A DNA stretch of 64,000 bases from Vescimonas coprocola (GTDB taxonomy: Bacteria; Bacillota; Clostridia; Oscillospirales; Oscillospiraceae): the NCBI RefSeq assembly GCF_018408575.1, contig NZ_AP023418.1, forward strand, positions 1,268,415 to 1,332,414. Reading direction: 5' to 3'. This document shows positions 1-64,000 of this stretch, piece after piece. The translations under genes were made by a program, and so were the position numbers. Each line of letters begins with the position of its first letter. Position 1 is the stretch's first letter. The notes under the pieces were generated by a model. It saw only the letters and a list, made by a program, of their open reading frames with translations. It was not told the origin of the DNA and ran no database searches.

Positions 1-583
1 CGGCACAGACACGGGTCCGGCGGGAGCGCAGCTCCTCCTTCTCGGCATCGGTCTGTGCATGGTGCAGCTGCTCCTCGATCTGCTTCTTGGCCGCACGGAT
101 CTCCCTCAGCTTGGGCGTTGCATTGTCGGGGATGTAGAAGCCACGGCTGCGGGTCTTGTCCGGATCCAGGATCTCCAGCGCCTGCGCCGGATCATGGAAG
201 GCCAGCGCCTTAAAGTGGGTAGTCTGGCACACCTGCTGGAACAGGGGGATCAGGCTCTCCAGCCGCTGGAGATATACCTTGATTTCAAACAGCTCCACAT
301 GATCCGGGATCTCCAGCGCCTGGCACCGGCGCAGAGAGCCACGAATATCCTTCATCTGGCACAGCATCAGCCCGATCCTGTCGTACAGGGGCTTCAGGGC
401 ATCCGCCGCCTTGGCGGCCTGCTCCACGTTATACAGCTCCGTCTCCAGCTCCTCCCGCTCGTCGGGGGAGTAGTAGCGCAGCTTGCGGATCTTCTCCTGA
501 CCGAAGGGGCTGCACCCGTGGAGAGTCTCCAGCGCATACTGCAAGCCGATTTTTTCCCTCTCTTCAAAGCGAATATTGATCAT
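1..583 (-). CDS. MutS-related protein, N-terminal part (runs off the window)
   Basis: The frame is open from an ATG at 583 to the left edge, giving about 194 residues of a helical, charged protein without the mismatch-recognition domain of true MutS. It overlaps the upstream KamB-like gene in an ATGA arrangement, so the two are almost certainly co-translated. In clostridial lysine and ornithine fermentation clusters a P-loop protein (KamB / OR-2 type) is followed by a MutS-like ATPase (KamC / OR-3 type) next to a cobalamin-dependent aminomutase. The ATPase motifs would lie beyond the edge, so the family call rests on the N-terminal sequence and the neighbour. The role is not established; help in maintaining the aminomutase is inference. 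Confidence 0.65.
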   Translation of the reverse strand, partial: MINIRFEEREKIGLQYALETLHGCSPFGQEKIRKLRYYSPDEREELETELYNVEQAAKAADALKPLYDRIGLMLCQMKDIRGSLRRCQALEIPDHVELFEIKVYLQRLESLIPLFQQVCQTTHFKALAFHDPAQALEILDPDKTRSRGFYIPDNATPKLREIRAAKKQIEEQLHHAQTDAEKEELRSRRTRVCA

Positions 584-1512
584 GTCAGCTCCTCCTTCAC
601 ATTGATGACGGGGACATCCACCGCCTCCCGCATCCGTGTCATAAATTCATCCTTGTCGAACTTCCAGCCGTAGGCGGACACCGGGTTGATGGTGACGCAC
701 AGGGTCCGGGCGGCCTCCTCCGTCTCCAGCCGCACCTGACGGGTCTGGAGCTTATCCAGCGCATCGCTGCTCAGCAGTACCTTGCTGGGGTCCTTCACCA
801 CCAGCCGGGTATTCCGCAGCACACCGGAGCGCAGCAGAGGCATCACCATGGTATCCGTCAGCGCCCCGGAGATCAGAGCCTCGCCGTGATCCTTCAGGCA
901 CTTCTCCAGACTCTCCTCCATCTCCGGGGGCATAGTCTCCGCCTTGGGCAGATTCATCAGCCGGTACACATGGGCGGTGTCGGCCACGACCTTGTCGATG
1001 CTCATGTGGTATGAGGCCCCGGTGCAGAGAATGACCCCCTCCGCCACAGCCCGTGCGCCCAGAGACTTGCGGCCCAGAGCGCCGTCGATGATGGACTTGT
1101 CGGCCCCCATCTCGAAGAACAGCCGGGAGACCTCCTTGAGCTGCGTGGTGATGGACGGCCCTGCCAGCTGGACATTGCCGTCGCTGCGGGCCCGGAAGAT
1201 CACCACCTCCCCCAGCGGTGTGGGGATGCCGGTGGTCTCCATGATCTCCAGCGTGGTGTCCCCCAGCCGCAGCATATCCTTGGCGGTGGCGATGAGAGTC
1301 CCCTCCCGCACGAAGATGCCGGGCTTCTCCGTGCCGGTGACCACGTCGGTGGACTCGCCGTCCCGGCCGATGGAGGTCAGGCCCAGCGTCCCCTGCAGGC
1401 GGTCGTGGTGCAGCATCCAGTTGAGCATGGTGGTTTTTCCGGCATTCTTGCACATTCCCACGATGGACATGGTCTGAACGCCGTTGAGCAGCTGTAACAG
1501 CTCTGCGGACAT
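580..1512 (-). CDS. KamB-like P-loop protein of amino-acid fermentation clusters
   Basis: A 310-residue protein with a clear Walker A motif, GMCKNAGKTT, at residues 19-28 close to the N terminus. The start ATG at 1512 is preceded by a GGAAGGGG ribosome site. It resembles the KamB / OR-2 proteins found with MutS-like proteins in clostridial lysine and ornithine degradation loci; their biochemical function is unknown. It is the first gene of a leftward operon, divergent from polA, and its stop overlaps the start of the MutS-like gene. A TATAAT at 1557-1552 on the minus strand may be its -10 box, although no strong -35 is visible. The assignment to a lysine or ornithine pathway is inferred from the gene pair. 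Confidence 0.65.
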   Translation of the reverse strand: MSAELLQLLNGVQTMSIVGMCKNAGKTTMLNWMLHHDRLQGTLGLTSIGRDGESTDVVTGTEKPGIFVREGTLIATAKDMLRLGDTTLEIMETTGIPTPLGEVVIFRARSDGNVQLAGPSITTQLKEVSRLFFEMGADKSIIDGALGRKSLGARAVAEGVILCTGASYHMSIDKVVADTAHVYRLMNLPKAETMPPEMEESLEKCLKDHGEALISGALTDTMVMPLLRSGVLRNTRLVVKDPSKVLLSSDALDKLQTRQVRLETEEAARTLCVTINPVSAYGWKFDKDEFMTRMREAVDVPVINVKEELT

Positions 1513-1662
1513 ATCTACATACCCCTTCCGGTCAAATTTCAGTCAAATATAGATTATAGCGTATTTCGCCGGAAAAAGAAAGAGGAAAAACAAATTCTCC
1601 CTCTTTTCCGCCCCATTCCATGTAAAATACCGGAAAACCTCTGTCCCGCTCCACGGCGGAGG

Positions 1663-1691
1663 TTGTTTTATGGGAGAAACTGGCGTATAAT
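1663..1691 (+). promoter_or_regulatory. Sigma-A-type promoter of polA operon
   Basis: TTGTTT at 1663-1668 and TATAAT at 1686-1691 are separated by 17 bp and lie about 40 bp before the polA start. Confidence 0.6.
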
Positions 1692-1729
1692 AAAATGGAA
1701 TATGCCAAGAAGTATAAGGAGGACCCTCC

Positions 1730-4375
1730 ATGAAACTGATGGTCATCGACGGCAACAGCATCGTCAACCGGGCCTATTATGGCATCCGCCCCCTGTCCAC
1801 ACGGGACGGGCTATATACCCATGCCATCTATGGCTTTCTCACCACCCTCCAGCGGCTGCTGGACGAGGAGCAGCCGGAGGCGCTGTGCGTCACCTTCGAC
1901 CGCCGGGAGCCCACCTTCCGCCATCAGGCGGATGAACGCTACAAGGCCCAGCGCAAGGGGATGCCGGAGGAGCTGGCCATGCAGCTGCCGTATCTGAAGC
2001 AGGTGCTCTCCGCCATGAACATCCCCCAGTACGACCTCACCGGCTACGAGGCCGACGATCTCATCGGCACCATCAGCCGCCGCTGCGAGGCGGCCGGCTG
2101 GGACTGCGTCATCGTCACCGGCGATAAGGACAGTCTCCAGCTCATCACCCCCCACACCAAGGTGAAGCTGGTGTCCACCCGCATGGGCCAGACCACCACC
2201 AAGGACATGACGGAGGAGACCTTCCGGGAGCAGTACGGCTTCGCCCCCATCCACATGATCGACCTGAAGGCCCTCATGGGCGACGCCTCCGACAACATCC
2301 CCGGCGTCCCCGGCGTGGGGGAAAAGACCGCCATGGCACTGGTGCAGCAGTATCATTCCGTGGCGGAGCTGTACCGCCTGCTGCCGGAGATCGACGCCAA
2401 GCCCGGCGTCATCAAAAAGCTGCAGGAGGGCAGGGAGAGCGCCGAGCACTCCCGGTATCTGGCCACCATTGTCACCGATGCCCCGCTGAACTTCACCCCG
2501 GAGGACAACCTCCGCCGCCCCTTTGCTCCGGAGCTCTATGACCTGCTGCTGAAGCTGGAGTTTCAGAAGCTCATCGACCGGTATGGCCTCACCCCCCACC
2601 GGGACACCGAGGCCGCCCCGGAGTATACCGTCACCGTGGAGCCGCTGGAGACGGAGCAGCAGGCCCAGGCCCTGCTGGCCCAGTGGCGTCAGGCGGACTA
2701 TGTGACCGTCTACGCCCTACCGGACCTCTCCGTTCTCTCCGTCCAGTGGGATACCGGATCGCACACCTCCGCCGCAGCCGAGCTGGACCAGAACCGCTAT
2801 ACCGGCGACTGGCACGCCCTGCTGACCGCCCTGTTCTCCGCCGATATCCGAAAAGTCGGTCACCACATCAAGGACACCATGCGGGCGCTGCTGGAGCAGG
2901 ACCTCCCCATAGAGGGCTATGGGTTCGATACGGCGCTGGCCGCCTACCTGCTGGATGCCACCGCCGGAAGCTACGACCTCCAGCGGCTGTTCGTGACCTA
3001 CTATAATGAAGAACTGCCCAAGCCCCTGCATCTGGAGCCGGATGCCTTTGCCCCGCTGGCGGATACCGCTTCGGCGTGGGCGGCCCTCCACAGCTACTGC
3101 TCCGCCGTGGAGGCCCTGTATGAGACCCTGCCCCCCAAGCTGGAGGAGCTGGGCATGAAGGAGCTGTATCACACCGTGGAATTGCCTCTCTGCCCGGTAC
3201 TGGCCCGGATGGAGCAGCGGGGCTTTCTGGTGGACGCCAAGGCGCTGTCGGACTTCGGCGAGAGCCTCACCGGCACCATCCGCCAGCTGGAGCAGCGGAT
3301 CTATGACGCCGCCGGGGCTCCCTTCAACATCAACTCCCCCAAGCAGCTGGGCAAGGTGCTCTTTGAGGATCTCCAGCTGCCCCACGGCAAGAAAACCAAA
3401 ACCGGCTGGTCCACCAACGCCGACGTGCTGGAAAAGCTCCGCTGGCAGCACCCCATTGTGGCGGACGTATTGGAATACCGGCAGTACAGCAAGCTGAAAA
3501 GCACCTATGCCGACGGTCTGCTGAAGGTCATCGACGCCGACGGCCGCATCCGCACCAGCTTCCAGATGACGGTAACGGCCACCGGCCGCTTGTCCTCCAC
3601 GGAGCCCAACCTCCAGAACATCCCCACCCGCACGGAGCTGGGCAGCCAGATGCGCCGGATGTTCGTGGCGGCGCCGGGGAATCTGCTGGTGGATGCCGAC
3701 TACTCCCAGATCGAGCTGCGGCTGCTGGCTCACATCTCCGGCGACGAGGTGATGCAGCAGGCCTTCCGTTCCGGGGAGGACTTCCATACCCTCACCGCCT
3801 CCAAGGTGTTCCACGTACCGCCGGAGGAGGTGACTCACCAGATGCGCTCACGGGCCAAGGCCGTGAACTTCGGCATCGTCTACGGCATTTCCCCCTTCTC
3901 CCTGTCTCAGGATATCGGCGTCACCGTGGCCGAGGCCAAGGAGTATATGGAGCGCTACTTCGCCACCTACACCGGCGTCCGCCGGTATATGACGGAGGTG
4001 GTGGAGCAGGCCCGGCAGCAGGGCTACGTCGCCACTCTCTTCGGGCGGCGTCGGGCGCTGCCGGAGCTGAAGAGCTCTAACTTCAACCTCCGCTCCTTCG
4101 GGGAGCGGGTGGCGCTGAATATGCCCATTCAGGGTACGGCAGCGGACATCATGAAGCTGGCCATGATCCGGGTGGAGCATCGGCTCTCCGGCGAGGGTCT
4201 GGCCGCCCGGCTCATCATGCAGGTCCACGATGAACTCATCGTGGAGTGTCCGGCAGCGGAGGCCCCCCGTGTCGAGGCCCTTTTACAAGAGGAAATGCAG
4301 GGTGTCGCCCAGCTGTCCGTCCCCCTGCCCGCCGATGCCCACAGCGGCCCCGACTGGCTCTCCGCCAAGGGCTGA
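1730..4375 (+). CDS. polA: DNA polymerase I
   Basis: An 881-residue DNA polymerase I, the usual length. The first 290 or so residues form the 5'-3' flap nuclease (VIDGNS start, EADDLIGT, GDASDNIPGVPGVGEKTA). The middle region (about 295-470) occupies the 3'-5' exonuclease position, but the metal-binding DxE motif is not recognisable (VYALPD stands there), so proofreading is probably absent as in several other Firmicutes. The C-terminal polymerase domain keeps motif A (DADYSQIELRLLA), motif B (RSRAKAVNFGIVYG) and motif C (QVHDELIVE). AAGGAGG precedes the ATG. The enzyme fills gaps and removes RNA primers. It heads a rightward cluster with rimI and tsaD. Confidence 0.97.
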   Translation: MKLMVIDGNSIVNRAYYGIRPLSTRDGLYTHAIYGFLTTLQRLLDEEQPEALCVTFDRREPTFRHQADERYKAQRKGMPEELAMQLPYLKQVLSAMNIPQYDLTGYEADDLIGTISRRCEAAGWDCVIVTGDKDSLQLITPHTKVKLVSTRMGQTTTKDMTEETFREQYGFAPIHMIDLKALMGDASDNIPGVPGVGEKTAMALVQQYHSVAELYRLLPEIDAKPGVIKKLQEGRESAEHSRYLATIVTDAPLNFTPEDNLRRPFAPELYDLLLKLEFQKLIDRYGLTPHRDTEAAPEYTVTVEPLETEQQAQALLAQWRQADYVTVYALPDLSVLSVQWDTGSHTSAAAELDQNRYTGDWHALLTALFSADIRKVGHHIKDTMRALLEQDLPIEGYGFDTALAAYLLDATAGSYDLQRLFVTYYNEELPKPLHLEPDAFAPLADTASAWAALHSYCSAVEALYETLPPKLEELGMKELYHTVELPLCPVLARMEQRGFLVDAKALSDFGESLTGTIRQLEQRIYDAAGAPFNINSPKQLGKVLFEDLQLPHGKKTKTGWSTNADVLEKLRWQHPIVADVLEYRQYSKLKSTYADGLLKVIDADGRIRTSFQMTVTATGRLSSTEPNLQNIPTRTELGSQMRRMFVAAPGNLLVDADYSQIELRLLAHISGDEVMQQAFRSGEDFHTLTASKVFHVPPEEVTHQMRSRAKAVNFGIVYGISPFSLSQDIGVTVAEAKEYMERYFATYTGVRRYMTEVVEQARQQGYVATLFGRRRALPELKSSNFNLRSFGERVALNMPIQGTAADIMKLAMIRVEHRLSGEGLAARLIMQVHDELIVECPAAEAPRVEALLQEEMQGVAQLSVPLPADAHSGPDWLSAKG

Positions 4376-4403
4376 ACAATTTGACAGATATCGAGGTCAT
4401 CCT

Positions 4404-4871
4404 ATGAACAACATCAAGATCGTACCCATGAACGCCGACCATCTGGAGTCGCTGGAGCGACTGGAGCGCATCTGCTTCTCCCGCCCCTGGTCCCGGAAGA
4501 TGCTGGCGGAGGAGCTGGAAAACCAGTGCGCTGCCTTTCTGGTGGCGGAGGACGCCGTCACCGGCGACGTGCTGGGCTATACCGGGCTGCTGGTGGCTGC
4601 CGACGAGGGCTATATCACCAACGTGGCGGTGTTCCCGGAACAGCGCCGCCGGGGCATCGCCGGGCAGCTGCTGCAGGTCTTTCTCAACTTCGCTGAGGCC
4701 AACCATCTGGCCTTTCTGACGTTGGAGGTACGCCCCTCCAACACCGCCGCCATCGCCCTGTATCAGGGCTTCGACTTTCAGGAGGCTGGCCGCCGCAAGA
4801 ACTACTATGACCTCCCCAAGGAGGATGCCCTGATCCTCACCCGGCGTTTTGACGAGGAGGCGGCACAATGA
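4404..4871 (+). CDS. rimI: Ribosomal-protein-alanine N-acetyltransferase
   Basis: A 155-residue GNAT acetyltransferase. The acetyl-CoA loop is seen as EQRRRGIAGQLL, preceded by YITNVAV and followed by LEVRPSNTAAIALYQGFDF, which is the RimI pattern. The ATG at 4404 was chosen because the protein then starts at the normal family position; an upstream in-frame extension overlaps polA and has no family similarity. The stop overlaps the tsaD start (ATGA), so the two are translationally coupled. RimI lies beside tsaD in many bacteria. It acetylates the N terminus of ribosomal protein S18 in the model species. Confidence 0.92.
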   Translation: MNNIKIVPMNADHLESLERLERICFSRPWSRKMLAEELENQCAAFLVAEDAVTGDVLGYTGLLVAADEGYITNVAVFPEQRRRGIAGQLLQVFLNFAEANHLAFLTLEVRPSNTAAIALYQGFDFQEAGRRKNYYDLPKEDALILTRRFDEEAAQ

Positions 4872-5878
4872 ACATTCTGGCCTTTGAATCCTCCTGCGAC
4901 GAGACTGCCGTGGCAGTGGTGCGGGACGGACGCACGGTCCTCTCCGACGCCATCCTCTCTCAGGCGGATATGCACGCCCTCTACGGCGGCGTCGTGCCGG
5001 AGATCGCCTCCCGCAAGCACGTGGAGGCCATTGCCGGCCTGACGGATCAGGCGCTGTCCGATGCCGGGCTCACCAAGAGCGACGTGGACGCCGTGGCCGT
5101 CACCTATGCCCCCGGCCTCATCGGCGCCGTGCTGGTGGGGGTCAGCTTCGCCAAGTCCGTGGCCTATGCGCTGGACGTGCCGCTGATCCCGGTCCACCAC
5201 GTCCGTGGCCACATTGCCGCCAACTATCTGGCCTTCCCGGAGCTGGAGCCACCCTTTCTGGCGCTGGCCATCTCCGGCGGCAACACCCTCATCGTAGATG
5301 TCCGGGACTATACGGACATGGCGATCTTAGGGGCCACACGGGACGACGCTGCCGGTGAGTGCTTCGACAAGGCGGCCCGTGTGCTGGGCCTGCCCTACCC
5401 CGGCGGCAAGCCCATGGATGCTCTGGCCCAGCAGTCCCCCGGCGGCAAGTATACCCTGCCTCGTGTCCATGTGGAGGGAGCGGAACTGGATATGAGTTTT
5501 TCGGGTCTGAAAACGGCGGTGGTGAATCTGGCCCACAATGCCCAGCAAAAGGGCGAGCCTCTGGATGCTGCGGCGCTGGCCCGTGACTTCACACAGGCCG
5601 TCAGCGACGAGCTGGTCCCCCGTGCCATGGAGGCCGCCCGCCGTACCGGACGGCGCACCATCGTGGCCGCCGGAGGCGTGGCCGCCAACTCCATCATCCG
5701 GGGCGATCTGGAGCGGGCCTGCCGTCAGGCGGGCTGCCGGCTGTACCTGCCGCCTCTGCGGCTGTGCGGCGATAACGGGGCTATGATCGGCGCACAGGGC
5801 TACTATGAGTATCTGGCGGGACATACGGCGGATCTCTCCCTGAACGCCTACGCCACACGGGATCTGGATCGTGGATAA
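4868..5878 (+). CDS. tsaD: tRNA threonylcarbamoyladenosine transferase subunit
   Basis: A 336-residue TsaD/Kae1/Gcp protein. It opens with ILAFESSCDETAVAVV, carries the metal-binding HxxxH (H111, H115 in HHVRGH), SGGNT, the DDAAGECFDK loop and the C-terminal CGDNGAMI motif. With TsaB, TsaC and TsaE it makes the t6A modification at A37 of ANN-decoding tRNAs; tsaB and tsaE are not in this window. The gene overlaps rimI by 4 bp and is followed by a hairpin terminator. All expected motifs are present. Confidence 0.96.
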   Translation: MNILAFESSCDETAVAVVRDGRTVLSDAILSQADMHALYGGVVPEIASRKHVEAIAGLTDQALSDAGLTKSDVDAVAVTYAPGLIGAVLVGVSFAKSVAYALDVPLIPVHHVRGHIAANYLAFPELEPPFLALAISGGNTLIVDVRDYTDMAILGATRDDAAGECFDKAARVLGLPYPGGKPMDALAQQSPGGKYTLPRVHVEGAELDMSFSGLKTAVVNLAHNAQQKGEPLDAAALARDFTQAVSDELVPRAMEAARRTGRRTIVAAGGVAANSIIRGDLERACRQAGCRLYLPPLRLCGDNGAMIGAQGYYEYLAGHTADLSLNAYATRDLDRG

Positions 5879-5888
5879 AATTGCACGA

Positions 5889-5926
5889 AAGGGAGCGACC
5901 TCTGTATGGCCGCTCCCCTTCTTTTC
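5889..5926 (+). terminator. Terminator of polA-rimI-tsaD
   Basis: A GGGAGCG / CGCTCCC stem (5891-5897 and 5911-5917) is followed by CTTCTTTT, just after the tsaD stop. Confidence 0.7.
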
Positions 5927-6043
5927 GGCTCTCTCCAAGTTATGGTAACTCCCCGTCTACTCACAGGAAAAACGCCTTTACATTTTTACATTATGTAAAT
6001 TATATTCACCTTTCTGTTCCGGTGTAAAACTGCGTTTGCGCCC

Positions 6044-6129
6044 TGTGGAAAAACCGGTGCATAATGTGGAAAACCTTTTTCCGACAAGGTTTTTTCCGGT
6101 GTGGAAAAGTCTGTGGATAATGTGAATAA
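6044..6129. other. Cluster of five DnaA-box-like 9-mers in an AT-rich gap
   Basis: The gap from tsaD to the tRNA (5927-6371) has no gene and is much richer in A+T than its surroundings. On the plus strand it carries TGTGGAAAA at 6044-6052, 6065-6073 and 6100-6108, TGTGGATAA at 6112-6120 and TGTGAATAA at 6121-6129. The last two match the DnaA consensus TTATNCACA on the minus strand and are directly abutted; the first three are the common TTTTCCACA variant. All five have the same orientation. Such a cluster can be an origin, a DnaA-titrating site or a DnaA-regulated promoter. No dnaA, dnaN or rpmH gene is nearby. Confidence 0.55.
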
Positions 6130-6371
6130 CTCTTTGTAAAGGTTTATTTACAAATGAATTATGTAAAACTCAGGCGAATCCTCCCCCATCCTGTCGCCGT
6201 GTAAAAAAGTCCGGTTTTTCATGGATTCTCTCCTCTTTTCCGCACCATTTTCCAAAGGGGCTTTTGGGGTGTTTTGGACGGGCTTTGTGGATTCTGTACG
6301 CACCGGGGTTTCTTTTGTCGCAAAACTTTGGTGCCGATTACGTTATGTATTATTCACCCCGGAATTTTTAG

Positions 6372-6400
6372 TTGACAAATCCCCGAAAATGTGGCACAAT
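6372..6400 (+). promoter_or_regulatory. Promoter of tRNA-Thr
   Basis: TTGACA at 6372-6377, a 17-bp spacer and CACAAT at 6395-6400, about 58 bp before the mature tRNA. Confidence 0.65.
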
Positions 6401-6457
6401 ACAAGGCGTGGCTGTGCCCTGCGTGCGGTGCAGTATATAGCCCCACCCTCCTATTTT

Positions 6458-6533
6458 GCTTGTGTGGCTCAGTTGGTAGAGCAGCTCACTCGTAATGAGC
6501 AGGTCGCCGGTTCGAGTCCGGCCACAAGCTCCA
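6458..6533 (+). tRNA. tRNA-Thr (anticodon CGU), CCA encoded
   Basis: A 76-nt cloverleaf. The acceptor arm pairs GCTTGTG (6458-6464) with CACAAGC (6523-6529). The anticodon loop CTCGTAA is closed by GCTCA/TGAGC, giving anticodon CGT at 6491-6493. The T loop TTCGAGT is canonical, and the discriminator base is followed by an encoded CCA at 6531-6533. It is a single-gene unit with its own promoter and terminator. Confidence 0.95.
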
Positions 6534-6534
6534 A

Positions 6535-6571
6535 AAGAAGGCATCTGTCCAAATGCAGATGCCTTCTTTTT
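6535..6571 (+). terminator. Terminator after tRNA-Thr
   Basis: An 11-bp stem, GAAGGCATCTG / CAGATGCCTTC, is followed by TTTTT. Confidence 0.85.
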
Positions 6572-6601
6572 ATATTCTCTTTTGGCTGCAACCTATGCAG
6601 C

Positions 6602-6634
6602 AAGAAGCCCCCGGCCACTGGCCGGGGACTTCTT
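6602..6634. terminator. Hairpin terminator of the surface-protein gene
   Basis: AAGAAGCCCCCGGCC and GGCCGGGGACTTCTT form a nearly perfect 15-bp stem just beyond the stop of the leftward surface-protein gene. The run of T on the minus strand is short, so it may act partly as a bidirectional stop. Confidence 0.6.
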
Positions 6635-6646
6635 ATTCGCTTTAGG

Positions 6647-9600
6647 TTACGCCTTGCGCTTCTTGCCCACCAGAGCAGCGCCCAGCAGAGTGGTCATGCA
6701 CATGACCGTCAGCCACAGCGCCACACCGGCATCGCCGGTAGCGGGCTTATCAGGCTGCTCCGGCTGAGAGGGCTTTTCAGCATCCTTCTTCAGCTGGGCC
6801 AGCTTCGCCTCGGCGCCCAGCAGGGTCTGGTAGTTCCCCACCTGCTCCTTCTGTGCGTCGGTCAGAGCATCATAAGCATCACGGGCAGCCTTGATAGCCT
6901 CCTCGCTGTCGAGGGTCACCGTGCCGATGGCATCGATCAGCTTCTCCACAGCGTCGGCAGCCTTCAGATCAGCCAGCTTGGCCTCGGCGTCCAGCAGGGT
7001 CTGGTAGTTCCCCACCAGTTCCTTCTGGGCATCGGTCAGAGCATCATAAGCGTCACGGGCAGCCTTGATAGCCTCCTCGCTGTCGAGGGTCACCGTACCG
7101 ATGGCATCGATCAGCTTCTCCACAGCGTCGACAGCCTTCAGATCAGCCAGCTTGGCCTCGGCGTCCAGCAGGGTCTGGTAGTTCCCCACCAGTTCCTTCT
7201 GGGCATCGGTCAGAGCATCATAAGCGTCACGGGCAGCCTTGATAGCCTCCTCGCTGTCGAGGGTCACCGTACCGATGGCATCGATCAGCTTCTCCACAGC
7301 GTCGACAGCCTTCAGGTCGGCCAGCTTGGCCTCGGCGTCCAGCAGGGTCTGGTAGTTCCCCACCTGAGCCTTCTGCTCCTCGGTCAGAGCATCATAAGCA
7401 CCACGGGCAGCCTTGATAGCCTCCTCGCTGTCGAGGGTCACCGTACCGATAGCATCGATCAGCTTCTCCACAGCGTCGGCGGCATAGCCGGGCAGCTTCA
7501 AGGTCACCTGAGGCAGCTGAGCCAGCACGCTGGCGGTGGCGGTACCGTGCTGCATCCCCATGCCCTCGGCGTAGGTCACGATACGATGGGTGGGCTTGCC
7601 GGGGTAGCCGCCCACCTTGATGGCGCCGTTCAGCTCATAGGTCAGGCCCTCCTGATCCGCCGGAACGGTGATGGAGATGCGCTGACGGGCGGGGTTGCCG
7701 CTGAAGTCATACACGCCGTAGTAGCTGCCGGGATTGGACTGGAAGGAGTTGCCGTCGCCGTCGGTGTAGTACAGGGAGAAGTTGTGGTTATACACACCCG
7801 CCATCTTCTCCTTGGGGCTCACCAGCCCGGTAAACTGCAGCTGCACCGTCTCGCCGGGCTTGACCTCGGCATTCTCCGGCAGCTCATTGCCCTCGGCGTC
7901 CAACAGCTTGTAGCTGACGCCACGGGCGGTGATGACCTGATAGGTGGCCACGCCGTCCTTTTCTACCCGGACGATATGGCGGCCGGTGGTGAGGTTCGCC
8001 ACCGTCACGGCGCCGGTCTCGGCGTCCACGGTGACCCCCTCGGAGGTAAAGCCGTTGAAGGTCATGGTCTTACCCACGGTGGAGCGGGCCACGGTAACGG
8101 TGCAGCCGCTCTCCGGAGTGAAGGTGTAGCTGGCGCCGTCGGTGCCCAGATAGAACAGGATGTCGTGCTCGGCATCCAGCTGCTTCTGCTCGTCCTTGGT
8201 GACGCCGACATCCATACGATCCATGAGCATATTGGTCTGGATGGCGGTGCCGTCAGCACCCACGGACACCACAAACACACCGGTGAACTCCGGCCAGATG
8301 GCGGAGAAGGTCTTATCGGCGGTGCTGCTCTGCCCCTGCTTATGGGTCATGGCGTCGTAGGTGACCTTCACCAGCGCCGTACCCTGATGGTTGGCGGTCA
8401 TATAGGCCAGGCAGCTGTTGTCGGCATTGGGAGCGATGCTCACCACGTCGCTGGGCTTACCGTCGAAGTCCACCACCTCGTAGTGGGCATCCGGCAGGGC
8501 GATCTTGGCGTTCATGAAGCCCTCAATGGCCTGCCAGTTACGGAACACATCCAACTCATAGGTGTCGCCGGCGTTCATGTTCATGTAGCCCTTGGCGTTG
8601 ATGTTCAGATACACGTTGCCCAGATCGTAGGTATTCTTATCGAACCGGCTGACGGTATCCTTGTTGAAATCGTCGTCCATATGCAGATCGGCACGGGTCA
8701 CGACGATATCCTGATCGGCGGTCCACTTGTTGAAGTCCCAATAGGTCACACCGTCGGGATTCTGCACCCGAACGAAGTGGTTCAGGCTGGTCTCCGGCAC
8801 CCGATAGGTCACGGTGACGGTGTCGCCGTCCTGAGTGGAGATGCTGTTCTCCTGCGGACGGAGGAACTCATAGGTATAGTAGTTGCCGAAGGTACCCACG
8901 CTGACGGTAGAGCCGGCAGGAGCCGTCACCTTCACAGCAAAGGCCTTGGGTACGGAGATATCGAAGGACTGAGCGCCGCCGCCCACCTTCGTGACAACGG
9001 TCTTGGTGCCAACGTTGTAATTCGCAGTGTGCTCCTCGGAGGGGATCAGGTTCACCGTCACGGTATCCGTCTCCACGAAGATACCCGTGGTGCGGAGGTT
9101 GCCGTAAACGGTTCCGCTGCCCAGCGTGGCAGTGCGCTTCACGCCGTCGGCGGTGGTCAGCTGATAGTCGATGGTGTAGTCGGTGCCTGCCACCCAGCCG
9201 CTGTTGCGGGCATAGATCTCATAGGCACGCTGTACGGAAACAGAGGTGGTATCATCAGCGATGACCATCTCCATGCCGCCGTTGCAGTCCTTGTTGGCGT
9301 CGTAGCCCTCCACCCAATAGGTGCCGGAGGCCAGCTTTGCTGTGTACTTCAGCCCGTAGCCGTCCGCCTCGGTGCTGATGCCGGACAGCAGATCCTGCGT
9401 CCCCTTCACGCCATCCTTGTAGGTGTACAGCTTCAGGCTGTTCAGCTGTGCGTTGTGCAGGCCCTTCAGCTCCACAGTATGTGCGTTGCCGGTGACCATC
9501 TGGATGGGAGCGCTGGGGTTCATCAGCGCATAGGTCGTATGCGTGTGATAGGTGGCGGTGGTGGCCACCAGATAACCGGTCGCCACACCCTCCACCACGG

Positions 9601-11746
9601 TGAAGGTCGCCTTGCCGTTTTCATCGGTCACCACGCCGTCAATGGGCTTAATGGTGCCGGTGGTCATATCCAGCCATGCCAGGCCTACGCCCTCCAGCGG
9701 CTGGGCATTGGCCTGCGTGGCGTCGGGATCCAGTGCCTTCACGCCCTTGACGGTAACGGTGATGTCCTCACCGGAGGTCATGGTGGCCGGAACGTCCAGC
9801 CAGGTGTAGTAGTCGTTCTGGTTCTCGGCGTCGCTGCCCACAAAGTAGTCCAGCACATCGCCGTCCAGCAGCTTGGTATCCGTCACCTTGGGCCGGGCAG
9901 TGCCTGCCTCATTGGTGGGGAAATCGTTGTTGATATAGAAGCCGTGGAAGCCGGTCTCACGGCCAAAGACCTTGCTCTCCCAATCGGTGTTGGGATCAAT
10001 GACCAGATATTGCTTGGCCGTTGCCGGGGTAAACTTATCCCCATAAACCATCTCATGGGCCGCCACCAGCGCATCCAGCACGGAGACGCCCTCCACCTTG
10101 TCGGTGAAGCCGTACTTCTCGGCGGTATTGCTGGCCACCTGCACCTCGCTGATGCTGTGCAGATAGGCGTTGTCCGCCTGAGAGCGGATGGTCAGCCCCA
10201 GCGTCTCCACGGGCTTGCCCGCCACCTTGCGGATGTAGTCGCTGGGATTCATCAGAGCGTACACGTCATCGCCGCTCTGGGCTACCAGATAGCCGGTGGC
10301 CTCGCTGCCCACGGTGAAGGTGGCCTGACCGTCCTTGTCCGTCACAACATCCTTGATGGGCTTGATGTAGCCGTCTGCGTCCACCCAAGCCAGACCCACG
10401 CCCTCCAGGGGCCGGGCAGCGGCCTTCAGCTCCGCAGCATCCTTATAGCGATAGCCCTCCACGGCATAGAAGCCCTTCACCGTCACGGTGATGGCCTCAC
10501 CCGTCACCATGGTCTCCGGGACATCGATCCACGTATAGTAGTCGGAATAAGCATCCTCGTCGGCATAGAAGAAGAAATCCACGGTGTCGCCGTCCTTGAG
10601 CTTGGTGTTGACCACCGTGGTGCCATTATAGCCGGGGCCGGAGGGTGCCTTGGTGCCGTCATTGGGATAGCCGGCGTTGACATAGAAGCCGCAGACATAG
10701 GTCTCCGTGCCGTACAGCTTGGTGATAAAGCCGCTGCTGCTGACCTCCAGGAAATCCTTGGCGGTTTCCGGGGTAAAGTCGTCGCCGAAGGTCAGCTCGT
10801 GGGAGACCACCAGCGCATCCAGAGCGGAAACGCCCTCCACCTTGTCGGTGTAGCCGTACTTCTCCGCCTCACCGCCGGTAAGCTCACTCACCATGGGCTG
10901 GTGCAGCCATGCGCCGCCGTCCTGCGCCCGAACCAGCACCTTGGTGTTGGCGGGAGTAACAGGCTTGTCGTCCGACTTCACCTTCACGTTGACGGTGTAG
11001 ACCTGTGCCGGCTCATTGTCGTTGTTCATATTGGGCCAGCTGGGGTCGCCGCACTTGACGGTGATGGTGGTACCGTCCACAGTGGGAACCATCGCCGTGC
11101 GCTTATACTCCGTCTCGCCCACATAGGTCCTGACCTGATAGTTCTTGTTGCTGGCGGTGGGGGTGACCAGCACGCTGTCGGTCCCCTTGTCCACCGTCAG
11201 GGTATACTCATGGGTGTCCGGGTCGAAGGCGGGGGACAGCTCACCGGCGCTGAAGGTCAGGGCCTTCACCGTCTTGATGTGATTGTCCCAGCTGCCGCCC
11301 AGGTCGGCGCCGTAGCCATTGCGGGTATACATGATCCGGATCTCGTCGCCGGATCCCAGCGTTCCGTCCGCCACGGTGAAGGCCCCAAAGCCTTGGTTGG
11401 TGAACCAATCATTCAGGGTGCCCATCCAGCCGGACATGGAGCCGCCGTCGAATTCACCCAGACCCTCGATAGAGCTGATGTAGTTGTTCTCGGCGCCTGT
11501 CTGCTCGCAGCCGTTCTTTTCCAGTGCCTCTACCACACAGCCCATCATGGTAGAATCTTCATTCAGATCTATCCATTCCTCCACCAGTGTCCCTTCCCAG
11601 GGAGCGCCCTCGGCTTCCGGGTAGGTGGTGTTCTCCACGATGACATGAACCTGTCCGTCGTGGTTGTCCGCCGCAAAAACGCTCATGGGTACCAGAGACA
11701 GTACCATCACCAGCGTCAGAAGCAGCGATACAATGCGTTTCTTCAT
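6647..11746 (-). CDS. Large sortase-type surface protein with transcobalamin-like (DUF4430) modules, under a B12 riboswitch
   Basis: A 1,699-residue secreted protein. Residues 1-25 form a signal peptide (MKKRIVSLLLTLV... VFAAD). Next comes a DUF4430 module (about 35-155), the fold shared with the C-terminal domain of transcobalamin, then a cadherin-like beta-sandwich (about 160-265) and two further related DUF4430-type modules (about 275-400 and 540-650), then Ig-like and bacterial repeat regions. Residues 1421-1652 are four 58-residue helical repeats forming a stalk. The tail KPATGD, a hydrophobic segment and KKRKA look like a cell-wall sorting signal with PATGD instead of LPxTG. The ribosome site is AGAGGA. 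Its long leader contains a cobalamin riboswitch and terminator, so capture of corrinoids at the cell surface is the likely role; binding itself is inferred. Confidence 0.85.
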   Translation of the reverse strand: MKKRIVSLLLTLVMVLSLVPMSVFAADNHDGQVHVIVENTTYPEAEGAPWEGTLVEEWIDLNEDSTMMGCVVEALEKNGCEQTGAENNYISSIEGLGEFDGGSMSGWMGTLNDWFTNQGFGAFTVADGTLGSGDEIRIMYTRNGYGADLGGSWDNHIKTVKALTFSAGELSPAFDPDTHEYTLTVDKGTDSVLVTPTASNKNYQVRTYVGETEYKRTAMVPTVDGTTITVKCGDPSWPNMNNDNEPAQVYTVNVKVKSDDKPVTPANTKVLVRAQDGGAWLHQPMVSELTGGEAEKYGYTDKVEGVSALDALVVSHELTFGDDFTPETAKDFLEVSSSGFITKLYGTETYVCGFYVNAGYPNDGTKAPSGPGYNGTTVVNTKLKDGDTVDFFFYADEDAYSDYYTWIDVPETMVTGEAITVTVKGFYAVEGYRYKDAAELKAAARPLEGVGLAWVDADGYIKPIKDVVTDKDGQATFTVGSEATGYLVAQSGDDVYALMNPSDYIRKVAGKPVETLGLTIRSQADNAYLHSISEVQVASNTAEKYGFTDKVEGVSVLDALVAAHEMVYGDKFTPATAKQYLVIDPNTDWESKVFGRETGFHGFYINNDFPTNEAGTARPKVTDTKLLDGDVLDYFVGSDAENQNDYYTWLDVPATMTSGEDITVTVKGVKALDPDATQANAQPLEGVGLAWLDMTTGTIKPIDGVVTDENGKATFTVVEGVATGYLVATTATYHTHTTYALMNPSAPIQMVTGNAHTVELKGLHNAQLNSLKLYTYKDGVKGTQDLLSGISTEADGYGLKYTAKLASGTYWVEGYDANKDCNGGMEMVIADDTTSVSVQRAYEIYARNSGWVAGTDYTIDYQLTTADGVKRTATLGSGTVYGNLRTTGIFVETDTVTVNLIPSEEHTANYNVGTKTVVTKVGGGAQSFDISVPKAFAVKVTAPAGSTVSVGTFGNYYTYEFLRPQENSISTQDGDTVTVTYRVPETSLNHFVRVQNPDGVTYWDFNKWTADQDIVVTRADLHMDDDFNKDTVSRFDKNTYDLGNVYLNINAKGYMNMNAGDTYELDVFRNWQAIEGFMNAKIALPDAHYEVVDFDGKPSDVVSIAPNADNSCLAYMTANHQGTALVKVTYDAMTHKQGQSSTADKTFSAIWPEFTGVFVVSVGADGTAIQTNMLMDRMDVGVTKDEQKQLDAEHDILFYLGTDGASYTFTPESGCTVTVARSTVGKTMTFNGFTSEGVTVDAETGAVTVANLTTGRHIVRVEKDGVATYQVITARGVSYKLLDAEGNELPENAEVKPGETVQLQFTGLVSPKEKMAGVYNHNFSLYYTDGDGNSFQSNPGSYYGVYDFSGNPARQRISITVPADQEGLTYELNGAIKVGGYPGKPTHRIVTYAEGMGMQHGTATASVLAQLPQVTLKLPGYAADAVEKLIDAIGTVTLDSEEAIKAARGAYDALTEEQKAQVGNYQTLLDAEAKLADLKAVDAVEKLIDAIGTVTLDSEEAIKAARDAYDALTDAQKELVGNYQTLLDAEAKLADLKAVDAVEKLIDAIGTVTLDSEEAIKAARDAYDALTDAQKELVGNYQTLLDAEAKLADLKAADAVEKLIDAIGTVTLDSEEAIKAARDAYDALTDAQKEQVGNYQTLLGAEAKLAQLKKDAEKPSQPEQPDKPATGDAGVALWLTVMCMTTLLGAALVGKKRKA
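6791..7486 (-). repeat. Four tandem 174-bp repeats encoding a helical stalk
   Basis: Four in-frame copies of a 174-bp (58-codon) unit with period exactly 174 (the CAGCTTCTCC anchor occurs at 6938, 7112, 7286 and 7460). Each copy encodes AVEKLIDAIGTV through EAKLADLK and differs by only a few residues; the two middle copies are almost identical. The units resemble wall-spanning helical spacers. The near-identity points to recent duplication or gene conversion, so copy number may vary between strains. Confidence 0.9.
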
Positions 11747-11980
11747 TCGTTTTTGTCCTCTCTTTTACAAATTTATTTTGAAGGCGGATGCCCAAAAAAT
11801 ACAGTACACATAAGAAGGAGGCGGGAGGGGTGGCTGAAACCCCTCCTGCCCTTATGGAAATGGACGGTTTGACCGCCCCTCGGCTTGCGTTTTTGTTCCA
11901 TGCGGGCCTGTGGCTGCCGGCACCGCACGAAAAGCACCCCCTGCCCATGGCAGAAAGTCCTGTTTTCGCTTTTGCGCAAC

Positions 11981-12009
11981 AAAAAAGCACGATCCAAGCG
12001 GGACCGTGC
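11981..12009 (-). terminator. Intrinsic terminator in the riboswitch leader
   Basis: On the minus strand GCACGGTCC and GGATCGTGC pair across a 5-nt loop and are followed at once by TTTTTT. It lies 50 bp downstream of the cobalamin aptamer and about 235 bp before the surface-protein start. This is the layout of a transcription-terminating OFF switch. The remaining leader (11747-11980) holds one more stem, GGAGGGG / CCCCTCC at 11824-11846, without a T run. Confidence 0.85.
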
Positions 12010-12059
12010 AAGCTGCAAAGCGTTTCACGATTCGGCTTCGGTGATGGCAAAACCAAGGC

Positions 12060-12170
12060 ACAGAGCTCGGTGTATCTGACTTATCCTGTCTCAGCAGGCA
12101 TCACAGTGACCAACTCGCCGGGCTTCTCACCCGATTCCGCCGCCGACGCACAAGGCGCCGGACGCTCTGT
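12060..12170 (-). ncRNA. Cobalamin riboswitch (compact)
   Basis: Read on the minus strand, the element is closed by P1 (ACAGAGC at 12170-12164 with GCTCTGT at 12066-12060). It contains GGCGCC, GGAATCGGGTGAGAAGCCCG (a P3 hairpin with the GGGTGAGAA signature), the GGTCACTGTGATGCC core and GATAAGTCAGATACACC, the B12-box. At 111 nt it is shorter than most cobalamin aptamers, which fits a compact subclass. It follows a strong promoter and precedes a perfect terminator in the leader of the DUF4430 surface protein. Which corrinoid it senses cannot be read from the sequence. Confidence 0.85.
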
Positions 12171-12190
12171 CCTTTTATTGACTTGCCCCC

Positions 12191-12219
12191 ATTATATACG
12201 CCCCGGCGACAAAAAGCAA
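12191..12219 (-). promoter_or_regulatory. Promoter of the riboswitch and surface protein
   Basis: On the minus strand TTGCTT (12219-12214) and TATAAT (12196-12191) are separated by exactly 17 bp, about 20 bp upstream of the riboswitch P1 stem. Confidence 0.75.
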
Positions 12220-12290
12220 GCACTATTTTTTCTTTTCGCCGGAATGGCCGCCATTCTACCGTGGAGAACGGATTGACACAAAAAGGCACA

Positions 12291-13115
12291 GACTTTATTG
12301 GGCCGCTGAAAATTCTCTCATATGCTAAGCCTGTCATTCCGAGACCAGTCCGCAGGCTGGTCGTGGGAATCCGTTCCCTCTTTGCAGGTTTTCTTTTTCG
12401 CTCCAGCGGGTGATTTTCTTTTGTAGGGCCCGTGCCTCCGGCGGCCCACTTTTCCCAGCAGCTGGAAAAGTGGGCAAAAGCACACACCGTCGTGTCAGCC
12501 GACTTCCAGCCACGTTGTGGCGTGAAAATCGGGACACTTCCTCGAAATCGCCTCGCTGTATCCGCCACAGGCGGCGCTTCGGCGGTTTCCTCGCAATGAC
12601 ACCATGCAAGGAAGTGTAGACTTTATTGGGCTGCCGAAAATTCTCTCATATGCTAAACCCGTCATTCCGAGACCAGTCCGCAGGCTGGTCGTGGGAATCC
12701 GTTCCCTCTTTGCAGGTTTTCTTTTTCGCTCCAGCGGGTGATTTTCTCTTGTAGGGAACGTGCCTCCGACGGCCCACTTTTCCCACCATCTGGAAAAGTG
12801 GGCAAAAGCACACACCGTCGTGTCAGCCGATTTCCAGCCACGTTGTGGCGTGAAAATCGGGACACTTCCTCGAAACCACCTCGCTTCATCCGCCACAGGC
12901 GGCGCTTCGGCGGTTTCCTCGCAATGACACCATGCAAGGAAGTGTAGACTTTATTGGGCCGCTGAAAATTCTCTCATATGCTAAATCCGTCATTCCGAGA
13001 CCAGTCCGCAGGCTGGTCGTGGGAATCCGTTCCCTCTTTGCAGGTTTTCTTTTTCGCTCCAGCGGGTGATTTTCTTTTGTAGGGACCGTGCCTCCGACGG
13101 CCCTCTTTTCCCAGC
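12291..13115. repeat. Tandem 328-bp intergenic repeat, two and a half copies
   Basis: A 328-bp unit starts at 12291, 12619 and 12947 (each at GACTTTATTGGGC); the third copy stops near 13115. Copies are about 95 percent identical by eye. Each unit contains several inverted repeats: GACCAG/CTGGTC, and CCCACTTTTCC/GGAAAAGTGGG separated by 4-6 nt. There is no start codon with a ribosome site and no conserved protein, so this is a non-coding, palindrome-rich repeat family. The reverse strand ends in TGTCATTGCGAGG, a motif common in dispersed repeats of related bacteria. It separates the riboswitch promoter from the next genes. Confidence 0.85.
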
Positions 13116-13140
13116 AGTAGTTTCTTGTTTGCCTCCGGCG

Positions 13141-13174
13141 GCATACTTTTTGTCAACAGCGACAAAAAGTATGC
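13141..13174. repeat. Perfect 14-bp hairpin in the repeat field
   Basis: GCATACTTTTTGTC and GACAAAAAGTATGC flank a 6-nt loop. The area 13116-13385 shows no gene; it holds this hairpin and short imperfect repeats. Confidence 0.8.
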
Positions 13175-13385
13175 AAAAAACGCCGTTTGAAACCGATGGT
13201 TTCAAAACTTCCTTTACCTCCAAGCGCTGCATTCGTTATGGGCCAAGGGAATTGACTCAGCAACAGCCCCGCTCCCGCTCCGGCGAAGGGGCGTGTGGGT
13301 CTATGGTTGGGAGTAGGGATTCCCACAGCCAGCGCTCACACTCCCCGTCCCCACAGTAGAACAGAAATCTCTTTCAACCACCCAG

Positions 13386-13577
13386 CGTAGCGGCAGCGTA
13401 AGTAGAAAATACGCCAATTCCCTGCTTCGGCGGGATTCAGGATGCAACTCTTGCACACAAAAGAGGAAGTCTTGAAACCTTAGGTTTCAAGTGGCGTTCT
13501 TTGGTAACTTTCTTTCGCTATTGAAAGAAAGTTACCCGTCGGAGACAACAAAAAAGAGAAATATCATGGACCGCTGA
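13386..13577. repeat. Second intergenic repeat family, copy 1
   Basis: A 192-bp unit beginning CGTAGCGGCAGCGTAAG. It contains two perfect hairpins: CTTGAAACC/GGTTTCAAG and AACTTTCTTTC/GAAAGAAAGTT. It ends with AACAAAAAAGAGAA and ATCATGGACCGCTGA. It is repeated 295 bp further on. No protein coding is supported. Confidence 0.8.
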
Positions 13578-13680
13578 AAGCTACCTTCACAAATATAGCC
13601 CACCATTGCGAAGCCAGCGCTCACACCGCCCGTGGCAATCCGTCCCCCACGGTAGAGCATCAGGCTTCTTCAACTGCCCA

Positions 13681-13872
13681 CGTAGCGGCAGCGTAAGTAG
13701 AAATACGCCACTTCCCTGCTTCGGCGGGATTCAGGATGCAGCTCTTGCACACAAAAGAGGAAGTCTTGAAACCTTAGGTTTCAAGTGGCGTTCTTTGATA
13801 ACTTTCTTTCGCTATTGAAAGAAAGTTACCCGTCGGAGACAACAAAAAAGAGAAGGATCATGGACCGCTGAA
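13681..13872. repeat. Second intergenic repeat family, copy 2
   Basis: Nearly identical to the unit at 13386, with the same two hairpins. The stretch between the copies (13578-13680) has no gene. GGACCGCTGAAGGC at the end of this unit also echoes the GGCCGCTGAAAA at the start of the 328-bp repeats, suggesting the two families share ends. Confidence 0.8.
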
Positions 13873-13928
13873 GGCACAAACGGAATCTTCGACAGACTTT
13901 TTGCTTGGGAACCCATCTCCGCATAGAA

Positions 13929-13960
13929 CAAGAGACCGGCAGGGATGCCGGTCTCTTGTA
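13929..13960. terminator. Bidirectional terminator after the xpaC-like gene
   Basis: ACAAGAGACCGGCA and TGCCGGTCTCTTGT form a perfect 14-bp stem with a 4-nt loop, 65 bp past the stop of the leftward gene. Confidence 0.8.
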
Positions 13961-14024
13961 AAAAGCCTTTCTTGCCGTGGAACCGGTGCAGCCGGACGAC
14001 GCAGGCAGAACATATCTCCCGCCT

Positions 14025-15443
14025 TTACAGATCCTCCTGCGTGGCCACCGCCGTACCGCCCAGCCCGAAGTCCTCCTCCACGCTGCCGCCGTCCCGGCGC
14101 AGCATGGTCTCCATCACCCGGATATCGCTGTCCACATCCATGGCGTCGGCGTGGTACAGGGCATCCAGCTGGCGCTCGAAGCCCGCCATGATGCTGTCCA
14201 TGGTGCGGCGGATCTTCTCCTTTGCCTGGGTAAGGTTCTCGCCGCTGACCCCCGCCTCCTCGAAGTCGGCATAGGAGTCCAGCAGCTTCTCCGTGGTGGG
14301 CAGGTAATAGTTCAGGAAGGTGGCTGCCTGATTCTTCTTGGCGGGGTCCTCCTCCACCAGCTTCAGGATCTTCCCGGCGATCTCCTCCAGCCGGTCGATT
14401 TTCCGGCTCAGCTCCGGGTCTGCGATACGGTCGTTGGAGCGGCGGATGCTGCGGAGCATCCCGGAGTAGCCCTCCTCCGCCTCCTGCGGCACCTGCGGAG
14501 CCTCGCGCTGCCGCTCCTGCCGTCCCTGATCCTCCGCCGCCTCATGGCTGCGGAACAGCATCCCCCGGCCCAGATCCAGATAGGCCTCCTCGCCCCACAG
14601 GCCCTTTTCCAGCATGGCCTGCAGATCCCGCTCCGCCCGGCGCTCGGATACCTCCGCCGCACGGGCCAGACTGGCGACCGAGATGCTGCTGCGCTTGCCT
14701 GCGATCCGCAGATAGGAGGCGTAGCGCCGGTGACGGCGGGTCATGGAGCCGCTGCCGATCAGCAGTCCGATGCCGCCGGCCAACAGGCCCGTGGGATAGA
14801 ACAGGCCCTCTAAAAAGTACTTCACATAGTGCAGCTGGAAGCCGTCCTCCAGCCAGAACAGGTTATCCGCCACGCCGTTGAAGAACGCCACGGCGCCCAC
14901 GATGGTCAGCAGAATACCGGCGATCTTCATCCTCTTGGCGCTCTTGGCGGAATATTGGGGCGTCTGGGTGGCCTTCTGGATGGCGGCACTGGCCTTCCTG
15001 GTCGTGGTGGATGCGGTCTTGGCGGCAGCCTTTCGCCGCTTGGGGTCCGACAGCTTGGAAATCAGCATGATCAGGCCCACCGGCCACAGGCCGGTGCAGA
15101 AAAAGATACCTGTCATGATCCAGAAGCCCAGATCTATCCCGGAGTTGTCGTTCTTACTGCGGGAGCTGGTGCTGCTTCGGGAGCTGGTGGTCGTGCTGCG
15201 GGAGCGTGTGGTAGTCTTGCCGGTGGTGCTTTTGATGGTCGTTGTTTTCCCGGTGGCGCTTTTACCGCTGCTGCTTTCGTCGGCAGTTGTCTTTCCCGTA
15301 CTGTCGGCCGCAGCCTCACCGGCCGTAGCGGCAGAGGAGCCGCCGGTATGGACCTCGACGTTTTTCTCGCCGCCCTCCTTGGAGTAGCTGTAAGAATAGG
15401 TGTAGCTATATTCTCCGGTCTGGCTGTTGTCCTTGTCAGTCAT
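14025..15443 (-). CDS. XpaC-like membrane protein (5-bromo-4-chloroindolyl phosphate hydrolysis family)
   Basis: A 472-residue protein. Residues 1-100 are a low-complexity Ser/Thr/Lys-rich region. Two transmembrane helices lie at about 105-130, and two more hydrophobic stretches at 175-245. A winged-helix-like region follows (SVASLARAAEVSERRAERDLQAMLEKG), then a helical C-terminal domain containing NYYLPTTEKLLDSYADFE, which is the XpaC signature. XpaC is known in Bacillus; its cellular role is unclear, and family members often sit with TelA-like proteins (none is seen here). Its start overlaps the DUF896 gene by 8 bp, so both belong to one leftward operon. Confidence 0.75.
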   Translation of the reverse strand: MTDKDNSQTGEYSYTYSYSYSKEGGEKNVEVHTGGSSAATAGEAAADSTGKTTADESSSGKSATGKTTTIKSTTGKTTTRSRSTTTSSRSSTSSRSKNDNSGIDLGFWIMTGIFFCTGLWPVGLIMLISKLSDPKRRKAAAKTASTTTRKASAAIQKATQTPQYSAKSAKRMKIAGILLTIVGAVAFFNGVADNLFWLEDGFQLHYVKYFLEGLFYPTGLLAGGIGLLIGSGSMTRRHRRYASYLRIAGKRSSISVASLARAAEVSERRAERDLQAMLEKGLWGEEAYLDLGRGMLFRSHEAAEDQGRQERQREAPQVPQEAEEGYSGMLRSIRRSNDRIADPELSRKIDRLEEIAGKILKLVEEDPAKKNQAATFLNYYLPTTEKLLDSYADFEEAGVSGENLTQAKEKIRRTMDSIMAGFERQLDALYHADAMDVDSDIRVMETMLRRDGGSVEEDFGLGGTAVATQEDL

Positions 15444-15660
15444 GGGTGTTCTCCTCTCCCCGCTTTCTCAGCTTGCGCTTGTTGCCGTTCTCATCCACCA
15501 CCCAGGTGTTATCCAGTTCCCGTGCCAGATTCCCCACCACGGTGTCGATATACTCCCGGCGTAGGGCAGCCCGCTCCTGCGTCTCCTCCGGAGTCAGCCC
15601 CTCCGGAGTCCTGGCCTTCTTTGCCAGCTCATTGATCCGGTCTATCTTCTTCTGATCCAT
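15436..15660 (-). CDS. DUF896 (YnzC-like) small protein
   Basis: 74 residues beginning MDQKKIDRINELAKKAR and containing GLTPEE(T)QERAALRREYID, the helical hairpin of DUF896 proteins. The ATG at 15660 was chosen because family members start with this sequence; longer in-frame extensions have no support. GGCGGG precedes the start. The function of the family is unknown. The 170-bp gap upstream (15661-15830) has no gene but holds short imperfect repeats of the type AAAATGTCC. Confidence 0.85.
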   Translation of the reverse strand: MDQKKIDRINELAKKARTPEGLTPEETQERAALRREYIDTVVGNLARELDNTWVVDENGNKRKLRKRGEENTHD

Positions 15661-15830
15661 ATGATATTTACCCGCCTTTCCGCCCAAATCGGACGAATCC
15701 ATATACCGAAAAATGTCCGTAAAACGTCCACAAAATGTCCAAAATATCCGCAATGTCCACAAAATATCCCAAATAAGCCATCCGCAGCAAAATGATCCGC
15801 AGCAGGATATCCGCAGTCGGGACGGTGCCG

Positions 15831-16616
15831 TCAGAGGTAGCGCTTGACGGTGATAAACACCCTTCCCTTTTTCGTCTGATTCCCCACTTCCTCCAGCACG
15901 CACTTACCAAGGCCCCGGAGAGTCAGCACGTCGCCCTGCACCACCTGCCGGTCCGGCTTCTGCCAGTCCGTCCAGTTCACCTGCACCTTGCCGGAGGTGA
16001 CGGCCTCCGCCGCCTTGCTGCGGCTCAGGGAAAAGCCCACCGACAGAACACTGTCCAGCCGCAGGGAGGACACGGTATCCCGCAGCAGCTTCACCTTCTC
16101 CTCCGGCACCTGAAGCTCCGTGGGACCGATGGGCTGCACCTTCAGCCGTACCCGGCCGGCGCTGTCCCAGCTATCCAGCAGGAAGCGGCGCACCGGCTCC
16201 GTCACCAGCACATCCACCGACTGCTCTGCCACCAGAATATCCCCCACGGATTCTCTGGTAACACCCAGCCCCATCAGGCTGCCCAGCACGTCCCGGTGGG
16301 TCAGGCTGTTGGGTTCATAGAAGGTGGCCCGCAGAGCGGCCACGGCCTCGAAGTCCGGTTCCGTCTGCCAATCCGGCAGGAAGTGGGCCTGCCGCCGCTG
16401 GGCGGTGTCGTAGCCACCCCATAGAAGCCAGCCCTCCCGGACATCCAGCGCCCCCATCAGGCGGCGCACCAGCTCCTGCTCCGCCGGGGAGAGGAAGCCC
16501 GTCACCACCGGGATGTTCCTGCGGCGGCACTGCTCGTATTTATCCCAGACCCTTCCCAGCAGCAGGCGCTCGTCACCGTTTGCCGCCAGTCGGTCCAACA
16601 GAGCCCGTTTATCCAT
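15831..16616 (-). CDS. ylmH: S4-domain RNA-binding protein YlmH
   Basis: 261 residues, the normal length for YlmH. The N-terminal part includes FLSPAEQELVRRLMG and FYEPNSLTHRDVLGSLMGLGVTRESVGDI, and the C-terminal S4 domain spans about 180-245 (LRLDSVLSVGFSLSRSKAAEAVTSGKVQVNW). In Bacillus ylmH lies by the division cluster, and the protein acts in ribosome-associated quality control. Here it is instead coupled to an ABC exporter: its ATG lies 8 bp inside the end of that gene. Confidence 0.9.
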   Translation of the reverse strand: MDKRALLDRLAANGDERLLLGRVWDKYEQCRRRNIPVVTGFLSPAEQELVRRLMGALDVREGWLLWGGYDTAQRRQAHFLPDWQTEPDFEAVAALRATFYEPNSLTHRDVLGSLMGLGVTRESVGDILVAEQSVDVLVTEPVRRFLLDSWDSAGRVRLKVQPIGPTELQVPEEKVKLLRDTVSSLRLDSVLSVGFSLSRSKAAEAVTSGKVQVNWTDWQKPDRQVVQGDVLTLRGLGKCVLEEVGNQTKKGRVFITVKRYL

Positions 16617-18366
16617 GGTTCTCCCCCAGATTCTGCGTGTGGTACAGCCGGGCGTAGGCCCCGTTCTCCGCCAGCAGCTGGGCATGGCTGCCCTGCTCGG
16701 CAATGCGGCCGTCCTGCACCACCAGAATCCGGTGGGCGGAGCGGATGGTGGAGAGCCGGTGGGCAATGATGAGGGTGGTGCGGCCCTGGCTCAGTTGGTC
16801 AAAGGCCCCTTGAATTTTTGCCTCGGTGACGCTGTCCAGCGCCGAGGTGGCCTCGTCCAAAATGAGGATGGCCGGGTCCTTCAGGAAGATGCGGGCGATG
16901 GCCACCCGCTGCTTCTGGCCGCCGGAGAGCATGGCCCCCCGCTCCCCCACATAGGTGTCGAAGCCCTGAGGCATGGTCCGGATATCCTCCAGCAGCTCCG
17001 CCCGGTGGGCCGCCTGCTCCACCTCCTCGTCGGTGGCGTCGGGGCGGCCGTAGCGGATGTTCTCCCGAATGGTATCGGCAAAGAGGAACACGTCCTGCTG
17101 CACGATGCCGATGGCCCGGCGCAGGGAGCGCTGGGTCACCTGCCGCACGTCCAGCCCATCCACCCGGATGCTGCCCTCCGTGACGTCATAGAACCGGGGT
17201 ACCAGCTGGCACAGGGTGCTCTTGCCGCCGCCGGAGGGGCCTACGATGGCCACCGTCTCCCCGGCGGCCACGGTGAGATCGATGTCGTGAAGGACCTCGC
17301 TGCTGCCCGGATAGGTGAAGCTGACATGATCCAGCTCCACCTCGCCCCGAACCTGCGACAGCTCCACGGCGTCGGGGGCGTCCTGAATGGTGGGCTCCGT
17401 GGCCATCAGTTCAATGAACCGGTGAAGGCCCGCAAAGCCGTTGGAGAACATCTCGGCAAAGTTGGCCAGCTTGCGGATGGGGCTGATGAAGGTGGTGATA
17501 TACAGGCTGAAGGTAATGAGCCCCACATAGTCCATCTGCCCCTTCATGATGAGCCAGCCGCCCACGGCGATGACCGCCACGGACAGGATGCAGATGAAGA
17601 ACTCCATGCTGGCGTTGAAAAGGCCCATCTCTTTATGAAAGCCACGCTTGGCGGTCTTGAATATCTCGTTGGCGCCGTCAAATCGGGTCTGCTGCTTCTC
17701 CTCATTGGCGAAGGCCTTGGTGGTGCGGACACCGGAGAGACCGGACTCGATCTCGGCGTTGATGACGCCGGTTTTCTGCTTGGCCGCGCGGGAGGCGGCG
17801 CTCATCTGGCGGCGGCGGTACATGACCACCACCATGAAAATGGGGATGATGAGACTCACCACCAGCGCCAGACGCCACTGGATGGAGAACATGACGATCA
17901 GGGCGCCCACGATGGTCACTGCGGAGATGAACAGATCCTCCGGGCCGTGGTGGGCCAGTTCCGTCACCTCGAACAGGTCGGAGGTCAGGCGGCTCATCAG
18001 CTGGCCGGTGCGGTTGCGGTCGTAGAAGTCGAAGCCCAGCTCCTGCATATGGCGGAACAGATCCCGGCGGATATCCGCCTCCACCCGGATGCCGAAGGTG
18101 TGGCCCCAATAGCCCACCACGAAGCACAGAAAGGAGCGCAGCACAAAGGCCAGCACCACAATACCCATGACGATGAAGAAAGTGCGGTACTGCTGCTGGG
18201 GCAGCCACTGGTACATGGCGGTACGGGAGATCAGGGGAAAGGCCAGATCCACCAGAGAGATCATGAAAGCGCAGATGATATCCAATGCGAAGAGCCGGCG
18301 GTGGGGCCGGAAATAACTGAGGAAAATGGCCAGAGGCCGCTTGGTCTGAAAATCCTTGGTGGTCAT
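16609..18366 (-). CDS. ABC-type exporter, fused membrane and ATPase domains
   Basis: A 585-residue half-transporter. Six transmembrane helices occupy roughly residues 20-320 (ABC type-1 exporter fold). The ATPase domain has Walker A GPSGGGKST, signature LSGGQKQR, Walker B ILILDEATSALD and H-loop AHRLST. This is the MsbA/BmrA-like multidrug or lipid exporter class, and the protein probably works as a homodimer because no partner gene is adjacent. The ylmH start overlaps its end. The substrate cannot be read from the sequence. Confidence 0.92.
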   Translation of the reverse strand: MTTKDFQTKRPLAIFLSYFRPHRRLFALDIICAFMISLVDLAFPLISRTAMYQWLPQQQYRTFFIVMGIVVLAFVLRSFLCFVVGYWGHTFGIRVEADIRRDLFRHMQELGFDFYDRNRTGQLMSRLTSDLFEVTELAHHGPEDLFISAVTIVGALIVMFSIQWRLALVVSLIIPIFMVVVMYRRRQMSAASRAAKQKTGVINAEIESGLSGVRTTKAFANEEKQQTRFDGANEIFKTAKRGFHKEMGLFNASMEFFICILSVAVIAVGGWLIMKGQMDYVGLITFSLYITTFISPIRKLANFAEMFSNGFAGLHRFIELMATEPTIQDAPDAVELSQVRGEVELDHVSFTYPGSSEVLHDIDLTVAAGETVAIVGPSGGGKSTLCQLVPRFYDVTEGSIRVDGLDVRQVTQRSLRRAIGIVQQDVFLFADTIRENIRYGRPDATDEEVEQAAHRAELLEDIRTMPQGFDTYVGERGAMLSGGQKQRVAIARIFLKDPAILILDEATSALDSVTEAKIQGAFDQLSQGRTTLIIAHRLSTIRSAHRILVVQDGRIAEQGSHAQLLAENGAYARLYHTQNLGENHG

Positions 18367-18497
18367 GGTGCGCTGAATCTCCTGTTCATATACTTGCCGC
18401 AGCGCAAAAGGCGATGCAGATTTGATTTTTTATTATACCATGTTTTTTTCCGCATAGCAAGCGGTGGCCGGTGGGAGTTTTGATCGAAAGCAAATCA

Positions 18498-19226
18498 AAA
18501 CCTCCGGCTAAGCCGGAGGTTTGACCAGGCCCTATAAGGGCCCATTACGGACGAAGCCCCTTAAGGGGCCCGAAAGGTCTGCCGACCGCATTCCTTTCTC
18601 GGGCTACCCTTTAAGGGGTTTTTATCTATGCCTTGGGATTCTTACTACCCGTAAACGGGTCTATAAATTCCTTTATGCTAATCTGGTCAGACATTTTGTC
18701 CTCCTCCAACTGTTTCTATGTACGCCTTTATCGCTTTCTTGTTTCGGCCTACCGTATCCACAAAATACCCTCTTGCCCAAAAGTGTCTATTCCCGTACTC
18801 ATACTTCAGGTTGGCATGTCGGTCACATATCATCAGGCTGCTCTTTCCTTTCAGGTATCCCATAATCTGGGATACGCTGTACTTCGGCGGGATGCTTATC
18901 AACATGTGGATGTGGTCTGGGCATGCTTGTGCTTCTATGATTTCTACGCTCTTTTGCTGGCACAACTTCCGCAGTATGATCCCTATGTCCTCTTTTATCT
19001 TTCCGTAAACCTCCATCCGCCTATATTTCAGCGCAAACACCACATGGTATTGGCAACGCCAGCTGGTATGTTCTAAACTACTTACATCTACTTCTTTCAT
19101 GTATTAGTCTCCTTGTTTTTGTAAGCTTTGGTCGGTAAACCTCTTTCTTTACTCTAACTCGGAGACTTTTTCTTGTCTACTTTTCCCCTCGCCATAGGCT
19201 ATTTTTCCCCCCGGCAGAGCCGGGGG
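18498..19226 (-). mobile_element. IS200/IS605-type insertion sequence carrying only tnpA
   Basis: The unit is bounded by two hairpins of the kind TnpA recognises: AAACCTCCGGCT/AGCCGGAGGTTT at 18498-18522 and CCCCCGGC/GCCGGGGG at 19208-19226. It has no terminal inverted repeats, as expected for the family. There is no tnpB. Between the tnpA end and the left hairpin (18523-18625) lie three further short palindromes (GGGCCC and CCCCTTAAGGGG types) that could fold as RNA. It sits between the ABC-exporter gene and the Na/Pi-cotransporter gene without disrupting either. Confidence 0.75.
18626..19100 (-). pseudogene. tnpA: IS200-like Y1 transposase TnpA, frameshifted near its end
   Basis: The frame from 19100 encodes a typical TnpA: YHVVFALKYRR, the metal-binding HIHM (HUH motif), MGYLKGKSSLMI, GNRHFWARGYF and the tyrosine in KAIKAYI. 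It stops at 18687 after GGGQNV. In the next frame the expected C-terminal tail of the family (QLEEDKMSDQIS through DPFTG) continues to a stop at 18626. The shift falls in TACATAGAAACAG, where 4 nt stand in place of 3 or 6. Catalytic residues are kept but the last helix is lost in the main frame. Confidence 0.7.
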
Positions 19227-19336
19227 TTGTCTTTGATGGCCAATGCGGAGACGGCTGCCGACAGGCATACCGGCAGCTGTCTCCCCGCCCCCTTACAGGG
19301 GTGTTTCCTTGTCCTCTGTCGGTGCTTTTTCATGTC

Positions 19337-21091
19337 TTACAAAGTGAATTTTTTGCTGTATTCCTCGTAATAGCGGGCGAAGGAGTCGGATTTCATATCC
19401 TTGACGCTCTTCAAATACTCGTGGGTATCGAAGGCGTCAGACTCCAGCTCGATCATGGCCACGGCGATATTGGAGCAGTGGTCCGCCACCCGCTCATAGT
19501 TGGTGAGCAGATCGTTGAACACGAAGCCCTGACTCAGGGTACACACGCCCTTTTGCAGACGGTCCACATGGTGCAGCTTCAGCTCGTCGCACAGGCCGTC
19601 GATGATCTCCTCCAGCGGCTCTACCCGGCTGGCGGCGGCCAGATCCCCCTCCACAAAGGCGTGGATGGAGAGGTAGAGGATTTCGGAGACGGCATCCTCC
19701 ATCACCTTCAGCTCCCGGCTGGCCTCCTCCGAGAAGGCCATGCCCTTGCTGTGGATCTCCTGCGCCACCTCGGAGATGTTCAGGGCGTGGTCGGAGATGC
19801 GCTCGAAGTCGGAGATGGTATGCAGATACTTGGATACCTCCTCACTCTGACGGGCGGTGAGTTCCTTACCGGTGATCTTCATGAGATAGGTACCCAGCCG
19901 GTCCTCATAGCGGTCCACGGTGGACTCTGTCTCCGCCACGGCCCGGAAGCCCTTGTCGCTGTACTGATGCACCAGCGCCATGGCGGCCAGCAGATTCTCC
20001 ATGGCGCACTGAGCCATGGCGTCGGTGACCTGACGGCTCTGCTCGATGGCCAGCGCCGGGTGCTGCAGGAAGCGCTCCTCCAGACGGTCCATCTTCTGGC
20101 GCTCCCGGCTGCTCTCGGAGTCGTCCGGCACCAGCATACATACCAGCTTCTCCAGCAGGCCGATGAGGGGCATCAGGGCCACCACCGTGGCCAGACGGAA
20201 CAGGGTGTTCGCCAGAGCGATGGACACGGTGGTCATGGTGGTATCCATGAAGTCAAAATGCACCACGGCATTGACGGCATAAAAGATGCAGCCCCAGATC
20301 ACCACACCCAGCACGTCGATGAGCAGATAGACGAAGGCCGTGCGCTTGCCGCTGACGTTGGCACCCAGCGCCGACAGCAGCACCGGCACCGCAGCGCCGA
20401 TGGCAATCCCCATGATAATAGGAAGGGCAATTTCAAAGGTGACGGCTCCGGTGGCGGCCAGCGCCTGCAGGATACCCACGGCGGCGGAGGCACTCTGGAT
20501 GACGCTGGTGAACACGATGCCCACCAGAATTCCCAGCAGAGGGTTAGCGAAGGAGGTCATGGCGTTGATGAACACCGCACTCTCCCGCAGGGGCTCCACG
20601 GCGCCGCTCATGGCGGTCATGCCGTACATCAGCACGGCAAAGCCCAGCAGGATCTCCCCCACATGGCGGGTGGTCTGCTTCCTGCTGATCATCCGCAGCA
20701 GGGTGCCGATGGTGGCCATCAGGGCCGTCAGAGTGGAAGTGCTCAGCAGGGCCACCCAGCCGCCGCCGGAGAGGTTGCTGAGGCACAGCACCCAGCCGGT
20801 AACGCTGGTGCCCAAGATGGCGCCCAGCACGATGCCGATGGCCTGATTGACCTTCATCATGCCGGAGTTGACGAAGCCCACCACCATCACCGAGGTGGCG
20901 GAGGAGGACTGGATCACCGCCGTGACACCGGTCCCCAGCAGGACCCCCTTGATGGGCGTGCTGGTGAGGTTATACAACACCAGCTCCAGTTGATTGCCTG
21001 CTACCTTCTTCAGGGCATCGCCCATGATGGACATACCGAACAGGAACAGGGCCACGCCGCCCAGCAGGGAAATGAAATCAGAAACGCTCAA
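19337..21091 (-). CDS. Na+/phosphate cotransporter family protein with PhoU-like tail
   Basis: 584 residues. The N-terminal half has eight or more membrane helices with the duplicated QSSSATSVMV and QSASAAVGIL motifs of the NptA/PNaS family. The C-terminal 230 residues are helical and PhoU-like (YEDRLGTYLMKITGKEL, ISDFERISDHALNI, YERVADHCSNIAVA). The start appears to be TTG at 21091, about 9 bp after GGAGGG. It may import phosphate with sodium, which fits a cell running a Na+-type V-ATPase. No pho regulator is adjacent. Confidence 0.88.
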   Translation of the reverse strand: MSVSDFISLLGGVALFLFGMSIMGDALKKVAGNQLELVLYNLTSTPIKGVLLGTGVTAVIQSSSATSVMVVGFVNSGMMKVNQAIGIVLGAILGTSVTGWVLCLSNLSGGGWVALLSTSTLTALMATIGTLLRMISRKQTTRHVGEILLGFAVLMYGMTAMSGAVEPLRESAVFINAMTSFANPLLGILVGIVFTSVIQSASAAVGILQALAATGAVTFEIALPIIMGIAIGAAVPVLLSALGANVSGKRTAFVYLLIDVLGVVIWGCIFYAVNAVVHFDFMDTTMTTVSIALANTLFRLATVVALMPLIGLLEKLVCMLVPDDSESSRERQKMDRLEERFLQHPALAIEQSRQVTDAMAQCAMENLLAAMALVHQYSDKGFRAVAETESTVDRYEDRLGTYLMKITGKELTARQSEEVSKYLHTISDFERISDHALNISEVAQEIHSKGMAFSEEASRELKVMEDAVSEILYLSIHAFVEGDLAAASRVEPLEEIIDGLCDELKLHHVDRLQKGVCTLSQGFVFNDLLTNYERVADHCSNIAVAMIELESDAFDTHEYLKSVKDMKSDSFARYYEEYSKKFTL

Positions 21092-21254
21092 AACGCATTC
21101 CCTCCCAGTTTATTTGATTCAACAGGATATAGTATAACGTAAAAAACTCCGGCTGTCGACAGAAACTATGGAATAATTTGTGGAAAAAAGCATAAAGATT
21201 TGCAGCGGTTCTATACCCCTCCCACAGAAGTTTCCCGGCAAACGGAATGCAGCC

Positions 21255-21283
21255 TTGTCATACGGGGCAGACTATGGTATAAT
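21255..21283 (+). promoter_or_regulatory. Promoter of the COG2426 gene
   Basis: TTGTCA at 21255-21260, a 17-bp spacer and TATAAT at 21278-21283. Confidence 0.7.
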
Positions 21284-21341
21284 ACTCTATCATGAAATTA
21301 CGCTGCCGGTCTATGGGTCCGGCAATCTTGTGAGGAAGCAT

Positions 21342-21818
21342 ATGAAACACGGACTCATCGTTTTTCTGGTATCCATGGTCCCCCTCATCGAGCTGCGGGG
21401 CGCCATCCCCTACGGCGTGGCCTACGGGATGCCGCTGTGGCTGACGTATCTCATTGCCATCGTGGGGAATATGCTGCCGGTGCCGTTTATCTATCTCTTC
21501 GCCCGGAAGATCCTTCTTTGGGGCAAGGATAAGCCTGTCATCGGAAGGTTCTTCACCTTCTGTCTGGAAAAGGGTGAGCGGGGCGGCCAAAAGCTTCAGG
21601 CGAAGGCCGGCCGGGGCTTGTTCTGGGCTCTTTTGCTGTTCGTGGGGATCCCCCTGCCCGGCACCGGTGCGTGGACGGGAACTCTGGCGGCCTCTCTGCT
21701 GGATATGGGCTTTAAGAAGAGCGTGCTGGCCTGCATGGGCGGTGTGCTGCTGGCCGGGTGCATCATGGGCATCCTCAGCGTGCTGGGCGTGTCTGCCTTT
21801 GGCGCTGTGGTACAATAG
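21342..21818 (+). CDS. Small multidrug-export family membrane protein (COG2426)
   Basis: 158 residues with about four transmembrane helices. Family features are PLIELRGAIPYG near the N terminus and FVGIPLPGTGAWTGTLAASLL in the middle. The ATG at 21342 is preceded by GAGGAAG; an upstream in-frame extension crosses the promoter and is not used. The Pfam name is Sm_multidrug_ex, but transport of drugs is not well demonstrated, so the real function is open. It is monocistronic, with its own promoter and a strong terminator. Confidence 0.85.
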   Translation: MKHGLIVFLVSMVPLIELRGAIPYGVAYGMPLWLTYLIAIVGNMLPVPFIYLFARKILLWGKDKPVIGRFFTFCLEKGERGGQKLQAKAGRGLFWALLLFVGIPLPGTGAWTGTLAASLLDMGFKKSVLACMGGVLLAGCIMGILSVLGVSAFGAVVQ

Positions 21819-21826
21819 TTTTTCAC

Positions 21827-21868
21827 AATGGGACTTTTTCTTATCATTCAGAAAAAGTCCCATTTTTA
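21827..21868 (+). terminator. Terminator of the COG2426 gene
   Basis: A perfect 14-bp stem, AATGGGACTTTTTC / GAAAAAGTCCCATT, with a T-rich tail. Confidence 0.9.
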
Positions 21869-21906
21869 TACAAATAAATTATTTTTGCAAATTAACAGAC
21901 AATGTG

Positions 21907-21935
21907 TTGATTTTCACATTAAGATGTGCTAAGAT
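21907..21935 (+). promoter_or_regulatory. Promoter of the V-ATPase operon
   Basis: TTGATT at 21907-21912, a 17-bp spacer and TAAGAT at 21930-21935. An inverted repeat AATGTG/CACATT (21901-21920) straddles the -35 box and could be an operator. Confidence 0.6.
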
Positions 21936-22033
21936 AACGGACAATTTCAAGTCAGCCTCTGCCGAACGGGCCGTTACAAGGGCCGGACGGCATATGCTTA
22001 TAGATCCATTCACAAGGAAAGGCGGTGACGACC

Positions 22034-22348
22034 ATGTATCTGGAGCTGGTGAAGCAGGTATCGCAGGTGGAGCAGGAGACGGAAGCCTCCGTCCGTCAGG
22101 CGGCCCAGCAGGCTCAGCAGATGCAGGAGGAGGCGGAACGCTCCGGACGTGCGCTGGTGGAACAGACACGCCGGGACTTGCAGCAGCTGGAGACCCAGCG
22201 CCGCCGGCAGGCGGCGGAGGACGCCGAAGCAGCCCGGCAGCAGGCGCTGCGGGAGGTTCAGGCAGACTGTGACGCCCTGCGGCAGCGGGCCGGGGCCAAG
22301 ATGCCTCAGGCGGTAGACACCATTCTGAGAAGGGTGGTGCAGGAGTAG
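22034..22348 (+). CDS. ntpF: V-type ATPase subunit G/H (peripheral-stalk coiled coil)
   Basis: 104 residues, almost entirely charged and Ala/Gln-rich coiled coil, in the first position of the operon where E. hirae has ntpF. The ATG at 22034 follows GGCGGTG; a GTG at 22025 after AAGGAAA is an equally possible start and would add three residues. With subunit E it forms the peripheral stalks holding the catalytic head against rotation. Its stop shares one base with the start of ntpI (TAGTG). Confidence 0.75.
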   Translation: MYLELVKQVSQVEQETEASVRQAAQQAQQMQEEAERSGRALVEQTRRDLQQLETQRRRQAAEDAEAARQQALREVQADCDALRQRAGAKMPQAVDTILRRVVQE

Positions 22349-24297
22349 TGGCCATTGTGAAAATGCAGCGGCTGCACCTGTTGGCGATGGAGGAGGAGCG
22401 GCAGTCCCTGATGGATGCGCTGCTGCGGTTCGGTCGGCTGGAGATCCGGCAGACGGAGGATCTGGCGGCGGATCCGGACTGGGCGGTGCTGCTGCATCCG
22501 GAACCGGCGGAGCTGGTTCGCTGGCGGGAGGCCTCCCGCCAGATGGAGGCGGCGCTGTCGGCGCTGGGCAGCCGGGGTCTGAAAAAGACCGGACTGTTTG
22601 CCCCCCGCCCCCGCATCAGCCAGAGTCAGTTTCTGGATGAGGCGGCACTGCGGCAGCAGCAGGCGCTGGCAGCGGAGATCCTGGGCCATACGGCCCGCAA
22701 GGAGCAGCTGACCTCCCAGCTTCAGCGTATTCAGGCCCAGCGGCTGTCGCTGGAGCCGTGGGCGGAGCTGGACGTGCCGCTGGAGCTGCACCGCAGCGGC
22801 CAGCTGTCGGTGATCCCCGGCACCATGCCCCTGCGTTCGGAGCTTCAGCAGGCGAAAAACGCTCTGGAGGAACAGCCGGCGGAGCTGGTACAGGTATCCC
22901 TGTCGCCGCAGCAGCAGTATCTTCTGCTGCTGGTACATCAGGCGGCGGAGAGCGCAGTGCTGGAGGTGCTGCGGCCTTTCGGCTTTGCGGCGGCCTCCTT
23001 CGGTACCCTCACCGGTACGGTGCAGGAGAACCTGCAGCGGCTGGACGATGAGGAGGAGCAAACCCGGCAGGATCGCCGGGCGGAGGACGCTGCGCTGGAC
23101 GCCTTGGGAGGCCGTCAGCCGGAGCTGAGGCTGGGTCTGGACCGGCTGAAGCTGCAGATCCAGCGGGAGGATAACCGCCAGCGGCTCCTCACCGACGGAC
23201 ATATCTTCTATTTGGAGGGCTGGGTGCCGGAGGCAGACACCGCCCGGCTGGAGCAGCTGCTGGAGGGCTACTCCTGTGCGTGGGATCTGCGGGTCCCCAC
23301 CGAGGAGGAGTATCCGGAGGTGCCGGTGACGCTGAAGAGCAACTGGCTCACCCGGTGCATGACCTGCATCACGGAGCAGTACTCCATGCCCGCCTACGAC
23401 GGCGTGGACCCCAACCCGGTCATGGCCCCGTTTTTCATCCTGTTCTTCGGCATGATGATGGCGGACATGGGCTACGGCCTTCTGATGATCTTTCTGCCGC
23501 TGCTGTACCTGAAAAAGGCACGACCGCCGGAGAGCAAACGGGGCTTTATCGAGCTGATCCTGTGGTGCGGCATCGTGACCTTTATTTTCGGCGCCCTCAC
23601 CGGCGGCTTCTTCGGGGACTTCATCCCCCAGCTGTGCAAGGTCATTGACCCGGCCAGCACCTTCGAGCTGCCCAGCCTCTTCTCGCCGCTGAACGACACC
23701 ATGGCCATCATGGTCGGCTCCATGGTGCTGGGCGGCAGCCAGATCCTCACCGGCATGACCATCAGCGTGGTGAAGAAAACCAGGGACGGCCACTTTGCCG
23801 ACGCCCTGTGGGACGAGATCACATGGTGGGTCATTCTGGCCGGCGGGGCCATGGCGCTGCTGAAGGTGGGCAGCGTGGCCGGTGTGCCGGTGGTGCTGGT
23901 CATCGGCGTGCTGATGCTGGTATACGGCTCCGGTCGGGGCAAGAAGGGCTTCGGCAAGGTCACGGGGCTGGTGAGCGCCGTATATAACGGCGTCACAGGC
24001 TTTTTCAGCGATATCCTCTCCTATGTGCGTCTGATGGCGCTGATGCTGTCGGGCGCCGTGCTGGCGCAGGTGTTCAATATGCTGGGTGCCACCACCGGAA
24101 ACGTGGTGGGCTTCGTGGTCATTGCCCTCATCGGCAACGCCCTGAATCTGGCGCTGAACCTGCTGGGCTGCTACGTCCACGATATGCGTCTGCAGTTTCT
24201 GGAATTTTTCGGTCGGTTTTACAAGGAGGGCGGCAAGAGCTACAGGCCGCTGTCCGTAGAAACACAATATGTTGAAGTTATGAAGGAGGATAATTGA
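22348..24297 (+). CDS. ntpI: V-type ATPase subunit I (membrane stator, a-subunit)
   Basis: 649 residues starting at GTG 22348. The N-terminal 330 residues are a cytoplasmic coiled-coil domain. The C-terminal half has about seven membrane helices beginning at APFFILFFGMMMADMGYGLLM, with GGFFGDFIPQL, SYVRLMALMLSGAVLA and the final NLLGCYVHDMRLQFLEFFGRFY. The Arg of SYVRLMAL is the expected conserved arginine facing the rotor. It provides the half-channels for ions and links the stalks to the membrane. Confidence 0.95.
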   Translation: MAIVKMQRLHLLAMEEERQSLMDALLRFGRLEIRQTEDLAADPDWAVLLHPEPAELVRWREASRQMEAALSALGSRGLKKTGLFAPRPRISQSQFLDEAALRQQQALAAEILGHTARKEQLTSQLQRIQAQRLSLEPWAELDVPLELHRSGQLSVIPGTMPLRSELQQAKNALEEQPAELVQVSLSPQQQYLLLLVHQAAESAVLEVLRPFGFAAASFGTLTGTVQENLQRLDDEEEQTRQDRRAEDAALDALGGRQPELRLGLDRLKLQIQREDNRQRLLTDGHIFYLEGWVPEADTARLEQLLEGYSCAWDLRVPTEEEYPEVPVTLKSNWLTRCMTCITEQYSMPAYDGVDPNPVMAPFFILFFGMMMADMGYGLLMIFLPLLYLKKARPPESKRGFIELILWCGIVTFIFGALTGGFFGDFIPQLCKVIDPASTFELPSLFSPLNDTMAIMVGSMVLGGSQILTGMTISVVKKTRDGHFADALWDEITWWVILAGGAMALLKVGSVAGVPVVLVIGVLMLVYGSGRGKKGFGKVTGLVSAVYNGVTGFFSDILSYVRLMALMLSGAVLAQVFNMLGATTGNVVGFVVIALIGNALNLALNLLGCYVHDMRLQFLEFFGRFYKEGGKSYRPLSVETQYVEVMKEDN

Positions 24298-24298
24298 T

Positions 24299-24787
24299 AT
24301 GTATGATTTTCTGAACGCCATCGGCGGCATGGGTTTCGCCATTCTGGGTGCGGCGCTGACGGTGGGTCTGTGCTGCGTGGGCTCCGCCAAGGGTACCGGT
24401 CTCGTGGGTGAGGCCGCCGCCGGTCTGGTCAGCGAGGATCCCGACAAGAGCACCAAGTGCCTGATCTTGCAGGTGCTGCCCGGTACGCAGGGTCTGTATG
24501 GCTTCGTGGCCCTGTTCATCGTCCTGCTGCAGGTAGGTCTCATGAGCGGCACTCCCGTAGATCTGACGCTGACTCAGGGCATGTCCTTCTTCGCCGCCTG
24601 CATCCCCACCGCCATCGGCGGCTGGCTCTCCGCCAAGTTCCAGGGCCGTGTGGCCGCCGCCTCCGTGGGTATCGTGGCCAAGCACCCGGAGGCCGCCACC
24701 AAGGGCCTGATCTTCTGCGGTATCGTGGAGTTCTACGCCATTTTGTCCCTGGTGGCTACCATCATGCTGGCTACCAACATTCTGTAA
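24299..24787 (+). CDS. ntpK: V-type ATPase subunit K (Na+-type rotor proteolipid)
   Basis: 162 residues with four transmembrane helices, a duplicated c-subunit like E. hirae NtpK. AAGGAGG precedes the ATG. All the side chains that bind Na+ in E. hirae NtpK have counterparts in matching context: L60, T63, Q64 and Y67 in LPGTQGLY, Q115 in FQGRVAAA and E144 in GIVEFYAIL. The spacing Q115-E144 (29 residues) equals that of Q110-E139. Only the second hairpin carries the carboxylate; the first has Gln. This strongly suggests a sodium-coupled enzyme. Confidence 0.95.
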   Translation: MYDFLNAIGGMGFAILGAALTVGLCCVGSAKGTGLVGEAAAGLVSEDPDKSTKCLILQVLPGTQGLYGFVALFIVLLQVGLMSGTPVDLTLTQGMSFFAACIPTAIGGWLSAKFQGRVAAASVGIVAKHPEAATKGLIFCGIVEFYAILSLVATIMLATNIL

Positions 24788-24800
24788 AACGGAGCAGGCC

Positions 24801-25376
24801 ATGAAGGGACTGGAACGGATCACCCAGCGCATCCAGACGGATGCACAGGGGCAGATAGAAGCCCTGACGGCGGCAGGACGCCGCCAGGCACAGGAGATCA
24901 CGGAGAAGTACGAGGACCAGGCCCGGCAGCTGCGCCAGGCGGATCAGGAAAAGGCCGCCCGTGATGCCCAGCAGGATCAGCGGAGAGCCCAGAGCGGCGC
25001 CGACCGCACCCGCCGGGAGCAGCTCCTCGCCTGCAAGCAGCAGCTCATTGACGATACCTTCCGACAGGCCCGGCAGCAGCTGACGCAGCTGCCCCGTGAG
25101 AAATATGTGCATCTGCTGGTGCAGCTGGCGGTGAAAAACGGAGCCGGCACCGAGGAGATCATCCTCTCCCCGGAGGACGCACCGCTGGGGCAGCAGGTGC
25201 TGGAGGGCGCCAACGCTCAGGGACGGCACTTCCGCCTGTCTGCGGAGCAGCGTCCCACCGGCGGAGGGCTGATCCTCAAGCAGGGCAGCGTGGAGTGCAG
25301 CTGCACCTTCCCGGAGATCCTGCGGCAGCTGCGGCAGGAGATGTCCGGCGAGGTCGCCGCCATTCTGTTTGACTGA
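24801..25376 (+). CDS. ntpE: V-type ATPase subunit E
   Basis: 191 residues. The N-terminal 100 residues are a long charged helix, and the C-terminal domain (about 105-191) has the E-subunit fold with GGGLILKQGSVECSCTF, the pattern GG.....G.I....T found in the family. It forms the peripheral stalk with subunit G/H. The start ATG at 24801 follows GGAGC, 13 bp after ntpK. Confidence 0.9.
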   Translation: MKGLERITQRIQTDAQGQIEALTAAGRRQAQEITEKYEDQARQLRQADQEKAARDAQQDQRRAQSGADRTRREQLLACKQQLIDDTFRQARQQLTQLPREKYVHLLVQLAVKNGAGTEEIILSPEDAPLGQQVLEGANAQGRHFRLSAEQRPTGGGLILKQGSVECSCTFPEILRQLRQEMSGEVAAILFD

Positions 25377-25390
25377 GAGGGGGCTGCCCT

Positions 25391-26386
25391 TTGACCAAGA
25401 AGTATCATGATACGGAATATCTGTATCTCAGCGCCTGTATCCACAGCTGGGAGACTCGGCTGCTGACCCCGGAGCGCCGGGAGCAGCTGCTGTCGGCTCC
25501 GACGGACCGGGATGCGGCCCGTGTGCTGGAGGAGATGGGCTGGCCCGCCTTTGACCCGGAGTCGGAGGCGGCGCTGGATCAGGCCGTTGGCCGGCGGCGG
25601 GAGGAGCTGTTCGCCCGTCTGGGCAAGGATATGCCCGATGCACGGATCCTAGACGTTTTCCGGCTGCCCACGGACTATCACAATCTGAAGGTATTGGTAA
25701 AGAGCCGGGGCGAGGACTGCCGCCGCCTGCTGATGGCAGGAGGCCGGTGGGATCCGGAGCAGCTGCTGTCGGACTACCGGCAGCGGGAGCTGCGGGACTT
25801 CCTCCCTGCCGAGACGGCGCAGGCCGTACAGCAGGCCCGTCAGGCTCTGGCGGAGACCGGCAACGGTCAGGAGTGCGATCTTGTGCTGGACGGCACCTGC
25901 TTCCGGGAGCTGACCCGGCTGGCGGATGCGGTGGACTGTCCCGCCCTGACGGACTATCTCCGCACCCGCATCGACGGCGTGAACCTGTGCAGCGCCGTGC
26001 GGGCCCACCGGCTGAGAAAAGGGCCGGACTTTCTGCACAAGGTGCTGCTGGAGGGCGGCAGCGTTCCTCCGACAGCGCTGGAGGAGGCCGCCCCTGCCGA
26101 TCTGCGGGAGCTGTATGCCGCCACGCCTCTGCGGGAGGCCGCCGGTCTGGCGGAGGGCATCTGCGCCGGAGGCGGCAGCATGACGGCGCTGGAAAAGCAG
26201 TGCGACAACGCCGTGCTGCGTCTGGCGGCCAAGGCCCGCCGCACCCCCTTCGGCGTGGAGACGGCACTGGGGTATCTCATTGCGGCGGAAGCGGAGCTTA
26301 CCGCCGTCCGCACCATCATGACGGGACGCCGGGCGGGACTGTCCGCCGACGCCATCCGGGAAAGGCTGCGTGATATTTATGGCTAA
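25391..26386 (+). CDS. ntpC: V-type ATPase subunit C/d (central-stalk socket)
   Basis: 331 residues, helical, beginning YHDTEYLYLSACIHSWETRLL. It contains DYHNLKVLVKSR and ends with PFGVETALGYLIAAEAELTAVRTIMTGRRAGL, the hallmark of the d/NtpC family that joins the rotor ring to subunit D-F. The start is TTG at 25391 after GAGGGGG; no ATG is available in frame near it. The weak start may tune its stoichiometry (one per complex). Confidence 0.92.
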   Translation: MTKKYHDTEYLYLSACIHSWETRLLTPERREQLLSAPTDRDAARVLEEMGWPAFDPESEAALDQAVGRRREELFARLGKDMPDARILDVFRLPTDYHNLKVLVKSRGEDCRRLLMAGGRWDPEQLLSDYRQRELRDFLPAETAQAVQQARQALAETGNGQECDLVLDGTCFRELTRLADAVDCPALTDYLRTRIDGVNLCSAVRAHRLRKGPDFLHKVLLEGGSVPPTALEEAAPADLRELYAATPLREAAGLAEGICAGGGSMTALEKQCDNAVLRLAAKARRTPFGVETALGYLIAAEAELTAVRTIMTGRRAGLSADAIRERLRDIYG

Positions 26387-26687
26387 GATCGCCGTCATCG
26401 GTGACCGGGACAGTGTGCTGGGCTTCCGGGCTTTGGGGCTGGAGGTCCACACCGTGGAGGACAGCACCGAGGCCCGCCATCTGCTCCGTAAGGCTGCGGA
26501 GGAGGGCTGTGCGGCGGTGTTCCTGACGGAGGCGCTGGCGGCTCCCCTGCAGGAGGAGATCGACCGCTATAAGGAGGCGCTGACCCCCGCCATCGTATTG
26601 ATCCCCGGCAAGGGTGGTTCCCTTGGGCTGGGGGAGACTGCGCTGCACAACGCCGTGGAGCGTGCCGTGGGCGCAGACATCACTTGA
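26379..26687 (+). CDS. ntpG: V-type ATPase subunit F
   Basis: 102 residues starting [23 protein letters not shown], the Rossmann-like start typical of subunit F, ending with [14 protein letters not shown]. The ATG at 26379 lies inside the end of ntpC (8-bp overlap); a GTG nine bases earlier is possible. Subunit F caps the central shaft formed by D. It is called NtpG in E. hirae. Confidence 0.92.
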
Positions 26688-26700
26688 AGGGAGCGTAACT

Positions 26701-28473
26701 ATGGGCAAAGTAATCAAAGTCTCCGGGCCGCTGGTGGTAGCCGACGGCATGGCGGACGCCAACATGGCGGACGTGGTGCGTGTGGGTCCCAAGCAGCTGA
26801 TCGGAGAGATACTGAATATGACCGGCGACCGGGCGTCCATTCAGGTCTATGAGGAGACCTCCGGTCTGGGGCCGGGTGCGGAGGTGGTCACCACCGGCGC
26901 TCCCCTGTCCGTGGAACTGGGGCCGGGGCTGATCGAGAGCATTTATGACGGCATCCAGCGCCCGCTGGAGGAGATCCGCAGCATGGCCGGGGCCCACATC
27001 CCCCGTGGTATTCAGGCCCCGCCGCTGCCGGAGGATAAGAAGTGGGATTTCACCCCGGTGGCCAAGGTCGGCGACGCCGTGGTGGCCGGGGACGTGCTGG
27101 GTACCGTGCCGGAGACGGCCTCGGTGCTCCACAAGATCATGGTCCCCCACCGCATGGACGGCACCGTGGAGTGGGTGGCAGAGGCAGGAGAATACACCAT
27201 CCGGGACGTCATCGCCAAGGTGCGTCTGGCGGACGGCTCCCTGAAGGAGCTGACCATGGTGCAGAAGTGGCCCGTCCGTGTGGGGCGGCCCTATCGGCGG
27301 AAATTCCCGCCCTCTGCGCCGCTTCAGACCGGCCAGCGGGTCATCGACACCATGTTCCCCGTGGCCAAGGGCGGCACCGCCGCCGTACCCGGTCCCTTCG
27401 GCTCCGGGAAAACGGTGGTGCAGCATCAGCTGGCCAAGTGGGCGGACGTGGACATCGTGGTCTACATCGGCTGCGGCGAGCGTGGCAACGAGATGACGGA
27501 CGTGCTGCGGGAGTTCCCGGAGCTGACGGATCCCCGCACCGGCGAGACGCTGATGAAGCGGACGGTGCTGATCGCCAACACCTCGGATATGCCCGTGGCC
27601 GCCCGTGAGGCCTCCGTATACACCGGCATCACCATCGCTGAATATTTCCGGGACATGGGCTACGCCGTGGCCGTTATCGCAGACTCCACCTCCCGCTGGG
27701 CCGAGGCCCTGCGTGAGATGTCCGGCCGTCTGGAGGAGATGCCCGGCGAGGAGGGCTACCCTGCCTATCTGGTGAGCCGTCTGGCCCAGTTCTATGAGCG
27801 GGCCGGTGTGGTGCAGTGTCTGGGCAGCGAGGAGCGCACCGGCAGCCTGACGGCGGTGGGCGCCGTGTCGCCTCCCGGCGGCGACCTCAGTGAACCGGTA
27901 GCTCAGGGTACCATGCGTATCGTGAAGGTGTTCTGGTCGCTGGATGCGTCGCTGGCCTATCGGCGGCACTTCCCGGCCATCCACTGGCTGAACTCCTATT
28001 CCCTGTATCTGGACTCCCTGCGCCCGTGGTTCGATGAGCATCTGGGACAGGCGTTCATGCAGAACCGTGACCACGCCATGCACCTGCTGCAGGAGGAGAA
28101 TGAACTCAACGAGATCGTCCAGCTGGTGGGCAAGGACTCCCTGAGTCCCAACGACCAGCTGACGCTGGAGGTCACCCGGATGCTGCGGGAGGACTTTTTG
28201 CAGCAGAACGCCTTCATGGATGTGGACTCCTACACCGGCTTCGACCGGCAGGAGCGGCTCATGTCCCTGATTTTAGGCTATGAGACGCTGGGGCGTCAGG
28301 CCCTGACCCGTGGCGTCACCGTCCGGGATCTGGCCCATCTGCCGGCCCGTGAGGAGATCGGCCGGGCCAAATACGAGGAGGAGAGCACTTGGCGCTCCGC
28401 CTATGACAAGATCGAAGCGGACCTGCAGAGCCAGATCCGTGAGCTGGAGCGAAAGGCGGGTGAGGAGCAATGA
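26701..28473 (+). CDS. ntpA: V-type ATPase catalytic subunit A
   Basis: 590 residues, the usual size. The nucleotide-binding P-loop is GPFGSGKT, and the catalytic glutamate lies in [11 protein letters not shown]. The long non-homologous insert typical of A subunits lies before the P-loop. [30 protein letters not shown] is intact. The ATG at 26701 follows AAGGGAG. Alternating A and B subunits form the hydrolytic head. Its end overlaps the ntpB start. Confidence 0.97.
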
Positions 28474-29846
28474 TGAAGGAATATCGCACCATCCGGGAGG
28501 TCAACGGACCTCTGATGGTGGTGGATCAGGTGGAGGGCGTCACCTATGACGAGCTGGCGGAGATCCAGCTGTCCGACGGCACTCTGCGCCGGTGCAAGGT
28601 GCTGGAGGTCAACGGCGACCGGGCCGTGGTGCAGCTGTTTGAAAACTCCGCCGGCATCAACCTGCGGGACTCCAAGATCCGTTTTCTGGGGCATCCCCTG
28701 CAGCTGGCAGTGTCCGAGGATATGCTGGGCCGTGTCTTTGACGGCATGGGCCAGCCCATCGACGGCGGCCCCGCTCTGCTGCCGGAGAAGTATCTGGACA
28801 TCAACGGTCTGCCCATGAATCCCGCCGCCCGTGACTACCCCAATGAGTTCATCCAGACGGGCATCTCCGCCATCGACGGTCTGAATACGCTGGTGCGTGG
28901 CCAGAAGCTGCCCATTTTCTCCGGCTCCGGTCTGCCCCACGCCCGTCTGGCGGCTCAGATCGCCCGGCAGGCCAAGGTGCTGGATGACTCCACTCCCTTC
29001 GCCGTGGTGTTCGCCGCCATCGGCATCACCTTTGAGGAGTCGGAGTACTTCGTCTCCGAATTCCGCCGCACCGGCGCCATCGATCGGACGGTGCTGTTCA
29101 CCAATCTGGCTGACGACCCTGCCGTAGAGCGTATCGCCACGCCCCGTATGGCCCTCACCGCCGCCGAGTATCTGGCCTTTGAAAAGGGAATGCACGTGCT
29201 GGTGATCCTGACGGACATCACCAACTACGCCGAGGCGCTGCGGGAGGTATCCGCCGCCCGGAAGGAGGTTCCCGGCCGCCGTGGCTACCCCGGCTACCTG
29301 TATACGGACCTTGCCACTATGTATGAGCGGGCGGGCCGCCAGCTGGGCTGCCCCGGTTCCGTGACCATGATCCCCATTCTGACCATGCCGGAGGACGACA
29401 AGACCCACCCCATCCCCGACCTGACGGGCTATATCACCGAGGGACAGATCATCCTGTCCCGTGACCTGTACCGCAAGAACATTCAGCCCCCCATCGACGT
29501 GCTGCCCAGTCTGTCCCGCCTGAAGGACAAGGGCGTGGGCGAGGGAAAGACCCGTGAGGATCACGCCCCTACTATGAACCAGCTATTCTCTGCCTACGCC
29601 TCCGGCAAGGAGGCCCGTGAGCTGATGACCATTCTGGGCGAGTCCGCCCTGACGGATACGGATCTGAAGTTCGCCAAGTTCGCTGACGAATTTGAAAAGC
29701 GCTACGTCTCGCAGGGCTTCGACACCGACCGCTCCATCACCGAGACGCTGGATCTGGGCTGGGAGCTGCTGCGCCTGTTGCCCCGTGAGGAGCTTAAGCG
29801 CATCAAGGGCGACATGGTGGATAAGTATCTGCCCAAGGAGGACTGA
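28470..29846 (+). CDS. ntpB: V-type ATPase subunit B
   Basis: 458 residues. The pattern [21 protein letters not shown] stands in place of the P-loop, as in non-catalytic B subunits. [36 protein letters not shown] and the [12 protein letters not shown] segment are intact. The start is the first of two ATGs at 28470/28473, overlapping the ntpA stop. It forms the non-catalytic nucleotide sites of the head. Confidence 0.97.
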
Positions 29847-29851
29847 TCGCT

Positions 29852-30502
29852 ATGGCGGGAAAGACCATCAATCCCACCCGCATGGAGCTGACCCGGCTGA
29901 AGGCCAAGCAGAAAACGGCCCTCCGGGGCCACAAGCTCCTCAAGGACAAGCGGGACGGCCTCATGAAGCAGTTCATGCAGGAGGTGCGCCGCACCCGTCA
30001 GCTGCGTAAGCGGGTGGAGGAGGGGCTGGCGCAGGCCAACGCCGCCTTCACCGTAGCCAGCGCCGTCATGTCCCCGGAGATGCTGGAGCAGGCGCTGATG
30101 GCCCCCCGGCTCTCCACAGAGGTGACGGTGGACCAGCGCAACATCATGAGCATCGCCGTGCCGGTGTTCCATCGGGCGGAGCAGGAGGCTCAGCCGGATC
30201 TGGCCTGCTATGGCTTTGCCCAGACCAGCGGCGAGCTGGACGATGCTCTGCAGGCCCTGAACCGGGTGTACAGCGATCTGCTGGAGCTGGCGCAGGCGGA
30301 AAAGACCGTTCAGCTGCTGGCGCAGGACATCGAGCGCACCCGCCGCCGGGTCAACGCACTGGAGTATGTGGTGATCCCGGAAAATCAGCGGAACATCCGC
30401 TACATCACCATGAAGCTGGAGGAGAATGAGCGGGGCAACACCACCCGGCTCATGAAGGTCAAGGACATGGTGCTGCAGGACGCCCACCACTACAAGTCAT
30501 AA
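29852..30502 (+). CDS. ntpD: V-type ATPase subunit D (central shaft)
   Basis: 216 residues of two long helices, starting with PTRMELTRLKAKQKTALRGHKLLKDKRDGL, a strongly conserved family signature, and ending with RRVNALEYVVIP and MKLEENERGNTTRLMKVKD. The ribosome site AAGGAGG lies in the end of ntpB. It is the last gene; the order matches ntpF-I-K-E-C-G-A-B-D of E. hirae without the trailing ntpH or the ntpJ K+ transporter. Confidence 0.96.
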   Translation: MAGKTINPTRMELTRLKAKQKTALRGHKLLKDKRDGLMKQFMQEVRRTRQLRKRVEEGLAQANAAFTVASAVMSPEMLEQALMAPRLSTEVTVDQRNIMSIAVPVFHRAEQEAQPDLACYGFAQTSGELDDALQALNRVYSDLLELAQAEKTVQLLAQDIERTRRRVNALEYVVIPENQRNIRYITMKLEENERGNTTRLMKVKDMVLQDAHHYKS

Positions 30503-30504
30503 CG

Positions 30505-30538
30505 AAAGAAGCGGAAGGCTCTCGCCTTCCGCTTCTTT
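30505..30538. terminator. Terminator of the V-ATPase operon
   Basis: A perfect 15-bp stem, AAAGAAGCGGAAGGC / GCCTTCCGCTTCTTT, with a TCTC loop. It is palindromic enough to serve the convergent lipoprotein gene too. Confidence 0.9.
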
Positions 30539-30574
30539 GTTGATTCGCTGCCATCGATGGTATCGCTGGCAGCA

Positions 30575-31495
30575 TCATTCCCCCTCGTACTCACTGAGGC
30601 CCAGCTGCCACCGGTCGGCCTCAGCCGGGCGGGCGGTCAGCCCCAGATAATAGGCATCCAGCTCCGTCAGCTGGCCGGTGATGCGATCCATATCGCCGTT
30701 GATGGTATACATGATGTCCTGTGACCCCGTCTCCTTGCAGTAGTCCACGTAAGCCTGTGGGATCAGCCCCCCGGTATAGTACAGATCCGGGACCCCGAAG
30801 GCGTGGAGCAGCTCATGTGCGTAGGCAGATGGCGGCTCATCCACAGGGCCTGCCGCCCGGAGAAACAGATTGACCAGCTCCGTGTCGCAGGCCTGACTGT
30901 TCAGCCGTCCCAGCGACCAGGGACTGGGCGTTCCCTCATAGGGCGTGTTGAAAAAGAAAAAGTACACCACATTGTCTGCGTCATACGCACGCTTCAGCTC
31001 CTCGGTGGGGATGTTCTCCTGAATATAACCGGCCTGCACATCGTACATGGAGCCGTCTGCACGCACCAGCGTCTCGGTGAATTTGGCGCTGTACCGCAGA
31101 TCGGGGTCCTCCTTCCAGTCGTAGAGAAATTCGGCCGTGACGCCGTATGGTTTTACGGCATCCGTCAGCCATTCCGTGGCGATGCGGAGGTGCTCCTGCG
31201 TCTGGTCTATATCGGCAGCGTCCGTTGTCTCGTCCCAATGGGTAGCGGCATCGTCGGCAAAAATGGATACCACCAGCGTCCGGCCATGGATGTAAGCGGC
31301 AGAGCCGTGGGCCGAGACTGCCTGATCCGGCTCCTCCGGGGCCTGCGAAGGCTCGGTCTCCTGCGTTGGTTCTGGGGTCTCCGGCTGGGTCTGCACCTCC
31401 GCCGTCGGCAGCTGGGGCGCTTCCCTCCGGGCGCAGGCCGCCATCGTCGTACACAGCAGCATACACAGAAGCAGCCATAGGATCCGTCTCTTCAT
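30575..31495 (-). CDS. Lipoprotein with zinc-metalloprotease motif
   Basis: 306 residues. A lipoprotein signal peptide ends in the lipobox MAAC (about residues 17-20), followed by a Pro/Thr/Glu-rich linker (to about 70) and a globular domain. The motif AYAHELLHAFGVPDLYY contains HExxHxxGxxD, the zinc-binding pattern of clan-MA metallopeptidases in which Asp replaces the third His, as in snapalysin and immune-inhibitor-type enzymes. The ATG at 31495 was chosen for the signal peptide and the AAGGAG site before it. It is likely a membrane-anchored extracellular protease; the substrate is unknown. Confidence 0.7.
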   Translation of the reverse strand: MKRRILWLLLCMLLCTTMAACARREAPQLPTAEVQTQPETPEPTQETEPSQAPEEPDQAVSAHGSAAYIHGRTLVVSIFADDAATHWDETTDAADIDQTQEHLRIATEWLTDAVKPYGVTAEFLYDWKEDPDLRYSAKFTETLVRADGSMYDVQAGYIQENIPTEELKRAYDADNVVYFFFFNTPYEGTPSPWSLGRLNSQACDTELVNLFLRAAGPVDEPPSAYAHELLHAFGVPDLYYTGGLIPQAYVDYCKETGSQDIMYTINGDMDRITGQLTELDAYYLGLTARPAEADRWQLGLSEYEGE

Positions 31496-31647
31496 GTCTA
31501 CTCTTCTCCTTCGTTGATCCCGTCTATTTTCCCACATCCCACTCTGCTTGTCAACCGACGGAGTATTCCTCTTATTTTCCTTTGTTTCTCAGGCAGCTTC
31601 AATTGTGTCTATTCTGTAAATATACAGGACACTATTGGCCCGTCAGC

Positions 31648-31676
31648 TTGATTTTCATCACTATGTCTGTTAAAAT
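31648..31676 (+). promoter_or_regulatory. Promoter of the acyltransferase-glycosyltransferase pair
   Basis: TTGATT at 31648-31653, a 17-bp spacer and TAAAAT at 31671-31676. Confidence 0.6.
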
Positions 31677-31735
31677 AACAGTAGTTTGACACGCCGCAGG
31701 AGGGCGGCGATCGCAGGAAAGGGGCGGATGGAGAA

Positions 31736-32191
31736 ATGCACGGTTTCTGGCGCTGTGCGCTGTATCTGGCGGCGTTGGGGGTGGCGGCACACCCGCTGGG
31801 GCAGGCCCTGCCCCGCAAATGGTTCTGCGCCGAAAAGGCCCCATGGCGTTCCGCCCCTTGGGAAAAGGGTGGGCGCATCTATCTGAAGCTGGGTATCCGG
31901 AAGTGGAAGGATCATCTGCCGGATATGAGCCGCCTGATGCCGGACATGGTCCGAAAGGATCTGGGCAGCGACCCGGCGGTACTGGTGCAGGAGACCTGCG
32001 TGGCCGAGTGCGTCCACTGGGCGCTGACGCTGCTGTCGGCTGGAATTTTTCCCCTGTGGCGCAGCGGCTGGGCGGCGCTGCTGTGGCTGGTGTATAATGT
32101 GCTGGGAAACGTGAGCTTCATCGTCATCCAGCGCTATAACCGGCCGAGACTGCAAAAGCTTGCGGAGAAAACAAGGAGGAAACCTGTATGA
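31736..32191 (+). CDS. CrtO-family membrane acyltransferase-like protein
   Basis: 151 residues with hydrophobic segments at both ends. The core contains GRIYLKLGIRKWKDHLPDMSRL, then ETCVAECVHW, and ends with FIVIQRYNRPRLQKL, the features of the glycosyl-4,4'-diaponeurosporenoate acyltransferase (CrtO) family. No carotenoid genes are nearby, so the real acceptor is probably a glycolipid or polyol. The gene overlaps the next glycosyltransferase gene by 4 bp, suggesting joint action on a membrane glycolipid (inference). Confidence 0.7.
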   Translation: MHGFWRCALYLAALGVAAHPLGQALPRKWFCAEKAPWRSAPWEKGGRIYLKLGIRKWKDHLPDMSRLMPDMVRKDLGSDPAVLVQETCVAECVHWALTLLSAGIFPLWRSGWAALLWLVYNVLGNVSFIVIQRYNRPRLQKLAEKTRRKPV

Positions 32192-33291
32192 AAGTGCTTC
32201 TGTTCTCCTGTTCCACGGGGGGAGGACACAACTCTGCCGCTGCGGCGCTGGCTCAGGAGCTGGAGGCCCGCAGTGTGGAGAGCCGCACCTATGACGCCCT
32301 GCAATTCCTGCCCAAGTCCACGGCCGACCTCATCAGCCACGGCCACGACTTTGCCTATCGCTATGCCCCCAAAATTTACGGCGCAGGCTATCGCCGGGAG
32401 GAGAAGCACCCCTCCAGCTTGTTCTATGAGCAAAGTATCCGGGGCATCGGCCCTCTGTATGAGGAGCTGATCGATCAGGCACCGGACGCTGTGATCTGCG
32501 TCCACCTGTTCCCCGCCATGATGATGACGGAGCTGCGATGCAGCTATGGCGTCCGCATCCCCACCTACTTCGTGGCCACGGACTTCACCTGCTCTCCCGG
32601 TGTGGGGGATCTGCAGGTGGACGGACTGTGCATCCCCCACCGGGACCTGATCCCGGAGTTCGTGACCGCCGGACTGCCGCAGGAGCGGCTCTTCCCCACC
32701 GGCATCCCCGTTGGGCAGCAGTTCCTGCATCCGGAGAGCCGGGAGGAGGCCCGCCGTGCGCTGAATCTTCCGGTGGATGGCCGCATCCTCACGCTGGCCT
32801 GCGGCAGCATGGGCGCCGGACCCCTGCGTACCACCGCTCAGAAGGTAGCGGAGCTCATGGGGCCGGAGGATCTGCTGGTCACCATCTGCGGCAGCAACCA
32901 CCGGATGTATCAGCAGATGCAGAGCGATTTCTTCCGCCCTGTGGATCGGGTGCGGGTATTGGGCTATACCCACGAGATGTTCCGGTATATGTACGCCTCG
33001 GACCTGCTGCTGACCAAGGCCGGGGGCCTCACCACCGCCGAAGCCGTGGCCGCTGGAACGCCGCTGCTGTACCTCAACGCCGTCCCCGGCTGCGAGAGCC
33101 ACAACATCGACTTCATGACCCGCCACGGCTGTGCGCTGGCGGTCAGCAGCGACGAAGAGCTCCAGCCCATGCTGCAGGGCATCCTCTCCGGGGCCATCGA
33201 CCCCCGGAGCATGGTGGCCCGTCGGGCGGACTTCCCTACCGCATCCGCTGCCGCCGTCTGCGATCTGGCCCTGCGCCACGCAGGTGCGTAA
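32188..33291 (+). CDS. Diacylglycerol glucosyltransferase-like (MGDG synthase family) glycosyltransferase
   Basis: 367 residues of the GT28 / monogalactosyldiacylglycerol synthase type. The N terminus FSCSTGGGHNSAAAALAQEL is the acceptor-side loop, DFTCSPGV lies mid-protein, and the donor-binding region includes GGLTTAEAVAAGTPLLYLNAVPGCESHN. Bacillus UgtP, which glucosylates diacylglycerol for lipoteichoic-acid anchors, is the best-known relative. Its ATG overlaps the stop of the CrtO-like gene. A hairpin terminator follows. Confidence 0.85.
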   Translation: MKVLLFSCSTGGGHNSAAAALAQELEARSVESRTYDALQFLPKSTADLISHGHDFAYRYAPKIYGAGYRREEKHPSSLFYEQSIRGIGPLYEELIDQAPDAVICVHLFPAMMMTELRCSYGVRIPTYFVATDFTCSPGVGDLQVDGLCIPHRDLIPEFVTAGLPQERLFPTGIPVGQQFLHPESREEARRALNLPVDGRILTLACGSMGAGPLRTTAQKVAELMGPEDLLVTICGSNHRMYQQMQSDFFRPVDRVRVLGYTHEMFRYMYASDLLLTKAGGLTTAEAVAAGTPLLYLNAVPGCESHNIDFMTRHGCALAVSSDEELQPMLQGILSGAIDPRSMVARRADFPTASAAAVCDLALRHAGA

Positions 33292-33307
33292 AATCACAAC
33301 AGAACGA

Positions 33308-33340
33308 AACCCCGCAGGCAGTGCCTGCGGGGTCCTTTTT
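33308..33340 (+). terminator. Terminator of the glycosyltransferase operon
   Basis: CCCCGCAGGC / GCCTGCGGGG stem with a 3-nt loop, then TCCTTTTT. Confidence 0.85.
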
Positions 33341-33418
33341 GCTTCAGGAGCGAGGGGCCGCATCCGTGGAACCGGAGAGGTGTGTATTTGGCGTGTTTTT
33401 TCCGCATACCGGCCAGCA

Positions 33419-33750
33419 TCAGCCCCACGATTTGGTGATGACGCAGGGCAGCATGGCAGCCAGCTGCGGGGGCAAGACGGGGCGGCCCGTGCCAAGGCTC
33501 TGGGCGGCGATGCCGATGAAGCCACGACCGGAGATCATGTCCCGTGTGAAGGCGTTCAGGCACCCGGCAATGTGATTGCCCTCCAGATCGATCACCGCCA
33601 CGTCCTCCACCTGCATGGTGCATATGATGGCCGCCAGACCCGTTTCTTGCCGGCAGATCAATGCCTCCGCTGCGCCACAGGCAACTCCTATGCCGTTCAT
33701 CATTTGATGCGCCGATTACAACACATCCGTCAGCATCGGTCAATGACAAA
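33419..33750 (-). pseudogene. Possible remnant of a GAF-type sensor domain
   Basis: The 700-bp stretch 33292-34001 has no clear intact gene. On the minus strand one frame starts SLTDADGCVVIGASND and the next frame (33703-33419) continues NGIGVACGAAEAL, DVAVIDLEGNHIAGCLNAFTRD and FIGIAAQSLG. Joined across a one-base shift these resemble the sensor domain that precedes AcoR-like sigma-54 activators. No ribosome site or regulator body follows. I treat it as a decayed fragment and cannot exclude an unrelated small gene. Confidence 0.3.
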
Positions 33751-34001
33751 CTTTAAGGTGGACCGGTTTATTCTGAATTCGTGTTTTGTTGTCTATATCA
33801 GTCATTATTGCTGGATATGGCCGATTGGTCAAGCATCTTTCCCTTGGCCGCTTCTTTTGCTTTCAGGGGAAAATACCTCTGCGATCCCTGCAAAAATTAC
33901 CAGCCGCCGCATCGCATATTCGTCCACCGCTGGGAAAAGCTATGTGTGCGATACCCAACCAGCGCAAAAGCGCAAATCAGACATGAAAGGAGAACGACAC
34001 A

Positions 34002-34199
34002 ATGTCCAGTAAGAACAACAACAAGCTGAATATCCCCGAGGCCCGTGCCGCCATGGATAAGTTCAAGATGGAGGCTGCCAACGAGGTGGGCGTGAACCTG
34101 AAGGAGGGCTACAACGGCCACCTGACCTCCCGTGAGGCCGGTTCCGTGGGCGGCCAGATGGTCAAGAAGATGATCGAGTCCTACGAGAAGAACCTGTAA
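34002..34199 (+). CDS. Alpha/beta-type small acid-soluble spore protein
   Basis: 65 residues. The family signature is complete: PEARAAMDKFKMEAANEVGV with the germination-protease type site around FKMEAANE, and LTSREAGSVGGQMVKKMIESYE. AAAGGAGA precedes the ATG. These proteins coat spore DNA and protect it from UV and heat, and are degraded at germination. Expression in the forespore under sigma-G is expected, but I could not identify a convincing sigma-G promoter. This is direct evidence that the organism can form spores. Confidence 0.95.
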   Translation: MSSKNNNKLNIPEARAAMDKFKMEAANEVGVNLKEGYNGHLTSREAGSVGGQMVKKMIESYEKNL

Positions 34200-34215
34200 C
34201 GCAGGCCATACGCAA

Positions 34216-34255
34216 CCCCCCCGGAGGAGGCGGCCCAGCCGCCCCCTCCGGGGGG
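34216..34255 (+). terminator. Terminator of the spore-protein gene
   Basis: A long G+C stem (CCCCCCGGAGG...GGCGGC with GCCGCC...CCTCCGGGGGG) right after the stop; the T tail is short. Confidence 0.65.
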
Positions 34256-34317
34256 TCCTGTTCAGCAGCTATACATCCGCAGCAGAAGGAGGCCCTGCGG
34301 GGCCTCCCTCTGCCGAT

Positions 34318-34506
34318 TCAGGCTTGGCGCAGCTTCTTCTGCCCCAGGCGGCGCAGCTTCCGCACGTCCGCCTCCGTCAGCGCCACCGGATAGCGGCGGG
34401 CCAGCAGCGTGGCAATGCGTCTCTCCCGCCAGCCGTATTCCGAGTAGCGCAGCAGATCCTCCAGGAGCTCCTCCGGCACAGCGGCCAGCTCCTTGTCCGT
34501 CAGCAT
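34318..34506 (-). CDS. Small hypothetical protein
   Basis: 62 residues, highly charged and helical: KELAAVPEELLEDLLRYSEYGWRERRIATLL, then LTEADVRKLRRLGQKKLRQA. The C-terminal half looks like a helix-turn-helix-sized bundle, but no family is recognised. AAAGGAAG precedes the ATG by 10 bp. It is followed by a GC hairpin (GGAGGCCC/GGGCCTCC, 34285-34306). Coding is plausible, not certain. Confidence 0.5.
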   Translation of the reverse strand: MLTDKELAAVPEELLEDLLRYSEYGWRERRIATLLARRYPVALTEADVRKLRRLGQKKLRQA

Positions 34507-34672
34507 TTTTCATACGCTTCCTTTCGTCGTTGCGGAGCATCTCTGCCTGATTTCTCTTTGATTATATAATCGAACGATAAAAATTTCAATGGCTTTTTAC
34601 CATTTTTTGTGAATTTTTCCCATGGCAGAACGCAGGGGAACAGAAGCCCACGGCCCATGACGGGAATTTTTG

Positions 34673-34701
34673 CTGACAAGCGGAAAAAGCTGTGGTATAC
34701 T
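34673..34701 (+). promoter_or_regulatory. Promoter of the 34729 gene
   Basis: CTGACA at 34673-34678, a 17-bp spacer and TATACT at 34696-34701. Confidence 0.75.
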
Positions 34702-34728
34702 GGAGACACTACATCTTAGGAGGTACGT

Positions 34729-35034
34729 ATGCGTATCAACTGGTTCAAGGATGAAAACAATCTGGTGTACATCAATGGGGCCACGCAGCTGGCGGAGTTG
34801 GAGCGGACGCTGCGTTTTCCGGGGCTGGAGGAGGCCGCCAACGAGCTGCGGAAGCATCCCACACCGGAGGGCTTCACCATCAAGGGGCATGGCCGCACCA
34901 GCGGCCGTCTGTTCGTGCCGGATCTGGCCTTCGGGGAGCATATCCAGATGGGGGAGAACATTTTCTTCTTCATGGGGGAAATGCAGGAGTGCTACGTCAT
35001 CTACTGGCTGGATGCGCCGGTAGTGGCGGAATAA
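34729..35034 (+). CDS. Conserved-looking small cytoplasmic protein
   Basis: 101 residues, no signal or membrane segment, and no family that I recognise. It begins MRINWFKDENNLVYINGATQLAEL and ends CYVIYWLDAP. AGGAGG precedes the ATG, and a strong promoter and a perfect terminator make it a well-defined single-gene unit. It is the last chromosomal gene before the mobile-element block. Confidence 0.75.
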   Translation: MRINWFKDENNLVYINGATQLAELERTLRFPGLEEAANELRKHPTPEGFTIKGHGRTSGRLFVPDLAFGEHIQMGENIFFFMGEMQECYVIYWLDAPVVAE

Positions 35035-35046
35035 ACGGACATACAA

Positions 35047-35089
35047 AAAGACCGCCGGGATGTCTCCGTAAGACATCCCGGCGGTCTTT
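35047..35089 (+). terminator. Terminator of the 34729 gene
   Basis: A perfect 19-bp stem (AAAGACCGCCGGGATGTCT and its complement) with a 5-nt loop and a T tail. The outer mobile element appears to begin directly after it. Confidence 0.9.
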
Positions 35090-35178
35090 ACTGATGTGCG
35101 ATAAAGAAGTAATAGAAGTGTAAAAAATTTTGCCGTTCCTATCCGGCACTTGCGCATTGTGTCGGATAGGTCGGGCGG

Positions 35179-36694
35179 TTATTCGGGCAAGTCCACCTTG
35201 CCAACAAAAGAATAATAAATCTCAATGTCCTGTCTGCGGGTCTTGTTCTCGTCATAGCTGCACTCATGCACAACGATTTTCTCTACAAACTCCCGCAGCA
35301 GAGTAGGGGTAAGTTCTTCAAAGCTGGTATGCCGCCGGACAACATTCATAAACTTTTCTGCGTTCACGGTGGCTTCCTGTGCTTTGGAAAGCTCCGCTTG
35401 AATAGCAGCGGCTCTTTCTTTCAGCTCCCGTTGCTCTGCTTCATAGTCTGCCGACAGCTCTGTGAAACGCTCGTCTGATATGCGCCCGGTCACGCTGTCC
35501 TCATACAGCCGCTTGAAGATAGCGGATAACTCGGCTATGCGTTTCTCGGAGGCTTCCAGTTCCTTTTTCTTGGCGGCGTTCCTGCGTTTGCCCCCGTCCT
35601 CGTTCTGCTCAATCAAGAGTTTCATAAACCGGGCTTCATGCTTTGCCGCATAGCTGGTCACTTTCCGCAGATTGGAGAGTACACCAGCGGTCAAGAGGTC
35701 GGTGCGGATAAAGCGCGCCGTACAGTCATGGGTGCGCTTCTTGTAGTTGCCGCAGATATAACAGTCCTGCTTGCGCTTGTCCGTCTGGTATCGCTGCTGA
35801 TACATCACGCTGCCGCAGTCCGCACAGAACAGTATGCCGGAGAACAAACCCACTTCATCATAGCGGTTTGGGCGTTTGCGCTGTTTGCGAAGCTCCTGCA
35901 CCCGTTCCCATGTTTGGGTGTCTATGATAGGCTCGTGGTGGTTCTCGAAAATCACTTGCTTTTCCGGGGGATTTTCTACACTGTGCTTGACTTTGTAAGA
36001 AAGTTTTTCTGTCTTGAAATTTACCAGACAGCCTGTGTATTCCCGGTTTTCAAGGATATGCACTACGGTATTGGTCGCCCACTTGCACTCATAGCCGGGG
36101 TGGTAGCGGCGGGTGCTGCCCGTCCTGCGGTATTCAAGCGTTCCCGGCGTGGGGATTTGCTGCTCTGTGAGCATACGGGCTATCTTGGTCGGACCATTCC
36201 CGGCAAGACAGAGGTTGTATATCTGCTTGACTACGGGTGCAGCTTCCTCGTCAATAATGAAATTTTCATCCTCGTCCATGAGGTAGCCATACACAGGCTT
36301 GCTTGTGATGGGCTTGCCATTCATGCCTTTTGAGCGTTTTACTGCTTTGATTTTCTTGCTCGTATCTCTCACCAGCCATTCGTTAAAGATATTCCGCAGC
36401 GGGGCAAAGTCATTGTCGCCCTGTGCGCTGTCCACTCCGTCATTGATAGCGATGAAGCGGACACCTTTCTGTGGGAAAATCATTTCCGTGTACATTCCCA
36501 CTTGCAGGTAGTTTCGCCCTAACCTCGACATATCCTTTACGATAACTGTCCCGACTTTTCCGGCTTCAATGTCCGCAAGCATGGCTTGAAAACCGGGTCT
36601 TTGAAAGTTCGCACCAGAATAACCGTCGTCCGTGTACCAGCGCAGATTGGAAAAGCCGTTCTGCTTTGCATAGGTTTCAAGGATACGCTTCTGA
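35179..36694 (-). pseudogene. Large serine recombinase (TndX/TnpX type), C-terminal 93 percent, cut off by an insertion
   Basis: The frame runs from the insertion breakpoint at 36694 (QKRILETYAKQNGF...) to TAA at 35179, about 505 residues. It holds the rest of the resolvase domain (WYTDDGYSGANFQRPGF, GTVIVKDMSRLGRNYLQVGMYTE), the recombinase domain, a zinc ribbon (CADCG ... CYICG) and the DUF4368 tail. The first 32 codons, with the catalytic serine, lie at 62472-62377 on the same strand. No other damage is visible, so the break is probably recent. It belongs to the outer element; the gap 35090-35178 holds an inverted repeat CCTATCCG/CGGATAGG. Confidence 0.9.
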
Positions 36695-36755
36695 GACGAG
36701 ATTTGTCAAGGGTATTCTCTTCTCGAAAATACAATTTCAAAATCATTATATGAAT

Positions 36756-36788
36756 GAGTCAGTCCTCTTCCGGGTCTGACTCTTTTTT
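36756..36788 (+). terminator. Terminator near the left end of the inner element
   Basis: GAGTCAG / CTGACTC stem followed by TTTTTT. No gene precedes it on the plus strand within the element, so its gene has been lost or was never here. The rest of 36695-36892 shows nothing else recognisable. Confidence 0.65.
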
Positions 36789-36892
36789 CTTAAAGACTTA
36801 TACAGTCTTAGTTTCGATTGCAGGACCCTTTTCCCCACTTAATACTTTAAGCGGTATTATGGCCTTGCAAGAAAGAAATGAGGTGAACAATT

Positions 36893-37084
36893 ATGAGCAT
36901 TACAAATGCGGCGAGAAGATTTGAACAGAGATTTGACGCAAAAGCGGAGCGCTTTATTTGGCATCATCCGCTACTTGGCTTCATCTCCATCTTTGTTGGA
37001 ATGCCCTTACTGGTTTTGGCGTGTGTCTGTATCAGTACGATCGTTATCGCCTTTCCTATGGCATGGCTTTTGGGTTGGTTGTAA
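36893..37084 (+). CDS. Small membrane protein upstream of kdpF
   Basis: 63 residues. A charged N-terminal part (RRFEQRFDAKAERFIWHHPLLGF) precedes two hydrophobic stretches ending IAFPMAWLLGWL. The ATG is preceded by GAGGTGA. Similar tiny proteins precede kdp operons in clostridia, as far as I recall. Lower G+C than the genes to its right indicates a different origin. Function unknown. Confidence 0.55.
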   Translation: MSITNAARRFEQRFDAKAERFIWHHPLLGFISIFVGMPLLVLACVCISTIVIAFPMAWLLGWL

Positions 37085-37182
37085 TCTTTATTTCATCTTT
37101 AAACGCACAAAAGATGACTAATGCCATTTTTAGAGGAAAGGTTTTATGATATTGGGGACAGCAAAAAAGGAGGATGAATCTT

Positions 37183-37275
37183 ATGCAAATGCTAATTGCA
37201 CTCATAGGTGTATGTGCGGCAGCAATGCTGCTGTGGTATGTCTATATTTTAATGAAGGGAGATGATCAGGCATGA
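37183..37275 (+). CDS. kdpF: KdpF-like peptide of the K+-transporting ATPase
   Basis: 30 residues: MQMLIALIGVCAAAML through YILMKGDDQA. It is a single-helix peptide of the length and character of KdpF, which stabilises the Kdp complex. AAGGAGG precedes it. Its stop overlaps the next start (ATGA), as kdpF commonly does with kdpA, and the following codons MSTMIQY fit the KdpA N terminus. The rest of the operon is missing. Confidence 0.6.
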   Translation: MQMLIALIGVCAAAMLLWYVYILMKGDDQA

Positions 37276-37290
37276 GCACCATGATTCAGT
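37272..37290 (+). pseudogene. kdpA: Start of kdpA, cut off after about 7 codons
   Basis: ATG at 37272 begins MSTMIQY, as expected for KdpA. After that the sequence switches abruptly to a different, GC-rich reading frame that belongs to an ABC permease. The breakpoint lies between about 37286 and 37294. Confidence 0.45.
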
Positions 37291-37839
37291 ATGATCGGCA
37301 TCATCAACCAGGACTCCCAGGCCGGCTGGCTGCCCACCATCGGCAACCAGAAGTATCTGCTGGCCATTCTGGTGGTAGCCGTGATGACGGGTCTGATGTA
37401 CATTTATCTGAACTACAGCAAGCAGGGCTATGAGATCGCCGTGGTGGGCGAGAGCCGCCGCACCGCCAGCTATGCCGGTATCAAGGTGGACCGGGTCATT
37501 ATCCGGACCATGGCCCTGTCCGGCGCACTGTGCGGCCTCATCGGTCTGCTGCTGACCTCCAGCACCGACCACACCATGACCACCACCATCGTGGACGGCC
37601 GCGGCTTCACCGCCGTTATGGTGTCCTGGATGGCGAAATTCAACCCCATTATCATGATCTTCGTGTCCCTGCTGCTGGTGGTCCTCAGCCGCGGCGCCAG
37701 CGAGATCTCCACGGCCTTCGGCCTGAACCGCTCCTTCTCCGATATCCTGACGGGCATCATCCTGTTCTTCATCATCGGCTGCGAGTTCTTCATCAACTAC
37801 AAGGTCCAGTTCCGTTCTTCCGGAAAGAAGGAGGCGTGA
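37291..37839 (+). pseudogene. Nucleoside/BMP-type ABC permease 1, C-terminal half
   Basis: 182 residues: IGNQKYLLAILVVAVMTGLMYIYL, QGYEIAVVGESRRTASYAGIKV (cytoplasmic coupling loop), then three membrane segments ending EFFINYKVQF. Family members (YufP/NupP type, about 350 residues) have an N-terminal half that is absent here. It is followed 4 bp later by the partner permease, so the operon is authentic from this point on. Truncation coincides with the kdpA breakpoint. Confidence 0.75.
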
Positions 37840-37843
37840 GAAA

Positions 37844-38840
37844 ATGAATTTTGATATTGTATCCTTCATCCCCCCGCGCGGTCATGCAGGGTATCCCCCT
37901 GCTGTACGGCAGCACCGGCGAGATCCTCACCGAGAAGTCCGGCAATCTGAACCTGGGTATCCCCGGCATCATGTATGTGGGCGGTATCTGCGGCGTCATC
38001 GGCGCGTTCTTCTATGAGCAGGCCGTGCCCGCCGACCAGATGAGCGGCTTTCTGGCCATTCTGATCCCCATGCTGTGCTCCCTGCTGGGCTCTCTGCTGA
38101 TGGGCCTGCTGTACTGCTTCCTGACGGTGACCCTGCGGGCCAACCAGAACGTTACCGGTCTGACCATGACCACCTTCGGCGTGGGCATCGGCAACTTCTT
38201 CGGCGGCTCCCTGATCAAGCTCACCGGCAGTGAGGTCCCCTCCATTGCCCTGTCCGCCACCAGCGGCTATTTTGCCAAGTCCCTGCCCTTTGCCAAGAGT
38301 CTGGGCTGGTTCGGCCAGATCTTCCTGTCCTATGGCTTCCTGGCGTATCTGGCCATTATCCTGGCCCTGCTGTCCTCCTATTTCCTGAAGCACACCCGCC
38401 CCGGCCTGCACCTGCGCTCCGTGGGTGAAAGCGCCTCCACCGCCGACGCCGCCGGCATCAACGTCACCCGGTATAAGTACCTGGCCACCTGCGTGGGCAG
38501 CATGATCGCCGGTCTCGGCGGCCTGTACTACGTGATGGACTACGCCAGCGGCGTGTGGTCCAACAACGCCTTCGGCGACCGCGGCTGGCTGGCCATCGCC
38601 CTGGTGATCTTCACCATCTGGCGTCCCAATGTCAGTGTCCTGGCCTCCATCCTGTTCGGCGGCCTGTACATCCTGTATCTGTACATCCCCACCGGCAGCC
38701 AGATGGCCGTGAAGGAGCTGTACAAGATGCTGCCGTATGTGGTCACCGTGGTGGTGCTGGTGATCTCCAGCCTGCGCAACAACATGGAAAAGCAGCCGCC
38801 TGCAAGTCTGGGCCTCAGCTACTTCCGAGAGGAGCGGTAA
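37844..38840 (+). pseudogene. Nucleoside/BMP-type ABC permease 2, with a one-base frameshift
   Basis: The ATG at 37844 encodes MNFDIVSFI, then a run of six C (37870-37875) shifts the frame; with five C it would continue RAVMQGIPLLYGSTGEILTEKSGNLNLGIPGIM, the conserved YufQ/NupQ start. The remaining 320 residues to 38840 are intact, with LRSVGESASTADAAGINVTRYKY as the coupling loop. It would pair with permease 1 to import nucleosides or related compounds. The frameshift may be a sequencing error. The gap 38841-39128 has no gene, only a terminator. Confidence 0.8.
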
Positions 38841-39008
38841 AACTTTCGCCATCCGGCGTTTGTCCGCTGCTTTTCCCCCACAGCGCAGCTGCGTCCCAAG
38901 CGTTTTGCGCAGCAAAACCTTGCCGCAGGGCGGATTCACTCCGCCCGTGTCCGCAGCGCTTTGATGGAGCCGCTCCCCAGCGGAGAATGTCCCATTAAGG
39001 ATTTTTGA

Positions 39009-39051
39009 CAAGCCAAGGCCGGCAGGTCATTGACCTGCCGGCCTTGGCTTG
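39009..39051. terminator. Perfect 21-bp bidirectional terminator
   Basis: CAAGCCAAGGCCGGCAGGTC and its complement with almost no spacer, followed by TTTCG, between the convergent permease and protease genes. Confidence 0.8.
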
Positions 39052-39128
39052 TTTCGTTTCCCGGCTCTCCGGCGCACATGTGCCGGAGAGCCTTTATAAC
39101 AGCCTGTGCAGAAGCACTTCCGGTCTGT

Positions 39129-42100
39129 TTATTCGCCCATGAGCTTCCGCCGCTTCAGCAGGAGCATCACAGCGCCTGCGGCAGCCGCCATCATCGCGCC
39201 GCTCAGCAGGAAGATGGGGAACCCGTCGCCGGTCTGGACACTGTTTTCGATCCAGCGGGCCGTCAGGGTCGTGTCACCCTTGACGCTGTACACGCTGGAG
39301 GCGTCGTAGCGGTTGCCGTCCTTGTCGTACCAGCCGCCGAAGGTATAGCCCTCCCGGGTGGGTACGGGCAGGGTGCCCACAGCCTGACCGTATACCACCG
39401 CCAGAGCAGAGGGCTCCACCTTGCCGCCATTGGCGTTCAGGGTAATGGTGAAGGTGCTGTCCTCCTGACCCCAGCGGGCGGTGAGGGTCACACCATCGGC
39501 TGTGCTGTAGACGGTGGAAGCATCATAGCGGCTGCCCACCTCGTCGAACCAGCCCAGGAACACATAGCCCTCCCGGGTAGGTGTGGGCAGGGCGCCCACG
39601 GCCTGGCCGAAGGTCACCTGGACCAGGGCCACGTCGGTGACGCCGCCGTTGGCGTCCAGGGTGATCTCGTAGATATTGGCGGTCCAGCGGGCAGTGAGGG
39701 TGGCGTCTCCGGCGATGGCATATATGGTGTCCTCGGTGTACTGCGCACCGTTTTCGTCATACCAGCCGTCGAAGGTATAGCCCTCACGGACGGGCACAGG
39801 CAGCTGGCCCACAGCTATGCCGTACTGGACGCTGACGGAGTCGGGCTTCACCATGCCGCCGTTGGCGTCCAGAGTCACGGTATAGCCCTGACCAGGCAAT
39901 ACCTCCACCACGCAGTAGGCGGTGACGCTGGTGTTGATATCGGTGGACACCTTGATGTAAGCGTAGCCGGGCTTGTGGGCGGTGACAACGCCGTTTTCAT
40001 CCACGGTGGCTACCTCGGGGTTGAAGGAGGTCCAGGTCAGCGCGGCGTCCTCCGCCCGGGTGGGGGTAGGAGTCAGCGTCGCGTTCAGCGCCAGAGTCTC
40101 CAGGGGATGCAGGGTGGCCCGGGTATCATCCAGGCGCAGGGTATTGGCCTGCACCGGCAGGCAGACCACGGCGAAGTTCACATGATACTGCCCGTCCTTG
40201 GTGGTGGCGGTCAGATAGCTGACGCCGGGCTCCGAGGGGGTGTAATAGGCAACGTTCTTGCGGGTGCCGTTAACGTTGACGTCCTCGGCGGTCTCCAGCT
40301 TGCCGCCGCCCTCCGTCACCGTCCAGTTGAAGGGACCGTAGGTGCTGTCGGGACGGTCATAGGTGACGCCGGAGAGGGCACCCGCCGGATTACCGGCCTT
40401 CTCCGTGCCGTCTGCCCGGATCACCACCGTGGTGGAGGAGCCGTAGGGGGCGGACACGACGATATCGCCGGTGGTACGGTCATAGGTATAGCCATTGTAC
40501 ATGGCGTTTTCCGTCAGCTCATACTCATAGCCGTAATCATAGCGGTAAACCACATGGATGGACTCCGGCAGGGCATAGCCCTCGGTGTTCACCAATCTGC
40601 CGCGCCAGGGCTCGCTGCCGGAGAGGACAAAGTCCGGGCCGTCCAGCACCAGGCCGGTGGCGGCGGTGGTGGGATTGTCGCTGCCGCCGGAAACATACCC
40701 CTGGGCCGTGTACAGCTTCACATCGGAGAAGGAGTGGGTCTGGCGGTACCGGGCGATGAGGCTGGCGGTCTCACCGGCGGTGACGTAATAGGTCTGCTCG
40801 TTGTAGTAGGCGTCGGACTGCAGGTCCTCCTGGTCGGAGGTCTGATAGACGTCCTCCCAGTCAAAGGTCATGGTCCGGGTAACACCGTTGATGGTGACGT
40901 CCAGATGGCCGGTTCCGGAGGGGATCTTGTCCGCGGAGGCCTGATAGTTCAGGTCGATAAGGCCCTCCAGCGCGTCGCTGCTGTTCTGGGAGACGCTGAC
41001 CAGGCCCGCCCAGTCCTCGTCGTCCTCATATACCAGCCACTGATTCTGATAGATCTCCACATCGGCGGGCTGCAGGTCCACCACCCGGACGGTGATGGCG
41101 CCGTTGGGCTTCAGGCCGGAGAAGTGGTCCATGGACAGCTTGAAGTCCTTCACCTCCGTGGAGGATGCCTCCACCGCTATGACGCACAGGGCGGAGTAGG
41201 TGCCGTTGGACACGGTGATGATGGCCTGGCCGGGAGCCACAGCCACCACATGACCGAACTCATCCACCGTGGCCACCTCGGGGTTGCTGGAGGTGCGGGT
41301 GATGGGCGCCGTGGAGCCGGTGTTGTTGTTCACGCTGAGGTCAAAGCTCTGGCCGGGGTGCAGGCGGGCGGATGTCTGGGACAGGGTCAGGCCCTGGGAG
41401 GCGTCCACCTTGATGGCATAGGTGCGGTCATTGGCCGCATAGTCGCCGCAGGAGAGATACACGTTGCCGGTCCAGTTGTAGCTGCCGCGATACTCCGTCA
41501 CATCTGCGGTGAAGGTGAAGGTGTGGGTATCGGCGTCATAAATGCTCTGGGAATACAGGGGATTCAGCAGATCGATGTTGTACTCGGTGATTTCCCGGCC
41601 GGTGGAGTCGGTATAGGTCCGGCTCACCTGGGCGTGGACCGCCACGGAGGCCAGGGAGCCGTCCTCGTCATAGACGGTGCCCTGCATATAGGTGCGGCCA
41701 TCCTTCTGATAGAAGGTCACGGCGTTGTTCTCCAGCTTGGGGGCCTGGGTGTCCACCAGCACGTCGAAGGAGAGCACGTCGCCGGTCTTGTCCATTTTGT
41801 GGCCGTTGAAGGTGGGCTCCTTGCCGTCCACGAAGGACTCGAAGTCCGTCACCGGGCGGCCCAGCTCCTCATTGTCCACGGTGTCGCCGTAGTCACCCTC
41901 GCCATAGGCGGTAATGGTGTAAACGCACTGGGTGCCGTTGGGCAGGACGTCGCCGTTCAGGTCCGTTCCATCCCAGGCATCCGTGAAGTAGTAAAGGGAC
42001 ATGGGCAGGACCACGCCGTAGCCGGCCTGATAGACGCTGCGGGGCACATAGGTGTTGAAGGTGCGGAAATAGAGCTCGTTGGTGTTCTTGTTCCGGACCT

Positions 42101-45100
42101 CGGTGACAAAGAGCTTGGCATCCCGCAGCTGATAGAGCTCAAGGTCGTCAATGGCGTCGAAATAGCCGCTGCCGTCCGGGGAGATGGCAAAGTTCTCCTG
42201 GTGGAAAACTGTCTGCTTGCTCTCGGCGGCAATGTCGGTATCAAAGATGTTCTGGCCCAGGTTCAGGAAGTTCACCACTTCCCCGGCGCTGCGGATGGTA
42301 CTGCCCACCACGTTGACGCCCAGGGTACAGTCGTTGTTCATCACGTTTTCGCCGTCCTGGGGCTCGTCGAACCAGTTGGCGCGGTCCAGGATGGGGGCAG
42401 AGGTCCAGTCGCCCAGGAAGGCCAGCAGGGGCATGCCGATCTGAGGCGCGGAGCCGTCGGCGGCGGTGAGGATCACAAAGCCCTCCACATAGCTGCCGTT
42501 GGGGAACAGGTCGCGGATGGCGGCGATGTCGGAAGCGGTGAGGGAAACGGTCCGGCTGACCTGTGTGCCGCCGGCGGGCACGCTGACGCTGCCCAGATCC
42601 ACCTCACGGATCAGCACATCGCTGGCAAGGACCATGGTCTTGCCGTCCTGCTCTGCGGTATCCGGCCGCAGAAGCACGGCCTTCATGCTGTAGCTCAGGG
42701 CGTCGCTGCCCAGGTTCTCCACCCGGAAGTCCAGATCATAGCTGCCGCTCCAGCCGGGATCGTCGCCCAGCTCCAGCTTGCCCACCAGCTTGCCGTCCAC
42801 ATCGATGTAGGCAGGGGGTGGAAATGGCCGCGGCTGCGTTCACAAGGCCGGCGCCCTGGCGGCGGGGAGAGACGTATACGCCGTTCTCCTGCTGGGGCAC
42901 GGCGGTGCTCACCAGCAGATGGTTGGTCAGGTCGGCGCTGGCGGCGGCGTCCTGCTGGGGATGCTGGGACTTGACATACTGCTCCACCAGCGCGGCCAGG
43001 CCCGCCATATGGGGCGTCGCCATGGAGGTGCCGCTCATCAGACTGTAGGACCCGGTATAGTCATCGTACTTCCCGGCGCCCTCCACATAGCTGCTGTCCA
43101 TCACGGTGGACCAGATGTTGCCGCCGGGGGCGGTGATCTCGGGCTTCAGCTCCAGTCCGGAGCCGCTGCCCCAGGAGGTGAAGGAGGACATCTGGCCGCC
43201 CTCCTCCCAGTCGGACAGCTGGTCCTGCTGGTGAACGGTGATGCGGACCTCCTGCCCGGCGTTCAGCGCATCGATCATGGCCGCGCCGTCCACGCCGGAA
43301 ATAAAGGCGGAGGTCAGCGAGGTGTTGTCCGTGTTCATGTTGATAAGCGTGGTGGCGGCGGGGTCGCTGTCATAAACCAGCACAGCCAGCACGCCGTAGC
43401 TCTCGCCCATGTAGTTGGTGCCGGAGAAGCTGCTGGCATTGTTGATCTTGTCGGCGAAGGAGAGGGTGCTGCCGTCTGCGCTGCCGCGCTTGACCAGGGC
43501 AATACCCGTCTTGCCGCCGTTGTAGCCGTTGCTGAATCCGGCGTTGTAGTAGTCCATGTAGGTGCCGTAGCCCGCGTCATACACAACGAAGCTCTGGCTC
43601 TCGGGGAACTTCCCCTTCATGGCCACTTCGTTGGGGTCGGAGAAGGGCACGGTATGGCTCTGGCCCTGGGCGTCGGTCCAGCTCAGCACACTCTGCATGT
43701 TGATGGTGCTGTTGATGGAGGCCACCGCCAGGTTGGAGGGGTAGACGGCGGGAGAGGACATCATGGAGATATCCGGGTCCTCCGCCAGGTTCAGGCCGCC
43801 CCGCTCATTGCCCTGGGCGGGGGAGTTTTCGCTGTTGCCGGCGGCGGTCATCAGGATGACGCCGGCCTGCTCCAGCCGGGCATAAACGCCGTGGATGGCG
43901 GTGTCGTCATAGGCAAAGCCGTTGTCGGAGCCCAGAGACAGGTTCACGGCGTCGGCGCCCAGGGTCATGGCGTCCTCCAGGGCGTTGAGAATGGCGCTTT
44001 CCGTGGCGCCGGAGTTGCCGCCGTCGGCAAAGACCTTCATCATCATCAGCTGGGCATCGGGGGCTACGCCGGAAAAGAGGACCTCGCCCTCCTGGCTCTG
44101 GACAAAGCCCGCCACGGTGCCGGAGACGTGGGTGCCGTGGTTGCTGCCGCTGTTGCGGACGTTGACGTCGCCGCTGATGATCTCGCCGGTATAGGGGTCG
44201 GCGTCTCCGGCGTAGTCAAAGGCGAAGGGGACCTTGCGGGTCTTGTACATGGCCTCGTTGGAGGCGGGGCTCAGCCTATTGGCATTGAGCTGGCGGCCGT
44301 TCAGGAAGGCCAGCAGGGACTCCTTGGTATAGCGCAGGTCGCTGTTGCTGAGCTGGGAGTAGAAGGAGTCGTCCCGGAAGGCCTCGTGGACCCGGCGCAG
44401 ACCGGTGACGTTGGCGCCCTCCTCATCGCTCCACCAGCTGGAATACTCCATGTCCAGGCCGGAATCCACCACGGCCACCAGCATTCCCTTGCCGGTGTAG
44501 CCCTTGTTCCAGACCTCCTGCAGGTGGACCATGTCATAGCTGTAGCCTGCCACACCGGCATTGGTGGCCGGAGAGGTGGGCTGACTGTAAACATGCTGCA
44601 CATGGGCGGACTTCACACCCTTCAGATTGCGGATGGTATCCAGCATGCCATAGGGGGCGCGGACGGCCATGCCGTTAAAGAGCACCGTCCACTGCTCCAT
44701 CAGCTCAGGGGCACAGGCAGTGCAGGTGCCCTCCGCCTGGAGAGCGGCGGGCTGGGCCGCCTGGATCTCGGCAAAGACCTTTTTCTGATCCCGGCGAATG
44801 GCGGCATCCTGTTTCTCCGCGCGGCCGCCGGCAAGATAGGCGGCGATCTCCGCACCGGCAGAGCTGGTGGAAGCCGTTTTCTTCGCGGCAAAGCCCTCCA
44901 GCACGGGAGCGCGCTCCAGCTCCACGAGGATGGTCACCATATCATCGGGCTGATGCCCGGTGGGCTGGGTGGTTTCCGCCGCAGAGCCGTTCTCCGCCAT
45001 GGCGTCCAGCCGGGGGGTGCCGCTGACCTCCTCCGCCTTCACCACGGTCCCGTCGGGGGCGGCGGCTTCGGCGGCCAGAGCCGTGGGCACCAGGCCCAGC

Positions 45101-45141
45101 AGCATGACCAGCGTCAGTAGCAGTGCGATCACTCGTTTCAT
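39129..45141 (-). pseudogene. Large cell-wall S8 (subtilisin/C5a-peptidase-like) protease with one frameshift
   Basis: About 2,000 residues in two frames. Signal peptide at 1-23. The catalytic triad is visible: D226 (VDSG), H335 (NHGTHVSG) and S706 (SGTSMATPH), with a protease-associated domain between His and Ser. At residue 776 the frame shifts in a five-G run (42814-42818); four would restore STPAYIDVDGKL. The second part has a DUF1034-like domain, Big_2 repeats and three Flg_new/InlB B-type repeats (YTVTLDANGG ... GYTFDGWYDENG). The tail NSVQTGD plus hydrophobic segment and KRRK is a sortase-like signal. Without the frameshift it would be an intact lactocepin-like protease. Confidence 0.85.
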
Positions 45142-45317
45142 GTTATACATTCCTCCCTTGTGTTGAACTCCCATGTGCTGCATTCTTTATAGGACAATGA
45201 ATGTTCTATGATCATGGGATGACCGTCGTTACTATAGCATTTTACCGCGGCGGTGTCAAGCTATGCCGGGTGGAACTTCCGGGTTTTCTCCATTGAAACA
45301 GGAGAATAACATGCTGC

Positions 45318-45346
45318 TTGACAAATCACGTCCCACAAGATATAAT
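45318..45346 (+). promoter_or_regulatory. Consensus promoter of the tetR operon
   Basis: TTGACA (45318-45323), a 17-bp spacer and TATAAT (45341-45346): a perfect sigma-A promoter. Confidence 0.9.
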
Positions 45347-45380
45347 AACACTGCGTTATATATAACGCAGTGTTATTATA
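45341..45380. promoter_or_regulatory. Perfect 40-bp palindrome, likely TetR operator
   Basis: TATAATAACACTGCGTTATA is followed directly by its exact reverse complement. The palindrome starts at the -10 box and ends 14 bp before the regulator start, so a bound dimer would block RNA polymerase. This is the layout of tight autorepression. Confidence 0.8.
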
Positions 45381-45394
45381 CAAGGATGGTGCTT

Positions 45395-46000
45395 ATGCCG
45401 GCAGTCAGAAAAGTTTCAAAGGAACAGATCATCGACGCTGCGGTGGAGGTATTGCGTGACGACGGTTTTTCTGCCATCAACGCCCGCAGCGTCGCCAAAA
45501 AACTGGGCTGCTCCACGCAGCCGATCTACTTTTCATTCAAGAACATGGACGAACTGAAGGCCGCGCTGACGCAGCGTGCGATCGAACTGCACACACAGCG
45601 CGTGCGGGATTCTCTGTGCGCCCACGAGGGGAGCGACAGCCGCTACAGCAGCTACGGCATGGGCTTCGTCAAATTCGCTGCCGAGGAAAAGCAGCTGTTC
45701 CGCTGGCTCTATCTGGAGGGCGAACAGCCAGGGGCATATCAAAGCGATGTTCTGATGCAGGAGGTCATCGGCGTGATCGTCGATGAATTCGGATATGCGG
45801 AGGACGTCGCACGCCGCTTTCATCAGGATATGATCTACTTTACCTACGGACTGGCGATTCTCGCCAATACGGATCATCTGCACCTGACGGAGACAGAGCT
45901 GCGTGAGGCGTTCCGCCGGGAGTTCCGCGCGCTGATTGCCATTTATGGAAAGCCCGCAAAGCTGCCTGAATTTGCTGTGAAAGCCGGTGTTGCTTTATGA
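45395..46000 (+). CDS. TetR-family transcriptional regulator
   Basis: 201 residues. The N-terminal helix-turn-helix is clear: KEQIIDAAVEVLRDDGFSAINARSVAKKLGCSTQPIYFSFKNMDEL. The C-terminal ligand domain is unassigned. The start at 45395 follows AAGGATGG; ATG at 45386 in the same frame is an alternative. A perfect promoter and a 40-bp palindrome lie directly upstream, so it surely represses itself and probably the DUF998-clpP-acetyltransferase genes downstream, which have no obvious promoter of their own. Confidence 0.9.
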   Translation: MPAVRKVSKEQIIDAAVEVLRDDGFSAINARSVAKKLGCSTQPIYFSFKNMDELKAALTQRAIELHTQRVRDSLCAHEGSDSRYSSYGMGFVKFAAEEKQLFRWLYLEGEQPGAYQSDVLMQEVIGVIVDEFGYAEDVARRFHQDMIYFTYGLAILANTDHLHLTETELREAFRREFRALIAIYGKPAKLPEFAVKAGVAL

Positions 46001-46230
46001 ATCTGAAGGTATCCTTTTCGTGGATCGGGCTTGTGATCTTTGCGCTGCCCATGCGGCACATCTCACCGTGTCGATTCAATCCTTTTGCTGACATTTGCAA
46101 AGCGCAAGCAAAACATCGAGATTTTGATCAGGTGACACTGGATGTCTGGACATTCAATGAGTCGGCGCAGAAATTCTATGCGGCAGCAGGCTTTCAGCCC
46201 TATCGGTGCTTTTGGGAAAGCCAAACTTGA
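45997..46230 (+). pseudogene. C-terminal remnant of a GNAT acetyltransferase
   Basis: The only recognisable part is HRDFDQVTLDVWTFNESAQKFYAAAGFQPYR, the end of a GNAT domain. The acetyl-CoA loop is missing, and the first 25 codons look unrelated. The start overlaps the tetR stop. Confidence 0.6.
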
Positions 46231-46250
46231 TAAGCACAGGGAGCGATAAA

Positions 46251-46886
46251 ATGAAGCGATCTTTGACTCAAAAATTAGGGCTGCTGGGCGTTGTCAGCTT
46301 TCTTTCGTACACGGCGGCGGTCGTGTTTGCGCCGCTGACCTATCCCGGCTATAACTGGATGGCACAGGCTGTCAGCGACCTGAGTGCCGCCAATGCGCCA
46401 TCGCTGGCACTCTGGAATCAGCTGAGCGCCCTTTACAATGCGTGCGAGGTCGTTTGCGCGACCGTCGTCTGTATCGGCATCCAAGGACAGAAAACCAAGC
46501 TGCTCCGTTCGGGCATTTATCTGTTCGCCATCATGGAGTGGATCTCGGCGGTCGGGTATCGGATGTTCCCGCTCAGTAGCAGCGGCTATGCCGGGGCCTT
46601 TCAGGATGTGATGCACATGGTCACAACCGCTTTGGTGGTGCTGCTGTCCATCGTATCACTGACCATGATCATCGTCGCAGGAGCCAAGAGCAAAAACTGT
46701 CGTTCTTATGGTGTCTGCGCCGCTGTCGCATTGGCCATGATGCTTGTGGGCGCAATGGGTATGAAAATCGTCCCTGCCGAGTATTTCGGCGTGGTCGAGC
46801 GTTTCAGCGTGTTTGCTGCAACAGGCTTCAATGCGGCGCTTGGCATTCACCTGTTTTGTATGAAACCAAAAGAAATCAAGGAGTAA
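46251..46886 (+). CDS. DUF998 membrane protein
   Basis: 211 residues with six transmembrane helices. It contains YPGYNWMAQAVSDLSAANAPS, the DUF998 signature in the first loop, and YRMFPLSSSGYAGAFQDVMHMVTTALVV. The start at 46251 follows AGGGAGCG. It lies between tetR and clpP, with 6 bp to clpP, so all three are probably one operon. DUF998 proteins have no established function. Confidence 0.8.
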   Translation: MKRSLTQKLGLLGVVSFLSYTAAVVFAPLTYPGYNWMAQAVSDLSAANAPSLALWNQLSALYNACEVVCATVVCIGIQGQKTKLLRSGIYLFAIMEWISAVGYRMFPLSSSGYAGAFQDVMHMVTTALVVLLSIVSLTMIIVAGAKSKNCRSYGVCAAVALAMMLVGAMGMKIVPAEYFGVVERFSVFAATGFNAALGIHLFCMKPKEIKE

Positions 46887-46892
46887 ACATAT

Positions 46893-47483
46893 ATGAGCAT
46901 CATTCCCTATGTGATCGAACAAACCAGTCGCGGCGAACGTAGCTACGACATTTTTTCCCGGCTCCTCTCCGACCGAATTGTTTTTCTCGGTGAGGAAGTA
47001 ACGGACGCATCCGCCAGTTCCATCGTCGAGCAGATGCTGTTTCTGGAAGCACAAGACCCAGACAAGGATATTCAGTTCTACATCAACAGCCCCGGAGGCT
47101 CGGTCACGGCCGGGTTTGCGATTTACGACACCATGCAGTATCTCAAGTGCGACGTGTCCACCATCTGCATCGGTCTGGCCGCGAGCTTCGGCGCTTTCCT
47201 GTTAGCAGGCGGCGCAAAGGGCAAGCGGATCGCACTGCCGAATGCGGAAAACATGATCCACCAGCCGCTGATCGCTGGGAACGGCGTACACGGCCCGGTC
47301 ACGGATATTCAGATCGTGACCGAACAAATGCAGAAAACCAAACAGCGGCTGACCCGCATTCTTTCCGAGAATACGGGAAAAACCTTTGCACAGGTTGCCG
47401 CCGATACGGAGCGCGACAACTACATGTCGGCGCAGGAAGCCCTTGCTTACGGGCTGATCGACAAAATTATTGACAAGAGATAA
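46893..47483 (+). CDS. clpP: ClpP-type serine protease (accessory copy)
   Basis: 196 residues, full length. Catalytic residues are S98 (GLAASFG), H123 (MIHQPL) and the Asp of DTERDN, and the head motif [11 protein letters not shown] is intact. AAGGAG precedes the ATG. The usual neighbours clpX and tig are absent; instead it follows tetR and a DUF998 gene and precedes acetyltransferases within a mobile element. It is therefore likely an extra copy beside a housekeeping clpP elsewhere. It could form mixed 14-mers, or confer tolerance to ClpP-directed stress; both are speculation. Confidence 0.92.
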
Positions 47484-47494
47484 GGAGAAACGCC

Positions 47495-48122
47495 ATGTCA
47501 GAAAAGAAGATCACCATTCGTTTGGAAACCAAAGATGACTATCGCAATGTTGAAAACCTGACCCGCGAGGCCTTTTGGAATGTCTACCGCCCCGGCTGCA
47601 TGGAGTACTATGTGCTGCACTGCTATCGGGATGACCCGGCATTTGTGCCGGAGCTGGACTTCGTCATGGAGCTGGACGGCGAGCTGATCGGGCAGGTCAT
47701 CTACGTGTGGTCGGAAATCGACTGCGATGACGGAAGAAAGGTGCCGATCATGACCTTCGGCCCCATCGGCATTGCGCCCGCATACAAGCGGCAGGGCTAC
47801 GGAAAGAAGCTGCTGGACTATTCCATGGAAAAAGCCAAGGAAATGGGTGCAGGAGCACTTGCCATCACCGGCAATATTGACTTTTACGGCAAGTCCGGCT
47901 TTGTGCCTGCCAAAATAAAGGGTATCCGCTATGCCGACGACCCTGAAGCGGATTATTTTCTCATCAAGGAGCTGACGCCCGGTTTTTTGGACGGTATCTC
48001 CGGCACCTACAAAGACCCAGTGGGATATTTTGTCTGTGAGAAAGACCCGGAGGGCTTTGAACGATTTGAAGCGACTTTTCCGAAGAAGGAAAAGCGGAAG
48101 CTGACAGGGGCAACTGTTCTGA
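47495..48122 (+). CDS. GNAT acetyltransferase (stop probably displaced by one extra G)
   Basis: About 208 residues: IRLETKDDYRNVENLTREAFW, then GPIGIAPAYKRQGYGKKLLDYSMEKAKEMG (acetyl-CoA loop) and FYGKSGFVPA. As written the frame reads on into the next gene. A run of four G (48107-48110) replaced by three would end the protein at TGA 48120-48122 with a GQLF tail, which is how such proteins usually end. The gene lies 11 bp after clpP. The substrate is unknown. Confidence 0.8.
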
Positions 48123-48136
48123 ACAGGAGGAAAAAA

Positions 48137-48505
48137 ATGGCATCCGGTAAAGAGTATCTTCATTTCATTCTGGAACAGCTATCCGATCTGGACGATATTT
48201 CTTACCGTCCTATGATGGGAGAATTTATCCTCTATTACCGAGGTAAAATCGTCGGTGGAATCTATGATGATCGACTGCTTGTAAAGAAAACAAGATCCGC
48301 TCTGGAACTTATGCCTGCGGCAATCTGTGAGCTCCCGTATGAGGGAGCGAAAGAAATGCTGCTGGTGGATGAAGTTGATAGCAAAGTGTTTCTTACAGAG
48401 CTCTTTGAGGCAATGTTCGATGAATTGCCATCGCCAAAACGAAAGAACAACGGCATTGGAGGAATAACCGATGAACTATATTCGGATCACAAAAGAAAAT
48501 ATTGA
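48137..48505 (+). CDS. TfoX N-terminal-domain protein
   Basis: About 122 residues beginning MASGKEYLHFILEQLSDLDDISYRPMMGEF and containing GGIYDDRLLVK, ELPYEGAKEMLLVDEVD and FLTELFEAMFDELP, the pattern of small stand-alone TfoX_N proteins of clostridia. AGGAGG precedes this ATG, showing that it is normally a separate gene. As written it is in frame with the upstream GNAT, but that apparent fusion depends on one extra G. Despite the name, a role in competence is not shown for such proteins. Its last 35 bases overlap the next gene. Confidence 0.8.
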   Translation: MASGKEYLHFILEQLSDLDDISYRPMMGEFILYYRGKIVGGIYDDRLLVKKTRSALELMPAAICELPYEGAKEMLLVDEVDSKVFLTELFEAMFDELPSPKRKNNGIGGITDELYSDHKRKY

Positions 48506-49211
48506 CAAGGAACATATCTGCTGCGCCATGTCCGGTAAGCAGAGCGTCGCAAAAAAAGAATGGCTGCGGCAGCGCTTTGATGATGGACTTGTTTTCTATC
48601 GCAGCGAAGAACGCGGTAAATGCTTTATCGAATACATTCCGGCTGAAAACGCATGGGTGCCTATTGAGGCAGACGGCTATCTCTACATTGACTGTCTCTG
48701 GGTATCCGGTTCCATGAAGGGACACGGATACTCAAATGATCTGCTGGAGGCGTGCATCCGTGATGCCAAGGCGCAGGGGAAGAAAGGTATTTGCATTCTG
48801 TGCGCGGAGGGCAGGAAGCGGGAATTTCTTGCTGACCCGAAATTCCTTGCCTACAAAGGGTTCCGTGTGGCAGACATATCCGACTGCGGGATCAATCTCA
48901 TGTACCTTTCCATTGAACCGACTGCACAGATGCCGAAGTTCCGGGAATGCGCGAAGCATCCGGCGATTGAAGATAACGGTTTTGTTCTGTATTACACCGA
49001 TCAGTGTCCCTACACCTATTATTGGGTACCAAGGGTGCAGGAGGTGGCGAAGGAACATGGTATCCCGTTCAAGGCCATCCATATCACTGACAAAGAATCT
49101 GCACAGAATGTACCCGCACCGGTCACGACCTATGCCCTGTTCCGGGACGGTCAGTTTCTGACACAGAGTATTCAGTCGGATAAAAAATTCCTGGCGCTGG
49201 CGGGCTTGTAA
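48471..49211 (+). CDS. GNAT acetyltransferase with C-terminal YoaP domain
   Basis: 246 residues. The N-terminal half is a GNAT fold (YLYIDCLWVSGSMKGHGYSNDLLEACIRDAKAQGKKGI). From about 165 a YoaP-like thioredoxin-type domain follows: GFVLYYTDQCPYTYYWVPRVQEVAKEHGIPFK. A single Cys is kept in DQCPYTYYW where a CxxC would be needed for disulfide exchange. GGAGG in the preceding gene gives the ribosome site. The function is unknown. Confidence 0.8.
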   Translation: MNYIRITKENIDKEHICCAMSGKQSVAKKEWLRQRFDDGLVFYRSEERGKCFIEYIPAENAWVPIEADGYLYIDCLWVSGSMKGHGYSNDLLEACIRDAKAQGKKGICILCAEGRKREFLADPKFLAYKGFRVADISDCGINLMYLSIEPTAQMPKFRECAKHPAIEDNGFVLYYTDQCPYTYYWVPRVQEVAKEHGIPFKAIHITDKESAQNVPAPVTTYALFRDGQFLTQSIQSDKKFLALAGL

Positions 49212-49274
49212 AACTGATTGTAGCGAAATGCAAGCATGCGATGCCGTCGAAAAGATAGCAGGAGGCAATAACCA

Positions 49275-49826
49275 TTGCAATACGAAAAAGAAATTATCTT
49301 AAAGGACGGCGCGAAATGCCTTCTTCGCGGAGCGGGTGAAGCTGATGCCGCCGAAGTGCTCCGCACTTTTGATCTCACGCATGCAGAAACGGACTATTTT
49401 CTGACCTATCCGGAGGAAAATTCGTTCACCGTCCAAGAGGAAGCAAAATTTTTGAAGGCGCGCAGCGAAAGCAAAAAATGCCATCGAAATTGCGGCGTTC
49501 GTTGACGCCAGGATTGCCGGAACAGCGGGCATTGATCCGATTGATGACAAGGAAAAGATTCGCCATCGTGCGGACTTCGGCATCGCCATTGAAAAAAGCC
49601 TACTGGGGGGCGCGGCATCGGGAAGGCTCTTACGCTTGCGTGCATCGAATGCGCGAAGCAAGCGGGATACCTGCAAATAGAGCTGGAGGTCGTAGCAGAG
49701 AACGCATCTGCTGTCCGGCTGTATGAATCGGTCGGATTTCAGGAATATGGTCGCAATCCAAGAGGTTTCCGTGCAAGAAGCGGCTGGCAAACGCTTGTTC
49801 TTATGAGGCTTGAACTCGATTCTTAA
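49275..49826 (+). pseudogene. GNAT acetyltransferase with three homopolymer frameshifts
   Basis: Frame 1 encodes YEKEIILKDGAKCLLRGAGEADAAEVLRTF and more, to a six-A run (49473-49478). The next frame gives AIEIAAFVDARIAGTAGIDPIDDKEK up to another six-A run (49592-49597), and a six-G run (49605-49610) leads to GIGKALTLACIECAKQAGY, LEVVAENASAVRLYESVGFQEYG and a stop at 49826. Deleting one base at each run gives an intact 182-residue acetyltransferase. Confidence 0.75.
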
Positions 49827-49928
49827 GCACCCCTCGGTTTCATAACCCCGTCGGTGCCTTTCGCAGAAAGGCGGATTATACCTATGAACCTGCCATTGGA
49901 AGACCATTTGTACTTTTCCATCCAATCC

Positions 49929-50614
<686 letters not shown>

Positions 50615-50663
50615 CTTTTCAAGTGCATTCGGATATGCTTTCTCTATAAAAGGAGAAAGTACT

Positions 50664-50906
50664 ATGAATATTGGAGAAGCTGTTAAAGAGAGAATTATAG
50701 AGTTATGTCGGGAGCGGGATATTTCCATCAACAAACTGTGCAACATGAGCGGTGTCACGCAATCGACTGTCAATAATATTGTCAGAGGACGCAACAACAG
50801 TGCAACGATTTCAACCATCAAAAAGCTATGCGATGGCTTGGGTATCACGATTCAGGAGTTTTTTGCGTCAAATCTGTTTACCGAGTTGGAGCAGGAGATC
50901 GAATAA
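50664..50906 (+). CDS. XRE-family regulator
   Basis: 80 residues. The Cro/CI helix-turn-helix is ISINKLCNMSGVTQSTVNNIVRGRNNSATISTIKKLCDGLGITIQEFF. AAAGGAG precedes the ATG. It is divergent from the resolvase gene and shares with it a 15-bp inverted repeat. Confidence 0.9.
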   Translation: MNIGEAVKERIIELCRERDISINKLCNMSGVTQSTVNNIVRGRNNSATISTIKKLCDGLGITIQEFFASNLFTELEQEIE

Positions 50907-50942
50907 TATGGGCGGCGACTGCTACGATGCCGCCGCCTGACG

Positions 50943-52645
50943 TTATCTCTCCCAATGCTCTTTTTTCTTGGACTGATTTTGCGGAACTGTTCTCTGTTCT
51001 TTCTGCCGCCGCATAATGAGCTGTCGCACTTGCCGTTCTTCTGTGTCCTCTCCAAGCAGACGCGATGCTTCCTGCTTGGCGCTGAGCAGCACAATAAGAG
51101 ATGGCTTCTCCTGCATGGTGTCCTCTAATTGCTTTTTGACTGCCTTTTCCAGCGCAGGGCGAATGACCTGCCGTGCTTTGTACAGCTCTACCGGGTCAAA
51201 ATCCGCAGCCTGCGCTTTCAGTTCAGCGTATTCATCCAAAGCCTTATCCAACTCGGCAGAGTATTTCTGCTCCTGCGCCTCCAGCTTTTTTAGACCGGCC
51301 TCCATGGTGGCAATATCCTTGCGGAACGCCTCAGCGCCTGCATCCTCCGCATACTCAAATCTTTGCAAAAGGAGTGCCTTTTCGGAACGGAGTTCTTCCA
51401 AATCTTCTGTCAGCTCGGTAATGCAGACAGCCAGCGTTTTGTGGCGTTTCACATGGTATATTGGCAATTCCTTTTTCTCAGCAACCAGCGCTTTGCGCTC
51501 CTTGCTCTTTTTCTTGATTTGCTGCACCAGACCGGTGTAACGCTCCAGCTCCGGCTTCCATACGGCGAGAGATTTTTGAATATGCGATTTGCCGCTGCGA
51601 ATATGCGAGAGCTGATAACAGAAGATCAGCACACGGCTGCGTAGCTTTTCCAGCCCTTCCGCAATGGCGGGGACAGTACGAGCGACCAGTGCGGCTAGCT
51701 TCTTGATTTCGGCTTTCAGCTCCCGCAGCAGCGCATTGTCCGCCCTGATCTGCCGGTTGATCTCGCAGCGGTCAGCAGATGATCCCTTTCCGCTCCAGCG
51801 CCCGTGCGGTCACTCCCTCATGGATGGTAGGCTGCTCATCCAGACCTCTGGCTGCGTTGCTGCGGTGGTCGATTCGCTCCGCCCGTCCGGCGCGCTCCAG
51901 ATAGAGATTGGTCACATCCGCCCATGCAGCCCGCCATGCCGCAAGCTGCTCCTCACTGTTCCAGCGCTCGGAGATAGGGATTCTGTCTGCCGTAGCGGGT
52001 GCTTTTGGGGTGCTTATCTGCACGGGCAAGCCCCTGCGCATCGGCCTCGGAAGGAACCATATACACCTTCTTTTTGCCGACCTTGTAGGGATATTGTTTC
52101 TCCCATCGCTCGTTCTGTGCCGCCTTAAACTCAGCGGCAGTAAAACCTCGTTCCTCACCGTTTCTCATGCAGAGATATTCCTTCTCGGTCTTGTACTGCC
52201 AGTGTCCCTGCTCATCCAACGGGCGCACCGTCAAGAGAATGTGGGCATGAGGGTTGCGACCGTCGGTGTCGTGGATGGCTGCGTCGGCGCACATTCCATC
52301 GGCCACAAACTGCTCCCGGATAAATTCTTGCAGCAACTCAATCTGCTCCTCACGGTTCAGCTCTATGGGCAAGGCAACGACAAATTCCCGTGCCAAACGG
52401 CTGTCTTTGGCTGTCTCCACTTCCTCCACGGCGTTCCAGAGCTTTTCACGATCTTGCCATTCCTGCGGGGCATATTCCGGCAGAAACACTTCCTGCCAGA
52501 CAAGTCCCTGTTTTTTTGTGTAGTCATGCTGTATCCCGTCGTAATCGTTATACAAGCGGGAGCAGCTCAGATAAGCGGAGGCGGCCACAGCGGAGCGTCC
52601 CGCACCCCGGCTGACCACCTTCGCTTCCAGATGGTAAATTGCCAT
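50943..52645 (-). pseudogene. mobL: MobA/MobL relaxase with two frameshifts
   Basis: From ATG 52645: MAIYHLEAKVVSRGAGRSAVAASAYLS, the MobA/MobL start with its tyrosine, then NPHAHILLTVRPL (metal-binding HxH) and KHPKSTRYGRQNP. A GGG at 51977-51979 (two expected) and an extra A at 51774 (plus-strand reading) shift the frame twice. The coiled-coil C-terminal half continues to 50943. With single-base corrections it would be a 567-residue relaxase. The relaxase nicks oriT, which lies about 290 bp upstream (52928-52941). Confidence 0.85.
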
Positions 52646-52848
52646 TGTTCGTTCACCTCGTTTTCTTTTTTCTGTTTCTCTTTTGTAAAAGAGAAAATGG
52701 ACGGGCTGAACGCCTGTCCATTTCTGCGGCAAAGCTGCCGGTGGCAGGTTTGCGCAGGCGGTTGGAAAATAGCGTCGGTTGAAGCGACGGTATTTGCCCA
52801 ATCGCGCAGACGATGACAGCAGCATCCGCAAATGCTGTGGCATTGTCT

Positions 52849-52870
52849 GTCGCTTTCCGCAGAAAGCGAC
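52849..52870. repeat. Perfect 9-bp hairpin in the mob intergenic region
   Basis: GTCGCTTTC / GAAAGCGAC with a 4-nt loop, between mobL and the oriT core. Confidence 0.7.
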
Positions 52871-52904
52871 ATCCCCCTCGGAGAGCGCACGATGCCGCAG
52901 GCAT

Positions 52905-52941
52905 ACCACCGCCCCTTCGGGGTGGTGAGTAAGTGCGCCCT
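52905..52941 (+). other. oriT: Putative oriT with RSF1010-like nic
   Basis: A hairpin, CACCGCCCC / GGGGTGGTG (52907-52915 and 52919-52927), is followed by AGTAAGTGCGCCCT. TAAGTGCG/CCCT is the nic sequence of RSF1010/R1162 (MobQ family), which likewise lies just after a hairpin. The inferred nick is between 52937 and 52938 on the plus strand. The region 52646-52993 has no gene and sits directly upstream of a MobA/MobL gene, the expected place for an oriT. Confidence 0.75.
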
Positions 52942-52993
52942 TTGGGAGAAAAAAGAGGAAGGTCCCCGGTTTCCCGGAGACCTCCCAGCAGAT

Positions 52994-53203
52994 TCAATCG
53001 TGCTGCGGCAGCTTCTGTATCAGATAATCCTCCAGTACAGTCGGCTCCATCGTCCGCACTTCTGGCAGCACCTTTTCCAGAATTGCGCCCTCCTGAATGA
53101 GCCTGCGTGTTCTGGCTTTGCGCTCCTTGACCCGATCCCGCGCCTGCGCTTCTTCCAACCGGTGCTGTGCCTGCAACAGTTTCTTTTCCGCATCTGTCAT
53201 CAT
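52994..53203 (-). CDS. DUF3847-like small mobilization-region protein
   Basis: 69 residues, mostly one charged helix: DAEKKLLQAQHRLEEAQARDRVKERKARTRRLIQEGAILEKV. AAGGAGG precedes paired ATGs at 53203/53200. Such proteins typically lie next to mobA/mobL across oriT in these elements and may be relaxosome accessory factors (inference). Confidence 0.75.
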   Translation of the reverse strand: MMTDAEKKLLQAQHRLEEAQARDRVKERKARTRRLIQEGAILEKVLPEVRTMEPTVLEDYLIQKLPQHD

Positions 53204-53216
53204 GCGAAAGCCCTCC

Positions 53217-53432
53217 TTATCTTCGTTTCTGCCAGACGATTTCATAGCCCAGCGCGTCGGCAAGCTGGACAGCTTCGACATAGCGCAGGGATTCCTGCTG
53301 GAGCTTATTGGACAGGTTTGATACGCTGTCAGACCAGCCGTGTTCGTCCCGCAGCAGATCGACCACCTCCTGCATGGTCATGCCCTGACGGACGATGTAC
53401 GACTTGATCTCATTTCTCAGATTGGATTTCAT
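53217..53432 (-). CDS. Small mobile-element protein, HTH-like
   Basis: 71 residues: NLRNEIKSYIVRQGMTMQEVVDLLRDEHGWSDSVSNLSNKLQQESLRYVEAVQLADALGYEIVW. The middle looks like a helix-turn-helix similar to XRE proteins. The ATG at 53432 follows GGAGG. It recurs in clostridial conjugative elements; its function is not established. It lies 13 bp before the DUF3847-like gene, likely in the same operon. Confidence 0.7.
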   Translation of the reverse strand: MKSNLRNEIKSYIVRQGMTMQEVVDLLRDEHGWSDSVSNLSNKLQQESLRYVEAVQLADALGYEIVWQKRR

Positions 53433-53740
53433 CAACTTTTTACCTCCATTTTTCGTGATATTGGTTTTTGAGTAAGTGAACTGTGTGCGCTTTGCAGTGA
53501 AAAATCTGCCATGCCGCAAATCCGCTCAGATTTCCGTCCGTGATGCCCTGTTCACAACTTCGCCCTATCGGCTTCATCGTTCTGTGTGAGAGCATACGGA
53601 ACGGCAGAATATGCCGCCGTCAGGTGCAGCGCCTTCGCGCTTCGGTAAATCACCGGATGGTGCAGTCCGTTCGACCTGCGGCAAAAATCTTCACGGATTT
53701 CACAAGCATTGATTTTGGAATAGCAAAATAGAGCCGTCGG

Positions 53741-53927
53741 TGTACGGTTTGGTACGGCAAGCCCGCCTTCTGTACGCTTCTGTACGCCGGTTTTGCGTAC
53801 CGGCCGCCGATTTGGCGACAGATTTTACACGCTGCCGTGAAATGCTTTACGGTGCGCACAAGCAAAAGCGGGTTTTTTAGGATGGAATCAAAAACAGCCG
53901 TACAGAGTGTACGGCGTGTACGGCAAT
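53741..53927. repeat. Iteron-like GTAC repeats
   Basis: The gap 53433-53948 has no gene. It carries eight short repeats built on TGTACG or GTACGG: TGTACGG at 53741, GGTACGG at 53751, TGTACGC at 53771, TGTACGC at 53781, GCGTACCGG at 53795, CCGTACA at 53899, TGTACGG at 53909 and TGTACGG at 53918. Pairs are spaced 9-10 bp, about one helical turn. Its place beside primase and helicase genes suggests a replication origin. Confidence 0.5.
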
Positions 53928-53948
53928 TTTGAAGTCCGTTTCTCGTTT

Positions 53949-55250
53949 TCAATACGGCAGCGGATTGACTACCTCAATGCCCATAAAGCCACGCACCCGC
54001 TTGCCGCCGACGTGGACATTGTTGGTGGCCTCCACGTTGTAAAGCCGCTCATTTTGTGCAAGCTCAGAGCTGACCCGGTTGGCAGACATGGGCTTCTGCG
54101 CATTATCGTCGCACCATCTTGTGTAGGCTTCATAGATCGCCTTGGAGCTGGCCTCGCTGTCTGCCCGAAAGCGGATATAGCCCTCGGATTGCAGAAACTC
54201 AATCACATTGTTGCTGCTGCGCTTGACCGTCTCCATATTTTCTTTGGCCTTTGAGCTGACTGTGAACTGATAGTTGTCCCCGATCAGCCGGTGCAGCCCC
54301 TCCAGACACCAGAGGAAGATGCCCTCCTTTTCCCGCAGCAGCTTGTCCACCAGAAACGGATCGTCTGCTCTGCCTGCGGGCCGGTCTTTGGTGGTCAGCA
54401 CGATCTGGCGGCGAAAGAAACCGTCGGACTTGTCGTGTAAGGCGGTCAGCGCACCGTTGCCGAAGCAAAGAAAACGCACATAGAGCTGGCTTTGGTAGCT
54501 CTGAACGCCCTTGCGCTCCATATCCATCTTGCACTCGGAGGTCACGATGGACTTGATATAGTTGGTCTTGGGCAGAGCGCTCATATCCATATCGTCATCT
54601 ACCATCAGGAGCTTGTTTTCCAAATCCGCACGGCTGAACCGGTTGCTCTCCACCTTCTGGATGCTGGTGGTATTCATGCTGTCGCCCAGCAGCGAGCGCA
54701 TGACAAGACCGATGCGGCTTTTACCCTCGCCGCCCTTGCCGATGAGCATGAGCATCTTCTGTCCCTTGGTGGTTGGCAGCAGACAGTAGCCTAAAAACTC
54801 CTGCAAGGTGGGAATGTCCTCCGGTTGCAGCAGCTCGGACAGGAATTGCAGCCACTTTTTCGGAGTGGGCGCGTCAGGGTTGTAGGCAACCGTCAGTCGG
54901 TTGTTGCAGTAGCTCTTGACGGCGGTAAAGCTGCCGTCTATGAAATACGTTCCGTTGGAAACATGGATACGGTCGGTCTCAATGGGCAACGGCGGTGAAT
55001 ACGCTTGCAGCTTGATGCTGGCAAGCAGATTTGTCACAACTTTGGACAGTCCGGAGGTCAGAACTCCGGAGATTTCCTCCAGAATGAGATTACCGATCTG
55101 CCCTTCGTCCTCGATGAGACCGTCCACGGTGAACAGCCGCCCGCGCACACATTTCATGGGGTGCTTGTCCAAAAACTGCTGGCAGAACAGCACTTCATTG
55201 ATATGCCTGCCATCGTACCAGTCAGGCCACGCCTGCGGTGTCATTTCCAT
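53949..55250 (-). CDS. D5/DUF5906-type superfamily-3 helicase (primase partner)
   Basis: 433 residues. The helicase core has Walker A IGKGGEGKSR and Walker B LLMVDDDM, then the sensor region RFLCFGNGALTAL. The N-terminal 150 residues resemble D5_N, and the C terminus is a winged-helix-like domain (SSKAIYEAYTRWCDDNAQKPMSANRVSSEL). Its start lies inside the end of the CHC2 gene (29-bp overlap), so the two are coupled and together supply priming and unwinding for replication of the excised element. Confidence 0.85.
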   Translation of the reverse strand: MEMTPQAWPDWYDGRHINEVLFCQQFLDKHPMKCVRGRLFTVDGLIEDEGQIGNLILEEISGVLTSGLSKVVTNLLASIKLQAYSPPLPIETDRIHVSNGTYFIDGSFTAVKSYCNNRLTVAYNPDAPTPKKWLQFLSELLQPEDIPTLQEFLGYCLLPTTKGQKMLMLIGKGGEGKSRIGLVMRSLLGDSMNTTSIQKVESNRFSRADLENKLLMVDDDMDMSALPKTNYIKSIVTSECKMDMERKGVQSYQSQLYVRFLCFGNGALTALHDKSDGFFRRQIVLTTKDRPAGRADDPFLVDKLLREKEGIFLWCLEGLHRLIGDNYQFTVSSKAKENMETVKRSSNNVIEFLQSEGYIRFRADSEASSKAIYEAYTRWCDDNAQKPMSANRVSSELAQNERLYNVEATNNVHVGGKRVRGFMGIEVVNPLPY

Positions 55251-55851
55251 CTTCCAATTCCTCCTTGTGAATTTCCTCTAATCTTCTTCGCAGCCTGTCC
55301 AGCTTGCCGTCTTCCATCTGGTGCTGCACCACTTCGGCGCGTTCATGGGAATCCCCGGCGCACAAAATATCCAGATAGTATTCCGTTTCATCGAGCTTGC
55401 GACAGGCTTCCGTAAACCGTGCGTGAACAGGTTGATCAGGTGACTGCGGCGCATACCGCACCTTCCAGTTCCGCAGCACACGGGCGTAATCAGACAGAAC
55501 AGAAAAGCACAGCCGCTCGTTTTCCATGAGCTGCTGTGCTTCTGTTCGGATGCGTTTTGCGTGAAGCGCTGCTGCGCTGGGCGGCTTGTCCGGGCTGAGA
55601 TGAAAATCTGTCATCAGCTTCCGTGCCGCATCGTAGGGTGAAAGCTGAAACAGCCTGCCCACAAAGTCGATCACATCCCCGTGCTCCCCGCAGGCGAAGC
55701 AATAATAGTGGTCGTCGGCCACATACAGGCTGGGATGTCGGTCATTGTGAAACGGGCAGAGGGCTTTGCCGTATCGGTTCACATCGATCCCGTACAGCTC
55801 TGCCGCTTCCCGCAGATTGATGTTTTCTTTTACGATTTCAAAAATACGCAT
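55222..55851 (-). CDS. CHC2 zinc-finger primase-like protein
   Basis: 209 residues. The DnaG-type zinc ribbon is CPFHNDRHPSLYV ... YYCFACGEHGDVIDFV (C, H, C, C ligands, about 37-64). No TOPRIM catalytic domain follows; the rest is helical. It therefore probably recognises templates or recruits a primase, with the helicase encoded next. The ATG at 55851 follows GGAGG. Confidence 0.85.
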   Translation of the reverse strand: MRIFEIVKENINLREAAELYGIDVNRYGKALCPFHNDRHPSLYVADDHYYCFACGEHGDVIDFVGRLFQLSPYDAARKLMTDFHLSPDKPPSAAALHAKRIRTEAQQLMENERLCFSVLSDYARVLRNWKVRYAPQSPDQPVHARFTEACRKLDETEYYLDILCAGDSHERAEVVQHQMEDGKLDRLRRRLEEIHKEELEDGNDTAGVA

Positions 55852-55920
55852 GATACCTCCATTTCTGCGCAAAAACGGCGGCCTGCCCGATCTGGGGCAA
55901 GCCGCCGTCTGTGTCTTTTC

Positions 55921-58175
<2,255 letters not shown>

Positions 58176-58425
58176 AGGCTTCCTCCTTGCGTAATTTGCT
58201 GGTTTTTGATATAATAAATCCGGTTCCGTTGACTGTAAGCCAACCGTGTCTTTCTGTTGGTTTTCCATGCCCCCATATCCTCCTTTTCTTCGTTGATGGC
58301 TCGGAGAGTAACCTGTGTAACTTGCGTTAAGATTACTTCCTCTACTAATAGGAGAAATACGGGGTGTAAATCGGAACTGTTTTTTGAGAAAAAGAAAAAT
58401 ATTTTTTCGAGGAGGTGAAGCTGTC

Positions 58426-59359
58426 GTGGAATCATGGGAGGATGAACTGCTGTGGGATGATGATTTTTCCGATGAGGAAGAAGATACCGAGGAGCAAATA
58501 GAGGAAGCCGACCTTGAAATGGATGAGGATAGCTTCGCCGATTGGGAGGATGCGTCGGACGGTGCGCCGGAGAACGAATCGCTGGAGGAAGCGCTTGCAG
58601 AGGAACGCACGCTGGAGCTGGAAAGCGAGCTGGAGCAGGACGAGCATCCCAGAAACTATGCCGCCGAGCTGGAGGACGAGGAAGAGGAAGCCGCGCCCAC
58701 CAGCGAAAAAACGGCTCAAGCGGGAAATTCGCGCAGAGGCTGTGCGGCGGCTGGAGGAAGCAGCCCGGACGGAATCGGATTTTTTGACTGTGGTAGACGA
58801 GTGGAACAAGCTGGACAGAAATCGGGAACGCCGGGAGCGTGACCACGAAAACCTGCGCGGGGATGTGCCGTTGGAGTTTCAGGCCGTGCCAGAGCCGAGA
58901 ATTGCTCCCCTCTGGATGAATCTGCCAAGGTTCCGCCAGCTCTGTCAGGGAAATTTTCTCGACATCATCTTCTCCTGTCCCTACGAGCTGCATGAGCTGA
59001 CAGCAAACCGTTTTCTCTCCAAGCTCTTCTTCACCCTCAGTGATGAACAGAAGGAGGTACTGTATTACCTGTTCGTCAAGCAATACAGCACCACAAGGCT
59101 TGCTGCCATCCGTGGGCAGTCCGACCGGAATATCCGAAAGTTGCGTATGACCATTCAGAAAAAGCTGCAAAGGCGGATGTATGAGCATCTGAGTGAAAAG
59201 CTGGAAAGGGACTACAGCATTACTCTGCGGGAGCGCGAGTTCGTAGAGGAATATGAAGCACTGCTGCAAACCATGGGCAAAGATGCCGTGATCCGCCGGG
59301 AAAACAAAACCAAACCGAGAAAAAAGAAAGCCGCCCTTGACGATGACAAGGACGGTTGA
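58426..59359 (+). pseudogene. Sigma-70-like factor of mobile elements, one frameshift
   Basis: GTG at 58426 after GGAGGTGA. The first 95 residues are very acidic (DELLWDDDFSDEEEDTEEQIEE). A six-A run (58706-58711; five expected) shifts the frame, after which RLKREIRAEAVRRLEEAARTESDFLTVVDEWNKLDR, a segment ending LSDEQKEVLYYLFVKQYSTTRLAAIRGQSDRNIRKL (sigma region 4-like helix-turn-helix) and a basic tail follow. Corrected length is about 310 residues. It may activate the element's own genes. Confidence 0.75.
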
Positions 59360-59415
59360 TACAATAGTAATACGGTTAATATATAGTTGGATTACGAGTT
59401 GAGAGGAACAGCGCC

Positions 59416-60352
59416 ATGAAGAATCTCTTTGAGCAGTCCCGTTCCCATTGGGTACGGTATGACCGCTATGAACTGAAAACAGCCGCAGACGGCAAGCGGT
59501 ATATCACGCCGGGGAAGAATGCCAAGCCCGACATATATAATCCCTTGAAGGAAGCGCCGGGAATCGTGCTGGATGCGCTGAATGTGGGAATGCTGATGAT
59601 GAACCGCAGCCCGGAGGACGAGGTGCAGAAGGCCATTCTGGAATTTGTAACCCATTACGGTCTGCTGGGCCTGATGACAGCGCTGCCCACCACGCCGTCC
59701 TTTCATGGATTATGAGGCGGTCTATCTGCCGAAAAACCACTTTCATCAAGGCAGAATCCATGGAAACCGAGGACTATCTGGCGCTATTCTATCCCTTTGA
59801 CCAGCTGGATCTGGTCAAGAAGGGCGTGAGTCCAGATGGAGCGTGTCCGGCGACAACATGATGGTGGCGCTGACCATGACCTTTCATGCGAGTGAACCCA
59901 TGGCGAAAGAAACCATGAGCTTCCAGCGAGAGTATGCTGAAGCCTATGACTGGGTGGCGCAGCAGTTCAAGGACTGGGCCTTTACGCTGACCACATCTAT
60001 TTCTGTACTACAACGACTACGACCTGCATCGATGAGGATACACGGAAATCTGTATCGCAAAGGCCATGGCTGCCTTTCGGCGGCATTGCGCCCAGCTATC
60101 ATATTGAGCTGTTGGACAAAGCCGACCATCTATTGGGATTTTCCACTCCCTGCTGCTGGGCATCCAGATGATGTTCAGCTTCCTGCTGGTGGATGGAGAG
60201 AAGCCCCTGCGGCTGTGCAAGCACTGCCAGAAGGTGTTTCTGAGCAGTCGCTCCAATTCCGCATTTTTGCAGTCCCCCGCTGCAAGAATCAGTATAATGT
60301 CTATAAGAGCAGAGAAAAAAATAAGGGGCAGGACGGTGAGAATGATGATTGA
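59416..60352 (+). pseudogene. DUF6076-like protein with many small indels
   Basis: The intact beginning is MKNLFEQSRSHWVRYDRYELKTAADGKRYITPG. From 59700 on the frame changes about ten times; pieces such as MDYEAVYLPKNHF, SGDNMMVALTMTFHASEPMAKETMSFQREYAEAYDWVAQQFKDWAF, GIQMMFSFLLVDGEKPLRLCKHCQKVF and NQYNVYKSREKNKG lie in order. The last two belong to a zinc-ribbon end. Most changes are one extra T, A or C in short runs, but a lost G (after 59826) and others also occur. It is either the most decayed or the worst-sequenced gene here. Confidence 0.7.
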
Positions 60353-61818
60353 CCGCTGGATCGCAGAAGCGACCGAATGTGATTTCAAGGTCGCGCTGGA
60401 GGTAAAGAAGCCGAAAAGCTGGCTCAAAAGCGTCAGTGCGTTTGCAAACGGAATTGGCGGTACGCTGTTTTTTGGTATTGATAATGACAGAAATGCTGTC
60501 GGCTTAGACGATGCACAGACCGATGCAGAGGCAATCAGCCGGTTGATCAAAGAGCGTATCACGCCTTATCCGAGTTTTGTCCTCGCACCGGAGCGGGAGG
60601 ACGGCAAGGACATTCTTGTGCTGTCTGTGTCAGCAGGGCGCTCCACACCGTATTACTACAAAGCGGACGGCATTATGGAGGCGTATATCCGCATCGGCAA
60701 TGAAAGCGTGATCGCCCCGTCCTATGCGCTGAACCAACTGATTCTCAAGGGAATGCACCGCACTTATGACGAACTGGTTTCCGAGTATGATTTCAAGGAT
60801 TACGCTTTTTTCCAAGCTGCGCGAACGGTATAAGGCTTGGACGGGCAACAGCATGGAAGAAAAGCTGTTCGATTCCTTCGATATGCGGGACGAACACGGC
60901 AAGCTGACCAATGCGGGCGCTTTGCTTGCAGATGATTCTCCCATCCGGCATTCCCGCCTGTTCTGCACACGCTGGAACGGCCTTGATAAAAGCGGCGGCA
61001 TGGTGGATGCACTTGACAGCGCAGAATTCTCCGGTAGCCTGATCATCCTGCTCAATGAGGGTGTCAGCTTTGTCAAGCGGAATATGAAAACGCGCTGGAA
61101 GAAAACTGCCGATTCTCGTGTTGAGATGCCCGACTACTGCGAACGAAGCGTTTTTGAGGCGCTTGTCAATGCGCTGATCCACCGCGACTATCTGATATTG
61201 GGCAGCGAGGTACACATTGATATTTACGATGACCGCCTTACCATTTATTCTCCCGGTGGTATGCCCGACGGTACGCGAATACAGGAACGAGACCTGTCCA
61301 GCATTTCCTCCACACGACGCAATCCCGTCCTTGCAGATATTTTCGGCAGATTGGGCTATATGGAGCGGCAGGGCAGTGGTTTTAAGAAGATCACGGAATC
61401 CTATCATGCCGCCCACAACTACCGTGCTGAGTTGGAGCCTAAATTCTACTCGGATGTTACCTCATTCCAAGTGACGCTGTACAACCTGAATTATGGGCAA
61501 TCCATTGATAAAACGAGTATTTCGGATGAAAACCAGTTGTTTGATGAGCAGAAAGCAGTTGTTTCTGAGAAAAACCAGCTGTTTGAAACATTCCTTTTAG
61601 GGCTGAAAGCGAAAGCAAGCACCAAGGAAACAATGCTAAAGCTGTATCATAAATTTGGTTTTGACGCTGCATTTGCACGAGCGGATATTATGAATCTCGC
61701 GGGTGTAACCTCCTCACCGGCAGGTGCATTGATAGATAAGCTCAAAAGCGCAGGACTAATAGAACCTGTTGCCGGTCAAGGCAAGGGCAAATATAGGTTC
61801 GTATTGCCCAAAGAATAA
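60342..61818 (+). pseudogene. AlbA_2 (Schlafen-type) / HATPase-like regulator, one frameshift
   Basis: ATG at 60342 (or 60345): ECDFKVALEVKKPKSWLKSVSAFANGIGGTLFFGIDND, the AlbA_2 nucleic-acid-binding domain. A six-T run (60806-60811; five expected) shifts the frame. The rest includes RSVFEALVNALIHRDY and IYDDRLTIYSPGGMPDG (GHKL-like fold), RNPVLADIFGRLGYMERQGSGFKKI and a C-terminal winged helix. Corrected length is about 490 residues. Such proteins are common accessory regulators in mobile elements; the target is unknown. Confidence 0.8.
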
Positions 61819-61820
61819 GA

Positions 61821-61860
61821 GAACGCCCGTTATCGGCCATGCAGCCAATAACGGGCGTTC
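61821..61860. terminator. Bidirectional terminator
   Basis: A 17-bp stem with one mismatch (GAACGCCCGTTAT ... ATAACGGGCGTTC) between the convergent AlbA_2 and tnpV genes. Confidence 0.8.
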
Positions 61861-61861
61861 A

Positions 61862-62233
61862 TCAGTTATATACAAGTTCAGTCAGAACAATTTCCTCAGC
61901 ACGGCTGCGGATGCTGTTCATGCGGCGCACCCATTCCATTTGGTCGGCGGCTTTGAGCGCTTCGGTCACATCTTCCTGCCTTGCCATATCGGAAACGATG
62001 ATTGCCATACGCTCGTTGCAGGCTTGGTCGATCTCGGCAAGGTGCCGATGCAGCGTTCCGCTTGTGAGCAGGCTTGCATAGAGAACCGGACGATGTTCTT
62101 TCAGATAGTTGCGGCGCATACGCCCGTACTTGCCGATCTGGTATTCTGGTTCGTCCGGCAGCGCAAGGTTCGGGATAAGATAATCACCCTCCTGACGGTA
62201 AGTGCCGCCCATTTCCTCAAATAGAGATTTCAT
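61862..62233 (-). CDS. tnpV: TnpV-family transposon protein
   Basis: 123 residues: KSLFEEMGGTYRQEGDYLIPNLALPDEPEYQIGKYGRMRRNYLKEHRPVLY, then LTSGTLHRHLAEIDQACNERM. This is the TnpV protein of Tn4451-type elements, of unknown function. The ATG at 62233 follows AAAGGAGC. It is the gene nearest the right end of the inner element; the remaining 140 bp carry a GGTGG/CCACC hairpin and end at GA 62376-62377. Confidence 0.85.
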   Translation of the reverse strand: MKSLFEEMGGTYRQEGDYLIPNLALPDEPEYQIGKYGRMRRNYLKEHRPVLYASLLTSGTLHRHLAEIDQACNERMAIIVSDMARQEDVTEALKAADQMEWVRRMNSIRSRAEEIVLTELVYN

Positions 62234-62375
62234 AAAGTTCAGCTCCTTTTTGTGTTGATTTGCAGCGGTTATAAGTTTTTTGTCTCCTTTCCTACAACTG
62301 CTGTTCCATTCACCACAAATGAGCCGCAGTCATATGTATTAGGTGGGAGAAACCACCCTCTACATAGTAACTCTT

Positions 62376-62472
62376 GATTGGAAATGGAATTGCTTTCGCC
62401 TTGCAGCTCGTCCTCATGGGATAGTCTTGGGTAAAGGGCGGTAATTGGTTGTTGGTTGGTCTGTCTTAACAT
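62376..62472 (-). pseudogene. Outer serine recombinase, N-terminal 32 codons
   Basis: ATG 62472 begins MLRQTNQQPITALYPRLSHEDELQGESNSISN, the start of a large serine recombinase with the catalytic Ser (S18). At 62377 similarity stops. The continuation QKRILETYAKQ lies at 36694 on the same strand. The two parts join in frame across the shared GA. Confidence 0.88.
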
Positions 62473-62583
62473 AAAATCCTCCGTTTCCGACAGCCAGCCC
62501 CACTATTCCGTACCTTGATTGTACCACATGGGGCGGCTGTCTGTATAGCGGCAAAAGCGTCAAATCTGCTTCTTTATGGTCGG

Positions 62584-62772
62584 TCAAATCGCCGTTTTTT
62601 GTGTAGCAGCTTCCGCTTCCAGCACTTTCATCATCTTGTCGGCTGCGGTGTCGGTTGCGCCCTGCTTGAAGAAGCCGGAAACGGTAAGGACGGAGTTGCC
62701 CATGCGGATTTCCGTCACACAGTCCGGGCGGCGGTCTGTTTTGGTGGTGCTTGTCTGTTTCGTTTCTGTCAT
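62584..62772 (-). CDS. TnpW-like protein of the outer element
   Basis: 62 residues: TEIRMGNSVLTVSGFFKQGATDTAADKMMKVLEAEAA. It lies 111 bp before the outer recombinase start and overlaps the DnaC-like gene by 4 bp (ATGA type). Its position mirrors the TnpW gene before the inner recombinase. Confidence 0.75.
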   Translation of the reverse strand: MTETKQTSTTKTDRRPDCVTEIRMGNSVLTVSGFFKQGATDTAADKMMKVLEAEAATQKTAI

Positions 62773-63623
62773 AGGCTCTCCTTTCGCTGCTTCATCAGTT
62801 GCTTTAAGCGTTCCAGCTTTTCCTGTGCGGTTTCCTTTCGGAAGTTGCTGCCCGTGAAGCGGACGGGGGCGCACATGGAAGTCAGCCTGTCATAGATACG
62901 GGCGTGGGGCGTGTCCTGCGGGTGCTGCAATTCCTCCAGCGTGAGGTTGGTCGTGGCGATCAGCGGCTTGCCGCTTCGGTAACGGCTGTCAATCACGCTG
63001 TAAACCTGTTCCAGCCCGTATTCTGTTCCTCGCTCCATACCGAAATCATCAAGTATCAGCAGAGGGTAGCTGCAAAGGCGGGAAATATATTCGTTCCTGC
63101 CCTCAAAGCTGGCGGCAAGGTCACCCAGTATCGTTGCAAAGTTTGTCATGCAGACGGCAACCTCTTTTTCCATAAGGGCGTTGGCGATACAGGCGGCAAG
63201 GTAGCTTTTTCCCGTCCCCACGCCGCCCCAAAACAGGTAGCCGATATTTTCAGCCTGCATGGTTTCCCAGCTCTCCACATAAAAGCGGGCGGTTTCGGTC
63301 TGCGGGTTTCTGCCGTTGTCATGCTCAAATGTCCAGTTCCGCATAGCAGGGTCGGTAAAGCCCCGGCGTTTCAAGTCCTCCACTTTTTCAAGGTGCTTCT
63401 GTCGGCTTTCGGCGGCTTGCTGCTTTTCACGGGCTGCCCGCTGGCAGTCGCACTCTGCCGGGTGGCGGTCACGCCCGAAACAAGTCTTTCCCTCTGCAAA
63501 ATAGGCTTCTTTGGGCGTATGGCACTTACCGCAGTATAAAAGCCCGTCCTCGCCTGTGTAGTCCTCCGCTTCGGCGGTAGTGGCTGTAATGTCCGTAATC
63601 ATAGCTTCAATTCCGTTTTTCAT
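62769..63623 (-). CDS. DnaC/IstB-like ATP-binding helicase loader
   Basis: 284 residues. The N-terminal part has a zinc-binding pattern (CGKCHTPKE ... CDCQ). The AAA+ domain has Walker A GGVGTGKSYLA, Walker B LLILDDFGMERGTE and ATTNLTLEEL (sensor 1). AAGGAGG precedes ATG 63623. It probably loads the replicative helicase when the outer element replicates. It overlaps the upstream replication-protein gene by 4 bp. Confidence 0.9.
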   Translation of the reverse strand: MKNGIEAMITDITATTAEAEDYTGEDGLLYCGKCHTPKEAYFAEGKTCFGRDRHPAECDCQRAAREKQQAAESRQKHLEKVEDLKRRGFTDPAMRNWTFEHDNGRNPQTETARFYVESWETMQAENIGYLFWGGVGTGKSYLAACIANALMEKEVAVCMTNFATILGDLAASFEGRNEYISRLCSYPLLILDDFGMERGTEYGLEQVYSVIDSRYRSGKPLIATTNLTLEELQHPQDTPHARIYDRLTSMCAPVRFTGSNFRKETAQEKLERLKQLMKQRKESL

Positions 63624-64000
63624 AAGCTCTCGCCCTCCTTGCATGAATAATCGGGTATGCCCTGTTTCGGGGCAGCCTTGCCTTTGGCAGCGTCCTCCTG
63701 CGCCCACTTGTAAATGGTGGCTGCATGGCTGTGGTACTGTTTCCCGGTGGAAGCGATATGGCAGGAAAGCCGGTCAATATAATACTCCCACTTGTCGGGC
63801 AACTCTGTTTTTAGCCCGGAAAGCTCTGTATCGGTCAGTATCACATTGTTGTATCTGCCATAAGCGGCGGGGGCGGGGTGTCCCGTTTCTCCCTCTCTCT
63901 CTTTTTCTATCTCTATCTCTTTCTCTAACTCTATCTCTATCTCTGGTGGACGAATGTCGGACAAATGTCCGCCTTTTGTCCGGGGCGGTAAAAGTGCCTT
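63620..64000 (-). CDS. Replication initiator/replisome-organizer-like protein, C-terminal part
   Basis: The frame is open to the right edge. Visible are a Glu/Ile/Lys-rich linker of alternating EIEIE residues and a C-terminal domain NNVILTDTELSGLKTELPDKWEYYIDRLSCHIASTGKQYHSHAATIYKWAQED, the typical tail of replisome-organizer or RepA-like proteins placed before a DnaC-like gene in clostridial conjugative elements. The N-terminal DNA-binding part lies outside the window. Confidence 0.75.
   Translation of the reverse strand, partial: KALLPPRTKGGHLSDIRPPEIEIELEKEIEIEKEREGETGHPAPAAYGRYNNVILTDTELSGLKTELPDKWEYYIDRLSCHIASTGKQYHSHAATIYKWAQEDAAKGKAAPKQGIPDYSCKEGESL

What the first reader, a model, noticed from the sequence alone, without database searches (positions are those of the whole stretch)
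36693..62377. 25.7-kb element nested inside the recombinase gene of another element, joined exactly at GA
The first 32 codons of a TndX-type serine recombinase (62472-62377) and the remainder (36694-35179) are on the same strand in the right order. Each breakpoint has GA; collapsing the two into one gives AAT CAG AAG CGT, coding SNQKR as in intact relatives. TnpX (Tn4451) and TndX (Tn5397) are known to use GA. The outer element would be unable to move until the inner one leaves, so the inner element controls the mobility of its host element.
Basis: partly seen in the sequence, partly recalled or inferred. Interest (0 to 1): 0.8.

Follow-up and report, generated by a model that had tools for sequence, protein, structure and literature searches.

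The report
Element that lands in others' recombinase genes
A mobile DNA element in a gut bacterium sits inside the "mover" gene of another mobile element, and it belongs to a family that often lands at this one spot in other elements' mover genes, which should leave those elements stuck.

Summary
The nesting is real. A 25,683-bp element (36693-62376) splits a TndX/TnpX-type serine recombinase gene of a second element. A same-genus genome (G001) has that gene uninterrupted, with flanks 99.9-100% identical. The shared dinucleotide is CA (TG on +), not GA: the base before it is T in 11 and C in 12 of 23 junctions.

It is not one lucky hit. The same genome holds two related elements whose left ends lie at the same codon (SNSIxN|CA) of two other recombinase genes. 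In overlapping genome surveys, 22 of 33 CA-type left ends and 11 of 20 CA-type right ends lie exactly there; the rest do not. Six elements with core TG instead of CA sit at the same codon in the opposite orientation. Fifteen of the elements' recombinases form one clade (100/99); target genes are diverse and include kin of that clade. The ends carry promoter halves that would meet only in the circle.

Best reading: mobilizable elements whose main attachment site is the catalytic-domain code of other elements' recombinases. That this disables the host element is inferred; excision was not tested. New variant of a known kind.

The parts
36693..62376 (-). Inner mobilizable element, 25,683 bp counting one core copy; left end at 62376, right end at 36693
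62377..62472 (-). Outer recombinase gene, first 32 codons, ending at SNSISN
35179..36691 (-). Outer recombinase gene, remainder (Recombinase, zinc ribbon, DUF4368)
62375..62376 (-). Core dinucleotide CA at the left junction
36692..36693 (-). Core dinucleotide CA at the right junction
62364..62369 (-). -10-like TACTAT, 5 bases inside the left core
   Evidence: 26 of 26 left ends listed there have core-N5-TANTNT
36704..36709 (-). -35-like TTGACA, 10 bases before the right core
61865..62233 (-). tnpV
   Evidence: Pfam TnpV, 165.1 bits against cut-off 27
55921..57969 (-). Inner element's large serine recombinase, frame-broken in this copy; a near-identical copy at C1 856119-858170 is open
51953..52909 (-). 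MobQ / MobA-MobL relaxase
53949..55250 (-). P4-family primase
49929..50516 (-). Small resolvase-type serine recombinase
60168..61818 (+). Schlafen AlbA_2 / HATPase_c_4 regulator in two frames
37851..49211 (.). Cargo: ABC permease, subtilase-type surface protein in two frames, TetR regulator, DUF998, ClpP, GNAT/TfoX, YoaP
   Evidence: the whole stretch is also in the second copy
62584..62874 (-). Outer element: tnpW
62769..63707 (-). Outer element: DnaC/IstB-like ATPase
35087..35090 (.). Near boundary of the outer element: homology with both G001 copies begins here, flanks differ

Best explanation
The inner DNA is an integrative mobilizable element of the Tn4451/Tn6104 type. Its large serine recombinase belongs to a clade that mainly uses the conserved SNSIxN|Q codons of other elements' TndX/TnpX-type recombinase genes as its attachment site, exchanging at CA. 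Shown: the insertion, the uninterrupted relative, recurrent use of this one codon in different recombinase genes, one recombinase clade in the elements, and orientation that follows the core dinucleotide. Inferred: the element's own recombinase joins the circle to this site, reversibly in principle; the host element lacks a working recombinase while the insert stays; a promoter (TTGACA-N17-TANTNT) exists only in the circle and reads into tnpV.
For: Uninterrupted relative; 78 of 80 named relatives continuous at the codon. Three related elements in one genome in three different recombinase genes. Left-end survey: 22 of 33 CA-type ends at the codon, 1 more cut by a contig end but consistent. Right-end survey: 11 of 20 CA-type ends, against 1 backward-control match for 41 real ones. 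All 22 CA-type left-end insertions forward; six distinct TG-type insertions, all reversed. Fifteen element recombinases one clade, 100/99. Of 23 stretches, 18 have a clade recombinase linked to the left end, 17 of them in a target codon. tnpV, MobQ relaxase, primase. Both junctions read in eight elements.
Against: Ten of 33 CA-type left ends, 9 of 20 CA-type right ends, 10 of 14 TG-type left ends and 14 of 18 TG-type right ends are not in a recognised recombinase gene, so the ends are wider than this target or the specificity is incomplete. G324 has a clade recombinase (partial) and both ends elsewhere. G027 has a clade recombinase but no recognisable left end. The 18-stretch count is biased, since most were fetched because of their flank. 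G334, G148 and G324's second end lie in targets but showed no clade recombinase in 10-19 kb. The recombinase in the window copy is frame-broken. No excision data.
Confidence: 0.85

Rival explanations
1. Loose targeting: the recombinase is multi-targeting, as DUF4368 recombinases often are, and recombinase genes are hit mainly because gut Clostridia carry many of them.
For: The clade has DUF4368; many multi-targeting recombinases do (PMC10083194, passages). 24 recombinase matches in this genome. Ends outside recombinase genes exist.
Against: Insertions in recombinase genes all fall at one codon, not at other places in the gene, which abundance alone does not predict.
Confidence: 0.1
2. Regulatory switch: the insertion has been kept because reversible excision times the mobility of the outer element, like skin elements in sigK.
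For: Seamless insertion in a coding gene; open copies of the clade recombinase exist.
Against: Each target is hit in few genomes; 0 of the 80 named outer-gene relatives show this insertion, so it is not a fixed partnership. The window's inner recombinase is frame-broken.
Confidence: 0.03
3. Misassembly joined two unrelated stretches.
For: A second, 95.6% identical copy of the element exists in the genome, and single-base-run length differences hint at sequencing error.
Against: The two copies have different flanks on both sides, and the same junction form recurs in independent genomes.
Confidence: 0.02

Closest known systems
Tn6104/Tn6105/Tn6106 in Tn6103 of Clostridioides difficile (PMC3158075, passages) and Tn4451/Tn4453
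   Same: Mobilizable element with a TnpX-type serine recombinase, TnpV, mobA/mobL-type mobilization gene and a 2-bp core, nested in a larger element. A circle-formed promoter is known for Tn4451 (title seen in reference lists only).
   Different: The Tn6103 insertions lie in ORFs 1743 and 1776, described there as in the conjugation module. Tn4451 relatives have low site specificity (PMC5704250) and use GA (recalled); here the core is CA or TG and the site is a recombinase codon.
IMEs with conserved sites in ICEs: traG, oriT of Tn916 (PMC5704250, passages)
   Same: An element that uses a conserved gene of other mobile elements as attachment site.
   Different: Those sites are transfer functions; here it is the host element's own recombinase gene, including genes close to the element's own clade.
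Tn1806-like ICEs nested in ICESa2603-family ICEs (PMC12942858, passages)
   Same: Serine-recombinase element nested site-specifically in a gene of another ICE.
   Different: Triple serine integrases and snf2, hsdM or methyltransferase targets, not recombinase genes.
Multi-targeting DUF4368 large serine recombinases (PMC10083194, passages)
   Same: Same domain make-up (Resolvase, Recombinase, zinc ribbon, DUF4368).
   Different: In the window's group, insertions recur at one codon of one gene family.

Membership tests
Integrative mobilizable element, Tn4451/Tn6104 type | Large TnpX/TndX-type serine recombinase | tested here: met
   Domains; open copy of 684 codons. Frame-broken in the window copy.
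Integrative mobilizable element, Tn4451/Tn6104 type | TnpV and a MobA/MobL-type relaxase | tested here: met
   TnpV 165.1 bits (cut-off 27); MobQ 209.8 bits (cut-off 200).
Integrative mobilizable element, Tn4451/Tn6104 type | 2-bp shared core at both ends | tested here: met
   CA at both ends.
Integrative mobilizable element, Tn4451/Tn6104 type | No mating-pore genes of its own | tested here: inconclusive
   None among the ORFs scanned, but not every ORF was scanned.
Integrative mobilizable element, Tn4451/Tn6104 type | Excision as a circle and mobilization in trans | not testable with these tools
   No reads or mating data.
Tn4451/Tn5397 proper | GA core dinucleotide (recalled) | tested here: not met
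   Core is CA/TG; 12 of 23 left junctions exclude TC/GA.
IMEs of traG or oriT sites | Site lies in a transfer gene or oriT | tested here: not met
   Site is a serine recombinase gene.
Multi-targeting DUF4368 recombinases | Many unrelated target genes | tested here: inconclusive
   Most CA-type left ends share one codon of one gene family, but 10 of 33 lie elsewhere or in unrecognised sequence.

The most novel reading that the evidence does not exclude
A clade of mobile elements specialised on the recombinase genes of other mobile elements, kin of its own clade included: an element-on-element parasite that disarms its host's means of moving when it lands and lets go only on its own terms, so that which element may move is decided by the inner one. 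The natural CA and TG subfamilies, which land in opposite orientations at one codon, are a ready experiment on how core letters set polarity.
Probability: 0.3. Interest if true: 0.8.

Novelty: new variant of a known kind. Interest (0 to 1): 0.64.

Why it matters
Recombinase genes of this type are common in gut Clostridia (24 matches in this one genome) and move resistance genes among them. A family that lands in the catalytic-domain code of these genes would act as a natural brake on other elements and would explain some of the split recombinase genes in genomes. It also offers many natural attachment-site variants and two core types with which to test what sets site choice and orientation in large serine recombinases.

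Tried and rejected
GA core: rejected. Misassembly or chance: judged very unlikely. A frame slip of mine: one search translated the relatives one base out of frame and printed 0 of 80 as continuous; one search repeated it in frame (75 by pattern; L048, L069, L088 added by reading; L067, L081 not continuous). One search stopped on a script error and was redone. G689 was dropped from the elements with both flanks from one gene: its flanks match two different recombinases. The third copy's right end was not found in 45 kb. The second copy's target is a remnant: homology ends about 55 residues past the junction. G290's right end had only about 100 bases of flank and is counted as not in a recombinase, though its left end is. 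L250 was called a target by eye, its flank being too short for the search. Three left-end loci without a target (G504, G912, G080) had no clade recombinase in 15-20 kb, and eight right-end loci without a target had none either, within stretches of 3-20 kb. After a recheck I fetched the 24 left-end places that had no locus or had been read only in part, and added them; this changed 21 of 30 to 22 of 33 (CA) and 3 of 6 to 4 of 14 (TG). L318 and L328 also read as CA-type insertions at the codon by eye, but their alignments start too far in and they are not in the count. Viral, plasmid and phage collections gave no further junction: the end pattern had 0 matches; the three closest recombinase relatives there (L305, L306, L307) showed no readable left end. 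Literature: eight searches (listings) and passages of seven papers showed no element whose site is the recombinase gene of other elements; the phrase search listed 2 papers, neither on this subject by title. Only an open-licence library was searched.
Full report
WHAT WAS CHECKED. The finding says that a 25.7-kb element splits the recombinase gene of another element. On the - strand, 62472-62377 encodes the first 32 residues of a large serine recombinase up to SNSISN, and from 36691 to 35179 the rest follows, with Recombinase, zinc-ribbon and DUF4368 domains and a cut Resolvase domain. In genome G001 of the same genus the two flanks adjoin in one contig: window 35087-36694 (99.88%) and 62375-67722 (100%) meet with 3 shared bases. 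Of 80 named relatives of the remainder (the best 80 of 489 found), 78 run through this codon without a break and 2 have an unrelated upstream (75 by pattern, three more by reading the rows).

THE CORE IS CA, NOT GA. Related junctions fix the shared letters. In the CA-type left ends the target always ends in CA, and the base before it is T in 11 and C in 12 of the 23 tallied, while the matching right ends read ...TCTCA, or TTTCA in one. Only CA (TG on the + strand) is common to both ends.

THE SAME CODON AGAIN AND AGAIN. The genome holds a second full copy of the element (95.6% over 25.8 kb, C1 about 405,970-431,730) and a third relative (98.3% over 8.9 kb, left end near C1 852,170). Their left ends lie in two other recombinase genes, after ...DDSNSIQN and ...GDSNSIQN. 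The 136-bp left end was then searched in 400 genomes of the family, 394 of the order and 391 of the class, sets that overlap. All 79 distinct places listed there were examined: 55 and 24. In 26 the alignment starts too far from the end to judge, and 6 have another core. Of 33 CA-type ends, 22 follow a recombinase N-terminus that ends exactly at SNSIxN or a close variant, 1 is cut by a contig end but consistent, and 10 have no recognised recombinase. Of 14 TG-type ends, 4 abut the rest of a recombinase gene, reversed, at the same codon (one of them, G310:C11, and by reading the flank), and 10 do not.

A SECOND SURVEY FROM THE OTHER END. The right-end pattern CCTTGACAAATNNNNTCTYR was sought in 350 genomes of the family: 41 matches in 28 genomes, against 1 for the backward control. 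Forty flanks were tested and the window's own. Of 20 CA-type ends, 11 run straight into a recombinase gene at the codon (one, L250, read by eye because its flank is short) and 9 do not. Of 18 TG-type, 4 meet the N-terminal code reversed and 14 do not; two TA and one CG do not. So the right-end motif is wider than the recombinase-targeting group. Nine TG-type ends read TGTTCTCTTG; 8 of these 9 lie outside recombinase genes, so they look like a subfamily with other sites.

ORIENTATION FOLLOWS THE CORE. All 22 CA-type left ends and 11 CA-type right ends in recombinase genes are in one orientation. The TG-type insertions there (six distinct elements: two in G310, one each in G380, G176, G100 and G334) are all in the other. 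The target's coding strand shows CA in all. This is what is expected if the half-sites are near symmetric and the central dinucleotide sets polarity (known for large serine integrases; recalled).

WHO DOES IT. In 18 of 23 stretches examined, a recombinase of one clade is linked to the left end. For 17 of these the left end lies in a target codon; the exception, G324, has a partial recombinase. This count is biased, since most stretches were fetched because of their flank. In the other 5 none was seen, mostly because little sequence was left, but G334 had 10 kb. In one search, two right ends that lie in targets (G148, G324's second) also showed none within about 19 kb. In a tree of 28 proteins (15 element recombinases, 6 target remainders, 7 other recombinases) the 15 form one clade (100/99), apart from the targets. 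A look that started from the recombinase DNA in 32 genomes of the genus gave 4 strong places: three in this genome, all in target codons, and one in G027 without a recognisable left end. Some targets resemble the clade itself (L156, L166, L264), so the family seems to enter its own kin too.

BOTH ENDS. Both junctions were read for the window element (25.7 kb), its second copy (25.7), G244 (33.9), G344 (12.5), G633 (18.5) and G572 (19.8), and for G310's two (about 17.6 and 15.4). For the window, G001 shows that both flanks are one gene. For G344 and G633, continuous relatives of the remainder carry an N-terminus at the same codon, in G344's case with nearly the same letters. For the others this was not tested.

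HOW IT LIKELY WORKS. The element has TnpV, a MobQ relaxase, a P4-type primase, a small resolvase and the large recombinase, plus cargo. In the circle the right end would bring TTGACA, and the left end TANTNT, to a 17-base spacing. The left half is present in all 26 left ends listed; the right half is in the right ends, while the pattern requires it. Integration parts the two halves. A circle-made promoter is known for Tn4451, from the title of Lyras and Rood 2000, seen only in reference lists. Inference: after transfer the circle expresses tnpV, the recombinase joins the circle to the SNSIxN|CA DNA of a suitable recombinase gene, and the host element loses its recombinase. In this window the inner recombinase is frame-broken at runs of one base, while a copy that differs only by such lengths is open at C1 856,119-858,170. 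Sequencing error and decay cannot be told apart here.

LIMITS. No reads, excision or transfer data were available. Disabling of the outer element is inferred. The outer element carries a TetM/TetW/TetO/TetS-family gene beyond the window, so its broken gene is only described.

KNOWN OR NEW. Nested mobilizable elements, and elements with conserved sites in ICE genes, are known (PMC3158075, PMC5704250, PMC12942858; passages), and loose targeting is known for DUF4368 recombinases (PMC10083194; passages). I found no report of a family whose site is the recombinase gene of other elements in eight searches of an open-licence library; papers outside it were not searched. I rate it a new variant of a known kind.

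Noticed in passing
L009:7451-9370 (beyond the window; window scale 69036-70955): The outer element carries a TetM/TetW/TetO/TetS-family tetracycline-resistance gene (1282.3 bits, cut-off 1100).
   Followed up: no
window 35179-36582; L011-L025, L079: The outer recombinase remainder is 100% identical in protein in 16 of the 80 listed loci, from Streptococcus pseudopneumoniae, Veillonella, Anaerotruncus and others, which points to recent wide spread of the outer element.
   Followed up: no
window 55921-57969, 60168-61818, 39129-45183: Three long genes of the inner element are split into overlapping frames, as if by single-base-run errors or decay.
   Followed up: partly
G000:C1:486044-492635: Four serine recombinase genes lie in a row in this genome.
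   Followed up: no
L305:4021-11260: In an IMG/VR contig three serine recombinase genes stand directly before an 80% relative of the inner recombinase that lacks its first 57 residues.
   Followed up: no
window 6788-7483 and 12290-13117: Internal direct repeats of about 174 bp and 328 bp.
   Followed up: no
right ends L265, L266, L267, L273, L275, L278, L281, L284: A subfamily with right end TGTTCTCTTG lies in sites other than recombinase genes (L283, same end, lies in one); its targets were not worked out.
   Followed up: no
G689:C56 (L224, L215): Left and right flanks of this element match two different recombinase genes, as if two insertions had recombined or lie nested.
   Followed up: no
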